Source of the DNA: Micromonospora sp. WMMD882
GTDB lineage: Bacteria > Actinomycetota > Actinomycetes > Mycobacteriales > Micromonosporaceae
Reading direction: 5' to 3'
NCBI RefSeq assembly: GCF_027497255.1
Contig: NZ_CP114903.1
Coordinates: forward strand, 1,178,001-1,242,000
DNA: 64,000 bases
Below are positions 1 to 64,000 of the stretch, in pieces. The position numbers and the translations under genes were made by a program. Position 1 is the first letter of the stretch, and every line of letters begins with the position of its first letter. The notes beneath the pieces are model-generated. The model saw only the letters and a list, made by a program, of their open reading frames with translations, did no database searches and had not been told where the DNA came from.

Positions 1-1237
1 CGGTCATTATCCAGTGACCGGAGGCAATGACCAGATCCACCCCCGTCATGGCGTCCGTAGTGTCGGCATCGGTGTGGGTAACCGCTTTTGCGGCGAACCG
101 GTCCGGCGTTCCCGGTATGACGTGGGTGGATGTGATCCTCCGTGGCGGGGTGGGCCGTGGCGGCGTCGGCGCGGGCGTCGGCCGTCGTCGGCGTCCGCCT
201 TCGGCTCCGGTGGGTCCGATGCGGACGGGTCCGTCCGGAGGCGGCGTCGCTGTCCGGTTCCCGACCCGGCGGGGTCCGGCGCCGCAGGGTCGACGCCGCC
301 CGCCCGCAGCGGGCCGAAGGCCGGCGTGGCCACCGTCACCCGCGGGTGAACTGCCCGTCAAGCCTGCTTGGAGGGGTTTCCGGCGCGGTGTCCGTGCTGG
401 CGGGGGTGGTGATCGGTGCGAGGTGGCGTCCGTTGCCGTCGCGCCGCAGGCGGCGGCGGACAAAAGCGCGACAAATATAAATACATCACGACCACCAAAG
501 CGGACAAGAGTTCCACAGTAGATCATAGCCTCCCCTTACCTCTGGCGGCCGACATAAGAGCTCCAACGCGACCTTTCGCGGTAGTGTCCAACAACTGAGT
601 TCCGCTGATAGCATCCCGGCAACGATCCGTTAGACGGTTGCGCGGGGGCGCTGTTCGGGTCGATGCTGTAGCGAATTCCTATCGGCCGTCCCGGTCCTCG
701 GTCCGGTGTTGGTCTTCCACTTCTCCTCGGTCCGGCTCCATGAGCCGGGCCTGGTGTCGCGAATTGGAGCGTGCTGTGGGCGAGGGCTCGACGGTGGTCG
801 ACGTTCGGCAATTCCGGACGATCGGGCCCGCCGTGCCGACGGCGCGTTCCGCCGTTCGCGGCCCACGGACCGAAGGTTTTCTCCGGACATCCGACGTCGC
901 GGTCACCCCGCGTGCGCGGCGCGGCACGGAAAGCAACCCGAATGCTCCGTCGGCGCCCGACGCCGTCGACCGGAACGCGGCTCGCGGTCGACGCCGCGCG
1001 CCACGTCCAGCGCGACCGTCCCGACCGGACGGTCGGCTCCCGCGCCTCTCACGGCCTCCCGGTCACCCGGATGAGCTGGCGAAACCCGCCAGACCGGTGG
1101 TGGCGACCAGCACGTCCTGACCCGAAATCCGCGCTCGTTTTCATCGCGTCGGCAACCTTTCCGACCCGCCAACCCGTCTGGACCCGAGAACGGTCGACGG
1201 CTGGTCGGCAAAAGGTCCCTCTGTTTAGGACAAGTGC
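1..1237. other. Gene-free left flank and leader of the PKS operon
   Basis: No reading frame here looks like a real protein: the candidate translations are Arg/Pro/Gly-rich, overlap in several frames and show no motif. The one notable feature is an AT-rich island at about 455-560 inside otherwise very GC-rich DNA, including TATAAA at 476-481. It could hold the promoter of the plus-strand PKS operon that starts at 1238, but I could not find a matched -35/-10 pair. The remainder up to 1237 would then be a long leader. I see no tRNA, terminator or clear repeat. Confidence 0.5.
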
Positions 1238-4200
1238 ATGCAGCATCCCGATCAGGCAGCATCCCGACACGATTCGCCCGCACCGTCCGAAGTAGAGGAA
1301 TGGCTGAGGGCGCGGCTGGCCGTTCAGCTCGGTCTGGACGCCGCCGGGTTGGACCCGCACGAGCGCCTCAACCGGTACGGCCTCAATTCCCTGCGGGCCG
1401 CCGAGCTCATCGCCGCGCTTTCCGGGTACCTGAACCGTCCGCTGCCGGCGACACTTGTGTGGGATCACCCGACCATCGACGCGATCGTCCGATTCCTCAC
1501 CGGCGACGCCGCGCCGCCGACCGCGTCGACGCCCCGCCCGACGGTGCGGGAATCCGAACCCATCGCCGTCGTCGGGATGGCATGCCGCTTTCCGGGAGCG
1601 CCGAACCCGGACGCCTACTGGCAATTGTTGACCCAGGGTGTCGACGCCGTCACCGAGGTTCCCGCCGACCGTTGGGACCTCGACGACTACTTCAGCCCGT
1701 CACCCGACGCGCCCGGCCGGATGAGCACCCGGTGGGGCGGCTTCCTCGACCAGGTCGACCAGTTCGACGCCGGATTCTTCGGCCTCGCCCCACGCGAGGT
1801 CGTCCAGATGGACCCGCAGCAACGACTGGTCCTGGAGCTGGCCTGGGAGGCGCTGGAGGACGCCGGCATCCCCCCGACCGCCCTGCGGGGCAGCCCCGTC
1901 GGCGTCTTCTGCGGAGCGATGTGGCACGACTACGCCCGCCTGGCCGGCCACCGCGAGGAGATCTCCCCGCACACCGCGACCGGGCAGGACCTCAGCGTCG
2001 TCGCCGCCCGGGTGTCCTACCTGCTCGGCCTGCAGGGCCCCAGCCTGGTGGTCAACACGGCCTGCTCGTCCGCGCTGGTGGCGGTCCACCTGGCGTGCCA
2101 GAGCCTACGCGCCGGCGAGGCCACGACAGCGCTGGCCGGCGGCGTCAACCTCACCATCGCCCCGGAGAGCACCGTGGCGATGTCCAAGTTCGGGGCGATG
2201 TCCCCCGACGGCCGGTCCAAGGCGTTCGACGCGCGCGCCAACGGCTACGTCCGCGGCGAGGGCGCCGGCATCGTCGTGCTCAAGCCGCTGTCCCGGGCGC
2301 TCGCCGACGGCGACCCCGTCCACTGCGTGATCCGCGGCTCCGCGGTCAACAACGACGGCTTCAGCAACGGTCTCACCGCGCCCAACCCGCAGGCGCAGGT
2401 GGCGATGCTCCAGGCCGCCTACGACCGCGCCGGCGTGCCGCCCGAGCGGGTCCACTACGTGGAGACCCACGGCACCGGCACCATGCTCGGCGACCCGATC
2501 GAGGCCAACGCGATCGGCGCGGTGCTGGGCGCGAACCGGGCCGCGGACCGGCCGCTGACCATCGGCTCGGTCAAGACCAACATCGGGCACCTGGAGGCCG
2601 CCGCCGGCATCGCCGGACTGATCAAGACGGTCCTCGCCGTCCGGCACCGGACCATCCCGCCGAACCTGCACTTCACCCGGCCGAACCCGCACATCCCCTT
2701 CGACCGGATCAACCTGCGGGTGCCGCAGACCGTCGAGCCGTGGCCCTGCCCGCAGGAGCGGGCGCTGGCCGGGGTGAGCGCCTTCGGCTTCGGCGGGACG
2801 AACTGCCACGTCGTGCTGGAGGGGACCACCGCGCAGCCGACCAGCCTGCTGCCGCTGTCCGCGCCCGACCCCGGCACGCTGCGCGGGCTCGCCCAGGCCG
2901 TACGGGAGGCGGCCACCACCACGCGGTCGCTGCCCGACCTGTGCTGGAGCGCCGCCGACCGGTACGCGCGCCGGCACCCGTACCGCCTGGCGTTGCCCGC
3001 CCGCACCCGCGAGGAGCTGGTGACCGGGCTCGACCAGTGGCTCGCCGCCGCCCCCACCACCGACCCGTCGCCGTCCGTCCCGCCCCGGGTGGTCTTCGTG
3101 TTTCCGGGTCAGGGTGGTCAGTGGGTGGGGATGGGGCGGGAGTTGGCGCGGTCGGAGCCGGTGTTTCGGGGGGTGTTGGTGGAGTGTGCGGCGGTGTTCG
3201 GGGAGTTTGTGGAGTGGTCGTTGCTGGATGTGGTGGAGGGTGGGTCGGTTCCTGAGGGGATCGATGTGGTGCAGCCGGTGTTGTTCGCGGTGCAGGTGGG
3301 GTTGGCGGCGTTGTGGCGGTCGTGGGGGGTGGAGCCGGCGGCGGTGGTGGGGCATTCGATGGGTGAGGTGGCGGCGGCGTGTGTGGCGGGGGTGTTGTCG
3401 TTGTCGGACGCGGCTCGGGTGATCTGTGTGCGGTCGGGGTTGTTGCGGGGGATTTCGGGTCGTGGGGCGATGGCGGTGGTGGAGTTGGGCGCGGGTGAGG
3501 TGGAGGAGGTGGTGGCGTCGTTTGGTGGTGCGGTGGTGGTGGCGGCGTGGAACGGGCCGGTGACGACGGTGGTGGCGGGGTCGTCGGAGGCGGTGGACGA
3601 GGTGGTGGGGTTGTTGTCGGCGCGGGGGGTGTTCGCGCGGCGGGTGCAGGTGGATGTGGCGTCGCACAGTCCGCAGGTGGACGGGTTGCGGGGGGAGTTG
3701 TTGGCGGGGTTGGGGTCGGTGTCGCCGGGGGTGGGTTCGGTGCCGTGGTATTCGACGGTGCGGGGTGGGGTGTTGGCTGGTGGTGAGGCGGTGGCGGGGT
3801 ACTGGTGGGAGAATCTGCGGGAGCCGGTGCGGTTCGCGCCGGTGGTGGGGCGGTTGTTGGCCGACGGGTTGACGTGTTTCCTGGAGATCAGCCCCCACCC
3901 CGTCCTCAGCGCCGCCGTCGAGCAGAGTCTGGCCCGTCACCACGGGCCCGGCGTCACCCTCGCCTCCACCCGCCGCGACGAGGACGAACGCGCCGCGCTG
4001 CTCGACACGGTGGCCCGGCTGCACCAGCTCGGGCAGCCGATCCACTGGCCGGCGCTGTACCCGCCGGACGTCACGGCGGTGCCGCTGCCCCCCGCGCCGA
4101 CAGGACCCGTCAGCACGCCGGGCGACGTCGGCGCGACGCCGGTCGAGCCGGGTGACGGGGCCGGACCCGACGGGAGCGCGCCCACCGGGGACCGCCCCGA

Positions 4201-7200
4201 CGCCGGGGACGCCGTGCTGGTGCCGCTGTCGGCGCACACCCCGGCCGCCCTGGCCGAGCTGACCCGACGTACGGCGGAGCTGCTGCGGCGGCGACCCAAC
4301 ACCGACCTGCGCGACCTCGGCCACACCGCCGCCGTCCGCCGGGCCCACCACGGGGTGCGGCTCGCCGTCACCGCGACCTCCACCGCCGACCTGGCCACCC
4401 AGCTCGAAGCGCGGCTCGCCGAGGGGAACCTGCCCGTCGCGGCGTCTTCCGGCAACCCCCGGAAAGTCGTCTTCGTGTTTCCGGGTCAGGGTGGTCAGTG
4501 GGTGGGGATGGGGCGGGAGTTGGCGCGGTCGGAGCCGGTGTTTCGGGGGGTGTTGGTGGAGTGTGCGGCGGTGTTCGGGGAGTTTGTGGAGTGGTCGTTG
4601 CTGGATGTGGTGGAGGGTGGGTCGGTTCCTGAGGGGATCGATGTGGTGCAGCCGGTGTTGTTCGCGGTGCAGGTGGGGTTGGCGGCGTTGTGGCGGTCGT
4701 GGGGGGTGGAGCCGGCGGCGGTGGTGGGGCATTCGATGGGTGAGGTGGCGGCGGCGTGTGTGGCGGGGGTGTTGTCGTTGTCGGACGCGGCTCGGGTGAT
4801 CTGTGTGCGGTCGGGGTTGTTGCGGGGGATTTCGGGTCGTGGGGCGATGGCGGTGGTGGAGTTGGGCGCGGGTGAGGTGGAGGAGGTGGTGGCGTCGTTT
4901 GGTGGTGCGGTGGTGGTGGCGGCGTGGAACGGGCCGGTGACGACGGTGGTGGCGGGGTCGTCGGAGGCGGTGGACGAGGTGGTGGGGTTGTTGTCGGCGC
5001 GGGGGGTGTTCGCGCGGCGGGTGCAGGTGGATGTGGCGTCGCACAGTCCGCAGGTGGACGGGTTGCGGGGGGAGTTGTTGGCGGGGTTGGGGTCGGTGTC
5101 GCCGGGGGTGGGTTCGGTGCCGTGGTATTCGACGGTGCGGGGTGGGGTGTTGGCTGGTGGTGAGGCGGTGGCGGGGTACTGGTGGGAGAATCTGCGGGAG
5201 CCGGTGCGGTTCGCGCCGGTGGTGGGGCGGTTGTTGGCCGACGGGTTGACGTGTTTCCTGGAGATCAGCCCCCACCCCGTCCTCAGCGCCGCGGTGGAGG
5301 AGACCTGCCGCCGGCACGGCGACGTCGGGGTGACCCTCGCCTCCACCCGCCGGGACACCGCCGAGCGGCGGTCCATGTTGGACAGCGCCGGTGAGCTCTA
5401 CCGGCTCGGCGTGCCGCTGGACTGGACGGCGCTGCACCCGACCCGGGGCGCGGTGGTCCGCCTGCCGGAGTACCCCTGGCAGCGGGAGCGGCACTGGCCC
5501 GCCGCGCCGACCCGCGGCCGCCGCGCCGTCGGTCACCCGCTGCTCGGCGCGCACGTCGAGTCGTCCCTCGACCGGGACGCGCACCTGTGGACCACCGAGA
5601 TCGACCTCGACGCGTTGCCGTACCTCACCGACCACCGGGTCCGGGGCCAGGTGGTCGTGCCGGCCACCGCGTACGTCGAGATGGCGTTGGCCGCGACCAG
5701 CGAACTGCTCGGCACGCCGACCCCGGTCGTCGAGCGGCTGGAGATCACCCGACCGTTGGCGCCGTCGGCCGAGCGGGCCACCACGATCCAGGTGACCCTG
5801 ACCGGGCGGCCGTCCGGCGGGTACGGGTTCCGCTGCGCCAGCCGCCAACCGGACGAGGACGGACGCCCGGGCGAGTGGCAGGAGCACGCCCGGGGCGTCG
5901 TGCGGGCCGCCGTGGACGTCGAGCCGCCGACCGGACCCGACGACCCCACCGGACCGGACGCCGCGACGACGTCCAGCGGCGACGAGCACTACGCCGCGAT
6001 GCGCGCCCGCGGACTGGAGTACGGCCCCCGCTTCCAGGGGATCCGCCACCTGCGGCGCAGCCCCGGCGCGGTGACCGCCCGGATCGAGCTGCCCGGGGAC
6101 TCCCCGGCGTACCTGACGCACCCGGCGCTGCTGGACGCCTGCCTGCAGGCCGCCGTCGCCGCGCTGCCGCAGCAGCCCGCCGACCCGTACGTTCCGGTCG
6201 GAGTGGAACGGGTCGAGCTGCGGGAACGCCCCGGCACGGCGGTGACCTGCCAGGCCCGGCCACGGCCGGACACGCCCGCCGACGAGCCGGTCGCCGACCT
6301 GGTGGTCCGCGCCGACGACGGCCGGGTGCTGCTCACCGTCACCGGCCTGCGGCTGCGCCGGCTGGACCGGGGCGCGCCCACCGGCGCCGACCTGCTCCAC
6401 GAGCTGCGCTGGGAGCCGGCGCCCACCTGGACGAGCCCACCGGAGCAGGCGGACTGGCGCGGCCGGTGGCTGGTCCTCGCCGACCGAGGCAGCGCCCTGG
6501 ACGCCGCGCTGCGGGCCCGCGGTGGCGACTGCGTCGTCGTCCGGCCGGGGGACCGCTACCGGCGGCTCGGCGACGACGCCTACGAGGTCGACCCGGCCCG
6601 GCCCGAGCACCTCGTCGACCTGCTCGCCGAGGCGTTCGACGCGCAGCGACCCTGCCGGGGCGTGGTCCACCTGTGGGCGTTGGACGCCCCCGGCGCGGAG
6701 GACCCCGAGCGGACCCACCTGCTGGTCGCCGACAGCGTGCTGCACCTGGTGCGGGCGCTGCACGCCGCGCCGGGGGCGCAGCGGCCCCGGCTCTGGCTGG
6801 TCACCCGGGACAGCCAGGTCGCGCGGGCCGGCGACCGGCTGGGCGCGCCCTGGCAGGCCCCGCTGTGGGGGCTCGGCCGCACCATCGCCCACGAGCACCC
6901 CGACCTGCGCTGCGCCCGCGTCGACCTGGGCGCGGACCGCAACGGCGAGGACGCCGCGCTGCCCGCTGTCCTGCTCGCCCCGACCGACGAGCCGGAGCTG
7001 GCCGTACGCGGTGGGGAGCTGCTGGTCTCCCGGCTGGTCGCCCGGGCGGCGCAGACGCCGCCGGCCGTCCCGGAGCCGGCCGGTGACCGGCCGTTCCGGC
7101 TGACGCTGGACCGGGTCGGCACCCTCGACCAGCTCCACCTGCGTCCGTTCGACCCGGCCCGCCCCGGTCCCGGCCAGGTGCGCGTCGAGGTACGCGCCGC

Positions 7201-9325
7201 CGGCCTCAACTTCCGTGACGTCCTCAAGACCCTCGGCCTGTACCCGGGGGTGACGGAGTCGACGGCGCGTCTCGGCGACGAGTGCGCCGGAGTGGTGACC
7301 GAGGTCGGCCCGGACGTGACCGTGCCACGGGTCGGCGACCGGGTCGTCGCGGTGGCCGCCGACTGCCTCGGCAGTCACGTCACCGCCGACGCCCGGCTCG
7401 TCGCGCCGATGCCCGCCGGGCTGGACTTCGCCGAGGCCGCGACGTTGCCGATCGCCTTCCTCACCGCCGCGTACGCCCTGGAGCACCTGGCCCGGATCGA
7501 GCCGGGGGAGCGGGTGCTGGTGCACGCCGCCGCCGGCGGGGTCGGGCTGGCCGCCGTGCAGCTCGTCCAGGCCGCCGGCGCGGAGGTGTTCGCCACCGCC
7601 GGCAGCGAGGAGAAACGCGCCTACCTCAAGTCGTTGGGCGTACGGCACGTGATGGACTCCCGGTCCACGGCCTTCGCCGAGCAGGTCCGCGCCGAGACCG
7701 ACGGGCAGGGCGTGGACGTGGTGCTGAACTCCCTGGCCGGGGATTTCATCACGCACGGCATCGCCGCCCTCGCCCCGTACGGGCGGTTCGTGGAGATCGG
7801 CAAGCGGGACATCCACCAGGACCGGCCGATCGGTCTCGGGGAGTTCCGCCGCAACCTGGCGTTCTTCGCCGTCGACCTGGACGCGATGTTCACCGACCGG
7901 CCGGAGCGGGTGGGCGCGCTGCTGCGCCGCGTCGTCGCCCGGGTCGACGCCGGGGAGCTGCGCCCGTTGCCGGCGCGCCGGTTCCCGGTCGCCGCCGCCC
8001 GGGACGCGTTCCACCTGATGGAGCAGGCCGGGCACCTCGGCAAGGTGGTGCTGACCGTGGCGGACCGGCGGACCGTGCCGGTCGTGCCGCCCGGTGGCGT
8101 CCGGGTCCACCCCGACGGCAGCTACCTGGTCACCGGGGGCTTCGGCGGTCTCGGTCTCCAGGTGGCCCGCTGGCTCGCCGACTCCGGCGCGCGGCAGCTC
8201 GTCCTGGTCGGCCGGTCCGGGCCGACGCCGCAGGCCCGGCCGGTCCTCGACGAGCTGACCCGCCGCGGCGTACGGGTCGAGGCGCTCGCCGCCGACGTCA
8301 CCGACCCCGACCAGGTGGCCGGGGCGCTGGACCACGTGCGCGGGCGCCTGTCGCCGCTGCGGGGCGTGGTGCACGCGGCCGGGGTCCTCGACGACGGCAT
8401 CCTGCTGCAGCAGACCCCCGAACGGTACCGCCGGGTGGCCCGGCCGAAGGTGGACGCCGCCTGGCACCTGCACGAGCAGACCGCCGGCGAGACGCTGGAC
8501 TTCTTCGTGCTGTTCTCCTCGGTGACGTCGGTGCTGGGCTCACCCGGCCAGGGCGCGTACGCCGCCGGCAACGCGTTCCTCGACGCGCTGGCCCACGCCC
8601 GCCGCGCCGCCGGGCTGCCCGCCCTCAGCGTCAACTGGTGCCCGTGGACGTCGGTGGGCATGGCGGCGCGGCTGGAGCAGGGCGGCCAGGAGGCGCTGCG
8701 CGGGCTGCGGGCGATCGACCCGGAGCAGGGGACGGCCCTGCTCGGTGGACTGCTCGCGCAGGACACCGCCCAGGTCGCGGTGATGCCGTTCGACGCGGCC
8801 GAGTGGGTGGCGGCGTACCCGGCGGCCGGCCGGGCCAACCAGCTCGCCCGGCTCGGCGTCGCCGTGCCGGAGCAGCCGGCGACCGCCGGGGTCCGGGCCG
8901 GGTTCCTGGCCGCCGAGCCTGGCCGTCGTCGTCGCGCCGCCGTCGAGACGTACGTGCGGGAGCAGGCGTCCCGGGTGCTGCGGCTGGCCACCTCCCGGAT
9001 CGGCCTCGACACCCCGCTGCGGTCCCTCGGCTTCGACTCGCTGATGTCGCTGGAGCTGCGTAACCGGCTGGAGGCGGGCCTGGGTGTCGCGTTGCCGTCC
9101 ACCCTGGTGTGGAACTACCCGACGATCGAGGTGATGGTCCCCTACCTGGCCGGCCGGCTGGGCGTCCCGCTGGACCCGCCCGACGTCGCGCCGGCCGACA
9201 CGCCGGCGGCCACCGGCGGGGGCAGGGCCCCGTCCACCGACGACGCCTCCGGCGACCTGGCTGAGCTGTCGGTCGACGACCTGACGGCGCTGCTCGCCCA
9301 AGAGCTCAACGACCTCGACTCCTGA
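1238..9325 (+). CDS. PKS-1: type I PKS, ACP-KS-AT-AT-DH-ER-KR-ACP
   Basis: Modular polyketide synthase of 2695 residues and probably the first protein of the line. Domains: N-terminal ACP (phosphopantetheine Ser51 in GLNSL), KS about 105-530 (Cys276 in NTACSS, His411, His451), AT1 about 618-892 (Ser707 in GHSMGE), AT2 about 1077-1351 (Ser1166), DH from about 1430 (His1466 in HRVRGQVVVP and a LLDACLQ motif), ER about 1958-2275, KR about 2290-2520 (YLVTGGFGG, LDD motif, so B-type predicted), ACP (Ser2601). Both ATs carry VASHS, close to the YASH signature linked to methylmalonyl-CoA, so a methyl-branched, fully reduced unit is predicted. There is no KSQ or AT loading module. The leading ACP must be charged by another enzyme, perhaps an acyl-activating enzyme outside the window. 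The ATG at 1238 has a weak RBS (AGGA, 7 nt upstream). Two identical ATs in one module are highly unusual. Confidence 0.95.
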   Translation: MQHPDQAASRHDSPAPSEVEEWLRARLAVQLGLDAAGLDPHERLNRYGLNSLRAAELIAALSGYLNRPLPATLVWDHPTIDAIVRFLTGDAAPPTASTPRPTVRESEPIAVVGMACRFPGAPNPDAYWQLLTQGVDAVTEVPADRWDLDDYFSPSPDAPGRMSTRWGGFLDQVDQFDAGFFGLAPREVVQMDPQQRLVLELAWEALEDAGIPPTALRGSPVGVFCGAMWHDYARLAGHREEISPHTATGQDLSVVAARVSYLLGLQGPSLVVNTACSSALVAVHLACQSLRAGEATTALAGGVNLTIAPESTVAMSKFGAMSPDGRSKAFDARANGYVRGEGAGIVVLKPLSRALADGDPVHCVIRGSAVNNDGFSNGLTAPNPQAQVAMLQAAYDRAGVPPERVHYVETHGTGTMLGDPIEANAIGAVLGANRAADRPLTIGSVKTNIGHLEAAAGIAGLIKTVLAVRHRTIPPNLHFTRPNPHIPFDRINLRVPQTVEPWPCPQERALAGVSAFGFGGTNCHVVLEGTTAQPTSLLPLSAPDPGTLRGLAQAVREAATTTRSLPDLCWSAADRYARRHPYRLALPARTREELVTGLDQWLAAAPTTDPSPSVPPRVVFVFPGQGGQWVGMGRELARSEPVFRGVLVECAAVFGEFVEWSLLDVVEGGSVPEGIDVVQPVLFAVQVGLAALWRSWGVEPAAVVGHSMGEVAAACVAGVLSLSDAARVICVRSGLLRGISGRGAMAVVELGAGEVEEVVASFGGAVVVAAWNGPVTTVVAGSSEAVDEVVGLLSARGVFARRVQVDVASHSPQVDGLRGELLAGLGSVSPGVGSVPWYSTVRGGVLAGGEAVAGYWWENLREPVRFAPVVGRLLADGLTCFLEISPHPVLSAAVEQSLARHHGPGVTLASTRRDEDERAALLDTVARLHQLGQPIHWPALYPPDVTAVPLPPAPTGPVSTPGDVGATPVEPGDGAGPDGSAPTGDRPDAGDAVLVPLSAHTPAALAELTRRTAELLRRRPNTDLRDLGHTAAVRRAHHGVRLAVTATSTADLATQLEARLAEGNLPVAASSGNPRKVVFVFPGQGGQWVGMGRELARSEPVFRGVLVECAAVFGEFVEWSLLDVVEGGSVPEGIDVVQPVLFAVQVGLAALWRSWGVEPAAVVGHSMGEVAAACVAGVLSLSDAARVICVRSGLLRGISGRGAMAVVELGAGEVEEVVASFGGAVVVAAWNGPVTTVVAGSSEAVDEVVGLLSARGVFARRVQVDVASHSPQVDGLRGELLAGLGSVSPGVGSVPWYSTVRGGVLAGGEAVAGYWWENLREPVRFAPVVGRLLADGLTCFLEISPHPVLSAAVEETCRRHGDVGVTLASTRRDTAERRSMLDSAGELYRLGVPLDWTALHPTRGAVVRLPEYPWQRERHWPAAPTRGRRAVGHPLLGAHVESSLDRDAHLWTTEIDLDALPYLTDHRVRGQVVVPATAYVEMALAATSELLGTPTPVVERLEITRPLAPSAERATTIQVTLTGRPSGGYGFRCASRQPDEDGRPGEWQEHARGVVRAAVDVEPPTGPDDPTGPDAATTSSGDEHYAAMRARGLEYGPRFQGIRHLRRSPGAVTARIELPGDSPAYLTHPALLDACLQAAVAALPQQPADPYVPVGVERVELRERPGTAVTCQARPRPDTPADEPVADLVVRADDGRVLLTVTGLRLRRLDRGAPTGADLLHELRWEPAPTWTSPPEQADWRGRWLVLADRGSALDAALRARGGDCVVVRPGDRYRRLGDDAYEVDPARPEHLVDLLAEAFDAQRPCRGVVHLWALDAPGAEDPERTHLLVADSVLHLVRALHAAPGAQRPRLWLVTRDSQVARAGDRLGAPWQAPLWGLGRTIAHEHPDLRCARVDLGADRNGEDAALPAVLLAPTDEPELAVRGGELLVSRLVARAAQTPPAVPEPAGDRPFRLTLDRVGTLDQLHLRPFDPARPGPGQVRVEVRAAGLNFRDVLKTLGLYPGVTESTARLGDECAGVVTEVGPDVTVPRVGDRVVAVAADCLGSHVTADARLVAPMPAGLDFAEAATLPIAFLTAAYALEHLARIEPGERVLVHAAAGGVGLAAVQLVQAAGAEVFATAGSEEKRAYLKSLGVRHVMDSRSTAFAEQVRAETDGQGVDVVLNSLAGDFITHGIAALAPYGRFVEIGKRDIHQDRPIGLGEFRRNLAFFAVDLDAMFTDRPERVGALLRRVVARVDAGELRPLPARRFPVAAARDAFHLMEQAGHLGKVVLTVADRRTVPVVPPGGVRVHPDGSYLVTGGFGGLGLQVARWLADSGARQLVLVGRSGPTPQARPVLDELTRRGVRVEALAADVTDPDQVAGALDHVRGRLSPLRGVVHAAGVLDDGILLQQTPERYRRVARPKVDAAWHLHEQTAGETLDFFVLFSSVTSVLGSPGQGAYAAGNAFLDALAHARRAAGLPALSVNWCPWTSVGMAARLEQGGQEALRGLRAIDPEQGTALLGGLLAQDTAQVAVMPFDAAEWVAAYPAAGRANQLARLGVAVPEQPATAGVRAGFLAAEPGRRRRAAVETYVREQASRVLRLATSRIGLDTPLRSLGFDSLMSLELRNRLEAGLGVALPSTLVWNYPTIEVMVPYLAGRLGVPLDPPDVAPADTPAATGGGRAPSTDDASGDLAELSVDDLTALLAQELNDLDS
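3092..3915 (+). repeat. AT repeat of PKS-1, copy 1
   Basis: This 824-bp stretch encodes AT1 and appears identical to 4469-5292 (offset 1377 bp, in frame). Identity stops abruptly at both ends: g versus c at 3091/4468 and c versus g at 3916/5293. Codons are G/T-rich (GTG, TTG, GCG, GGG) and clearly unlike the C-rich codons on either side. Confidence 0.93.
4469..5292 (+). repeat. AT repeat of PKS-1, copy 2
   Basis: Second copy of the 824-bp AT block, encoding AT2. The 553 bp between the copies is unique. It encodes a post-AT region, then a Pro/Gly-rich stretch, then a second KS-to-AT linker-type domain (beginning LVPLSAHTPAAL). AT2 therefore has its own linker, as if a bimodular ancestor had lost the domains in between or the linker-AT unit had been duplicated. 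Confidence 0.93.
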
Positions 9326-9344
9326 CGGCCGACAAGGAACGGAC

Positions 9345-12300
9345 ATGTCCTCAGCGAACCCCTCGGCGGCGACGCTCCAGCGCGCGTTGACCGCGGTGCG
9401 TGACCTGCGCGCCAAGCTCGAGGCCAGCGAGCGCGCCCGTACCGAGCCGATCGCGGTGGTCGGCCTGGCCTGCCGCTTCCCGGGCGGCGCGGACAGCCCG
9501 GCGGCGTTCTGGGAGCTGCTGCGCGGCGGCGTGGACGCGATCTCCGAGGTGCCCGCCGACCGGTGGGACGCGGACGCCCTCTACGACGCCGACCCCACCG
9601 TGCCCGGCCGGGTCACCAGCCGCTGGGGCGGTTTCCTGGACCGGATCGACCGGTTCGACGCGTCCTTCTTCGGCATCTCCCCCCGGGAGGCCGACCAGAT
9701 GGACCCGCAGCAGCGGATCATGCTGGAGGTGGCCTGGGAGGCGCTGGAGAGCGCCGGCCAGACCACCGGACGGCTGGCCGGCAGCCCGACCGGCGTCTTC
9801 GTCGGCGTGCACAGCCACAGCAACGACTACACGTGGCTCCAGTTCGCCGACCCCGAGCAGATCGACACGTACACCGGCACCGGCACCTCGCACAGCGTGA
9901 TCGCCGGCCGGATCTCGTACCTGCTCGACCTGCGCGGCCCGAGCGTCGCCCTGGACACCGCCTGCTCGTCGTCGCTGGTGGCGGTACACCTGGCCAGCCA
10001 GAGTCTGCGCGCCGGGGAGTGCCGTACCGCCCTGGCCGGCGGGGTGAACCTGGCGCTGGGTCCGCATTTCACCATGGCCACCAGCAAGATGCGGATGATG
10101 GCCGCCGACGGCCGGTGCAAGACCTTCGACGCCACCGCCGACGGGTTCGTCCGGGGCGAGGGCTGCGGCGCGGTGGTGCTCAAGCGGCTCTCCGACGCCC
10201 GCGCCGACGGTGATCCGGTCCTCGCGGTGCTACGCGGCTCGGCGGTCAACCAGGACGGCCGGACCAACGGCCTGACCGCGCCGAGCGGCCGCTCCCAGCA
10301 GCGCATCGTCGCGCAGGCGCTGCGTAACGCGGGCGTCGACCCGGCGCAGGTGGGCGCGGTCGAGGCCCACGGCACCGGTACGGCCCTCGGCGACCCGATC
10401 GAGATCGAGGCGCTGACCGAGGCGCTCGGCCCGGCGACCCCGGACAGCCGGCCGGTCGCGCTCAGCTCGGTCAAGACCAACATCGGCCACCTGGAGGCCG
10501 CCGCCGGCATCGCGGGCCTGATCAAGGTGGTGCTGTCGCTGCGGCACGAGGCGATCCCCGCGCACCTGCACTTCCGGACGTTGAACCCGAACGCCTCGCT
10601 GACCGGGTCGCGGTTCGTCGTGCCGACCGAGCTGCGGCCCTGGCCCCGGGGCGAGTGGCCCCGGATCGCCACGGTCAGCTCGTTCGGCTGGTCCGGCACC
10701 AACGGCTGTCTGGTGGTCGAGGAGGCCCCCGCCGAGAGCGGGGCCGTCGGTTCCGGGGCCGTCGGCTCTGACGTCGCCGGCGCTGAGGCCGCCGGAGCTG
10801 ACGCCGGCCGGGTGGAGCTGCTGCCGCTGTCGGCGCGCAGCCCGCAGGCGCTGCGGGCGCTGGCCGAGGCGTACCGGTCGATGCTGGCCACCTCCGACGT
10901 GCCGCTGCGTGACCTGTGCTGGACGGCCGGGGCGCGGCGCAGCCACCACCCGTTCCGGGCCGCCGTCACCGGCCGCGACCACGCCGAGCTGGCCGACCGG
11001 CTGGCCGTCCTCGCCGACGCGCCGGCCCCCGCCGACGCCGCCGCCCCGGACGCCCCGGCCGGCCCGGTCTTCGTCTTCTGCGGCCAGGGCGCGCAGTGGG
11101 CCGGCATGGGCGCGGACCTGATGACCCGGGAGCCGGTCTTCGCGGCCACCATGCGGCACTGTGACGAGCTGTTCCGGGCGCACGCCGGCTGGTCGCCGCT
11201 CGACGAGATCCTCGCCGCGCCCGAAGTGTCCAGACTGGACCGCACCGAGGTCGCCCAGCCCGCGCTGTTCGCCGTGCAGGTGTCCCTCGCCGCGCTGTGG
11301 CGTTCCTGGGGCATCGAGCCGGAGGCGGTGATCGGCCACAGCGTCGGCGAGGTCGCCGCCGCGTACGTCGCCGGGGCGCTCACCCTCGACGACGCGGTAC
11401 GGGTGGTCCACCACCGGGGACGGGTGATGCAGTCGGCGCACGGCCGGGGCCGGATGGCGACCGTCGCGTTGCCGCAGCCGGAGGCCGAGGCGCTGATCGC
11501 CGGGTACGGTGACCGGCTGGCCGTCGCCGCGGTCAACAGCCCCACCGGCACCGTGCTGGCCGGTGAGCCGGCCGCGCTGGACGAGGTCCTCGCCGGGCTC
11601 GCCGAGCGGGGCGTGTTCACCCGGTCGCTGCCGGTCGAGTACGCCTTCCACAGCCCGCAGCAGGCGCCGTTCCAGGCCCCGCTGGTGGCGGCGCTGCACG
11701 GGCTCACGCCCCGACCGGCAACCGTGCCGATCGTGTCCACGGTGACCGGTCGGCCCGCCGCCGACGGGGACTTCGGCCCCGCCTACTGGGCGCGCAACAT
11801 CGTCGAGCCGGTGCGGTTCGCCGCGGCGCTGACCCACCTCGACCCTGCGGTGGACACGTTCGTCGAGGTCGGCCCGCAGCCGGCGCTGGCCCGCCCGATC
11901 GCCGAGCACCTCGACCACCACGGCCGCGTCGGCGTGGTGCTGCCCTCGATGCGGGCCGGCGCGGACGGCCAGGCCACGCTGCTCGCCGCGCTGGGCGGCC
12001 TCTACCAGGCCAACCACGACGTCGACTGGGCGCGGCTGCACCCCGCCCCGGGCCGGTGCGTGTCGCTGCCCGCGTACCCGTGGCAGCGTCAGCGGCACTG
12101 GCTGCGCAGCCCGCGCCGACCGGACGGCCGGGCGGCCCGACCGACCGTGGCGGACGGCCATCCGCTGCTCGGGCGTCGGGCCCGGACCGCCGTGCCGACC
12201 TTCGACAGCCTGCTCGACGCGCGCGTGGCCTTCCTCGGCGAGCACCGCGTGCACGGCGTCGCGCTGCTGCCGATGACCGCCTACCTCGACCTGGCCCTGG

Positions 12301-15300
12301 CCGCCGCCGGCGGCGGTTCACCGGCCCTGTCCGCCGTTACCGGCGGCTCTGCGGCCCTGTCCGCCGCCGGCGGCTCTGCGGCCCTGTCCGCCGCCGGCGG
12401 CGAATCGGCTCTGTCCGCTGGCGGCGGGTCGGCTCCGGCCGGGGTGGACGACGAGGTGCCGACCGTGGGTGGCGTCCAGGTCACCGACCTGGTGCTGCAC
12501 GAGGCGCTGGCGCTGCCCGACGACGACGCCCCCCGGTCGACGCAGGTCGTGCTGACCCCCCTCGGCGACGGCCGCAGCAGGATGGAGGTGTTCAGCCAGC
12601 CCGCCACCGACCCGGCCGACGCGCCGTGGACCCGGCACGCCACCGGCACGGTCACCGGGCTTCCCCCGCAGCCGACCGACCGGCGCGATCCGGCGAGCCT
12701 CGGCCACGGGCTCACCGCCGTCGACGTCACCGCGTTCTACCAGCGGCTGCGCACGATCGGCATCGAGTACGGGCCGGCCTTCACCGGGATCGGTCGACTC
12801 TGGCGCGGGGTCGACGAGGCGGTCGGGCACGTCGTCCTGCCCGCCGGACCGGCCGCCGGGCCCGCCGGCTTCCACTGGCATCCCGCCCTGCTCGACGCCG
12901 CCCTCCAGGTGGCCCTGGCGGCGTTCCCGGACGACCTGACCGACGCCTGGCTGCCGATCGGCGTGGACCGGTTCACCCCGGCCGCCGCGCCCGGGACGGC
13001 GGTGTGGAGCCACGCCCGGTTGCGGCGGCACGACAGCGGCACGGCCGTCGCCGACGTCGAGGTACGCCGGGTCGACGGCACGTTGGCCGCCCGGGTCGAG
13101 GGACTGCTGCTGCGCCGCGCCGACCGGCACGCGGTCCGCCGGCACACCGGCCCGGACCTCTGCTACGAGATCGGCTGGGAGCCGGCGGCGCTCGCCCCGG
13201 CCGCCACCGGGCCCGGGGACTGGCTGGTGCTGGCCGACCGGGGCGGCGCCGGGGCGGCCCTGGCCGACCTGCTGCGCGCCCGGGGCGCGACGGTCGACCT
13301 GCTCGACGCCCCCGACGAGCTGCCCGGGTCGCTGCGGACCCCGGGGCGGACCTGGCGCGGCGTGGTCGACCTGACCGGTCTCGACGATCCGGCCGGCGGG
13401 CCGGCCGGGAGCGGCCCGCGCCCGCCTGCCGAGGCCCCGCGCCCGGCCGGTCACCGCGCCCCGGCAGCCGCCGATCCGCCTGCCGACGCCCCGCCTGTCG
13501 GTGACCTGCCTGCCGGGCTCGCCGACGAGCCCAGCCTGGCGGAGGTCACCGCCGCGCACGAGCGGCGGGTACGGCAGGTGCTCGCCCTGGTGTCGACGCT
13601 GTCCGCCGACGGCGACGCGTGTCCCCGCCTGTGGCTGGTCACCCGGGGCGGCCGGGCGGTCACCCCGGGCGCGCCGGTCGCGGTGACCCAGGCCCCCGCC
13701 TGGGGCCTGGCCCGCGCGGTCAACCGGGAGTCGGCCGGGCTGCGCTGCGGCGTGGTCGACCTGGACCCGGCCGACGCCGGGTCACTGCCCCCGACGCTGC
13801 CGGACGTGCTGCTGACCGCCGAACCCGAGGACGAGTACGCGCTGCGCGACGGCGTCGTCCACGTGCCCCGCCTCGCGCCGGCCCGGCCGACGCCCACGCC
13901 GGTCGACGCCGGGCCGGTGCGGTTGCGCATCCGCGAACGCGGCATGCTGGAACACCTCGCCCTCGGCCCGGCCACCCGGCGCGAGCCGAAACCGGACGAG
14001 GTGGAGATCCGGGTCCACGCCACCGGCCTGAACTTCCGGGACGTGCTGAACGCGCTCGGCATGTACCCGGGCGAGGCGGGGCCCCTCGGTCTGGAGTGCG
14101 CCGGCGAGGTCGTCGCCGTCGGCGCCGACGTGACCGGTCCGGCCGTCGGGGACCGGGTGCTCGCGCTGGCCCCGGCGAGCTTCGGCACGTACGTCACCGT
14201 CGCCGCCGACCGGGTCGCCCCGGTTCCGGCGTCGCTGGGCTGGGCGGAGGCGGCCACCGTCCCGGTGGCGTTCTGCACCGCCGCGTACGGGTTGCGCCAC
14301 CTGGCCGGGATCAGGGCCGGCGACCGGGTGCTGGTGCACGCGGCGGCCGGCGGGGTCGGGCTGGCCGCCGTGCAGCTCGCGCTCTCCGTCGGGGCGGAGG
14401 TCTTCACCACCGCCAGCCCCGCCAAGTGGCCGGTCCTCGCCGCGCTGGGCGTACGGCACGTGTTCCACTCCCGCACCCTCGACTTCGCCGACGCGATCGG
14501 CGAACGCACCGGCGGCGCGGGCGTCGACGTGGTGCTGAACTCCCTGACCGACGACTTCATCCCGCGCAGCATCGGGGCGCTCCGCGCCGGCGGGGTCTTC
14601 CTGGAGATCGGCAAGCGTGGCGTCTGGACCGCCGAGCAGGTCGCCCGGCTGCGGCCGGACGTCGCGTACCACCCGTTCGACCTGGGGGCCGTCGTCGACA
14701 CCGACCCGTCCCTGGTCCGGTCGATGCTGGCGGAGACCACCGCCGCCCTCGACGCGGGCCGGCTGGCCCCGTTGCCGCTGCGCGCGTTCCCGCTGGAGCG
14801 GGCCGAGGACGCCTTCCGGCACATGGCCCAGGCCCGGCACGTCGGCAAGGTGGTCGTCGTCCAGGAGCCGTCGCCGGTCGTCCGCGCCGACGCCACGTAC
14901 CTGGTCACCGGGGGGCTCGGCGGGATCGGTCCGGCGATCGCCGGTTGGCTGGTCGACCGGGGCGCCCGGCGCCTGGCGCTGCTCGGTCGCCGCGCGCCGT
15001 CGCCGGAGGTCGAGGCGACCCTGCGGGAGCTGGGCCGCCGCGCCGAGGTCGAGATCCGGCAGGTCGACGTGGCCGACCCGGTCGCCCTGGCCGCCGTGCT
15101 CGCCGACCTCGCCGCCACCCGGCCGCCGCTGCGCGGGATCGTGCACGCCGCCGGGGTGCTCGACGACGGGGTCCTCGACCAGCAGACCTGGGAGCGGTTC
15201 GCCCCCGTGCTCGCCCCGAAGGTCGCCGGCGGTTGGAACCTGCACCGGCTCACCCGGGGGCTGCCCCTGGACTTCCTGGTGCTCTGCTCGTCGGCCGCGT

Positions 15301-16109
15301 CGCTGCTCGGCTCGGCCGGTCAGGCCGGCTACCTCACCGCGAACACGTTCCTGGACGCCCTGGCCCACCACCGGCGGGCCCGGGGCCTGCCCGCGACCAG
15401 CGTCAACTGGGGGCCGTGGGCGGACGGCGGGATGGCCGCCCGGATGAGCGACCAGCAGCGGCGACGCCTCGCCGGGCAGGGCTACCGGGCGATGTCGGCG
15501 ACCGAGGCCACCGCGGCCCTGGACCGGCTGCTGGACGCCCGGGTCACCCAGGCCGGGGTGTTCGCCGTGGACTGGCCGACCCACCTGCGTCAGTACGGTG
15601 ACCGGGAACCGGCCCTGCTGGCGCGGCTGCGCCGGGCCACGCCGGCGCCGTCCGCCGGTGACGCCGCCGACGCCCCGGCCGGCGGGACGCGTGCGCGGAT
15701 CGCCGCCGCGCACCCCACCGAACGTCGCCAACTCCTCCAGGAGCACGTGCAGCGCGCCGCCGTCACCATCCTGGGGTTGCCGCCCGCCCAGCCGGTCAAC
15801 CCGCACCAGCCGCTGCGCGAGCTGGGCCTGGACTCGCTGATGGCGGTGGAGCTGCGCAACGCGCTGAGCGTCCTCGCCGGGCGTGGGCTGCCCAGCACGC
15901 TGGCCTTCGACCATCCCACGGTGGCGAAGCTCAGCGACCACCTGCTCCGGGAGCTGTTCCCGGAGCCCGAGCAGCCCGCGCCGCCGCAGCAGCCGCCGGC
16001 CGCGCCCGACGACCTGGTGGCGCGGGTCGCGGCCCTGGACGACGCGGACGTCGAGGCCCTGCTGGCCGCGAAACTCTCCGCCCTGGAGGTGAGGAGCACC
16101 CATGAGTGA
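9345..16109 (+). CDS. PKS-2: type I PKS, KS-AT-DH-ER-KR-ACP
   Basis: Single fully reducing extension module of 2254 residues. An N-terminal helical docking segment (about 1-33) precedes KS about 33-460 (Cys207 in DTACSSS). AT about 573-860 has Ser666 in GHSVGE and an AFHS motif, the pattern of malonyl-CoA-specific ATs. DH has HRVHGVALLP and LLDAALQ. ER about 1523-1840 carries the NADPH loop [14 protein letters not shown] from about 1851 has [11 protein letters not shown], an LDD motif and the catalytic Tyr in GQAGYLTAN. ACP Ser2164. It should add an unbranched, fully saturated two-carbon unit. The C-terminus ends in an acidic/Leu helix typical of docking. It lies 19 bp after PKS-1 and its stop overlaps the start of PKS-3 by 8 bp, so translation is probably coupled. 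A Gly/Ala/Ser repeat tract interrupts the DH. Confidence 0.95.
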   Translation: MSSANPSAATLQRALTAVRDLRAKLEASERARTEPIAVVGLACRFPGGADSPAAFWELLRGGVDAISEVPADRWDADALYDADPTVPGRVTSRWGGFLDRIDRFDASFFGISPREADQMDPQQRIMLEVAWEALESAGQTTGRLAGSPTGVFVGVHSHSNDYTWLQFADPEQIDTYTGTGTSHSVIAGRISYLLDLRGPSVALDTACSSSLVAVHLASQSLRAGECRTALAGGVNLALGPHFTMATSKMRMMAADGRCKTFDATADGFVRGEGCGAVVLKRLSDARADGDPVLAVLRGSAVNQDGRTNGLTAPSGRSQQRIVAQALRNAGVDPAQVGAVEAHGTGTALGDPIEIEALTEALGPATPDSRPVALSSVKTNIGHLEAAAGIAGLIKVVLSLRHEAIPAHLHFRTLNPNASLTGSRFVVPTELRPWPRGEWPRIATVSSFGWSGTNGCLVVEEAPAESGAVGSGAVGSDVAGAEAAGADAGRVELLPLSARSPQALRALAEAYRSMLATSDVPLRDLCWTAGARRSHHPFRAAVTGRDHAELADRLAVLADAPAPADAAAPDAPAGPVFVFCGQGAQWAGMGADLMTREPVFAATMRHCDELFRAHAGWSPLDEILAAPEVSRLDRTEVAQPALFAVQVSLAALWRSWGIEPEAVIGHSVGEVAAAYVAGALTLDDAVRVVHHRGRVMQSAHGRGRMATVALPQPEAEALIAGYGDRLAVAAVNSPTGTVLAGEPAALDEVLAGLAERGVFTRSLPVEYAFHSPQQAPFQAPLVAALHGLTPRPATVPIVSTVTGRPAADGDFGPAYWARNIVEPVRFAAALTHLDPAVDTFVEVGPQPALARPIAEHLDHHGRVGVVLPSMRAGADGQATLLAALGGLYQANHDVDWARLHPAPGRCVSLPAYPWQRQRHWLRSPRRPDGRAARPTVADGHPLLGRRARTAVPTFDSLLDARVAFLGEHRVHGVALLPMTAYLDLALAAAGGGSPALSAVTGGSAALSAAGGSAALSAAGGESALSAGGGSAPAGVDDEVPTVGGVQVTDLVLHEALALPDDDAPRSTQVVLTPLGDGRSRMEVFSQPATDPADAPWTRHATGTVTGLPPQPTDRRDPASLGHGLTAVDVTAFYQRLRTIGIEYGPAFTGIGRLWRGVDEAVGHVVLPAGPAAGPAGFHWHPALLDAALQVALAAFPDDLTDAWLPIGVDRFTPAAAPGTAVWSHARLRRHDSGTAVADVEVRRVDGTLAARVEGLLLRRADRHAVRRHTGPDLCYEIGWEPAALAPAATGPGDWLVLADRGGAGAALADLLRARGATVDLLDAPDELPGSLRTPGRTWRGVVDLTGLDDPAGGPAGSGPRPPAEAPRPAGHRAPAAADPPADAPPVGDLPAGLADEPSLAEVTAAHERRVRQVLALVSTLSADGDACPRLWLVTRGGRAVTPGAPVAVTQAPAWGLARAVNRESAGLRCGVVDLDPADAGSLPPTLPDVLLTAEPEDEYALRDGVVHVPRLAPARPTPTPVDAGPVRLRIRERGMLEHLALGPATRREPKPDEVEIRVHATGLNFRDVLNALGMYPGEAGPLGLECAGEVVAVGADVTGPAVGDRVLALAPASFGTYVTVAADRVAPVPASLGWAEAATVPVAFCTAAYGLRHLAGIRAGDRVLVHAAAGGVGLAAVQLALSVGAEVFTTASPAKWPVLAALGVRHVFHSRTLDFADAIGERTGGAGVDVVLNSLTDDFIPRSIGALRAGGVFLEIGKRGVWTAEQVARLRPDVAYHPFDLGAVVDTDPSLVRSMLAETTAALDAGRLAPLPLRAFPLERAEDAFRHMAQARHVGKVVVVQEPSPVVRADATYLVTGGLGGIGPAIAGWLVDRGARRLALLGRRAPSPEVEATLRELGRRAEVEIRQVDVADPVALAAVLADLAATRPPLRGIVHAAGVLDDGVLDQQTWERFAPVLAPKVAGGWNLHRLTRGLPLDFLVLCSSAASLLGSAGQAGYLTANTFLDALAHHRRARGLPATSVNWGPWADGGMAARMSDQQRRRLAGQGYRAMSATEATAALDRLLDARVTQAGVFAVDWPTHLRQYGDREPALLARLRRATPAPSAGDAADAPAGGTRARIAAAHPTERRQLLQEHVQRAAVTILGLPPAQPVNPHQPLRELGLDSLMAVELRNALSVLAGRGLPSTLAFDHPTVAKLSDHLLRELFPEPEQPAPPQQPPAAPDDLVARVAALDDADVEALLAAKLSALEVRSTHE
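12301..12436 (+). repeat. Imperfect tandem repeat inside the PKS-2 DH
   Basis: About four to five imperfect copies of a roughly 27-30-bp unit (core ggcggctctgcggccctgtc) encode repeats such as GGSAALSAA within the DH domain, between the catalytic His region and the next strand. The tract probably forms a flexible surface insertion. Copy number could vary between strains through slippage. Confidence 0.75.
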
Positions 16110-18918
16110 CGCCGCAGCGTCCACCGAGGCGTTGTCCCCGCTCAAACGCGCCCTGGTGGCCATCGAGACCCTCCAGGCCCGCCTGGACGAGGTGGAACGG
16201 GCCCGCACCGAGCCGATCGCGGTGATCGGTGTCGGCTGCCGGCTGCCCGGCGGCGCGGACGGCCCGGACGCGTTCTGGGCCCGGCTGCGCGACGGCGTGG
16301 ACCTGGTCTCCGAGACGCCCGCCGACCGGTGGGACGTCGACGCGTACCACGACCCGCAACAGTCCACCCCGGGCACGATGGGCAGCCGCGACGGCGGGTT
16401 CCTGGACCAGGTGGACCGGTTCGACCCGGGCTTCTTCGGGTTGTCGCTGGGCGAGGCGGCCAGCATGGACCCGCAGCAGCGGCTGCTGCTGGAGGTGGCC
16501 TGGGAGGCGCTGGAACACGCCGGGCAGCGACCGGCGGCGCTGGCCGGCACCGCCACCGACGTGTACGTGGGCATCAGCACCTGGGACTACTCCCTGCTGC
16601 TGGGCGGCGCGCCGATCCGGGGGCTGTCCGGCACCGCGTTCAGCATCGCCGCGAACCGGCTGTCGTACCTGTTCGACCTGCGCGGGGCGAGCCTGGCGGT
16701 GGACACGGCCTGCTCGTCGTCGCTGGTCGCGGTGCACCTGGCCTGCCGGAGCCTGCGCGCCGGCACCGCCCGCGCCGCGCTGGCCGGTGGGGTCAACGTG
16801 ATGCTGTGGCCGGCGACCACGGCGGCGTTCTCCCAGGTCGGGATGCTCTCCCCGGACGGGCGCTGCCGCACCTTCGACGCCGCCGCCAACGGCTACGTGC
16901 GCGGTGAGGGCGCCGGGATGGTCGTGCTCAAGCGGCTCCGCGACGCCCGCGCCGACGGGGACCGGATCCTCGCGGTGATCCGCGGCTCGGCGGTCAACCA
17001 GGACGGCCACAGCAACGGCCTCACCGCCCCCAACGGGGTGGCCCAGGAGGAGGTCCTGCGGGCCGCCCTGGCCGACGCCCGGATCGCCCCGCGCCAGGTC
17101 GACTACGTGGAGGCGCACGGCACCGGCACCACCCTCGGCGACCCGATCGAGGTGCGGGCCCTCGCCGTCGCGCTCGGCGCCGGCCGCGACCCGGACCGAC
17201 CCCTGACGCTCGGCTCGGTCAAGACCAACACCGGGCACCTGGAGGCCGCCGCCGGCATCACCGGACTCATCAAGGTGGTGCTCGCGCTGCGCCACGGCGA
17301 GATCCCCCCGCACCTGCACCTGCGGGAGCTGAACCCGCACGTGGACTGGGACGCGCTGCCGCTGCGGGTGGCCACCGGACGCGCCCCGTGGCCGTCGCCG
17401 CCGGGGGAGCGGGTCGCCGGGGTCAGCTCGTTCGGCTTCGGCGGCACCAACGCGCACATCGTCCTCGGCGACGCCCCGCCGCCCGCCGACGGCGGCCCGC
17501 CGCCGGACGTGGCCGTCGACCGGCTGACGGGCGTCGCCACCGACCGGCCGGCGCGGCTGCTGGCCGTGTCCGGCCGCACCGGACAGGCGTTGCGTGACCA
17601 GGCCCGCCGCTGGGCGGACCGGCTCGCCGCCGACCCCGCGCCGACCCTGGCCGACCTGTGCCACACCAGCACCGCCCGGCGGACCCACTTCGCGCACCGG
17701 GCGGCGGTCGCGGTGGCCGACCTCGACGCGGCCCGCGCCGCGCTGACCGGTCTCGCCGCCGGGGAGGCGCCCGAGGGCGTACGGCACGGCGTCGTCCCGG
17801 CCGGCGGCGGTGGCCGCCGGATCGCGTTCGTCTTCCCCGGTCAGGGCGGCCAGCACGTCGGCATGGGCGCGGAGCTGTACCGGACCGAGCCGGAGTTCCG
17901 TCGGATCGTGGACCGCTGCGCGGAGCTGTTCGACGCGCACCACCCGTGGCGGCTGCGCGACGTGCTGTTCCCGGCCGGGGACGGCGTCCGCTACCCGATC
18001 GACGAGACCGAGTACGCCCAGCCGACGCTGTTCACCCTGCAGTGCGCGCTGGCCGCGATGTGGCGCTCCTGGGGGCTGGAGCCGGCCGCGGTGCTCGGGC
18101 ACAGCCTCGGCGAGTACGCCGCCGCCTGGGTCGCCGGGGTGTTCAGCCTGGAGACCGGCGTCCGGCTGATCGTGGAACGTGGCCGGCTCACCCGGACCCT
18201 GCCGCCGACCGGCATGATGGCCGCCTGCTCGGCCCCCGCCGAGGAGGTCGCCGCGCTGCTCGACGGGTACGCCGGCCGGGTGGCGGTCGCCGCGGTCAAC
18301 GGCCCCGAGCACACCGTCATCTCCGGCGAGCGGACCGCCGTGCAGGAGGTGCTGGAGAAGCTGGAGGAGGACTTCGTCCTGACCCGGCCGCTGCGGGTGT
18401 CGTACGCGTCGCACTCGCCGCTGCTGGACCCGATCCTCGACGAGTTCGAGAAGGCCGTCACCGGGCAGGAGTTCGGCGAGCCGAAGATCCCGTTCATGTC
18501 CACCTACCTGGCGACGATGCTGCGCTCCGGGGTCTGCCACGACCCGGCGTACTGGCGGCAGCAGTTGCGGGAGCCGGTCCGGTTCCTGGAGGCCGTCCGG
18601 GCGCTGGCCGCCGAGGGCTACGACACGTTCCTGGAGATGGGCCCCAAGGACACCCTGATCGAGATGGGTAAACGCTGCCTGCCCCGGGGCGCCGGCCAGT
18701 GGCTGCGCTCGCTGGACCCGGAGGCCGGCAACTGGGTGACCGTGCTGGACGCCGCCGCGACCCTGCACACCCACGGCGTCGACCTGGACTGGGTCGCCGT
18801 CGACGGCGGCGTCCGGCCCCCGGTCGACCTGCCCACCTACCCGTTCCAGCGGCGTCGCTGCTGGCTGGACCCGGAGCAGATCCGGGCGCACCGCCTGACC
18901 ACGGAAGACCAGAGGTGA
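16102..18918 (+). CDS. PKS-3: stand-alone KS-AT didomain without ACP
   Basis: PKS of only 938 residues, with an N-terminal docking helix (about 1-35) like those of PKS-2, -6 and -7, KS about 35-460 (Cys204 in DTACSSS, so not a KSQ decarboxylase) and AT about 573-870 (Ser668 in GHSLGEY; YASHS, the methylmalonyl-associated pattern). It ends just after the post-AT linker ([13 protein letters not shown]) and has no ACP or reductive domain. It sits between PKS-2 and the beta-branching cassette. Two roles are plausible. It could take the chain from PKS-2 and extend it onto an ACP in another protein, the AT-less module of PKS-4 or the free ACP. Or it could load and decarboxylate the donor unit on the free ACP. 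The docking helix favours the first. The AT differs from all others in the window (GHSLGEY, C-rich codons). Confidence 0.93.
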
Positions 18919-19673
18919 CCGCCGTGACCAACATGATCGAGGTGACCGCCGACGGGTCGGGCATCGTCCGGCTCGCCGTCTGCGACCCGGAACGGGAGAA
19001 CCGGCTCAGCGCCGAGCTGGTCGACGCGCTGATGGCGACGCTGGACAAGCTGGCCGCCGACCCGTCGGTCAAGGTGCTGCTGGTGACCGGCACCCGGGAG
19101 GTGTGGTGCGCCGGCGGCACCCTCACCATGCTCAAGGAGATGGCCAGCGGCGTCTACGACGAGCGCCGCCTGCTGGCCCTCTCCGACCGGCTGCTCTCCT
19201 TCCCGGTGCCGGTGGTCGGCGCGTTGGAGGGGCACGCCGTCGGCGGCGGGCTGGCCCTGGCGCTGTGCTGCGACCTGACCGTCGCCGCCGAGGAGCGTCG
19301 CTACGCGGTCAACTCGGCCAGCATGGGGTTCGCCCCGGCGATGGGGTTGTCGGTGCTGCTGCCCGCCGCCGTCGGCCACCACGTCGCCGCCGAGATGATC
19401 TTCACGGGGAAGTACTACAAGGGCCGGGAGCTGGCCGACCGCCGGCTGTTCAACGCGGTCGTCCCCGGCGACGAGGTGCTCGCCCACGCCACCGACCTGG
19501 CCGAGCAGATCGCCGAGAAACCCCGCTACGTGCTGGAGCTGCTCAAGGAGACCCTCGCGCTGCCCAAACGGCACCTCCTCCAGGAAGCCGTCGCCCGGGA
19601 GCCGCTGATGAACCGGATCTGTTTCAACCAGCCCGGCAGCGACGCGCTGCTCGACCAGACGTACCTCAACTGA
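18915..19673 (+). CDS. Enoyl-CoA hydratase family protein, ECH2-type (first copy)
   Basis: Crotonase-fold protein of about 252 residues. In beta-branching cassettes ECH2 proteins decarboxylate the 3-methylglutaconyl-ACP formed by HCS and ECH1. Supporting features are CAGGT in the oxyanion-hole region, GHAVGGGLALALCCDL, and a GFAPAMG segment matching the TPGMG-like stretch of PksI/MupK-type ECH2s. I chose the GTG at 18915, which overlaps the PKS-3 stop as GTGA and has GGAAG 7 nt upstream. GTG 18924 and ATG 18933 are alternatives. It is clearly paralogous to 21734-22480: both share VVGALEGHAVGGGL and the ending region. Having two ECH2-like proteins in one cassette is unusual, and which one is the decarboxylase cannot be told from the sequence alone. 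Confidence 0.85.
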   Translation: MTAVTNMIEVTADGSGIVRLAVCDPERENRLSAELVDALMATLDKLAADPSVKVLLVTGTREVWCAGGTLTMLKEMASGVYDERRLLALSDRLLSFPVPVVGALEGHAVGGGLALALCCDLTVAAEERRYAVNSASMGFAPAMGLSVLLPAAVGHHVAAEMIFTGKYYKGRELADRRLFNAVVPGDEVLAHATDLAEQIAEKPRYVLELLKETLALPKRHLLQEAVAREPLMNRICFNQPGSDALLDQTYLN

Positions 19674-19696
19674 GCCGGAACGAGGAGAACACCCCC

Positions 19697-20944
19697 ATGC
19701 GGGTAGGCATCGAGAAGCTGAATCTGTACGGCGGTCGCGCGTACCTGTCGATCGCCGACCTCGCCTCGGCGCGCGGCAACAACCTGGCCGAGCTGGAACG
19801 CCGCCAGATGGTGCCGTACGAGTCCCGGTCGATCATCCCCCCGTACGAGGACCCGGTGACCCTCGCGGTCAACGCCGCCGAACGGCTGCTCACCGACGAC
19901 GACCGGGAGCAGATCGAGCTGGTGGTGGTGGCCACCGAGTCCGCCGTGGACTTCGGCAAACCCATCTCCACCTGGGTGCAGCGGCACAGCCGGCTGCCCG
20001 CGCACAGCCGCAACTTCGAGGTCAAGCACATGTGCTACGGCGGCACGGCCGCGCTGCGGGTCGCCGCGTCCTGGGTCGCCTCCGGCGTGCGCCCCGGCAG
20101 GAAGGCCCTGGTGATCAACAGCGATCTCAGCCGCACCCGCAACCACGTGCAGACCGAGGACGACGACCTGGGCGAGCTGATGGCCGGCGGCAGCGCGGTG
20201 GCGATGCTGGTCAGCGCCGAGCCGACCGTGTTCGAGCTGGAGCTGGAGAAGGCCGGTTACTGGACCAACGAGCTGTCCGACGCGCTGCGCCCCAACTCCC
20301 GTACCGAGATCATCACCGGGCAGACCAGCTTCTACTCGTACCTGGACGCGCTGGAGGAGACGTACGAGCGGTACGAGCAGCTCGTCGGCGAGATCGACTT
20401 CGACACGTACTTCCGGAAGAACATCTACCACGCGCCGTTCCCCGGCATGACCAGGGTCGCCCACCGGACCCTGCTCAACCGGATCGGCGGCTACGACAAG
20501 GCCGCCGTCGAGGCGAGCTGGCGGGAGCGGGTCGCCGAGAGCACCCACTTCGCCCGCCGGATCGGCAGCGCGTACGGCGCGTCCACGTTCATCTGCCTGC
20601 TCGGCATGCTGCACGCCGGCAGCGGCTTCACCACCGGGGACCGGTTCTCCGTGTTCGCGTACGGCTCCGGCTGTCAGGCCGAGTTCTACAGCGGCCTGGT
20701 CGGCGCCGACGCGCAGGCGTACGTGCGGGGTCTCGACCTGGACGCGCACCTGGACTCCCGGGTCCGGCTCGGCGTCGAGCAGTACGAGCAGATCGAGAAG
20801 GCCTGCGAGTCCAACATCGACGAACGCAGCTACCAGCCGCTGACCCAGGACGTCGGCGACCTGTACGCGCAGCGCTACGCCGGTCAGCGGCTGCTCGTCC
20901 TGGAGGGCGTCCGCGACTACCACCGCCACTACACGTGGAGCTGA
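19697..20944 (+). CDS. HMG-CoA-synthase-like beta-branching enzyme (HCS)
   Basis: Protein of 415 residues in the HMG-CoA synthase family. In polyketide pathways HCS joins the acyl group of a donor ACP to the beta-keto carbon of an ACP-bound intermediate, starting an alkyl branch. The family catalytic triad is visible: Glu81 (VVATESAVDFG), Cys113 (HMCYGG) and His245 (NIYHAPFPG), at almost the spacing of bacterial HMG-CoA synthases. The ATG at 19697 has GAGGAG about 9 nt upstream. It sits inside an ECH2-HCS-ECH1-ECH2-ACP block. Mevalonate-pathway HMG-CoA synthase is the alternative, but no other mevalonate gene is present and the neighbours are cassette partners, so a role in beta-branching is much more likely. 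Confidence 0.93.
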   Translation: MRVGIEKLNLYGGRAYLSIADLASARGNNLAELERRQMVPYESRSIIPPYEDPVTLAVNAAERLLTDDDREQIELVVVATESAVDFGKPISTWVQRHSRLPAHSRNFEVKHMCYGGTAALRVAASWVASGVRPGRKALVINSDLSRTRNHVQTEDDDLGELMAGGSAVAMLVSAEPTVFELELEKAGYWTNELSDALRPNSRTEIITGQTSFYSYLDALEETYERYEQLVGEIDFDTYFRKNIYHAPFPGMTRVAHRTLLNRIGGYDKAAVEASWRERVAESTHFARRIGSAYGASTFICLLGMLHAGSGFTTGDRFSVFAYGSGCQAEFYSGLVGADAQAYVRGLDLDAHLDSRVRLGVEQYEQIEKACESNIDERSYQPLTQDVGDLYAQRYAGQRLLVLEGVRDYHRHYTWS

Positions 20945-20949
20945 CCGTC

Positions 20950-21759
20950 ATGGACCGCGCGGTGCGCGTCGAGATGGCCGACGGCGTCTGCTTCGTCACG
21001 CTCGTCGCGGCGGCCAACGGCAACGCCATCAACTTCGACCTGATCGACGGCCTGGAGGAGGCCCTCGACGCGGTGGACGCCGACCCGGCCTGCCGGGCGC
21101 TGGTGCTCACCGCCGAGGGGGACACGTTCTGCCGGGGTCTCGACCTGGAGGCGTTCTTCGTCCACGGCCGGCTGCCCGACCGCGACCAGTTGCGCCGGCT
21201 GCCGGCCTGCCTGGCCCGGCTGCGCCGCGCCCGGGTGCCGGTGCTCGCCGTCGCCGACGGCGAGGCCATGGGCGGCGGCGTCGGCCTGCTCGCCGCCTGC
21301 GACCTGGTGCTGGGCGCCCCGAACGCCCGGTTCATGCTCTCCGAGCCGATCGTCGGGCTGGTGCCGGCCACCATCGTGCCGTTCCTGCTGCTGCGCGTCG
21401 GCCCGGCCCGACTGCGGGCGATGACCCTGAGCACCCGGGGAGTCGGGGCCGCCGAGGCGCACGTCTACGGCCTGGTCGACGAGCTGGTCACCGGCGGCGT
21501 CGAGGCGGCGCTGCGGGCCCAGCTCCAGCGGATCTTCCGGTCCGCGCCGCAGGCGCTGGCCGAGACCAAGCGCTACTACGACAGGTGCAGCGCCGCCGAC
21601 CTGGACGAGCAGATCGAGACCGGCCTGGACCTGTTCACCGGCTGGCTGGCCCGGCCCGACGTCCGGGACGGGGTCACCGCGTTCGGGGAGGGCTTCGCGC
21701 CGCCGTGGTTCGCACGCTATCGAGGGCGGATGGATGTTCCAGGTCATTCGGGTACGTGA
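20950..21759 (+). CDS. Enoyl-CoA hydratase family protein, ECH1-type dehydratase
   Basis: Crotonase-fold protein of 269 residues, distinct from the two ECH2-like paralogues. Its SEPIVGLVPATIVPFL segment resembles the PksH/MupJ (ECH1) group, which dehydrates the HMG-type ACP intermediate after HCS. GEAMGGGVGLLAACDL forms the second half of the oxyanion-hole region, and FCRGLD occupies the place of the usual CAGxD motif. It follows HCS by 5 bp and its last 26 bp overlap the next gene, so the cassette is tightly co-translated. The ATG at 20950 has only a modest RBS (GGAG about 10 nt upstream). Confidence 0.87.
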   Translation: MDRAVRVEMADGVCFVTLVAAANGNAINFDLIDGLEEALDAVDADPACRALVLTAEGDTFCRGLDLEAFFVHGRLPDRDQLRRLPACLARLRRARVPVLAVADGEAMGGGVGLLAACDLVLGAPNARFMLSEPIVGLVPATIVPFLLLRVGPARLRAMTLSTRGVGAAEAHVYGLVDELVTGGVEAALRAQLQRIFRSAPQALAETKRYYDRCSAADLDEQIETGLDLFTGWLARPDVRDGVTAFGEGFAPPWFARYRGRMDVPGHSGT

Positions 21760-22480
21760 GGTGGAGCCCGGCATCGCCGAGCTGACCCTCGACGACGCCG
21801 AACACGACAACCGGCTCAGCGACCGGCTCTGCGACGAGCTGCTGGCCGCCCTGGCACAGCTCGCCGCCGACCCGACGCTGAAGGTGCTGCTGCTGCGCGG
21901 CCGACCCGACGTGTTCTGCGCCGGTGCCACCATGGACGCGCTGCGCCGGGTGCTGGCCGGCACGCTGCACGTCAAGGACCTGCTGCTGTCCCGCCCCCTG
22001 CTGGACTTCCCGGTGCCGGTCGTCGGCGCGCTGGAGGGCCACGCCGTCGGCGGCGGCCTGGTCCTGGCGCTCTGCTGCGACCTGGTGGTGGCCGCCCGCG
22101 ACCGCCGCTACAGCATGAACTTCGCCCGGATGGGCTTCACCCCGGCGATGGGCACCACCGCGCTGCTGCCCGCCGCCGTGGGGACCGCCACCGCCGCCGA
22201 GATGATCCTGACCGCCCGCTACCACCGGGGCCGCGACCTCGACGGCCGCGCCTTCTTCAACGCCGTCGTCCCGGCCGCCACGGTGTACGAGGTGGCGCTG
22301 GAACACGCCCGACGCATCGCCGAGAAACCCCGTCACGTGCTGGAGCTGACCAAGGAGACCCTGGCCCAGCCGCGACGGCAACTGCTGCGCGAGGCGATGT
22401 CCCGCGAGCACCTCATGCACCGGGTCTGCTTCGGCCGGCCCGAGGTCGCGGACATCGTCGCCGAGACCTACCTCACCTGA
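21734..22480 (+). CDS. Enoyl-CoA hydratase family protein, ECH2-type (second copy)
   Basis: Crotonase-fold protein of 248 residues, paralogous to 18915-19673. It keeps CAGAT, GHAVGGGLVLALCCDL and GFTPAMG, the last being the ECH2-like segment. It is a candidate decarboxylase of the 3-methylglutaconyl-ACP intermediate. Compared with the first copy it has CAGAT for CAGGT and a different helix after it (MDALRRVLAG versus LTMLKEMASG), a region that shapes the active site in crotonases, so the two may differ in activity. The ATG at 21734 has GAGGG 7 nt upstream and lies within the end of the ECH1 gene. Confidence 0.85.
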   Translation: MFQVIRVREVEPGIAELTLDDAEHDNRLSDRLCDELLAALAQLAADPTLKVLLLRGRPDVFCAGATMDALRRVLAGTLHVKDLLLSRPLLDFPVPVVGALEGHAVGGGLVLALCCDLVVAARDRRYSMNFARMGFTPAMGTTALLPAAVGTATAAEMILTARYHRGRDLDGRAFFNAVVPAATVYEVALEHARRIAEKPRHVLELTKETLAQPRRQLLREAMSREHLMHRVCFGRPEVADIVAETYLT

Positions 22481-22512
22481 CAGCACGACCCCACCGAGAA
22501 AGCGAGCGAGAC

Positions 22513-22761
22513 ATGGACCGTCAACACGTCGTGGACGTGGTCACCAAGCACATCCGGCTCAACGCCGAGGACCTGGACGACAAGCCGATCGACACCGCCC
22601 GGTCGATGAAGGAGTTCGGCCTCGGCAGTCTCGACATCGTCGAGATCGTGTCGGCCTCGATGCGGGAGCTGAAGATCCGGGTGCCCCGTACCGAGCTGGC
22701 GAACCTGTCCAACATCGACGAACTCGTCGACCTGTTCCTGAAGGTCAAGCAGGAGCAGTAG
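22513..22761 (+). CDS. Free-standing acyl carrier protein (donor ACP of the cassette)
   Basis: Discrete ACP of 82 residues with the phosphopantetheine site at Ser39 (GLGSLDIVEIV). Sequence and position fit the donor ACP of HCS cassettes, which carries the acetyl (or propionyl) group that HCS transfers. It is unlike the module ACPs, which have DSLMxxEL. It lies 32 bp after the second ECH2 and about 30 bp before PKS-4. The cassette has no Ser- or Gln-type decarboxylating KS, so how the donor acyl group is formed is open. The KS-AT protein PKS-3 is the nearest candidate to load it. Confidence 0.92.
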   Translation: MDRQHVVDVVTKHIRLNAEDLDDKPIDTARSMKEFGLGSLDIVEIVSASMRELKIRVPRTELANLSNIDELVDLFLKVKQEQ

Positions 22762-22790
22762 GCACATCTCGCGAGGAAGGGTTGCCCCCC

Positions 22791-29717
<6,927 letters not shown>

Positions 29718-32700
29718 ATGAGTGACATCCAGGAGAGGCTGGCGAACCTGCCGCCCAAGCGCCTCGCGTTGCTCGTCCTCGACCTGCAGAAGCGTCTGGA
29801 AGCCCAGAAACGCGCCACGCCCGAGCCGATCGCGGTGGTCGGGTTGGGGTGTCGGTTGCCGGGTGGGGTGGAGTCTGTTGCGGGTTTCTGGGAGGTGTTG
29901 TCGGGGGGTGTGGAGTCGGTTGGTGTGGTGCCGGGGGATCGGTGGGATGTGGAGGGGTTTTTTGATGCTGATCCGGAGGTGGTGGGTCGGTCGTATACGC
30001 GGGCTGGTCATTTTGTGTCGGGGGTGGATGGTTTTGATGCGGGGTTTTTTGGGGTGTCGCCTCGTGAGGCGGTGAGTTTGGATCCGCAGCAGCGGTTGTT
30101 GTTGGAGGTGGCGTGGGAGGCGTTGGAGGATGCTGGTGTGGTGCCGGAGCGGTTGCGGGGCACCCGCACCGGCGTCTTCGTCGGCATCGGCACCGACGAC
30201 TACTCGCTCATGTTGCGTTCGGCCGACCCGGCCACCCTGGACGCCTACACCGGCACCGGCAACGCCTTCAGCGTCGCGGCCGGCCGGGTGTCGTACCTGC
30301 TGGGGTTGCAGGGGCCGAGCATGGCGGTGGACACGGCGTGTTCGTCGTCGTTGGTGGCGGTGCATCTGGCGGTGCGGAGTCTGCGCTCCGGTGAGTCCGA
30401 CCTCGCCCTCGCCGCCGGCGTCCACCTGATGCTCGCCCCCGAGGGCACCATCTACCTCTCCCGTACGAAAGCCCTGTCGCCGGATGGTCGTTGTAAGACG
30501 TTCGACGCGTCGGCTGATGGTTACGGGCGGGGTGAGGGTTGTGGGGTGGTGGTGTTGAAGCGGTTGTCGGATGCGCGTCGTGATGGTGATCGGGTTCTCG
30601 CCGTGGTGCGGGGCACGGCGGTGAATCATGATGGTCCGAGTTCTGGTCTGACGGTGCCGAATGGTGTGGCGCAGCAGGCGTTGGTGCGGGCGGCGTTGGC
30701 GGATGCGGGTGTCGAGCCGGCTGATGTGGATTATGTGGAGGCGCACGGGACCGGCACCCCGCTCGGTGACCCGATCGAGGTCGACGCGCTGGCCGCCACC
30801 GTCGGCCGGGGCCGGCCGGTCGATCGTCCGGTGTTGGTGGGTTCGGTGAAGACGAACATCGGGCATCTGGAGGCTGCCGCCGGGGTGGCGGGTCTGATCA
30901 AGTTGGTGTTGGCGTTGCGGCACGAGCAGGTGCCGCCGCATCTGCACTTCCGCACCCCGAACCCGCACATCCCCTGGGACCGCATCCCGATCGAGGTCGC
31001 CACCGGAGGCCGGCCCTGGCCGCGCGGCGAGAAGCCCCGCGTCGGAGGTGTCAGCTCGTTCGGGATGAGCGGCACCAACGCGCACGTGGTCGTGGCGGAG
31101 GCACCCGAGGCGGAGATGCCGGCTGTCGAGGCGGCCGGCCCGGCACGGTCGGCGTACGTGTTGCCGTTGTCGGCGCGGGATGAGGTGGCGTTGCGGGTGT
31201 TGGCGCAGCGGTATGTGGATTTGTTGGATAGGCCGGGTGGGCCTGCTTGGGGTGTGGTGTGTGCGGGTGCGGCGGTGACGCGTTCGCGTTTTGGGTGTCG
31301 GTTGGCGGTGGTGGCGTCTGATGTGGTGGAGGGGGTGTCGCGTTTGCGGGGGTGGTTGGCGGGTGAGGCGGATCCTCGTTTCGTGGTGTCGGGTGTGGTG
31401 GTGCCGGGTTCGGGGGTGCGGGTGGGGTGGTTGTTTACGGGTCAGGGTGCGCAGTATGTGGGTATGGCGCGTGGGTTGTATGAGTCGGTGTCGGTGTTTC
31501 GGGTGGAGTTGGATCGGTGTGCGGCGGTGTTGGATGTGGAGTTGGGTCGGTCGTTGTTGGAGGTGTTGTTTTCGTCGGGTGATGATGCGTCGGTTTTGGA
31601 TGGGACGGGTTTTACGCAGCCGGTGTTGTTTGCGGTGGAGTGGGCTTTGGCGGCGGTGTGGCGGTCGTGGGGTGTGGTGCCGGATGTGGTGGGGGGTCAT
31701 AGTGTGGGTGAGTTGGTGGCGGCGTGTGTGGCGGGTGTGTTGTCGGTGGAGGATGGGTTGCGTTTGGTGGTGGCGCGGGCTGGTTTGATGCAGGGGTTGC
31801 CGTCGGGTGGGGGGATGGTGGCGGTGGCTTTGTCGGAGGATGCGGTGTTGCCGTTGTTGGTGGGTTCGGGTGTGGTGGTGGCGGCGGTGAATAGTCCGGT
31901 GGAGACGGTGGTGGCGGGTTCGGTTGAGGCGTTGGATGTGTTGCGGGGGCGGTTGGCGGTGGATGGGGTGAAGTCGTCGGTGTTGCGGGTGTCGCATGCG
32001 TTTCATTCGCCGTTGATGGAGCCGATGGTGTCGGCGTTTCGGGATGTTGCTGGTTCGGTGGAGTTTCGGCGGCCGGAGCGGACGGTGGTGTCGGGTGTGA
32101 CTGGTGCGGTGGCTGATGGGTCGATGGGGTCGGCGGATTATTGGGTGGGGCATGTGTTGGCGCCGGTGCGGTTTGCTGATGGTGTGCGGGCGTTGGTGGG
32201 TGAGGGTTGTTCGGTGGTGCAGGAGATTGGTCCGCATCCGGTGTTGTTGGCGTCGGCGCGGCTGTGTGTGGATGACGATGGTGGGGTGTTGTGGTTGCCG
32301 TCGTTGCGGCGTGGTCGTGATGACTGGCGGCAGATGATGACGGCGGTGGCGAATCTTTTTGTGCGGGGTGTGGAGTTGGATTGGGTGGCGGTGACGGCGG
32401 GGGTTCCGTCCCGGGTGGTGGATCTGCCGACGTACCCGTTCCAACGCCAACGCTACTGGTCTCCGGCGGCCACCCGGCAGGCCCGGGAGCCCGTCGCCCG
32501 CGACGACCACCCGCTGCTGGGCCGGCGGCTCTCCTCGCCCGCGATCACCGGCACCGTGCACGAGACGACGCTCAACCCGGCCGCCCACCCGCTGCTGACC
32601 GAACACCGCATCTACGGCCAGATCGTGGTGCCCGGCGCTCACCACCTGGTGATGCTGGCCGCCGCGATCGACGGCCGGCACGCCGCGCCCGCCCTGACGG

Positions 32701-35315
32701 ACGTCGTCTTCCCGCAGCCGATGCTGCTCGACCCCGGACAGGACCGGACGGTGCAGGTCGTCCTCGACGCGTCGGCCGACCAGAGCGGGACGATCCAACT
32801 GGTCAGCCGGAACACCGACGAGCCGGACTGGACCGTCCACGCCACCGGCTCGTACGACGACACCCCGACCGGCGGCGACGACACCCCGACGGACGGCGAC
32901 GACGCGCACGAGACGCCGGCCGACATCCAGCGGCGCTGCGCCCCCGACCCGGAACACGTCGACTGGTTCTACCAGACCGGCTGGCGCGACGGCCTGGAAC
33001 TGGAGGCCGGTTTCCGCTGGCAGAGCCGCATCTGGCGACGCGACGGCGAGGCGCTCTGCCAGATGCGGCAGGCGCAGGACACCGACCGGCACGACCGGTA
33101 CGTCCTGCACCCGGGTCTGGTCGACGCCAGCTTCCAGATCGTCGGCGCGGCGCTGCCGGCCAGCGGCCAGGAATTCGCCGTGTACGTGCCGTTGGGCGTG
33201 GACCGCTTCCGCCTGCGCCGGGGCGCTGACGGGCCGATCTGGGGCCACGCCCGACTCCGACCCGGTAGCCGACCCGACGACGAGACCCTCACCGCCGACG
33301 TCTGGCTGATCGACGACGACGGTCGGATCGTCGCCGAATCCCAGGGGCTGCGACTCAAACGCGCCGAACGCTCCGCCCTGCTGCGCGCCGGACGCTCCCG
33401 TACCCCCGGGCTGTTCCACCAGGTGCGCTGGCAGCCCCGGCCGCTGCCGGCCGCCGGCCCGGACACCCCCGGCCGGTGGCTGGTCTGCGCCGACCCGTCC
33501 GACAGCACGGCGGCCCTGCTCACCGAACAGCTCCGGGTACGGGGGCAGGAGGTCGTCCTGATCCACCCGGAGCTGCCCGACGGCGGGCCCGACCTGGCCA
33601 CCCTGCTCGACGCGACCACCGTCGACGCCACGCCCGCCTGGCGGGGCGCCGTCCTGCTCTGCGCGGCTGACCCGACCGGCGTCGAGCCCGAACCGGCCGA
33701 CCTCACCGCCCGGCAGGACCGGACGTTGCGCACGGCGCTGCGTCTGCTCCGCGGGCTGGCCACCGTGACCGGCGGTGACACCCCGCCGCGGCTGCGTCTG
33801 GTCACCCGGGGCGCGTGCGCCACCACCGCCGGAGCGCCGGTCACGGTGACCCAGACCGCCCTGTGGGGGCTGGGCAACGTCGTCGAGCTGGAGCACCCCG
33901 AACTGTGGGGCGGCCAGGTCGACCTGGCGCCGGACGCCGACGCCACCGACGCCGTACCGGCCCTGGTCGGTGAGCTGCTCGCCCCGCCCACCGGCGACCG
34001 GATCGCGGTACGGGGCGCCGAACGGCTGGTCGCCGGCCTCGTGCCGTCTTCGGACGCCCCGCCGACGGGACCGGCGGTGACCGTCGACGCCGACGGGACG
34101 TACCTGGTCACCGGTGGCCTCGGGGCGCTCGGCCTGACCGTCGCCGACTGGCTGGTGACGCGCGGCGCCCGGCGCCTGCTCCTGGTGGGCCGGCGGGCGC
34201 CGGCCGGCGCGACGCTGACCGCGCTCGACGACCTGCGCCGCTCGGGCGCCGAGGTCACGGTGGCGTCGGTCGACGTCGCCCGACCCGACGAGGTGGCCGG
34301 GCTGGTCGCGGCGATCCCGGCCGACCGGCCGCTGCGGGGCGTGGTCCACGCGGCCGGAGTCCTGGCCGACGGCGTGCTGCTCCAGCAGACCTGGACGGAC
34401 TTCGCCCGGGTGCTGGCCCCCAAGGTCGACGGCGGATGGAACCTGCACCGCGCCACCCGGGACCTGCCGCTGGACTTCTTCGTGCTGTTCTCCTCGGCGG
34501 CGTCCCTGCTGGGCACCACCGGCCAGGCCAACTACGCCGCTGCCAACGCGTTCCTCGACGGGCTCGCCCACCACCGCCGGTCCCGGGGCCTGCCGGCGGT
34601 CAGCGTGAACTGGGGGCCGTGGACCGAAGCCGGGATGGCCGCCCGCGCCGGCCAGGCCGACGGGCGGTGGGCCGCGCAGGGCATCGGCGGGATCAGCCCC
34701 GAGCAGGGGATCGAGGCGCTGGAGCAGATCCTGCGGACCGACCTGGCGCAGGTGGGCGTCCTGCCGGTTACCTGGCCGACCTACCTGCGAGGGTTCGCGC
34801 CGGGAGCGGAGCCGGCGCTGCTGCGTGAGCTGGGCCGCGCCGTGCGAACCTCCGGCCCACGTGCCGCCGACCCGACCCCGCCGGAGCTGCTGCCCGACCG
34901 GCTCGCCGCCGTCCCGCCGCAGGACCGCCTGGACCTGCTCCGCCGGCACGTGCGGGACCAGGTGGTCGGGGTGCTCGGTCTGCCGGCGACGTACCACCTG
35001 GAGCCCCGGCAGAAGCTCTTCGAGATCGGCCTCGACTCGCTGATGGCCGTCGAGCTGAAGAACAACCTCCAGCACCAACTCGGCCGCACGCTGCCCGCCA
35101 CGGTCGTCTTCGAGTACCCGACCGTCGAAGCGCTCACCGAATACCTGGCCGGGGACGTCCTGGCCCTGGAGACCACGACACCGGACCCACCGGCCCCGGA
35201 GCCGACCAGCCGGGCCACGGAGACCGCCGAACGGCTCAAGGACCTCTCCGAGGACGCCCTGGAAGACCTGTTGGCGAAGAAACTCGCCTCCCTTGCCCAG
35301 CGGAGAAGGAAATGA
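29718..35315 (+). CDS. PKS-5: type I PKS, KS-AT-DH-KR-ACP
   Basis: Single module of 1865 residues. A docking helix (about 1-35) precedes KS about 35-460 (Cys208 in DTACSSS). AT about 570-855 (Ser662, HAFHS, malonyl-type) matches the ATs of PKS-4 and PKS-6 residue for residue. DH from about 930 has His963 in HRIYGQIVVP and Asp1136 in GLVDASFQ. KR from about 1455 has [11 protein letters not shown], catalytic Tyr in GQANYAAAN and LAD in place of LDD. ACP Ser1774. The predicted unit is an unbranched alkene. The ATG at 29718 directly follows the PKS-4 stop, and the gene's own stop overlaps the PKS-6 ATG (ATGA). The N-terminal docking helix and the basic C-terminus (AQRRRK) differ from those of the other proteins. 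Confidence 0.95.
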   Translation: MSDIQERLANLPPKRLALLVLDLQKRLEAQKRATPEPIAVVGLGCRLPGGVESVAGFWEVLSGGVESVGVVPGDRWDVEGFFDADPEVVGRSYTRAGHFVSGVDGFDAGFFGVSPREAVSLDPQQRLLLEVAWEALEDAGVVPERLRGTRTGVFVGIGTDDYSLMLRSADPATLDAYTGTGNAFSVAAGRVSYLLGLQGPSMAVDTACSSSLVAVHLAVRSLRSGESDLALAAGVHLMLAPEGTIYLSRTKALSPDGRCKTFDASADGYGRGEGCGVVVLKRLSDARRDGDRVLAVVRGTAVNHDGPSSGLTVPNGVAQQALVRAALADAGVEPADVDYVEAHGTGTPLGDPIEVDALAATVGRGRPVDRPVLVGSVKTNIGHLEAAAGVAGLIKLVLALRHEQVPPHLHFRTPNPHIPWDRIPIEVATGGRPWPRGEKPRVGGVSSFGMSGTNAHVVVAEAPEAEMPAVEAAGPARSAYVLPLSARDEVALRVLAQRYVDLLDRPGGPAWGVVCAGAAVTRSRFGCRLAVVASDVVEGVSRLRGWLAGEADPRFVVSGVVVPGSGVRVGWLFTGQGAQYVGMARGLYESVSVFRVELDRCAAVLDVELGRSLLEVLFSSGDDASVLDGTGFTQPVLFAVEWALAAVWRSWGVVPDVVGGHSVGELVAACVAGVLSVEDGLRLVVARAGLMQGLPSGGGMVAVALSEDAVLPLLVGSGVVVAAVNSPVETVVAGSVEALDVLRGRLAVDGVKSSVLRVSHAFHSPLMEPMVSAFRDVAGSVEFRRPERTVVSGVTGAVADGSMGSADYWVGHVLAPVRFADGVRALVGEGCSVVQEIGPHPVLLASARLCVDDDGGVLWLPSLRRGRDDWRQMMTAVANLFVRGVELDWVAVTAGVPSRVVDLPTYPFQRQRYWSPAATRQAREPVARDDHPLLGRRLSSPAITGTVHETTLNPAAHPLLTEHRIYGQIVVPGAHHLVMLAAAIDGRHAAPALTDVVFPQPMLLDPGQDRTVQVVLDASADQSGTIQLVSRNTDEPDWTVHATGSYDDTPTGGDDTPTDGDDAHETPADIQRRCAPDPEHVDWFYQTGWRDGLELEAGFRWQSRIWRRDGEALCQMRQAQDTDRHDRYVLHPGLVDASFQIVGAALPASGQEFAVYVPLGVDRFRLRRGADGPIWGHARLRPGSRPDDETLTADVWLIDDDGRIVAESQGLRLKRAERSALLRAGRSRTPGLFHQVRWQPRPLPAAGPDTPGRWLVCADPSDSTAALLTEQLRVRGQEVVLIHPELPDGGPDLATLLDATTVDATPAWRGAVLLCAADPTGVEPEPADLTARQDRTLRTALRLLRGLATVTGGDTPPRLRLVTRGACATTAGAPVTVTQTALWGLGNVVELEHPELWGGQVDLAPDADATDAVPALVGELLAPPTGDRIAVRGAERLVAGLVPSSDAPPTGPAVTVDADGTYLVTGGLGALGLTVADWLVTRGARRLLLVGRRAPAGATLTALDDLRRSGAEVTVASVDVARPDEVAGLVAAIPADRPLRGVVHAAGVLADGVLLQQTWTDFARVLAPKVDGGWNLHRATRDLPLDFFVLFSSAASLLGTTGQANYAAANAFLDGLAHHRRSRGLPAVSVNWGPWTEAGMAARAGQADGRWAAQGIGGISPEQGIEALEQILRTDLAQVGVLPVTWPTYLRGFAPGAEPALLRELGRAVRTSGPRAADPTPPELLPDRLAAVPPQDRLDLLRRHVRDQVVGVLGLPATYHLEPRQKLFEIGLDSLMAVELKNNLQHQLGRTLPATVVFEYPTVEALTEYLAGDVLALETTTPDPPAPEPTSRATETAERLKDLSEDALEDLLAKKLASLAQRRRK
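29822..30185 (+). repeat. KS front-end repeat, copy in PKS-5
   Basis: Matches 25121-25484 over 364 bp at offset 4701, with abrupt loss of identity at both ends (g/c at the left edge, c/a at the right). Confidence 0.9.
30470..30766 (+). repeat. KS mid-region repeat, copy in PKS-5
   Basis: Matches 25772-26068 at offset 4698. The 3-bp difference from the front-end offset shows a codon insertion or deletion in the unique stretch between the two blocks. Confidence 0.85.
30804..30971 (+). repeat. KS C-terminal repeat shared by PKS-5 and PKS-6
   Basis: 168 bp identical to 36401-36568 (offset 5597), covering the [12 protein letters not shown] region of the KS. PKS-4 is different here ([12 protein letters not shown] with C-rich codons), so this patch was shared only between PKS-5 and PKS-6. 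Confidence 0.87.
31158..32461 (+). repeat. Linker-AT repeat, copy 2 (PKS-5)
   Basis: About 1304 bp matching 26448-27749 and 36743-38046. The left edge is at [11 protein letters not shown], shorter than the PKS-4/PKS-6 match, because the last part of the PKS-5 KS has native C-rich codons. Confidence 0.93.
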
Positions 35316-38300
35316 CCGAAGACCCGAAGCGCGGAGAACAGTCCGCGCTGCTGCGCGCGTTCCTCGCCATCGAGGAGCTGGAAGCCGAGCTGGACGAGGT
35401 ACGGCGGGCCCGGCACGAGCCGATCGCCATCATCGGGGCGGGCTGCCGTTTCCCCGGCGGCGGTGACGGTCCGGCCGCCTTCTGGCGGTTGCTGCGCGAC
35501 GGCGTCGACGCGGCCGGCGACGTGCCTGCCGACCGCTGGGACCTCGCCGACTTCTACGACCCGGACCCGGACCGCCCCGGCCGGATGTACACCCGGCAAG
35601 GGCACTTCGTCGACGGCGTCGACCAGTTCGACCCGGCGTTCTTCGGCATCGCCCCCCGCGAGGCCGCCAGCCTCGACCCGCAGCAGCGGATGCTGCTGGA
35701 GGTCGCGTGGGAGGCGCTGGAACACGCCGGGCAGGTGCCGGACCGGCTCGTCGGCAGCCCCACCGGGGTGTTCGTCGGGATCATGACCAACGACTACCTC
35801 CAGTTGCAGACCGGCGCCGGCGACCCCACCCAGCTCGACCTCTACGCCGGCACCGGCAACGACCTGAGCTTCCCGGCCGGGCGGCTGTCGTACCTGCTGG
35901 GGTTGCAGGGGCCGAGCATGGCGGTCACCACGGCGTGCTCGTCGTCGCTGGTGGCGCTGCACCTCGCCGTACGGAGTCTGCGGGCCGGCGAGTGTGACCA
36001 GGCACTGGTGGGCGGGGTCAACGCGATGCTCGCCCCGGACGCGTTCGTGACGCTGTCGAAGATGAAGGCGCTGGCCGTGGACGGCCGGTGCAAGACGTTC
36101 GACGCGTCCGCCGACGGCTACGGCCGGGGTGAGGGCTGCGGCGTGGTCGTCGTGAAACGGCTGTCCGACGCGCAGCGCGACGGTGACCGGGTTCTCGCCG
36201 TGGTGCGGGGCACCGCCGTCAACCACGACGGCCCGAGCGGCGGGCTGACCGTGCCGAACGGGTTGGCGCAGCAGGCGTTGCTGCGGGCGGCGTTGGCGGA
36301 TGCGGGTGTCGAGCCGGCTGATGTGGACTATGTGGAGGCGCACGGCACCGGCACCTCCCTCGGCGACCCGATCGAGGTACGCGCCCTCGCGTCGGTGCTG
36401 GGCCGGGGCCGGCCGGTCGATCGTCCGGTGTTGGTGGGTTCGGTGAAGACGAACATCGGGCATCTGGAGGCTGCCGCCGGGGTGGCGGGTCTGATCAAGT
36501 TGGTGTTGGCGTTGCGGCACGAGCAGGTGCCGCCGCATCTGCACTTCCGCACCCCGAACCCGCACATCGACTGGGACGGCCTGCCGATCCAGGTGCCGGT
36601 GGCCCCCAGGCCCTGGCCGCGCGGTGAGCGGCCCCGGATCGCCGGGCTCAGTTCGTTCGGGATGAGTGGGACGAATGCGCATGTGGTGGTTGGTGAGGCG
36701 CCGGAGGCTGTTGAGGTGGGGGTGTCGGAGCGTTCGGTTCATGTGTTGCCGTTGTCGGCGCGGGATGAGGTGGCGTTGCGGGTGTTGGCGCAGCGGTATG
36801 TGGATTTGTTGGATAGGCCGGGTGGGCCTGCTTGGGGTGTGGTGTGTGCGGGTGCGGCGGTGACGCGTTCGCGTTTTGGGTGTCGGTTGGCGGTGGTGGC
36901 GTCTGATGTGGTGGAGGGGGTGTCGCGTTTGCGGGGGTGGTTGGCGGGTGAGGCGGATCCTCGTTTCGTGGTGTCGGGTGTGGTGGTGCCGGGTTCGGGG
37001 GTGCGGGTGGGGTGGTTGTTTACGGGTCAGGGTGCGCAGTATGTGGGTATGGCGCGTGGGTTGTATGAGTCGGTGTCGGTGTTTCGGGTGGAGTTGGATC
37101 GGTGTGCGGCGGTGTTGGATGTGGAGTTGGGTCGGTCGTTGTTGGAGGTGTTGTTTTCGTCGGGTGATGATGCGTCGGTTTTGGATGGGACGGGTTTTAC
37201 GCAGCCGGTGTTGTTTGCGGTGGAGTGGGCTTTGGCGGCGGTGTGGCGGTCGTGGGGTGTGGTGCCGGATGTGGTGGGGGGTCATAGTGTGGGTGAGTTG
37301 GTGGCGGCGTGTGTGGCGGGTGTGTTGTCGGTGGAGGATGGGTTGCGTTTGGTGGTGGCGCGGGCTGGTTTGATGCAGGGGTTGCCGTCGGGTGGGGGGA
37401 TGGTGGCGGTGGCTTTGTCGGAGGATGCGGTGTTGCCGTTGTTGGTGGGTTCGGGTGTGGTGGTGGCGGCGGTGAATAGTCCGGTGGAGACGGTGGTGGC
37501 GGGTTCGGTTGAGGCGTTGGATGTGTTGCGGGGGCGGTTGGCGGTGGATGGGGTGAAGTCGTCGGTGTTGCGGGTGTCGCATGCGTTTCATTCGCCGTTG
37601 ATGGAGCCGATGGTGTCGGCGTTTCGGGATGTTGCTGGTTCGGTGGAGTTTCGGCGGCCGGAGCGGACGGTGGTGTCGGGTGTGACTGGTGCGGTGGCTG
37701 ATGGGTCGATGGGGTCGGCGGATTATTGGGTGGGGCATGTGTTGGCGCCGGTGCGGTTTGCTGATGGTGTGCGGGCGTTGGTGGGTGAGGGTTGTTCGGT
37801 GGTGCAGGAGATTGGTCCGCATCCGGTGTTGTTGGCGTCGGCGCGGCTGTGTGTGGATGACGATGGTGGGGTGTTGTGGTTGCCGTCGTTGCGGCGTGGT
37901 CGTGATGACTGGCGGCAGATGATGACGGCGGTGGCGAATCTTTTTGTGCGGGGTGTGGAGTTGGATTGGGTGGCGGTGACGGCGGGGGTTCCGTCCCGGG
38001 TGGTGGATCTGCCGACGTACCCGTTCCAACGCCAACGCTACTGGTCCGCGCCGAAGCCGGGCAGCCAGAGCCGTCGCCGTGCCGGCGGTCATCCGCTGCT
38101 CGGGCAGCGGCTCCGCGCGCCCGCGCTGCGGGACACGGTCTTCGAAGCGGCGTTGAGCGCCACGGCGTACCCGCTGCTGGCCGAGCACCGGCTGCACGAC
38201 CAGCTCGTGGTGCCGGGCGCGCACCACGTCGCCATGCTGCTGGCCGCCGCGACCGAGAACGGCGTCCAGGCCCCCGGCCTGCGGGACGTCCTCTTCGTCC

Positions 38301-41300
38301 GGCCGCTGGTGCTGCCGGAGTCCGGTGACCGTCCGGCGCAGACGGTCCTGTCGGCGACGGACGCCACGATGCGGCTGGTCACCTTCGACGACCCCGACTG
38401 GACCGAGTACGTCGCCGCCCGGCTCGACCCGGACGCCGTCCCCGACGAGGCGGCGCCGGACCTGGACGCGATCACCGGCGCCTGTGACCGCCCGCTCGGC
38501 GACCTCGACGCGTTCTACCGGCGGGTCACCGACGCCGGACTGTCGCTGGGCCCGAGTTTCCGCTGGCTCGACGAGGTGCGAGTCGGTGACGGCGTGGCCG
38601 TCGGCGAGATCCGTACCCCCGACGCGTTGGACACCGGCGTGCCGTACCCGGTGCATCCGGGCCTGCTGGACGCGTGTTTCCAACTGCTCGGCCTGAGCCG
38701 GCCGCAACCCGACGGCGGACTGGCGGTCCACGTCCCGTTCCGGGTGGACCGGCTGCGGGTCACGCCGTCGGACGGGACGGGGCTGCGGGCGTACGCCCGC
38801 AGCAGCGCGACCGGGACGGAGGTCGTGGGGGACGTGGTGGTCGCCGACCGTGCCGGCCGGGTGGTGGTGGAGCTGCGCGGTCTGCGGCTGCGGCACGTCG
38901 ACCCGGCCGCGCTGCGCCGCCCGCCGGCCCGCGGCGACGACCTGCGGTACGAGCTCACCTGGCCGGTCGCCGACCTGACCGCCTCCGCCGGCGTGGCCCC
39001 GGGCCGCTGGCTGGTCTTCGCCGACGCGGGTGGCGTCGGTCGGGAGGTGGCCGCGCTGCTGGCCGCCGCCGGCCACACCTGCGCCCTGGTCCGGCCCGGC
39101 GCGGCGTTCACCGTGGACGGCCCGAACGCCTACCGGATCGACCCGGGCCGCGCCGGGGACGTCGCCCGGCTGCTCGACGCGGTCGGCGACGCCGACTGGC
39201 GGGGCGTGCTGCACCTGTGGGCGCTGGACGGCCCCGCCGACCCGGACGTGGACCTCACGGACCTCCAGCAGGCCCAGCGGACCGTCCTGGAGAGCACCCT
39301 GCACCTGGTGCGGACCCTGGCGACCCGCAGCATGTCCCCCCGCACGTACCTGGTGACCCGGGGTGGGCAGGCGGTCGGGGAGCCGGCCGGGCCGCTGGCG
39401 TTGGCGCAGGCCCCGCTCTGGGGCCTCGGTGGCACGGTGGCCCTGGAGCACCCCGAGCTGCGCTGTGTCCGTGTCGACCTGGACCCGGGCGACGACAGTC
39501 CCGCCGGGGACGCGGCGTTCCTCGTCGCCGAGGTGTCCGCTGACGACCGGGAGGACCAGGTCGCCCGGCGCGACGGCCAACGGCACGTGGCCCGGCTGGC
39601 CCGCTGCGCGGTCGACGGCAACGCGCCGCTGGCGGTGCCGGCCGTCGAGTCGTACCGGTTGGAGGTGGCGACCCCCGGGGTGCTGGACCGGCTGGCGTTG
39701 CGCCCGGTGGCCCGGCGGACGCCGGCGGTCGGGCAGGTGGAGCTGCGCGTCCGGGCGACCGGCCTGAACTTCCGGGACGTGCTCAACGCGCTCGACATGT
39801 ACCCGGGTGAGGCCGGACCGCTCGGCCTGGAGTGCGTGGGCGAGGTGGTGGCGCTGGGCGCGGACGTCGCCGGCCTGGCCGTCGGGGACCGGGTGGTCGC
39901 ACTGGCCCCGGCGAGCTTCGGCAGTTTCGTGACCGTCGACGCCAACCTGGTCGCGCCGCTGCCGGCGGTCGTCGGGGACGCCGACGGCGCGACCATCCCG
40001 GTGACGTTCCTGACCGCCCGGTACGCGTTGGACCGGATCGCCCGACTGGGGCCGGGGGATCGGGTGCTGATCCACGCGGCGGCCGGCGGGGTGGGGCTGG
40101 CCGCGGTGCAGCTCGCCCAGGCCGTCGGCGCGGAGGTGTACGCGACGGCGAGCCCGGCCAAGTGGCCGACGCTGCGACGGCTGGGCGTCCGACGGCTGTC
40201 GAACTCCCGCACCCTGGCGTTCGCCGAGGAGATCCGGCAGTGGACCGGCGGCGCGGGCGTCGACGTGGTGCTCAACTCGCTGACCGGGGACTTCATCGTC
40301 GAGAGTCTGCGGCTGCTGCGCCCCGGCGGGCGGTTCGTGGAGATCGGCAAGCGGGAGATCTGGTCCGCCGAGCAGGTGGCCCGGCTCCGCGACGACGTCA
40401 GCTACACCGCGTTCGACCTGGTGGAGTTGTCCCGGGACGAGCCGGCGACGGTCCGGGCGCTGCTGGCCGAGCTGATGCGGCGGTTCGCCGACGGGGAGCT
40501 CCAGCCGCTGCCGAGCCGGGTGTTCGGGCTGCCCCGGGCGGTGGACGCGTTCCGGCACATGGCGCAGGCCCGGCACGTCGGCAAGATCGTGGTCAGTCAC
40601 GATCCGGTGGCGGCGGAGCCGGACGAGCTGGTCCGGCCGGACGGGACGTACCTGGTCACAGGTGGTCTGGGCGGTCTGGGTCGGCACGTGGCGCGGTGGC
40701 TGGTGGAGCGCGGGGCCCGGACCCTGGTGCTGGTCGGCCGCAGCGCCGGCAGCGACGACAGCCGGGCGGACGTGGCGGCGTTGCGGGCCGCCGGGGCGCG
40801 GGTCGAGGTGGTCCGCGCCGACATCACCCGGGCCGACGAGGTGTCCCGGCTGGTCGGCGAGGTCACCGCGAGCCTGCCGCCGCTGCGCGGGGTGTTCCAC
40901 GCGGCCGGGGTGCTCGACGACGGCATCCTGCTGCAACAGGAGTGGTCCCGGTTCGCCCGGGTGCTCGGCCCGAAGGTGGCCGGCGCGTGGCACCTGCACC
41001 GCGCCACCCACCGCCTCGACCTGGACTTCTTCGTGCTGTTCTCGTCGGTGGCCGCGCTGCTCGGATCCGCCGGGCAGGGCAACTACGCGGCCGGCAACGC
41101 CTTCCTGGACCTGCTGGCCGCCGAGCGCCGCCGGCAGGGCCTGCCCGGGTTGAGCGTCGACTGGGGGCCGTGGCGGGGCGCGGGCATGGCCGCCGGTCTC
41201 GACGACGACCGGCAGTGGGCGGCGCGCGGCATGGGCCTGATCGACCCGGAGCGGGGCGTCGCCGAGCTGGCCGCCCTGCTCGGGCAGCCCCGTGCCCAGG

Positions 41301-41876
41301 TCGGGGTGGTCGCCGTCGAGTGGGGCGCCTACCTGCGGCAGTACCCGTCCGGGCGGCGGCCGCCGCTGCTGGACGACCTGGCCGCCGCGACGGGCGTCGA
41401 CGCGGCCGGACCGGCCGCCGGCGGCAGCGACCACCGGGCCCTGGTGACCCTGCTCGCCGACGCCGCGCCCGACGACCGGGCCGACCTGATCGTGGCGCAC
41501 GTGCGGGAGTTGGCCGCCCGGGTCCTCGGGGTGGCCGCCGCGCACACCCTGGAGACCCGCCGGCCGCTCAACGAGCTCGGCCTGGACTCCCTGATGGCGG
41601 TGGAGCTGCGCAACGCGCTCAGCCTCAGCGTCGACCGGTCGCTGCCGGCCACGGTGCTGTTCGACTACCCGACCGTCGAGGCGCTGGCCGGGTTCGTCGC
41701 CGGGGAACTCGCCCCCGCCGAGCCGGCCGCGCCGGCCGGCCCGCCTCCGACCCGGGCCGCGACGCCCGCCGCCGAACCTGACCGGGACGCCTGGCTGGCG
41801 GAGATCGCGCAGCTCTCCGACGCCGAGGTCGAGGCCCTCCTGGAGCAGGAACTCTCCCCGTCACCGAAGGACCGTC

Positions 41877-41884
<8 letters not shown>
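35312..41884 (+). CDS. PKS-6: type I PKS, KS-AT-DH-ER-KR-ACP
   Basis: Single module of 2190 residues with an N-terminal docking helix. KS has Cys209 in TTACSSS, where Asp is usual before TACSSS. AT (Ser659, HAFHS) is the shared malonyl-type block. DH has [10 protein letters not shown], with Asp replacing the conserved Gly of HxxxGxxxxP, although LLDACFQ is intact. ER about 1448-1765 has [14 protein letters not shown] from about 1777 has [11 protein letters not shown], an LDD motif and the catalytic Tyr in [12 protein letters not shown] Ser2093. The predicted unit is fully reduced if the DH works. The ER is useful only if the DH (or another dehydratase) works, so the Gly-to-Asp change deserves attention. 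The gene starts inside the stop of PKS-5 (ATGA) and overlaps PKS-7 by 8 bp. Confidence 0.95.
36401..36568 (+). repeat. KS C-terminal repeat, copy in PKS-6
   Basis: Matches 30804-30971 over 168 bp, ending just after NPHI where PKS-5 reads ccctggg and PKS-6 reads gactggg. Confidence 0.87.
36653..38046 (+). repeat. Linker-AT repeat, copy 3 (PKS-6)
   Basis: About 1394 bp matching 26358-27749 of PKS-4, with the 3' part matching 31158-32461 of PKS-5. All three end at the post-AT signature FQRQRYW, directly at the next domain boundary. Confidence 0.93.
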
Positions 41885-46967
<5,083 letters not shown>

Positions 46968-46977
46968 GGAGGACCGC

Positions 46978-48105
46978 ATGCCGTACATAGTGGCCACCGA
47001 GACCAGTCTGCCGACGTACTACTACGACCAGCAGACCCTCGCCACGACGTTGCGGAAGTACTGCCAGGCGATCGGCCTGGACATCGACCTGGACATCATC
47101 GACAGCCTGTTCCAGAACACCCAGATCGACGGCCGCTACTTCGCGATGCCGCTGGACACCTTCTTCGACCCGCCGCCGTTCAGCGTGGTCGCCGCCCGCT
47201 GTGTCGAGGAGGCCGCCGACCTCTGTGAGAAGACCGTCCGCAAGCTGCTCGCCACGGCCGGCATCGCCTCCACCGAGATCCACCAGTTCACCTCGATGCT
47301 CAGCACGGTGGTCTCGGTGCCCACCGTGGACGCCATCCTGATCAACCGGATCGAGTTCGCGCCCACCATGAAGCGGGTGCCGATCAACGGGCTCGGCTGC
47401 ATGGCCGGGGTGGCCGGGCTGAGCCGGGTGGCCGACTACCTCAAGGGCCACCCGACCGACGCGGTCATCCTCCTCACCTGCGAGCTGGGCGGCACCGCGT
47501 TCTGGCAGGGCGGCGTGCAGGGCTACCTCCAGGAGGCGCTGGACCGCGACCTGACCGAGAGCTCCTTCTACACCGATCTGGTGTCGCAGATCGTCACGGT
47601 GGCGCTGTTCGGCGACGGGGTGGCCGCGACCCTGATGGTCGGCGACGAGCACCCGCTGGCCCGGCCCGGCCTGCCCCGGGTGGTGGACACCCGCTCCGGG
47701 TTCCTCCCCGACACGTTGCACGTGGCCGGGGTGGACGTGCTCGACAACGGCTTCCGCAACCGGCTCAGCGTGGACGTGCCCGGCCTGGCCAAGACCGGCC
47801 TGCGCCCGGTGCTGGACCCGCTGCTGGCCGACCACGGGCTCACCGTCGACCAGATCGGGCACTGGCTGATCCACCCCGGCGGCCCGAAGGTGCTCACCGC
47901 GACCGCCGAGGAGTTCGGGCTGACCGACGAGAACCTCAAGCTCAGCCAGCACGTGCTGCGTACCGTCGGCAACGTCTCCGGCCCGACCGTGCTGTACATG
48001 ATGGACGAGACGTTCTCCTCGTACGACCTGGCGCCCGGCACCTACGGGCTGGTCGTCGGGATGGGGCCGGGCTTCTCGCAAGAGGCGGTCCTGCTCCAGT
48101 GGTGA
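46978..48105 (+). CDS. Type III polyketide synthase (chalcone-synthase family)
   Basis: Protein of 375 residues. Type III PKSs are ACP-independent homodimers that extend an acyl starter with malonyl-CoA and cyclise it to a pyrone, resorcinol or similar ring. The catalytic triad is clear: Cys141 (GLGCMAG), His299 (WLIHPGGPKVL) and Asn332 (TVGNVSG), with the closing GMGPGF loop, at nearly the positions of chalcone synthase. The ATG at 46978 has GAGGAGG about 6 nt upstream, only 10 bp after the PKS-7 stop, and the gene overlaps the next P450 as GTGA. The context suggests it either uses the chain made by the type I line as starter or supplies a starter to PKS-1. The first seems likelier given its place after the TE module. 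KAS III is the alternative family but lacks this HPGG arrangement. Confidence 0.92.
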   Translation: MPYIVATETSLPTYYYDQQTLATTLRKYCQAIGLDIDLDIIDSLFQNTQIDGRYFAMPLDTFFDPPPFSVVAARCVEEAADLCEKTVRKLLATAGIASTEIHQFTSMLSTVVSVPTVDAILINRIEFAPTMKRVPINGLGCMAGVAGLSRVADYLKGHPTDAVILLTCELGGTAFWQGGVQGYLQEALDRDLTESSFYTDLVSQIVTVALFGDGVAATLMVGDEHPLARPGLPRVVDTRSGFLPDTLHVAGVDVLDNGFRNRLSVDVPGLAKTGLRPVLDPLLADHGLTVDQIGHWLIHPGGPKVLTATAEEFGLTDENLKLSQHVLRTVGNVSGPTVLYMMDETFSSYDLAPGTYGLVVGMGPGFSQEAVLLQW

Positions 48106-49478
48106 CGACGAACGCGACGCCCCGCCTGGCGCCCGGGCCGCGCGGCACGTTCCTGCTCGGCAACCTGCTCGACCTGCGGCGCGACCTGATCGGCTTCCTC
48201 AGGCAGGTCAGCGGCGAGTACGGCGACATCGTCCGGTTCACCGTCGCCGGCTTCACCGTGCACCTGGTCACCCACCCCGACCACCTGCGGCACGTGCTCC
48301 AGGTGAACAGCCGCAACTACGACAAGCAGTCGCACGAGTACCGGCCCCTCAAGCTGGCGTTCGGGGAGGGGCTGTTCACCAGCGACGGCGACTTCTGGAA
48401 GAAGCAGCGGCGGCTGATGCAGCCGGCGTTCCACCGGCAGCGCATTCTCGCCCTCGGCGAGCACATCGTCCGGGACGTGGTGGAGCGGGTGGACGCCTGG
48501 CAGCCGTACGCGCAGCGGGGCGAGTCGCTCGACGTGGCCGCCGAGATGGTCGCCCTGTCCATGAACGTGGCGACGAAGTCGCTGTTCAGCACCGGTCTGC
48601 GCGGCGACGAGGAGGTGACCACGATCGCCCGGAACCTGGACACGGTGATCGGCTACTGCCTCTACCGGACGATGGTGCCGTTCGCGCCGCCGCCGAGGGT
48701 GCCGACCCGCCGCAACCGGGAGTTCACCGCCGCGATGACCTCGCTGGACGGGATCATCTACCGCATCATCGGGGAGCGCCGGGAGCACGGCGGCGACACC
48801 TACGACCTGCTGTCGATGCTGCTGGAGGCGCGGGACGAGGAGACCGGCGAGGGCATGCCGGACAAGCAGATGCGCGACGAGATCGCCACCCTGCTGCTCG
48901 GCGGGTACGAGACCACCTCGAACCAGTTGAGCTGGGCCTGGTACGAGCTGTCCCGCAACCCGGACGTCGAGGCGAGGCTGCACGAGGAGCTGGACCGGGT
49001 GCTCGGCGACCGGTTGCCCACCGTGGCGGACGTGCCGCGGTTGGAGTACACCAACCGGATCCTGGAGGAGACGCTGCGGCTCTACCCGGTGCCGTGGCTG
49101 GAGCGGCGGGCCGCGGCGACCGACAGCATCGGCGGGTACCACGTCAAGGCCGGTTCGCTGATCTACATCAGCCCGTACCTGACCCACCGGCATCCGGACT
49201 TCTGGGCCGAGCCGGAGCGGTTCGACCCGGACCGGTTCACCCCGGAGCGCTCCGCCGACCGGCCCCGGTTCGCGTACTTCCCGTTCGGCGGCGGGCCCCG
49301 GCTGTGCATCGGCAACCGGCTGGCCCAACTGGAGGCGCAGCTCACCCTGGCGACCATCGCCCAGCGGTACCGGCTGCGCCTGGTGCCCGACCATCCGGTC
49401 GAGGCGAAGATGCAGGTCACCACCAGCCCCCGGTACGGGCTGCGGATGACCCTCGAACCCCGCCGCCCGGCGGCCTGA
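48102..49478 (+). CDS. Cytochrome P450 (first)
   Basis: Haem-thiolate monooxygenase of 458 residues, probably oxidising the polyketide or the type III product. The I-helix motif LLGGYETTSN carries the conserved Thr, the K-helix has ETLRLYP (ExxR), and the haem loop is FPFGGGPRLCIG with ligand Cys402. Length is normal. GTG 48102 overlaps the type III PKS stop (GTGA); GTG 48099 is one codon earlier and equally possible. The pairing of a type III PKS with a P450 is common in actinomycetes, where the P450 often modifies the ring product. No ferredoxin or reductase gene is nearby, so electrons must come from partners encoded elsewhere. Confidence 0.93.
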   Translation: MTTNATPRLAPGPRGTFLLGNLLDLRRDLIGFLRQVSGEYGDIVRFTVAGFTVHLVTHPDHLRHVLQVNSRNYDKQSHEYRPLKLAFGEGLFTSDGDFWKKQRRLMQPAFHRQRILALGEHIVRDVVERVDAWQPYAQRGESLDVAAEMVALSMNVATKSLFSTGLRGDEEVTTIARNLDTVIGYCLYRTMVPFAPPPRVPTRRNREFTAAMTSLDGIIYRIIGERREHGGDTYDLLSMLLEARDEETGEGMPDKQMRDEIATLLLGGYETTSNQLSWAWYELSRNPDVEARLHEELDRVLGDRLPTVADVPRLEYTNRILEETLRLYPVPWLERRAAATDSIGGYHVKAGSLIYISPYLTHRHPDFWAEPERFDPDRFTPERSADRPRFAYFPFGGGPRLCIGNRLAQLEAQLTLATIAQRYRLRLVPDHPVEAKMQVTTSPRYGLRMTLEPRRPAA

Positions 49479-49504
49479 GCCGGGGGCGCGAGGAGATGTC
49501 CGGC

Positions 49505-50248
49505 ATGGACGACAACCGGCTGAACAGACTCGGCGGCACGTGCGCGATCCTGGTGGGGGTCTCCTACCTGGTGGTGACCGCCTGCTTCGTGCTCGACCCG
49601 ACGCAGCTCATCCACGACGACAAGCACCGGCTGTGGACCGGGCTGGCCGAGAACGGCACCCCCCGGGTGCTCTACTACTGGGCCTACGCCCTCGGCGCGA
49701 TCTTCGCGTTCGGGGCGATCCCCGCCATCGCCGACCTGGTCCGCGACAGGCACGAGGGCTGGGTGCGCTGGACCACCGGCCTGGCGTACCTCTCCTTCGG
49801 GGTGACCGCGGTCGAGACGTTCCGGCTGGTGACCGCCACCCCGCTGTGGGCGACCGAGTACGCGCGCGGCGACGAGACGGTGCGCACCGCGATCGTCACC
49901 ACCGACCTGCTGCTGCGCCTGGACCCGGCCACCTGGCTGCGGTTCGGCGCGCTCGGGCCGTTCTTCCTGGTGGTGAGCGTGCTGGCCCGGCGGCACGGGC
50001 TGCTGAGCCGGCCGTTGACGTACGTCGGGATGGCGTTGGGCGTGCTGACCAGCACGGCCGCGCTCGGGGTGGCCCTGGGGGTCGGGCCGCTGGTGCTGGT
50101 CTCGGCGATCCTCGGCGGCGCGGTGGCCGCGCCGCTGTGGTTCATCTGGATCGGGGTGGTCCTGCGTCGGGGCGTGCCCCGGCCGGTCGGTCCTGTTCGG
50201 GAGCCGGCGCTGGCCGGCGGCGGCGTGAAGGAGACGGACAATGGCTGA
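49505..50248 (+). CDS. Small integral membrane protein between the P450 genes
   Basis: Protein of 247 residues with about six to seven hydrophobic segments (for example LGGTCAILVGVSYLVVTACF near the N-terminus). It resembles DUF4386-like membrane proteins, which I name tentatively, and I recognise no catalytic motif. I prefer the ATG at 49505, which has AGGAG 9 nt upstream. The ATG at 49496 touches that same RBS. It follows the first P450 by 26 bp and overlaps the second by 8 bp, so it is part of the tailoring segment. It could be a transport or tailoring membrane enzyme, but nothing in the sequence decides. Confidence 0.8.
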   Translation: MDDNRLNRLGGTCAILVGVSYLVVTACFVLDPTQLIHDDKHRLWTGLAENGTPRVLYYWAYALGAIFAFGAIPAIADLVRDRHEGWVRWTTGLAYLSFGVTAVETFRLVTATPLWATEYARGDETVRTAIVTTDLLLRLDPATWLRFGALGPFFLVVSVLARRHGLLSRPLTYVGMALGVLTSTAALGVALGVGPLVLVSAILGGAVAAPLWFIWIGVVLRRGVPRPVGPVREPALAGGGVKETDNG

Positions 50249-51614
50249 CCGGCACCCACCGGGGCCGAAGGGCGTTCCGGTGCTCGGCAACCTGCCCGAC
50301 CTGGGCCGGGGCATGGTCGAGTTCATGACGGAGGCGGCCACGTACGGCGACATCGCCTCGTTCACCATCGGGCCGACCCGCAACTACCTGATCAGCAGCC
50401 CGGAGCACATCCACGACATCCTGGTGACGCGTCGGGACAAGTTCACCAAGGACCCGCACGACCTGCGGACGCTGGGCCGCTGGATGGGCCGGGGGCTGCT
50501 CACCAGCGACGGCACGCACCACCGCCGGCAGCGCAAGCTGGTACAGCCGGCGTTCCGGCACCGCCGGATGACCGGGTACGGCGAGATCGCGGTGGACAGC
50601 TCGTTGCGTCAGATCGAGCGGTGGCGGCCGGGCGAGGTGCACGACATGCACCACGAGATGATGAAGCTGACCCTGAACGTGGTGTCCCGGTCGATGTTCG
50701 GCAGCGGCGTCCCCGACGAGGAGGCGCTACGGGTCCAGCGGGCGGTGGCCGGCCTGCAGGACGTCGCCATCAACATCAGCAAGTTCGGCATGCTGGTGTC
50801 GCCGTGGCTGCTGCTGCCCATGCACCAGCTCCTCAAGCGGGGCACCCGGGTGCTCGACCGGGCGGTCATGCGGATCATCGCCGAGCGGCGGGCGGCCGGC
50901 GACGAGGACCGGGGTGACCTGCTGTCGATGTTGATGCTGGCGCAGGACGAGGACGACGGCAGCGGCATGACCGACCAGCAGGTGCGCGACGAGACGGTGA
51001 CCATCTTCGTGGCCGGTCAGGAGACCACCGCCAACGGGTTGACCTGGGCCTGGTACCTGCTGTCGCAGAACCCGGAGGTCGCCGGGAAGCTTGGCGCGGA
51101 GCTGGACGAGGTGCTGGGGGACCGGCCCCCGACGGCCGAGGACCTGCCCCGACTGCGGTACACCGGGATGGTGTTCAAGGAGGCGTTGCGGTTCTGCCCG
51201 CCGGCCTGGACGCTGAACAAGCGGACCCCGGTGGAGGACGTCGAGCTGGGCGGCTACCGGATCCGTCGGGGCAGCGGGATCTTCATCATGCCGTACGTGA
51301 TGCACCACCTGGAGCGGTACTACCCGGAGCCGGAACGCTTCGACCCGGAGCGGTTCGCCCCCGAGCGGGAGGCGCAACTGCCCCGGTACGCGTTCATGCC
51401 GTTCGGGGGCGGCGAGCGGATGTGCGTCGGGGCCGGCTTCGCCGAGATGGAGGCGAAGCTGATCCTGGCGACCCTGGCGCAGCGGTTCCGGTTCACCCTG
51501 GAACCGGACCAGAAGGTCGCGTTGAAGCCGCTGGTCACCCTGGCCCCGAAGTACGGCCTGCGGATGCGGCTGTCCGAGCGCGCCCCCGCGGCGCACGGGA
51601 AGGCGACCGTCTGA
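50241..51614 (+). CDS. Cytochrome P450 (second)
   Basis: Second haem-thiolate monooxygenase, 457 residues. The I-helix is VAGQETTANGLTWAW, the K-helix has EALRFCPP, and the haem loop MPFGGGERMCVG has ligand Cys395. The ATG at 50241 has AAGGAG 8 nt upstream and lies inside the end of the membrane-protein gene, so the two are translationally coupled. It is related to but clearly different from the first P450, so the two probably act on different positions. It is the last gene of the plus-strand polyketide run; a strong hairpin follows. Confidence 0.94.
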   Translation: MADRHPPGPKGVPVLGNLPDLGRGMVEFMTEAATYGDIASFTIGPTRNYLISSPEHIHDILVTRRDKFTKDPHDLRTLGRWMGRGLLTSDGTHHRRQRKLVQPAFRHRRMTGYGEIAVDSSLRQIERWRPGEVHDMHHEMMKLTLNVVSRSMFGSGVPDEEALRVQRAVAGLQDVAINISKFGMLVSPWLLLPMHQLLKRGTRVLDRAVMRIIAERRAAGDEDRGDLLSMLMLAQDEDDGSGMTDQQVRDETVTIFVAGQETTANGLTWAWYLLSQNPEVAGKLGAELDEVLGDRPPTAEDLPRLRYTGMVFKEALRFCPPAWTLNKRTPVEDVELGGYRIRRGSGIFIMPYVMHHLERYYPEPERFDPERFAPEREAQLPRYAFMPFGGGERMCVGAGFAEMEAKLILATLAQRFRFTLEPDQKVALKPLVTLAPKYGLRMRLSERAPAAHGKATV

Positions 51615-51637
51615 CCGGCCTCACCCGGACCAGGGGC

Positions 51638-51668
51638 GCCCGCCCGGCCGTCGACGCGCCGGGCGGGC
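51638..51668. terminator. Probable bidirectional terminator hairpin
   Basis: A perfect 11-bp inverted repeat (GCCCGCCCGGC / GCCGGGCGGGC) with a 9-nt loop lies between the convergent P450 and YciO/YrdC-family genes. No T-run follows, as is usual for high-GC actinobacterial terminators. It probably ends the polyketide operon and the facing minus-strand gene. Confidence 0.65.
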
Positions 51669-51676
51669 CCCGGGGG

Positions 51677-52297
51677 TCACTCGAAGCGGGACGGGTCCCC
51701 GGCGCCGCGCCGGAGGATCTCGGCCTCGCCCTGGGAGAAGTCGATCACGGTGGTCGGCTCGGTGCCGCACTCACCGGAGTCGACGACCGCGTCGATGGCG
51801 TGGTCGAGCGTCTCCTTGATCTCCCAGCCCTGGGTCATCGGCTCGGTCTCGCCGGGCAGCAGCAGGGTGCTGGAGACCAGTGGCTCGCCGAGCTCGGTGA
51901 GGACGGCCTGGGCGACGGCGTGCCGGGGGATCCGGACGCCCACCGTACGGCGCTTCGGGTGCAGCAGCCGGCGCGGCACCTCCCTGGTGGCCGGCAGGAT
52001 GAAGGTGTAGCTGCCCGGGGTGGCCGCCTTGATCGAGCGGAACAGCGCGTTGTTGATCTGCACGAGCTGACCGAGCTGCGCGAAGTCCCGGCAGACCAGG
52101 GTGAAGTGGTGATCGTCGCCGAGGTGCCGGATCTGCCGGATCCGGTCGATGCCGTCCTTGTTGCCGAGTTGGCAGCCCAGCGCGAAGCACGAGTCGGTCG
52201 GGTAGGCGATCAGCCCTCCGTCGCGGACGATCCCGACCACCTGGCCGATGCTGCGCGGTTGCGGGTTGTCCGGGTGCACGTCGAAGTACTTCGCCAT
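51677..52297 (-). CDS. YciO/YrdC/Sua5-family protein (threonylcarbamoyl-AMP synthase-like)
   Basis: Protein of 206 residues of the fold that makes threonylcarbamoyl-AMP for the t6A modification of tRNA. The nucleotide/threonine-binding signature is GLIAYPTDSCFALGCQLG, followed by RIRQIRHLGDDH and the late SSTLLLPGE segment. It looks closer to the YciO-like branch than to essential TsaC, so the exact activity is uncertain. I start at MAKYFDVHP (52297); a start four codons upstream (52309) is possible. It is convergent with the polyketide operon and is probably a housekeeping gene marking the right boundary. Confidence 0.85.
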   Translation of the reverse strand: MAKYFDVHPDNPQPRSIGQVVGIVRDGGLIAYPTDSCFALGCQLGNKDGIDRIRQIRHLGDDHHFTLVCRDFAQLGQLVQINNALFRSIKAATPGSYTFILPATREVPRRLLHPKRRTVGVRIPRHAVAQAVLTELGEPLVSSTLLLPGETEPMTQGWEIKETLDHAIDAVVDSGECGTEPTTVIDFSQGEAEILRRGAGDPSRFE

Positions 52298-52417
52298 TCC
52301 TCGAAGCATAGGACGGTCCGGGGGACCGGCCGCCAGCAGCCTCGATCCGCCGAGGGCGGGCGCGTGGGGCGGGTATTCTCCACCGGGCTCCGGCGCTTCG
52401 CAATTTGAAGGGATTTG

Positions 52418-52446
52418 TTGACATCGTCCTTTTCACCGACCAGACT
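52418..52446 (+). promoter_or_regulatory. Putative promoter of the peptide ABC transporter operon
   Basis: TTGACA (52418-52423) is separated by 17 bp from CAGACT (52441-52446), a weak -10. The pair lies in an AT-richer stretch just upstream of the GTG at 52486. A start near 52453 would give a leader of about 33 nt. Confidence 0.45.
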
Positions 52447-52485
52447 CGCAAAAATAATTCGCTGTCGAGCAGTCTGGGGAGGACC

Positions 52486-54024
52486 GTGTCCAGGACCAGA
52501 TCGACCGTGGTCGCCGCCGCGCTCGCGCTCGCCCTCACGGCGGCCGGTTGCACCGCCGGGGAGAGCGTCGACGTGGACGGGGCCGGCTCCGGCGGGGACG
52601 CCGCCGGCGGAGTCCTCCAGGCCGCCATCGGCGGCGAGCCGGACCAGCTCGACCCGCACCGCACGTCGGCCTACCACAGCTTCCAGGTGTTGGAGAACGT
52701 CTACGACACCCTGGTCGAGCCGGACGAGAACCTGCAGATGCAGCCGTCCCTGGCCACGAAGTGGACCACCAGCGCCGACCAGCTCACCTGGACCTTCACC
52801 CTCCGCGACGACGTGCGCTTCTCCGACGACTCGCCGCTGACCTCGGAGGACGTGGTCTACTCGTACCAGCGGATCATCGACGGGAAGCTCAACGCGTCGT
52901 ACCGGTTCGCCACCGTCAAGTCGGTGACCGCGCCCGACCCGACCACCGTGGTCGTCACGCTGACCGCGCCCACCCCCAACCTGCTGGCCAACCTCGGCGG
53001 CTTCAAGGGCGTGGCGATCGTGGAGAAGAGCAACGTCGAATCCGGCGCGATCACCACCAGACCGGTCGGCAGCGGCCCCTTCCAGGTGGCCAACTACGCC
53101 TCCGGCGACCGGATCGAGCTGACCCGTAACAAGAACTGGTGGGGCGGCGAGCCGAAGCTCGACGGCGTCACCTTCACGTTCGTCAAGGACCCGACGGTGG
53201 CCCTGCAGAACCTGCGCGGCGGCCAGGCGCACTGGACGGACAACCTGCCGCCCCAGCAGGTGCCCGCGCTCGCCGACGGCGACGAGCTGACCGTCGAGAC
53301 GACCCCGTCCAGCGACTACTGGTACGTCGCGCTCAACCAGGCCCGCAAGCCGTACGACAACGTGGCGGTGCGGCGGGCGATCGGCTTCGCGCTGGACCGG
53401 GAGGCGATCACCAAGGGGGCGAAGTTCGGGCTGGCCACTGTCAACCAGACCGCCATCCCGAAGGCCAGCGCCTTCCACTACGACTACGCGCCGTACTCGC
53501 ACGACCCGGAGCAGGCCCGGCGGCTGCTCGGCGAGGCCGGCGTGAGCGGGCTGACCATGGACCTGATGGTCACCAGCGAGTACCCGGAGACCGTCTCCGC
53601 CGCGCAGGTGATCGCCGCCCAGCTCAAGGACGTCGGCGTCACCGTGAAGATCCGTACCCTCGACTTCGCCCAGTGGCTCGACGAGCAGGGCAAGGGCAAC
53701 TTCGACGCGTTCATGCTCGGCTGGCTCGGCAACATCGACCCGGACGAGTTCTACTACGCCCAGCACCACAGCGACGGGACCTTCAACTTCCACAAGTACC
53801 GCAACCCGGCCGTCGACCAGCTCCTGGACCAGGCCCGGACCCAGACCGACCAGGGCGCCCGCAAACGCCTCTACGATCAGGCGGCCAAGCAGATCGTGGA
53901 CGAGGCCAGCTACCTCTACCTGTACAACCCGGACGTGGCGCAGGGCTGGACGAAGGAGGTCTCCGGCTACCGGGTCCGCGCCGACCGGGCGATCCGGTTC
54001 CGCGACGTCGCCCTCGCCCGCTGA
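52486..54024 (+). CDS. ABC transporter substrate-binding lipoprotein, peptide/nickel family
   Basis: Extracellular solute-binding protein (family 5), 512 residues, expected to capture peptides or similar solutes outside the cell and hand them to the permeases. With GTG 52486 as start it has a clean lipoprotein signal, MSRTRSTVVAAALALALTAA followed by Gly and the lipid-modified Cys22. A longer in-frame start at 52405 would bury the signal and precede the likely promoter, so I reject it. GGGGAGGA lies just upstream. GGEPDQLDPHRTS near the N-terminus and the SYLYLYNPDV region near the C-terminus fit the family. It is the first gene of a complete five-gene importer. The substrate is not readable from sequence. 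Confidence 0.93.
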   Translation: MSRTRSTVVAAALALALTAAGCTAGESVDVDGAGSGGDAAGGVLQAAIGGEPDQLDPHRTSAYHSFQVLENVYDTLVEPDENLQMQPSLATKWTTSADQLTWTFTLRDDVRFSDDSPLTSEDVVYSYQRIIDGKLNASYRFATVKSVTAPDPTTVVVTLTAPTPNLLANLGGFKGVAIVEKSNVESGAITTRPVGSGPFQVANYASGDRIELTRNKNWWGGEPKLDGVTFTFVKDPTVALQNLRGGQAHWTDNLPPQQVPALADGDELTVETTPSSDYWYVALNQARKPYDNVAVRRAIGFALDREAITKGAKFGLATVNQTAIPKASAFHYDYAPYSHDPEQARRLLGEAGVSGLTMDLMVTSEYPETVSAAQVIAAQLKDVGVTVKIRTLDFAQWLDEQGKGNFDAFMLGWLGNIDPDEFYYAQHHSDGTFNFHKYRNPAVDQLLDQARTQTDQGARKRLYDQAAKQIVDEASYLYLYNPDVAQGWTKEVSGYRVRADRAIRFRDVALAR

Positions 54025-54036
54025 CCGGGAACAGGG

Positions 54037-54981
54037 ATGTTCCGTTTCGTCGTCCGACGGCTGCTCCAGTCGGTGATCGTGCTGCTCGGGGTGACCCTGG
54101 TGGTGTTCCTGCTGCTGCAACTCGTCCCCGGCGACCCGGTCCGGGTGGCGCTCGGCACCCGCTTCGACCCGCAGACGTACGAGGCGCTGCGGTCCCGCGC
54201 CGGGCTGGACCAGCCGTTGGCGACCCAGTACCTCAACTACGTCGGGCGGGCGCTCACCGGTGATCTCGGGGTGAGCTTCCGCAGTGGACAGCCGGTCACC
54301 ACGATCGTCCTGGACCGGCTGCCGGCGACCCTGTCGCTGGCCGGCACGGCGATCGTCTTCGCGGTGCTGCTGGCCGTGCCGCTCGGGGTGCTGGCCGGGG
54401 TGCGCAGCGGCACCGCCGTCGACCACGCCGTCCGGGTGTTCAGCCAGTTCGGGGTCTCGGTGCCGGACTTCTGGATGGGGATCATGGGGATCCTCCTCTT
54501 CGCCGGGGTGCTCGGCTGGCTGCCGCCGTCGGGGTACGTGGCGCTGACCGAGGACCCGGCGCGGTGGGCGTCGCACGTGCTGCTCCCGGCCGTCACGGTG
54601 GGTCTGGTCACCGCCTCGATCCTCACCCGGTTCATCCGCTCCTCGGTGCTGGAGGCGCTCGCCGAGGACTACGTGCGCACCGCCGAGGCGAAGGGGCTGC
54701 GTCCCCGGGTGGTGGTGCTACGGCACGTGCTGCGCAATGCGCTCATCCCGGTGGTCACGGTGGTGGCGGTGCAACTGGCGAGCCTGCTCGGTGGGGTGAT
54801 CGTGATCGAGGTGCTGTTCGCCTGGCCCGGGATCGGCCGGCTCACCTACGACGCCGTCCAGGCCCGTGACTATCCGGTGCTGCAGGGCGCGATCCTGCTG
54901 GTGGCGGCGCTGTTCCTGCTGGTCAACCTGCTGGTCGACATCCTGTACGCCCGGCTCGACCCGCGGATCACGGCCCGATGA
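54037..54981 (+). CDS. ABC transporter permease, DppB/OppB type
   Basis: Inner-membrane permease of 314 residues and the first of two in the importer. It has about six membrane segments, starting MFRFVVRRLLQSVIVLLGV, the N-terminal cytoplasmic/TM1 signature of DppB-type proteins with LVPGDPV soon after. The EAA loop is visible (EDYVRTAEAKGLRPRVVVLR), the contact site for the ATPases. It follows the binding protein by 12 bp and its TGA overlaps the next ATG (ATGA). Confidence 0.94.
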   Translation: MFRFVVRRLLQSVIVLLGVTLVVFLLLQLVPGDPVRVALGTRFDPQTYEALRSRAGLDQPLATQYLNYVGRALTGDLGVSFRSGQPVTTIVLDRLPATLSLAGTAIVFAVLLAVPLGVLAGVRSGTAVDHAVRVFSQFGVSVPDFWMGIMGILLFAGVLGWLPPSGYVALTEDPARWASHVLLPAVTVGLVTASILTRFIRSSVLEALAEDYVRTAEAKGLRPRVVVLRHVLRNALIPVVTVVAVQLASLLGGVIVIEVLFAWPGIGRLTYDAVQARDYPVLQGAILLVAALFLLVNLLVDILYARLDPRITAR

Positions 54982-55856
54982 GCACGGCGGGCGGCGGATT
55001 CCGCCGGGCGCTGTCCGCGCTGCGGCACGACCCGCCGGCGGTGGTCGGCGCCCTGGTGCTGCTGGTGCTGGCCGTGGTGGGCGCCGCCGGGCCGTGGCTC
55101 GCCCCGGACGGCGTCAACGACGTGGACCCGGACCGGATGCTCCAGGCCCCGAGCTGGTCACACCCGTTCGGCACCGACGAGCTGGGCCGGGACGTGCTCA
55201 GCCGGGTGTTGGTGGCCGCCCGGGTGTCGCTGCAGGTGGGCTTGGTCAGCGTGGGCATCGCGCTGGCCGTCGGGGTCACCCTGGGGCTGCTCGCCGGCTG
55301 GTACCGGGGCTGGCTGGACAACATCCTGATGCGGGCCATGGACGTGCTGTTCGCGTTCCCCGTGCTGTTGCTCGCGGTGGCCATCGTGGCCGTCCTCGGG
55401 CCCGGCCTGCGCACCGCCATGATCGCGGTGGGGGTGGTCTACACGCCGATCTTCGCGCGGGTCACCCGGGCCAGCGTGCTGTCCGTACGGGAGCAGGTCT
55501 TCGTCCGGGCGGCCGTCTCGATCGGCACGTCGGACCTGCGCATCCTGCGTCGACACGTGCTGCCCAACGTCGCCGCGCCGTTGATCGTGCAGACGTCCCT
55601 GTCGCTGGCGTTCGCCATCCTCTCCGAGGCGGCGCTGTCCTTCCTCGGGCTCGGCATCCAGCCGCCCGACCCGGCCTGGGGGCGGATGCTCTACGACGGG
55701 CGCGGGTTCGTCACCGAGGCGTGGTGGCTCGGGTTCTTCCCCGGCGCGGCGATCTTCCTCACCGTGCTCGCGTTCAACCTGGTCGGGGACGCGCTGCGGG
55801 ACGTCCTCGACCCTCGTCAGCTCACCGTCAGCGAGGCGAGGAGGAACCCGGCGTGA
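54978..55856 (+). CDS. ABC transporter permease, DppC/OppC type
   Basis: Second permease of the importer, 292 residues. The N-terminal part (LRHDPPAVVGALVLLVLAVV) and HPFGTDELGRDVLSR are typical of DppC-type permeases. The EAA loop lies around REQVFVRAAVSIGTSDLRIL. It overlaps both neighbours by 4 bp (ATGA and GTGA). Confidence 0.94.
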   Translation: MSTAGGGFRRALSALRHDPPAVVGALVLLVLAVVGAAGPWLAPDGVNDVDPDRMLQAPSWSHPFGTDELGRDVLSRVLVAARVSLQVGLVSVGIALAVGVTLGLLAGWYRGWLDNILMRAMDVLFAFPVLLLAVAIVAVLGPGLRTAMIAVGVVYTPIFARVTRASVLSVREQVFVRAAVSIGTSDLRILRRHVLPNVAAPLIVQTSLSLAFAILSEAALSFLGLGIQPPDPAWGRMLYDGRGFVTEAWWLGFFPGAAIFLTVLAFNLVGDALRDVLDPRQLTVSEARRNPA

Positions 55857-56935
55857 GCGAGACGCCTGTGCTGTCCGTCGAGGATCTCGCCGTGACCATC
55901 GGCACCCGGCGGGGCGTGGCCCGCCCGGTCGCCGGCGTCGACTGGTCGGTGCGGCCGGGCCAGACTCTAGCGCTGGTCGGCGAGTCGGGCAGCGGCAAGA
56001 GCATGAGCGTGCTCGCCGCCACCGGGCTGGCCCCACGCCCGGCCCGGGTCACCGGCCGGGTCCGGCTGCTCGGCGAGGACTTCACCACGCTCTCCGCGGA
56101 CCGGCGTCGGCGGCTGCGCGGGCGGCACGTCGGGTTCGTCTTCCAGGACCCGATGACCTCCCTGAACCCGGTGCTGACCGTGGGCCGGCAGGTCGCCGAG
56201 GCGTGCGAGGAGCACCTCGGGATGACCCGCCGGGCGGCGCACGCCCGGGCCGTCGAGCTGCTCGACACGGTCGGCATCCCCTCGCCGGGGCAGCGGGTCG
56301 CCGCGTACCCGCACGAGTTCTCCGGCGGCATGCGGCAGCGGGTGGTGATCGCCATGGCGCTGGCCTGCGAGCCGGACCTGCTGATCGCCGACGAGCCGAC
56401 CACCGCGCTCGACGTGACCACCCAGGCGCAGATCCTCGATCTGGTGGCCGGTCTGCGGGAGCGGCTCGGCACCGCAGTCGTCTGGATCACCCACGACCTC
56501 GGGGTGGTCGCCGGCATCGCGGACACCGTGGCGGTGATGTACGGCGGGCGGATCGTCGAGCACGGCCCGGTCGACGGGGTGTTCGTCGAGCCGGCGCACC
56601 CGTACACGACGGCGTTGCTGGCCGCCCGACCCGACCCGACCGCCGGGCGGGGTGACCTGGTGGCGATCCCGGGCGCTCCACCGAGCCCGTTCGACCTGCC
56701 GCCGGGTTGCGCGTTCTGGTCGCGTTGCCCGGTCCGGGGCGACGCCCGCTGCGAGCGGGAGCTGCCCCCACTCACCCCGGTCTCCGCCGACCACCTGGTC
56801 CGCGCCTTCTACCCGGGTACGTCCGGCCGCCCACCGGGCACGTCGGACGGATCATCAGGTACGGCGGACGACGCGTCGGGTACGGCCGGCGCGTCGGACG
56901 GCGTTGTCGGCACGTCGGATCGGGAGGGGCCGTGA
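55853..56935 (+). CDS. ABC transporter ATP-binding protein, DppD/OppD type
   Basis: ATPase of 360 residues that energises the importer. Walker A is GESGSGKS, the signature motif is FSGGMRQRV, Walker B is [12 protein letters not shown], and the H-loop is WITHD. A C-terminal oligopeptide-transporter extension with Cys residues ([16 protein letters not shown]) is present. The last 40 or so residues are a low-complexity Gly/Thr/Ser/Asp tail (repeated GTSD/GTA), unusual for the family. The GTG at 55853 overlaps the previous stop (GTGA). Confidence 0.94.
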
Positions 56936-57918
56936 CGGAGGACGTCGTCGCCGAGCTCGACGACCTGAAGGTGCACTTCCCGTCGCCGGCCGGTCCGGTC
57001 CGGGCCGTGGACGGGGTGTCGCTGCGCGTCCGCCGGGGCGAGACGCTGGGGCTGGTCGGCGAGTCCGGCAGCGGCAAGACCACCGTCGGCCTGGCGTTGC
57101 TGCGGTTGGTCAGACCCACCTCCGGGCAGGTCCGGGTGGTCGGCCAGGACGTCACCAAGAGCTCCCGGCGGGCGCTGCGCGGGCTGCGGCACCAGGTGGC
57201 GATGGTGTTCCAGGACCCGCAGGCCTCCCTCGACCCGCGGTTGACCGTCGGGGCCAGCGTCGCCGAACCCCTGGTGGTGCACCGGCTCGCGGCCCGTGGC
57301 GGGCAGCGGCGGACCCGGGTCGCGGAGCTGCTGGACCTGGTCGGGCTGAACCCGGACCTGGCCGACCGGCACCCGCACGAGCTGTCCGGCGGGCAGCGGC
57401 AGCGGGTCGGCATCGCGCGGGCCCTGGCCGGGGAGCCCGACCTGATCGTGTTGGACGAGCCGATCGCCTCCCTCGACCTGAGCGTGCAGGCGCAGATCAT
57501 GAACCTGCTGCGCCGCCTCCAGCGGGAGCTCGGGTTGACCTACCTGTTCATCTCGCACGACCTCGCGGCCGTGGAGCATCTCAGCGACCGGGTCGCCGTG
57601 ATGTACCTGGGTCGGATCGTGGAGACCGGCCCGCCCGCGCGGATCTACCAGGCGCCGGCCCACCCGTACACGGCGGCGCTGCTGTCGGCGGTGCCGGTGG
57701 CCGATCCCCGGGCGGAACGGCGGCGGCGGCGGATCATCCTGCGCGGCGAGGTGCCCAGCCCGGTCGCGCCGCCGAGCGGGTGCCGCTTCCGGACCCGCTG
57801 CCCGAGCGCCCGCCCGGCCTGCGCCGAGACCGACCCGCCGACGGCGCAGGTGACGCCCGGTCAGGAGGCTGCGTGCCTGTTCGCCGGGGACGCCGTCCGG
57901 GAGTTGCGCGCCGGCTGA
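56932..57918 (+). CDS. ABC transporter ATP-binding protein, DppF/OppF type
   Basis: Second ATPase of the importer, 328 residues. Walker A is GESGSGKTT, the signature is [15 protein letters not shown], and Walker B is [12 protein letters not shown]. Its C-terminal extension also carries the family Cys pattern ([15 protein letters not shown]). The GTG at 56932 overlaps the preceding stop and has GGGAGGGG directly upstream. It completes the five-gene importer; a GC-rich hairpin follows. Confidence 0.94.
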
Positions 57919-57919
57919 C

Positions 57920-57938
57920 CCGGCCGGTCGTCGGCCGG
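57920..57938 (+). terminator. Possible terminator of the ABC operon
   Basis: Hairpin CCGGCCG-GTCGT-CGGCCGG lies directly after the stop of the last ABC gene and is followed by an A-rich, not T-rich, stretch. Confidence 0.4.
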
Positions 57939-58033
57939 AAAAGAAATCGGCGTCGGCGGTGAAGAAAATCGCCCCCTGCGGGCTCTACCTGTCGTACGGC
58001 GGAGCCGGTGACACAGGGAGAGCGAGGGAGTCG

Positions 58034-58249
58034 ATGGGCGCGGCGACGGTGCTGGTGGAGTTGGCCACCGGCGTGGTGGGTCTGCTCGTGGTCGTGACAC
58101 GGTTGACGATGGAGGCGGCGGACTGGTGGTCCGGCCGTCGTCGGGTGGGTGTCGAGGATCCGACAACCGGATCGGGTCGCCTCGGACATGCTGGACGGGG
58201 ACGCTCCGCTGTGGAGCACGCCGGCGCGTGGGAGGACGACGGTGCCTGA
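58034..58249 (+). CDS. Possible small single-span membrane protein
   Basis: Reading frame of 71 residues. ATG 58034 is preceded by GAGGGAG. A hydrophobic stretch (about residues 3-25, ATVLVELATGVVGLLVVVT) could span the membrane once, and a polar tail follows. The end overlaps the sigma-factor start at 58242 by 8 bp. Position and RBS make it a plausible partner or membrane anchor of the sigma factor, but there is no recognisable domain and it could be spurious. A longer form from GTG 57959 is possible. Confidence 0.35.
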   Translation: MGAATVLVELATGVVGLLVVVTRLTMEAADWWSGRRRVGVEDPTTGSGRLGHAGRGRSAVEHAGAWEDDGA

Positions 58250-58910
58250 CTATGCCGACTTCGACGACTTCGTGGTCCGTACCCGGTCGACGACGCTGGC
58301 CCGGGCGGTGCTGTACTGCGGTCGCCGGGCCGACGCCGAGGACGCGGTGCAGGAGGCCTACCTGGCGGCGTATCTGCGCTGGCCGGAGCTGCGTGAGCCG
58401 CGCGCCTGGGTGGAGACGACGGTGAGACGACGGTTCGCCCGGGACGCGGGACGCTGGCGCCTGCGGTGGCAGCGCTCCGAACTGGAGGTGCCGGCCCCGG
58501 CCGGATCCACGCCGGAGGAGGAGGCCGCCGCGGTCGGCGTGCTGCGGACCGTCGCGTTGCTGCCGCCCCGGCAGCGCCAGGTGCTCGTCATGGTGTGCCT
58601 GGAAGGGCTGAGCTACCGGCAGGTGGCCGAGGAGGTGGGGATCAGCGTGGGTGCGGTCGGCGCGAACCTGGCCAAGGCCCGGGAGAAGCTGACCGTCCTG
58701 CTCGGGCTCACCCCGACGACACGGGACGCCGGCGATCCGCTGGTCGCGGCCGTGCTGGCCCGGACCGGCCCGGGAAGCGGATTCGACGACGACCCGTTGA
58801 CGGTGGCGCTACGGCGGGCCGAGCAGTGGCTGGCCCGTGGCTTCGACGCGGACCAGGGGTCGTTGCGCCGGCTGCGCGCCGCCCTGTTCCGCGAGGAGGG
58901 CGACCGGTGA
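58242..58910 (+). CDS. ECF sigma factor, SigE-like subfamily
   Basis: RNA polymerase sigma-70 family, extracytoplasmic-function type, 222 residues. Region 2 covers about residues 5-65 (EDAVQEAYLAAYLRW). Region 4 (LPPRQRQVLVMVCLEGLSYRQ, quoted in part, then VAEEVGISVGAVGANLAKAR) forms the helix-turn-helix for the -35 element. The GTG at 58242 has GGAGG 6 nt upstream, so I reject the longer frame from 58149. A C-terminal extension of about 60 residues follows region 4. Its stop overlaps the M48 peptidase start (GTGA), so the two are co-translated and the peptidase may belong to the same stress response. Confidence 0.88.
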   Translation: MPDYADFDDFVVRTRSTTLARAVLYCGRRADAEDAVQEAYLAAYLRWPELREPRAWVETTVRRRFARDAGRWRLRWQRSELEVPAPAGSTPEEEAAAVGVLRTVALLPPRQRQVLVMVCLEGLSYRQVAEEVGISVGAVGANLAKAREKLTVLLGLTPTTRDAGDPLVAAVLARTGPGSGFDDDPLTVALRRAEQWLARGFDADQGSLRRLRAALFREEGDR

Positions 58911-60757
58911 TCGCCGGGCTGCGCGCGCTGCTCGCGTTGGCGTTGCTGGCCGGCGTCTACCTGCTCACCGCGGCGGTGGTCCTGCTCTGGGCCGGCTTCG
59001 CGGTGGCGGCGGTCTGGGCGACGGGCGACCGGCATGGCGGCCCGCAGTTCAACACGACGCCCCTGCTGGTGGTGGCGGCGACCGCTGTCCCGGTGGCGCT
59101 GGCCGTGCGGGAGCTGGCCCGGGCCAGCCGCCCGGCCGGCGCCCGCCCGGACTCCCGGCTGCTGCCGAGGAACCAGGCCCCTGAGTTGTGGCGGCTGGTC
59201 GAGGAGCTGGCCAGGCAGGTAGGCACCGCGCCGCCGACGGAGATCCGGCTCGTCGACGAGGCCAACGCGTCGGTCACCGACGACTTCTGGCTGTTCGCGG
59301 TCACCCCGGCCCGGCGACGGCTCTACCTCGGCGTGCCGCTGCTGGTCGGGTTGGCCCCGGACGAGCTACGGGCGGTGCTCGCCCACGAACTCGGCCACTA
59401 CGCGGGACGCCACGCGTGGTTCACCGAGCCGGCCCATCGCAGCCATGCCGCGCTGGTCATGGCCCGTGAACGGATCCGCGGGGCGATGGTCGCCAACCGT
59501 CTGATCCAGCTGTACGCGGGGCTGCTCCTGCTGACCTTCGCCGTCAGCGCCGCCCTCGCGTACCGCCTTGTGCGGCCGGTGCGGCAGCGCCAGGAGCTGG
59601 AGGCCGACCGGATCGCCGCCCGGGTGGCCGGCGCGGCGGCGCTGGCCGACGGGCTGCGGTCCGTGCCGGCGATCGGGGCGACCTGGGCCCGGTTCCAGCA
59701 GGAGATCGTCGAACCGGTGCGCCGAGGCACCGGCCGGGTGCCCGACGACCCGTACCGGGCCTTCGCGGCTCTGCTCGACGATCCGGCGTACCGGCCGGAG
59801 CTCTCGGCGTTGCGGATCGCGGCCGAGAGCCTGCCGGCCGACGGGTTCCACCCCGGCGTGCGGCGGCGGCTCGACCTGCTGGCCACCTTGACGTCCGGGG
59901 CTCCGCCGCCGCCCGCGCCGGACCTGGCCACGTCGTGGCGCGGGGGCACGACGCGGCGGGTCGTGTCGCGGCCGGGCCGCCGGCAGCCCTGGCCGCAGTG
60001 GCTGGCCACGGCCGCCGCGTACCGCGCCGACCGGGAGGTGGCCGAGCTGGCCCGGGCGCTCCGGCCGGAGGGCGGCCCGCTGACCGTCGAGGACGTGCTG
60101 ACCCGGCTCGAGGCGGGGCGGGTGGACCTGCTCGCCGCCCGGCTCGACCCGGACCCGTACGCCGGTCACGCCCGGCTGGTGGAGACGGTCACCGCGACAC
60201 TCGGCGCCGCCCTGGTCCGGCAGGGGCACGGCCACTGGACGACCGGATGGTTCGGCCCCAGCCGCCTCACCGGCGCGCCCGTCGACCACGACGACCTCGC
60301 CGTCTGGGCGGCCGGAGCCGTCGACGACCCGGCCGAGGCGTCCCGGCTGCGGACCCGGTTGGTCGTCCACGACGTCGACCCGGCGGGCCTGGTGACCGAC
60401 CCGCCACCGGTGGCAGCCGCGCCGCGGACGTTGACCATCCCGGCCGAGGTGGACGAGGCGACCGGCCAGACCCACCGGAACATCGCCTGGGCCTCGCTGA
60501 CCGTGCTGATCGGGCTGGTCACGATGGCCTTCCTCTACTGGCTCAACGACGAGCCGGCGTCGCCGCCGTACCGGCTGCCACCGGCGGCCACACCGGGGTG
60601 GACCGAGCCACCCGGGCAGTTCGGCCGGTATCCGGTGACGCCGGCCGTGCCCGTTCCTCCGGCGTGGCCGCCGCTGGCCTCCCGGCCGCCCCTACCGACG
60701 TTTCCGCTGCTGCCGACCGGACCGCCCGAGGGGGTGCGGGTGCTGCCGATCCGGTAG
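58907..60757 (+). CDS. M48-family membrane zinc metallopeptidase
   Basis: Protein of 616 residues related to HtpX/Ste24-type peptidases, which cleave membrane or lipidated proteins. The zinc-binding HExxH is in LAHELGHYAG. Hydrophobic segments lie at the N-terminus (about 5-40), in the middle (LIQLYAGLLLLTFAVSAALA) and near the C-terminus (WASLTVLIGLVTMAFLYW). The C-terminal tail is Pro-rich. It is longer than HtpX because of a soluble region of about 250 residues between the second and third membrane parts. The GTG start overlaps the sigma-factor stop. Confidence 0.87.
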   Translation: MIAGLRALLALALLAGVYLLTAAVVLLWAGFAVAAVWATGDRHGGPQFNTTPLLVVAATAVPVALAVRELARASRPAGARPDSRLLPRNQAPELWRLVEELARQVGTAPPTEIRLVDEANASVTDDFWLFAVTPARRRLYLGVPLLVGLAPDELRAVLAHELGHYAGRHAWFTEPAHRSHAALVMARERIRGAMVANRLIQLYAGLLLLTFAVSAALAYRLVRPVRQRQELEADRIAARVAGAAALADGLRSVPAIGATWARFQQEIVEPVRRGTGRVPDDPYRAFAALLDDPAYRPELSALRIAAESLPADGFHPGVRRRLDLLATLTSGAPPPPAPDLATSWRGGTTRRVVSRPGRRQPWPQWLATAAAYRADREVAELARALRPEGGPLTVEDVLTRLEAGRVDLLAARLDPDPYAGHARLVETVTATLGAALVRQGHGHWTTGWFGPSRLTGAPVDHDDLAVWAAGAVDDPAEASRLRTRLVVHDVDPAGLVTDPPPVAAAPRTLTIPAEVDEATGQTHRNIAWASLTVLIGLVTMAFLYWLNDEPASPPYRLPPAATPGWTEPPGQFGRYPVTPAVPVPPAWPPLASRPPLPTFPLLPTGPPEGVRVLPIR

Positions 60758-60768
60758 CCGTGCCCGGG

Positions 60769-61728
60769 TCAGATCCGGGTGAGCCGGATCGCGTCCGCGA
60801 CGACCAGCCCCGCGCCGGTGGTCCAGCGGCTGACCCCGACCCGGTTGGCGTCGCCGGCCGGCAGGGTGAACGTGCCGAGGGCGCGCCACTGGCCGCCGCC
60901 GGTGCGTTGGTCGACGTAGACCGTCCGGTTGCCGGTGGTGGTGGCCACGATGTACGGGGCGGAGCTGTTGTAGCCGGAGTTGGCCGGCCACCAGGCGTCC
61001 ACCCGGTAGCTCGCGGTCGCCGGGACGTTGACCCGGTACCAGGCCACGTCGCTGACCTGGGCGGGGTCGGCGTACCGGTAGTCGGCGCCGTACCGCTGAC
61101 CGGAGTACGTCGAGATGCCCCAGTTGCTGCTGGCGGTGAGCCGACCGGCGGTGGAGTTGTCCACCACGGTGCTCCAGGCGCCGCCCGACATCCGGGCCGC
61201 GACGTCGGCGCGCATCACGTTCAGGTCGATGAAGGAGGGGTCGATCTTGCCGGTGGTGCTGGTCTCCCGGTGGCCCCGCGCGTGGCTGGCGTCCCGGCCG
61301 AGGCGGGTGAGCACGGCGGCGGTGGCGGCGATCGACGCGTTGTACTGCGCCGCCGTCATTTCCTGGCTCACCCCGTTGTAGTCGATCTCCCACCCGATCA
61401 TCAGGGTGTTGCCGTCCCCGGCGGGGATCGGTCCGCTGCCGCCGCTGACGCCGGCGTGGTTGCAGCGGCCGGCGGAGATGAGGTGGAAGACGCCGTGGTA
61501 GTCGACCAGGGCCTGACAGAGCGGGCCGGCCAGGTCGGGGCGGCCGTTGATGCAGATGTTCAACGCGGGGTGGGGGTTGCTGGCGCTGGAGGTGGCGGCG
61601 GTGTGGTGCCAGAGCACCCCGATCGGGTTGAAGTCGCCGGGCCGCATCCGGTTCAGCCAGTCGCCTTCCTCCTTGACCTGTACGCCGGCCGAGCGCAGCA
61701 CGTCCGCGAGCCAGGGGACGGTGGCCAT
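60769..61728 (-). CDS. N-acetylmuramoyl-L-alanine amidase with golvesin-type C-terminal domain
   Basis: Protein of 319 residues. The amidase/PGRP-type domain (about 1-180) has zinc-ligand candidates in LWHHTAA, ARGHRE and the KIDPSF segment. It should cleave the amide between muramic acid and the stem peptide. The second half (VDNSTAGRLTASSNWG onward) is a golvesin/Xly-type domain, probably for wall or sugar binding. The ATG at 61728 has GAGGAG 5 nt upstream. A wall hydrolase should be exported, yet this protein begins MATVPWLADVL with no signal peptide. A separate upstream mini-ORF encodes one and its stop overlaps this start (TGATG). Either the signal ORF was split off by a frameshift or the protein is released another way. 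Confidence 0.88.
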   Translation of the reverse strand: MATVPWLADVLRSAGVQVKEEGDWLNRMRPGDFNPIGVLWHHTAATSSASNPHPALNICINGRPDLAGPLCQALVDYHGVFHLISAGRCNHAGVSGGSGPIPAGDGNTLMIGWEIDYNGVSQEMTAAQYNASIAATAAVLTRLGRDASHARGHRETSTTGKIDPSFIDLNVMRADVAARMSGGAWSTVVDNSTAGRLTASSNWGISTYSGQRYGADYRYADPAQVSDVAWYRVNVPATASYRVDAWWPANSGYNSSAPYIVATTTGNRTVYVDQRTGGGQWRALGTFTLPAGDANRVGVSRWTTGAGLVVADAIRLTRI

Positions 61729-61880
61729 CAGGACTCCTCGATCAGATCGGCCAGGCACTCCACGCGGGTGGCGGCGCGGGCCGGGGCGGGCTTGGCGACG
61801 ACGGTGAAGGCGGCGGCCACGAGGGCCGGGATGCCGAGCAGGCCTCGGCGGCGCAGACGGATGGATCGGGAGGGGGACAC
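61728..61880 (-). CDS. 50-residue signal-peptide ORF coupled to the amidase
   Basis: GTG at 61880 with AAGGAG 4 nt upstream opens a 50-residue frame: Arg-rich start (RSIRLRRRGLLG), hydrophobic core (LVAAAFTVVA), likely cleavage after ARA, then only about 14 residues (TRVECLADLIEES). Its TGA shares one base with the amidase ATG. It looks like an export signal detached from its protein. A sequencing or true frameshift, a programmed frameshift, or a genuine small secreted peptide are all possible. Confidence 0.6.
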   Translation of the reverse strand: MSPSRSIRLRRRGLLGIPALVAAAFTVVAKPAPARAATRVECLADLIEES

Positions 61881-61953
61881 GGCGCTCCTTCAGGGGTGAC
61901 AAGAGGGGACCGCCAGGTCTACGACCAGGTTGATCGGCACGCTATATCCTCAC

Positions 61954-61983
61954 GACCGTCTATGTCGATAGTCTTCGACGGTC
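61954..61983. promoter_or_regulatory. Inverted repeat in the intergenic region upstream of the amidase
   Basis: Arms GACCGTC (61954-61960) and GACGGTC (61977-61983) flank CTATGTCGATAG, itself partly palindromic, in an AT-richer stretch between the amidase mini-operon and the LacI-family gene. It resembles an operator, possibly for a LacI-type protein, but this is inferred only from symmetry. Confidence 0.35.
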
Positions 61984-62061
61984 AATGTCGAGATGAAATT
62001 TTGCGCCACTTCTCCCGGGTGGCGGGTAAGCGTCGACCCGGTCGTGCCCCCGGTCCGACAC

Positions 62062-63129
62062 TCACCCGTGGCCCGGCCCGACGGGCGCGGTGCTGCTCCG
62101 TACGGTCAGGTACGGCTCGAGCAGGGTGGCCTCCGGCACCGGCTCCCCGGCGAGCTTGCGCATCAGCAGCGACACCGCCTGCCGGCCGGTCTCCTCGGCC
62201 GGCACCGGCACCGAGGTCAGCGCGGCCCGCTCGGCGAACTGGTCCGGGCAGATCGCCACCACCGAGACGTCCTGCGGCACCCGGCGGCCGAGCGTCGGCA
62301 GCGCGGCCAGCACGGGGCCCACCGCGGCCTCGTTCTGCACCACCAGCCCGGTCAGGTCCGGCTGCCGGGCCAGCAGGTCGGCCAGGACGTCCCGGACGGC
62401 GGCGGCCTCCTCCGGGCAGGGCGACGTCTCGGCGGCCACCCCGAGCCGGGCCGCGGCGTCGACGAACCCGGCCCTGGTCCGGTGCGCGAACCCGGTGCCC
62501 CGGTCGTAGACGGCGACCGGCGCGCCGAGCAGGGCGACCCGCCGGTGCCCGAGCCCGGCGAGATGCTCGACGCAGACCCGCCCGGCCCGGTGGAAGTCCA
62601 GGTCCACGCAGGTCAGCCCGGCCGGGTCGGCGGGAAAGCCGATCAACACGCTGGGCCGGGCCAGGTCGCGCAGCAACGGCACCCGGATGTCGTGCATCTC
62701 GACGTCCATCAACACGATCCCGTCGACCATCGCGCTGGCCGCGATCCGGCGCAGCCCGGCCGGGCCCTCGTCGGCGGTGAGCAGCAGCACGTCGTGGTCG
62801 AACCGCCGGGCCGTGGTGACCACGGCGGTGGCGAACTGCATGAGCACCGGCACCTGCGCCCCGGTGCGCAGCGGCAGCACCAGCGCGATCACGTTGGCCC
62901 GACGGCTGGCCAGCGCCCGCGCCCCGGCGTTCGGGTGGTAGTCCAGCAGCCGGATGCTGGCCAGCACCCGGTCGCGGGTGGCCGCGGAGATCGTCCGCTT
63001 GCCGCTGAGCACGTACGACACGGTGCTGACCGCGACCCCGGCGTGCCGGGCCACGTCGGCGATGGTGACCAGGTCCGCCGACTTCACCGGACGGGAGTCG
63101 GCGGCCCGGTCACCGGGTGACGCCGGCAT
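62062..63129 (-). CDS. LacI-family transcriptional regulator
   Basis: Protein of 355 residues. The N-terminal helix-turn-helix and hinge are clear (TIADVARHAGVAVSTVSYVL, then GKRTISAATRDRV and YHPNAGARALAS). A periplasmic-binding-type ligand domain fills the rest. The ATG at 63129 has GGGAG 7 nt upstream and overlaps the end of the GH3 gene by 20 bp, so it is co-transcribed with a glycosidase on the minus strand. It probably represses glycoside-utilisation genes and responds to a sugar. Confidence 0.92.
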   Translation of the reverse strand: MPASPGDRAADSRPVKSADLVTIADVARHAGVAVSTVSYVLSGKRTISAATRDRVLASIRLLDYHPNAGARALASRRANVIALVLPLRTGAQVPVLMQFATAVVTTARRFDHDVLLLTADEGPAGLRRIAASAMVDGIVLMDVEMHDIRVPLLRDLARPSVLIGFPADPAGLTCVDLDFHRAGRVCVEHLAGLGHRRVALLGAPVAVYDRGTGFAHRTRAGFVDAAARLGVAAETSPCPEEAAAVRDVLADLLARQPDLTGLVVQNEAAVGPVLAALPTLGRRVPQDVSVVAICPDQFAERAALTSVPVPAEETGRQAVSLLMRKLAGEPVPEATLLEPYLTVRSSTAPVGPGHG

Positions 63130-64000
63130 CGAGCGGCTCCCGGTCCGGCTGCCGCTCGGCGGGCCCGTCCGCCACCGAGAGCAGACCGACCAGCCGGATG
63201 TCGGTGGCCGAGCGCCCCACCAGCACGCTGTGCCGGGCCTGCTCCACCACGTACCGGTCGTGGGTGGAGTCCCAGTACGCCAGGTCGGCGACCCGCAGCC
63301 GCAGCTCGACCACCCGGCGCTCGCCCGGGGCCAGCGCGACGCGGGCGAAGGTCCGCAACTGCCGCAGCGGCTGCTTGACCCGGGACCGCCGCTGCCGGGT
63401 GTAGAGCTGGACGACCTCCTCGCCCGGCCGGTCGCCGCCGTTGGTCACCGTCACGCTCACCACGACCTCCTCGTCGGCGGTCACCGAGGCCGCGCTCAAC
63501 CGGAGGTCAGCGTAGTCGAAGCGGGTGTAGCCGAGCCCGTGTCCGAACGGGTAGAGCGGGTCGCCCCGGTGGTAGAGGTAGGTGGTGTCGTTGTCGATCA
63601 CGTCGTAGTCGAGCAGGTCGGGCAGGTCGGCGGCGTCCCGGTACCAGGTCTGCGGCAGCCGTCCGCCCGGCTCGGCGTCGCCGCGCAGCACGTCGGCGAG
63701 CGCCGCGCCGTACTCCTGGCCGCCGTGCGCCGACCAGAGCACCGCCGGCAGGTGCTCGTCGGCCCAGCCGATCGCGTACGGGTAGCTGCTGGTCAGCACC
63801 AGCACGGTACGCGGGTTGGCGGCGTACGCCGCGGCCAGCAGCCGCTGCTGCCCGGCCGGCAGGGCCAGGTCGACCCGGTCCTCGGTCTCCCGTCCGTTGA
63901 CCATCGGGTGGTTGCCGAGCACGACCACCACCACGTCGGCGGCGGCGGCCCGGGCGGCGGCCTCGACCGCCCCGTCGACGAGCAGCTCGACCCGGAACGC
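63110..64000 (-). CDS. GH3 beta-glucosidase, C-terminal part (cut by window edge)
   Basis: The last 296 residues of a glycoside hydrolase family 3 protein; the frame stays open to the right edge. The C-terminal GH3 domain is seen in LGNHPMVNGRE, VLWSAHGGQEYG, LRGDAEPGGRLPQTW and the LYPFGHGLGYTRFDY motif. A fibronectin-III-like domain follows to the end. The catalytic nucleophile domain lies beyond the window. It is upstream of and overlaps the LacI-family gene, suggesting a sugar-degrading operon. Confidence 0.93.
   Translation of the reverse strand, partial: AFRVELLVDGAVEAAARAAAADVVVVVLGNHPMVNGRETEDRVDLALPAGQQRLLAAAYAANPRTVLVLTSSYPYAIGWADEHLPAVLWSAHGGQEYGAALADVLRGDAEPGGRLPQTWYRDAADLPDLLDYDVIDNDTTYLYHRGDPLYPFGHGLGYTRFDYADLRLSAASVTADEEVVVSVTVTNGGDRPGEEVVQLYTRQRRSRVKQPLRQLRTFARVALAPGERRVVELRLRVADLAYWDSTHDRYVVEQARHSVLVGRSATDIRLVGLLSVADGPAERQPDREPLDAGVTR

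Follow-up and report, generated by a model that had tools for sequence, protein, structure and literature searches.

The window analysed here, a stretch of 64,000 nucleotides from Micromonospora sp. WMMD882, carries an uncharacterised biosynthetic gene cluster. Its gene content suggests that a modular type I polyketide synthase (PKS) line builds a chain, which is branched by an HCS cassette, handed as a beta-ketoacyl-ACP to a type III PKS of the CylI type, converted into a resorcinol and finally oxidised by P450s; we consider this course of events likely. Among the papers listed by searches of open-access PMC, no title or abstract start concerns the present cluster.

Organization and conservation of the cluster

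The preliminary description had placed an uninterrupted plus-strand gene run at positions 1238 to 51614, and open reading frames together with Pfam and NCBIfam matches show these borders to be right. The single run comprises 16 genes, encoding seven type I PKS proteins, a free ACP, an HMG-CoA-synthase-like protein (HCS), one ECH1-type and two ECH2-type hydratases, a type III PKS, two P450s and a DUF4386 protein (Table 1). The gene order is collinear in three more genomes of the family (G176, G215 and G312), each of which has a match for all 16 genes at dN/dS values of 0.05-0.48, strongly indicating that the run is more than a chance arrangement. The two P450s that had been described are present on either side of the DUF4386 gene, which is likewise matched in all three relatives; P450 b of G215 is broken by a frame change. 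In G312, which bears another genus code, the similarity spans window positions 1223 to 51569, with nothing matching downstream of 51614 and, upstream of the cluster, a single match of 216 bp (window -182 to 28).

Table 1. Genes of the cluster, their positions in the window and the basis of assignment
Gene	Position	Strand	Product	Basis
PKS-A	1238..9325	+	2695 aa; ACP0-KS-AT1-AT2-DH-ER-KR-ACP	Pfam
PKS-B	9345..16109	+	2254 aa; KS-AT-DH-ER-KR-ACP	Pfam, motifs
PKS-C	16102..18918	+	938 aa; KS-AT without ACP	Pfam, motifs, termini
ECH2a	18915..19673	+	ECH2-type enoyl-CoA hydratase; GTG start inferred	PRK07110, 248 bits (cut-off 215)
HCS	19697..20944	+	HMG-CoA-synthase-like, 415 aa	PF08540/PF01154
ECH1	20935..21759	+	ECH1-type enoyl-CoA hydratase; start 20935 (GTG) or 20950 (ATG)	PF00378
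ECH2b	21734..22480	+	second ECH2-type hydratase	PRK07110, 301 bits
Free-standing ACP	22513..22761	+	82 aa	ORF, PF00550
PKS-D	22782..29717	+	2311 aa; KS-(no AT)-ACP, then KS-AT-KR-ACP	Pfam
PKS-E	29718..35315	+	1865 aa; KS-AT-DH-KR-ACP	Pfam
PKS-F	35312..41884	+	2190 aa; KS-AT-DH-ER-KR-ACP	Pfam
PKS-G	41877..46967	+	1696 aa, terminal module; KS-AT-(DH-like part)-ACP-TE	Pfam
Type III PKS	46978..48105	+	375 aa, CylI type; Cys141/His299/Asn332	profile, PDB, fold, tree
P450 a	48099..49478	+	459 aa	PF00067, 304 bits
DUF4386 protein	49496..50248	+	250 aa; ATG start inferred	PF14329, 31 bits (cut-off 27.6)
P450 b	50241..51614	+	457 aa	PF00067, 319 bits

Upstream of the window, genes on the minus strand encode a tryptophan dioxygenase (TDO), a kynureninase, an O-methyltransferase-type protein and an MFS protein. 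TDO, kynureninase and O-methyltransferase also adjoin the cluster in G176 and G215, whereas at the same place in G312 nothing is left of the set but the first 44 codons of TDO. As G312 does without this set, we kept it outside the core; the TDO remnant implies that the set once stood there in the ancestry of G312, so that the set may have an old link to the cluster. For M. echinospora, M. pallida and relatives, PMC5765111 describes common clusters resembling those for feglymycin, gentamicin and herbimycin.

The type I PKS line

The N-terminal ACP of PKS-A presumably takes the starter. No starter-loading enzyme and no AMP-binding match were detected by Pfam in the cluster, and a fatty-acyl ligase like that of the cylindrocyclophane (cyl) system, looked for upstream of the cluster, was not found; the best ligase match in the genome reaches 31% identity and is located about 1 Mb away. 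The two ATs of PKS-A are near-identical (98% at the DNA level over 892 bp), and the tandem occurs in all three relatives. The PKS had been described as mostly cis-AT, which holds for most modules but not for the first half of PKS-D, which lacks an AT, nor for PKS-C, where an AT is present without an ACP. PKS-C has a docking-type helix at its N-terminus and an intact active-site Cys, and the first KS of PKS-D has the motifs GCSSS and HGVGT, which are identical in the relatives (87-90% identity across these).

The AT motifs read VASHS (twice) in PKS-A, YAFHS in B, YASHS in C, HAFHS in D, E and F, and FASHS in G, and the nearest solved relatives are of the tylactone/DEBS type for A and CurL for C. 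We take HAFHS to denote malonyl specificity in D, E and F, and the motifs of A and G to be methylmalonyl-like. The DH motif of PKS-F reads HxxxDxxxxP. The DH-like part of PKS-G scores above the cut-off of the PS-DH model (42.5 bits), no DH catalytic motif was found within residues 901-1260, and Pfam detected neither KR nor ER in this protein. Lacking both, PKS-G would leave a beta-ketoacyl-ACP, corresponding to the type of substrate that was crystallised with CylI. Its TE is 45% identical to that of the CylH-like protein of Anabaena azotica and retains GHSMG.

Among the best 120 of 7975 scored PKS-G homologues, those with 85-90% identity bear the name Micromonospora, which bears out the preliminary assignment to an actinomycete, and the named relatives outside the Micromonosporaceae (about 40-59%) are mostly Streptomyces and other actinobacteria, along with some myxobacteria and two cyanobacteria.

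The HCS cassette

ECH2a, HCS, ECH1, ECH2b and the free-standing ACP occupy positions 18915-22761, and HCS, ECH1, ECH2 and the ACP are present in all four genomes. The free-standing ACP (dN/dS 0.15-0.19) is the probable acetyl donor ACP. The two ECH2 proteins are 56% identical to each other. HCS scores 234 bits against TIGR01835, under the cut-off of 360 of that NCBIfam model; among the best 120 of 770 matches it is about 50-57% identical to named HCS proteins of other cyanobacteria, Chloroflexota and myxobacteria, as compared to 34% for the HCS of the cyl-like cluster of Anabaena azotica. ECH1 and the CylG-like protein of that species share 26% identity.

The branching acceptor ACP is marked by the motif DSIxxxxW, which the CylD-like protein of Anabaena azotica carries twice; that species also has a CylE-like KS with AASAS at the active site. 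In the window, all eight KS domains keep Cys, so that no decarboxylating KS with a Cys-to-Ser exchange is found among them, and the eight in-line ACPs are without the Trp. Thus, the cassette, which had been called complete, has HCS, ECH1, ECH2 and a donor ACP, but not the Cys-to-Ser KS or the Trp-type acceptor ACP. Accordingly, branching by HCS may follow a different course or take place on an ACP other than expected.

The type III PKS

The type III PKS gene starts 10 bp after PKS-G, directly behind the TE module as had been claimed. The best sequence match of its product in the PDB is CylI, the cylindrocyclophane resorcinol synthase (8ysp, 385.6 bits), followed by Pks11 with 200 bits. The AlphaFold model (pLDDT 88.8) gives the same order, with a TM-score of up to 0.96 at 46-47% identity for CylI and 0.88 at 33% for Pks11; CylI is therefore the closest solved structure in both sequence and predicted fold. 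The titles of the matched CylI entries include "in complex with beta-ketoacyl-SNAC substrate" and "with resorcinol product", and by analogy the enzyme of the window would make a resorcinol from a beta-ketoacyl thioester. Cys141, His299 and Asn332, which we take to be the catalytic triad of type III PKSs, are invariant across 12 aligned rows. In each of the three genome comparisons this gene has the lowest dN/dS of all 16 (0.05-0.09) and is thus no passenger.

Including its own genome, the enzyme occurs in 4 of 354 genomes of the family, and an order-wide sample of 397 genomes gave, besides the own genome, two matches at 41-43% identity. The genome carries a second type III enzyme, a very long row in the alignment, which was left out of the tree. 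For this tree, the window and its three relatives were combined with 22 of the best 120 proteins and with 22 of the 31 loci described below, giving 48 rows. The clade of the window (11 rows, support 100/99) lies outside any supported cyanobacterial group; the test does not rule against a single cyanobacterial clade (p 0.45), and any transfer of the type III gene may thus have gone in either direction. Some metagenome matches of HCS and of the type III PKS lie on contigs of equal size (9218 and 5032 bp); the two genes may thus be close together in other strains, a hint at a compact HCS plus type III variant.

Comparison with other type I/type III systems

Cylindrocyclophane biosynthesis had been named as the closest logic, and this is well supported by the CylI-type enzyme, the order of TE and type III PKS, and the unreduced last module. 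The [7.7]paracyclophane clusters (cyl, cab and mer) were compared by way of the cyl-like cluster of Anabaena azotica, in which the last module of the CylH-like protein is KS-AT-ACP-TE without KR or ER, as in PKS-G. In both clusters, the CylI-type enzyme follows a last type I module that has a TE but no KR, and HCS, ECH1 and ECH2 are present. In contrast, the window has about five extra type I modules and two P450s, and lacks the ligase and the CylE-like KS. CylC and CylK were not found: in searches without a positive control, the presumed CylC and CylK of Anabaena azotica, assigned by position and Pfam matches, had no match in the genome to which the window belongs, nor had CylK any in G176, G215 or G312. 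Judged by the missing CylC, CylK and ligase and the 34% identity of HCS, the cluster is not a cylindrocyclophane cluster. In 2021, the type I to type III hand-over of paracyclophane biosynthesis was described as not identified in other phyla (PMC8086630).

A scan of named genomes for type III loci, defined by two peptide patterns and possibly leaving out genomes near that of the window, returned 31 loci, 24 of which are preceded by a TE on the same strand at a distance of up to 1434 bp. All 24 are among the 25 cyanobacterial loci, whose remaining member has no more than 244 bp of upstream sequence, and none is among the six non-cyanobacterial ones. The window resembles these cyanobacterial TE-type III clusters, including Microcystis mks, in having a TE before a type III PKS of 38-52% identity; unlike it, they have no HCS nearby. 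HCS was found in the flanks (up to 10 kb) of a single locus of the 31, that of Anabaena azotica, and for 13 of the 31 loci the search covered the whole genome; three of these genomes encode an HCS (E <= 1e-40), which again lies close to the type III gene only in Anabaena azotica. That the entire cluster came from cyanobacteria is conceivable but not supported, given the distance of HCS from the cyl-like one and the mostly actinobacterial named relatives of PKS-G among the best 120.

No actinobacterial pathway with this set had been recognised, and it had been suggested that the cluster could be a new hybrid family. This may be so, as no characterised match was found, but type I/III hybrids are known in the bacterial family. 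Kendomycin (ken/kmy; Streptomyces, Verrucosispora) is made by such a hybrid, kmy being from the same bacterial family, and differs in that its type III enzyme makes the starter; the term "HMG" is absent from the main text of PMC8708025. In Micromonospora sp. AKA38, the orphan cluster pks/nrps-7 combines a type III PKS with type I PKSs (PMC9967187); it differs in that just two type I proteins (KS-AT-KR-DH and KS-AT-ACP) are named for it. Chains can also reach Ars and germicidin enzymes from a carrier protein (PMC6274091); the Ars phenolic lipid synthase receives its chain from a fatty acid synthase and not from a modular PKS.

Discussion

We propose that an acyl chain is assembled in seven steps by the modular type I line and that, around the third of these, the HCS cassette introduces a single beta-alkyl branch, which is probably a methyl group. 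The last module, PKS-G, would leave an unreduced beta-ketoacyl-ACP, from which the CylI-type enzyme may take the chain directly, add malonyl units (presumably two, as in CylI) and close a 5-alkylresorcinol, a pyrone being less likely. The TE of PKS-G would act as an editing hydrolase and not as the product-releasing step; the title of a 2015 paper in Chem. Sci. names a type II TE domain with an editing role in the type I PKS for cylindrocyclophane. Both P450s would then oxidise the product, and if the AT of PKS-G takes methylmalonyl, a 4-methyl-5-alkylresorcinol may result. The set of genes, their conservation, the type III family, the neighbouring TE and the KR- and ER-less last module were observed directly; direct hand-over, resorcinol formation and the editing TE are inferred by analogy to CylI and CylH; the position of the branch, the choice of extenders and the substrate of the P450s are proposed more tentatively. 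The nearest PDB entries of P450 a (7wzl, 267 bits) and P450 b (3dbg, 237 bits) are both titled "putative cytochrome P450", the latter presumably being an albaflavenone-type P450, and give no clue to the substrates. Against the proposal as a whole speak the missing Cys-to-Ser KS and Trp-type ACP, the distance of HCS from that of the cyl-like cluster, the non-cyanobacterial type III relatives, none of the six having a TE, the position of the type III clade outside any supported cyanobacterial group, and the lack of a loading enzyme in the cluster.

The hand-over might also end differently, with the CylI-type enzyme lactonising the chain, with or without fewer extensions, to an alpha-pyrone head group. 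Pks11, which comes next after CylI among the solved families, bears the name alpha-pyrone synthase in the PDB, and small active-site differences switch the products of type III enzymes, as stated in the review PMC6274091; yet the nearest structures are those of CylI, one of them with a resorcinol product, at 46-47% as opposed to 33% identity, and we regard a pyrone as unlikely. Since a TE that closes an assembly line usually releases the product, that of PKS-G might free a finished type I acid, the type III PKS acting separately on a common acyl-CoA and being a neighbour only by descent, in keeping with the CoA substrates classically used by type III enzymes (PMC8086630). However, the type III gene is the most conserved of the 16, its adjacency to a TE is seen both in cyanobacteria and here, and the KR-less last module fits a beta-keto hand-over, which makes such separate action highly improbable.

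Kendomycin logic would reverse the direction: the type III enzyme would make 3,5-dihydroxyphenylacetate or -benzoate from malonyl-CoA, with the hydratases acting as DpgB and DpgD, and the starter would be placed on the N-terminal ACP of PKS-A. The occurrence of the kendomycin B hybrid in the same family (PMC8708025), the opening ACP of PKS-A, the absence of a visible starter-loading enzyme and weak matches to DpgA (139 bits) and, for the ECH1 ORF, to DpgD (90 bits) are consistent with it. These matches are, however, far under the NCBIfam cut-off of 425 for DpgA and under that of 400 for DpgD; CylI is far closer, and these scores show that the type III enzyme does not belong to the DpgA type seen in kendomycin biosynthesis. 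Moreover, two of the three hydratases score above the cut-off of the PKS ECH2 model, HCS and the free ACP would be left unexplained, PKS-A has no ligase domain, and the type III gene follows the TE module in the cyanobacterial arrangement, so that we consider this logic quite improbable.

Returning to the proposed resorcinol, it might be speculated that the two P450s couple ring and chain without a halogenase or CylK, which would represent a second, independent route to a resorcinol polyketide with a cyclophane-like or other bridge; we are doubtful that this is the case.

Thus, a type I/III hand-over system of the predicted kind is now seen conserved in cultivable Micromonospora, beyond the cyanobacteria, and the Micromonospora version has a much longer modular line ahead of it and a distantly related HCS cassette. 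The pair of TE and CylI-type enzyme looks like a movable chain-ending unit, for which these genetically workable strains would offer a means of testing, and the cluster points to an undescribed product class.

Gene content of the cluster

Window 1178001-1242000 is part of one 6.37-Mb contig. ORF calling combined with Pfam and NCBIfam scans delineated a run of 16 genes, all of which are located on the plus strand. As stated in the preliminary description, this is a single run with a modular PKS, a type III PKS gene following the TE module and two P450 genes.

Genes of the cluster, with positions in the window
Gene	Position	Strand	Domains or remarks
PKS-A	1238-9325	+	ACP-KS-AT-AT-DH-ER-KR-ACP
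PKS-B	9345-16109	+	KS-AT-DH-ER-KR-ACP
PKS-C	16102-18918	+	KS-AT
ECH2a	18915-19673	+	start inferred; frame checked
HCS	19697-20944	+	
ECH1	20935-21759	+	start inferred; frame checked
ECH2b	21734-22480	+	
free ACP	22513-22761	+	short-ORF list; PP-binding match
PKS-D	22782-29717	+	KS-ACP-KS-AT-KR-ACP
PKS-E	29718-35315	+	KS-AT-DH-KR-ACP
PKS-F	35312-41884	+	KS-AT-DH-ER-KR-ACP
PKS-G	41877-46967	+	KS-AT-DH-like-ACP-TE
type III PKS	46978-48105	+	
P450a	48099-49478	+	
DUF4386 protein	49496-50248	+	start inferred; frame checked
P450b	50241-51614	+	

On the minus strand, an antisense open frame of 2981 codons (26133-35078) extends over PKS-D/E; this and further long antisense frames are most likely by-products of the high GC content. 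The open-access papers searched linked no metabolite to the cluster.

Type III PKS and the last module

The best solved relative of the type III enzyme is the cylindrocyclophane resorcinol synthase CylI (385.6 bits), followed by Pks11 (200 bits). Accordingly, a structure predicted from a 12-row alignment (pLDDT 88.8) superimposed on CylI with TM 0.94-0.96 at 46-47% identity, and on Pks11 with 0.88 at 33%. Some of the matched CylI entries are titled with a beta-ketoacyl-SNAC substrate and with a resorcinol product, a beta-ketoacyl thioester being a substrate type present in CylI crystals. Among the 120 database relatives listed of 597, 14 full-length proteins share 68-98% identity, a 300-aa protein 86% and one further protein 55%; the remaining rows (about 42-53%) are, where named, mostly cyanobacterial, with few from proteobacteria, acidobacteria and myxobacteria. 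In the type III tree the window clade (support 100/99) falls outside the supported cyanobacterial groups, with the deep branch order lacking resolution. When named genomes were scanned for two peptide patterns, a scan in which genomes near that of the window may be left out, 31 type III loci were obtained, 25 cyanobacterial, five proteobacterial, one myxococcal and none actinobacterial. At one of these, in Hyella patelloides, a P450 gene (L015:6249-7514; 31% to P450a) likewise follows the CylI-type gene. Elsewhere, the own genome encodes another type III PKS (L001, G000:C1:5205903-5206370), related only very distantly, which is possibly the conserved Micromonospora enzyme near the origin (PMC11537254).

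At 24 of the 31 loci, a TE of the PKS-G kind is encoded on the same strand as the type III gene and 22-1434 bp upstream of it; these are 24 of the 25 cyanobacterial loci (the 25th is cut off) and none of the six others. The PKS-G TE retains GHSMG and is 45% identical to that of the CylH-like protein in the Anabaena azotica cyl-like cluster, whose C-terminal KS-AT-ACP-TE is, like PKS-G, devoid of KR and ER; the DH-like part of PKS-G (Pfam, 42.5 bits) lacks both catalytic motifs. With neither KR nor ER in its last module, the line would therefore present a beta-ketoacyl-ACP. Going by the title of a Chem. Sci. 2015 paper, which names an editing type II TE domain, the TE of the cyl type I PKS would edit rather than release.

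Middle of the line and proposed order of steps

PKS-C consists of KS-AT with a docking-type helix and has no ACP, and PKS-D starts with KS-ACP, having neither AT nor docking-type helix at this end. Both KS are conserved at 87-90%, the other KS at 84-94%. In the simplest reading, PKS-C and the start of PKS-D represent one module split around the cassette, in which PKS-C would condense and the first PKS-D ACP (GMTSL) would carry the beta-keto chain while the branch is introduced; decarboxylation may be an additional role of either KS.

In the proposed order, the starter would be placed on the N-terminal ACP of PKS-A (ACP0), and two rounds of full reduction by PKS-A and PKS-B would be followed by the beta-branch at PKS-C and the first half of PKS-D, a hydroxyl at its second half, a double bond at PKS-E and full reduction or less at PKS-F, whose DH motif is altered (HxxxDxxxxP). 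PKS-G would leave the beta-keto group, and the type III enzyme would act next. Two sequence features, the FASHS motif and an identity of 57% to the A-type ATs, suggest that the PKS-G AT takes methylmalonyl; if so, the ring would bear a methyl group adjacent to the alkyl chain.

At the DNA level, PKS-D, -E and -F share identical AT domains over at least 1044 bp, whereas the orthologous ATs of the relatives share only 67-72% protein identity with them, indicating recent gene conversion within the own genome. In all four genomes the KS of PKS-A is followed by two near-identical ATs in a row (KS-AT-AT); within each genome the two share 94-97% protein identity, and the pair is a homogenised tandem AT.

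Conservation and borders

The type III protein was found (E <= 1e-60) in four of 354 family genomes, the own included, and in two of 44 genera; an order-level sample of 397 genomes gave the own genome and two further ones with matches at 41-43% identity. G176, G215 and G312, the other three family genomes, carry a collinear run at about 75-91% DNA identity to the window (best 45 pieces of at least 400 bp per genome), and each of the 16 genes is matched in all three, P450b of G215 being interrupted by a change of frame. The type III gene had the lowest dN/dS of the 16 in all three comparisons (0.051, 0.078 and 0.090; other genes, 0.146 to 0.482). Among the matches listed, PKS-G homologues occur in Micromonospora pallida and Micromonospora sp. 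NBC_01699, and at 85-89% in M. echinospora and Micromonospora sp. B11E3. We infer that Micromonospora is the home of the cluster.

In G312, which bears another genus code, similarity spans window positions 1223 to 51569; a separate search of its flanks without length filter gave no match downstream of 51614 and, upstream, a single 216-bp match, corresponding to the 5' end of a tryptophan dioxygenase gene. In G176 and G215, P450b is directly followed by about 9 kb of other DNA, encoding in G176 GntR-, TctA-, DHDPS- and fucose-isomerase-like proteins (Pfam, this genome only), and the Opp-type transporter of the window (52405 on) is absent at the corresponding place. This Opp/Dpp-type ABC transporter (52405-56935), which lies directly downstream of the cluster, and the 9-kb DNA were placed outside it. 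Upstream of the window, tryptophan 2,3-dioxygenase (TDO), kynureninase and O-methyltransferase-type genes are present on the minus strand (L003:17042-19945), with an MFS gene beyond. The three also adjoin the cluster in G176 and G215, and only the first 44 codons of TDO are left beside it in G312. An old link between this set and the cluster, of which the proposed model makes no use, is possible; the set is perhaps a separate pathway, or perhaps was once part of the cluster.

Relation to the cylindrocyclophane cluster

Genome searches, run without a positive control, found neither CylC nor CylK nor a close ligase, and identity as a cylindrocyclophane cluster was therefore ruled out. The cyl-like cluster of Anabaena azotica comprises a ligase, a weakly AurF-like CylC candidate, a CylD-like KS-AT with three ACPs, a stand-alone KS, HCS, ECH1, a CylH-like protein, CylI, a methyltransferase and a beta-propeller CylK candidate, the names being assigned by position. 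The HCS cassette, previously described as complete, contains HCS, ECH1, two ECH2 enzymes that share 56% identity and the free ACP, and these are conserved. However, in the Anabaena stand-alone KS the active-site Cys is replaced (AASAS) and the tandem ACPs carry DSIVGVEW, whereas Cys is kept in all eight KS of the window and none of its eight in-line ACPs has the Trp motif. The proposal that the type III enzyme takes over the branched chain to form a head group, later oxidised by the P450s, is partly supported. It is strengthened at the type III step, with CylI being closest among solved structures in both sequence and fold; the HCS and P450 steps are supported to a lesser degree.

Between the HCS of the window and that of Anabaena azotica, identity amounts to 34%; among the matches listed, it reaches about 50-57% with named HCS of other cyanobacteria, Chloroflexota and myxobacteria. 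An HCS gene was found in the flanks examined at one of the 31 type III loci; when 13 of those genomes were searched whole, three had an HCS, located near the type III gene solely in Anabaena azotica. Given the low identity to the Anabaena enzyme and the rarity of HCS near type III loci, HCS and a CylI-type enzyme seem to have been brought together independently in Micromonospora and in the cyl cluster.
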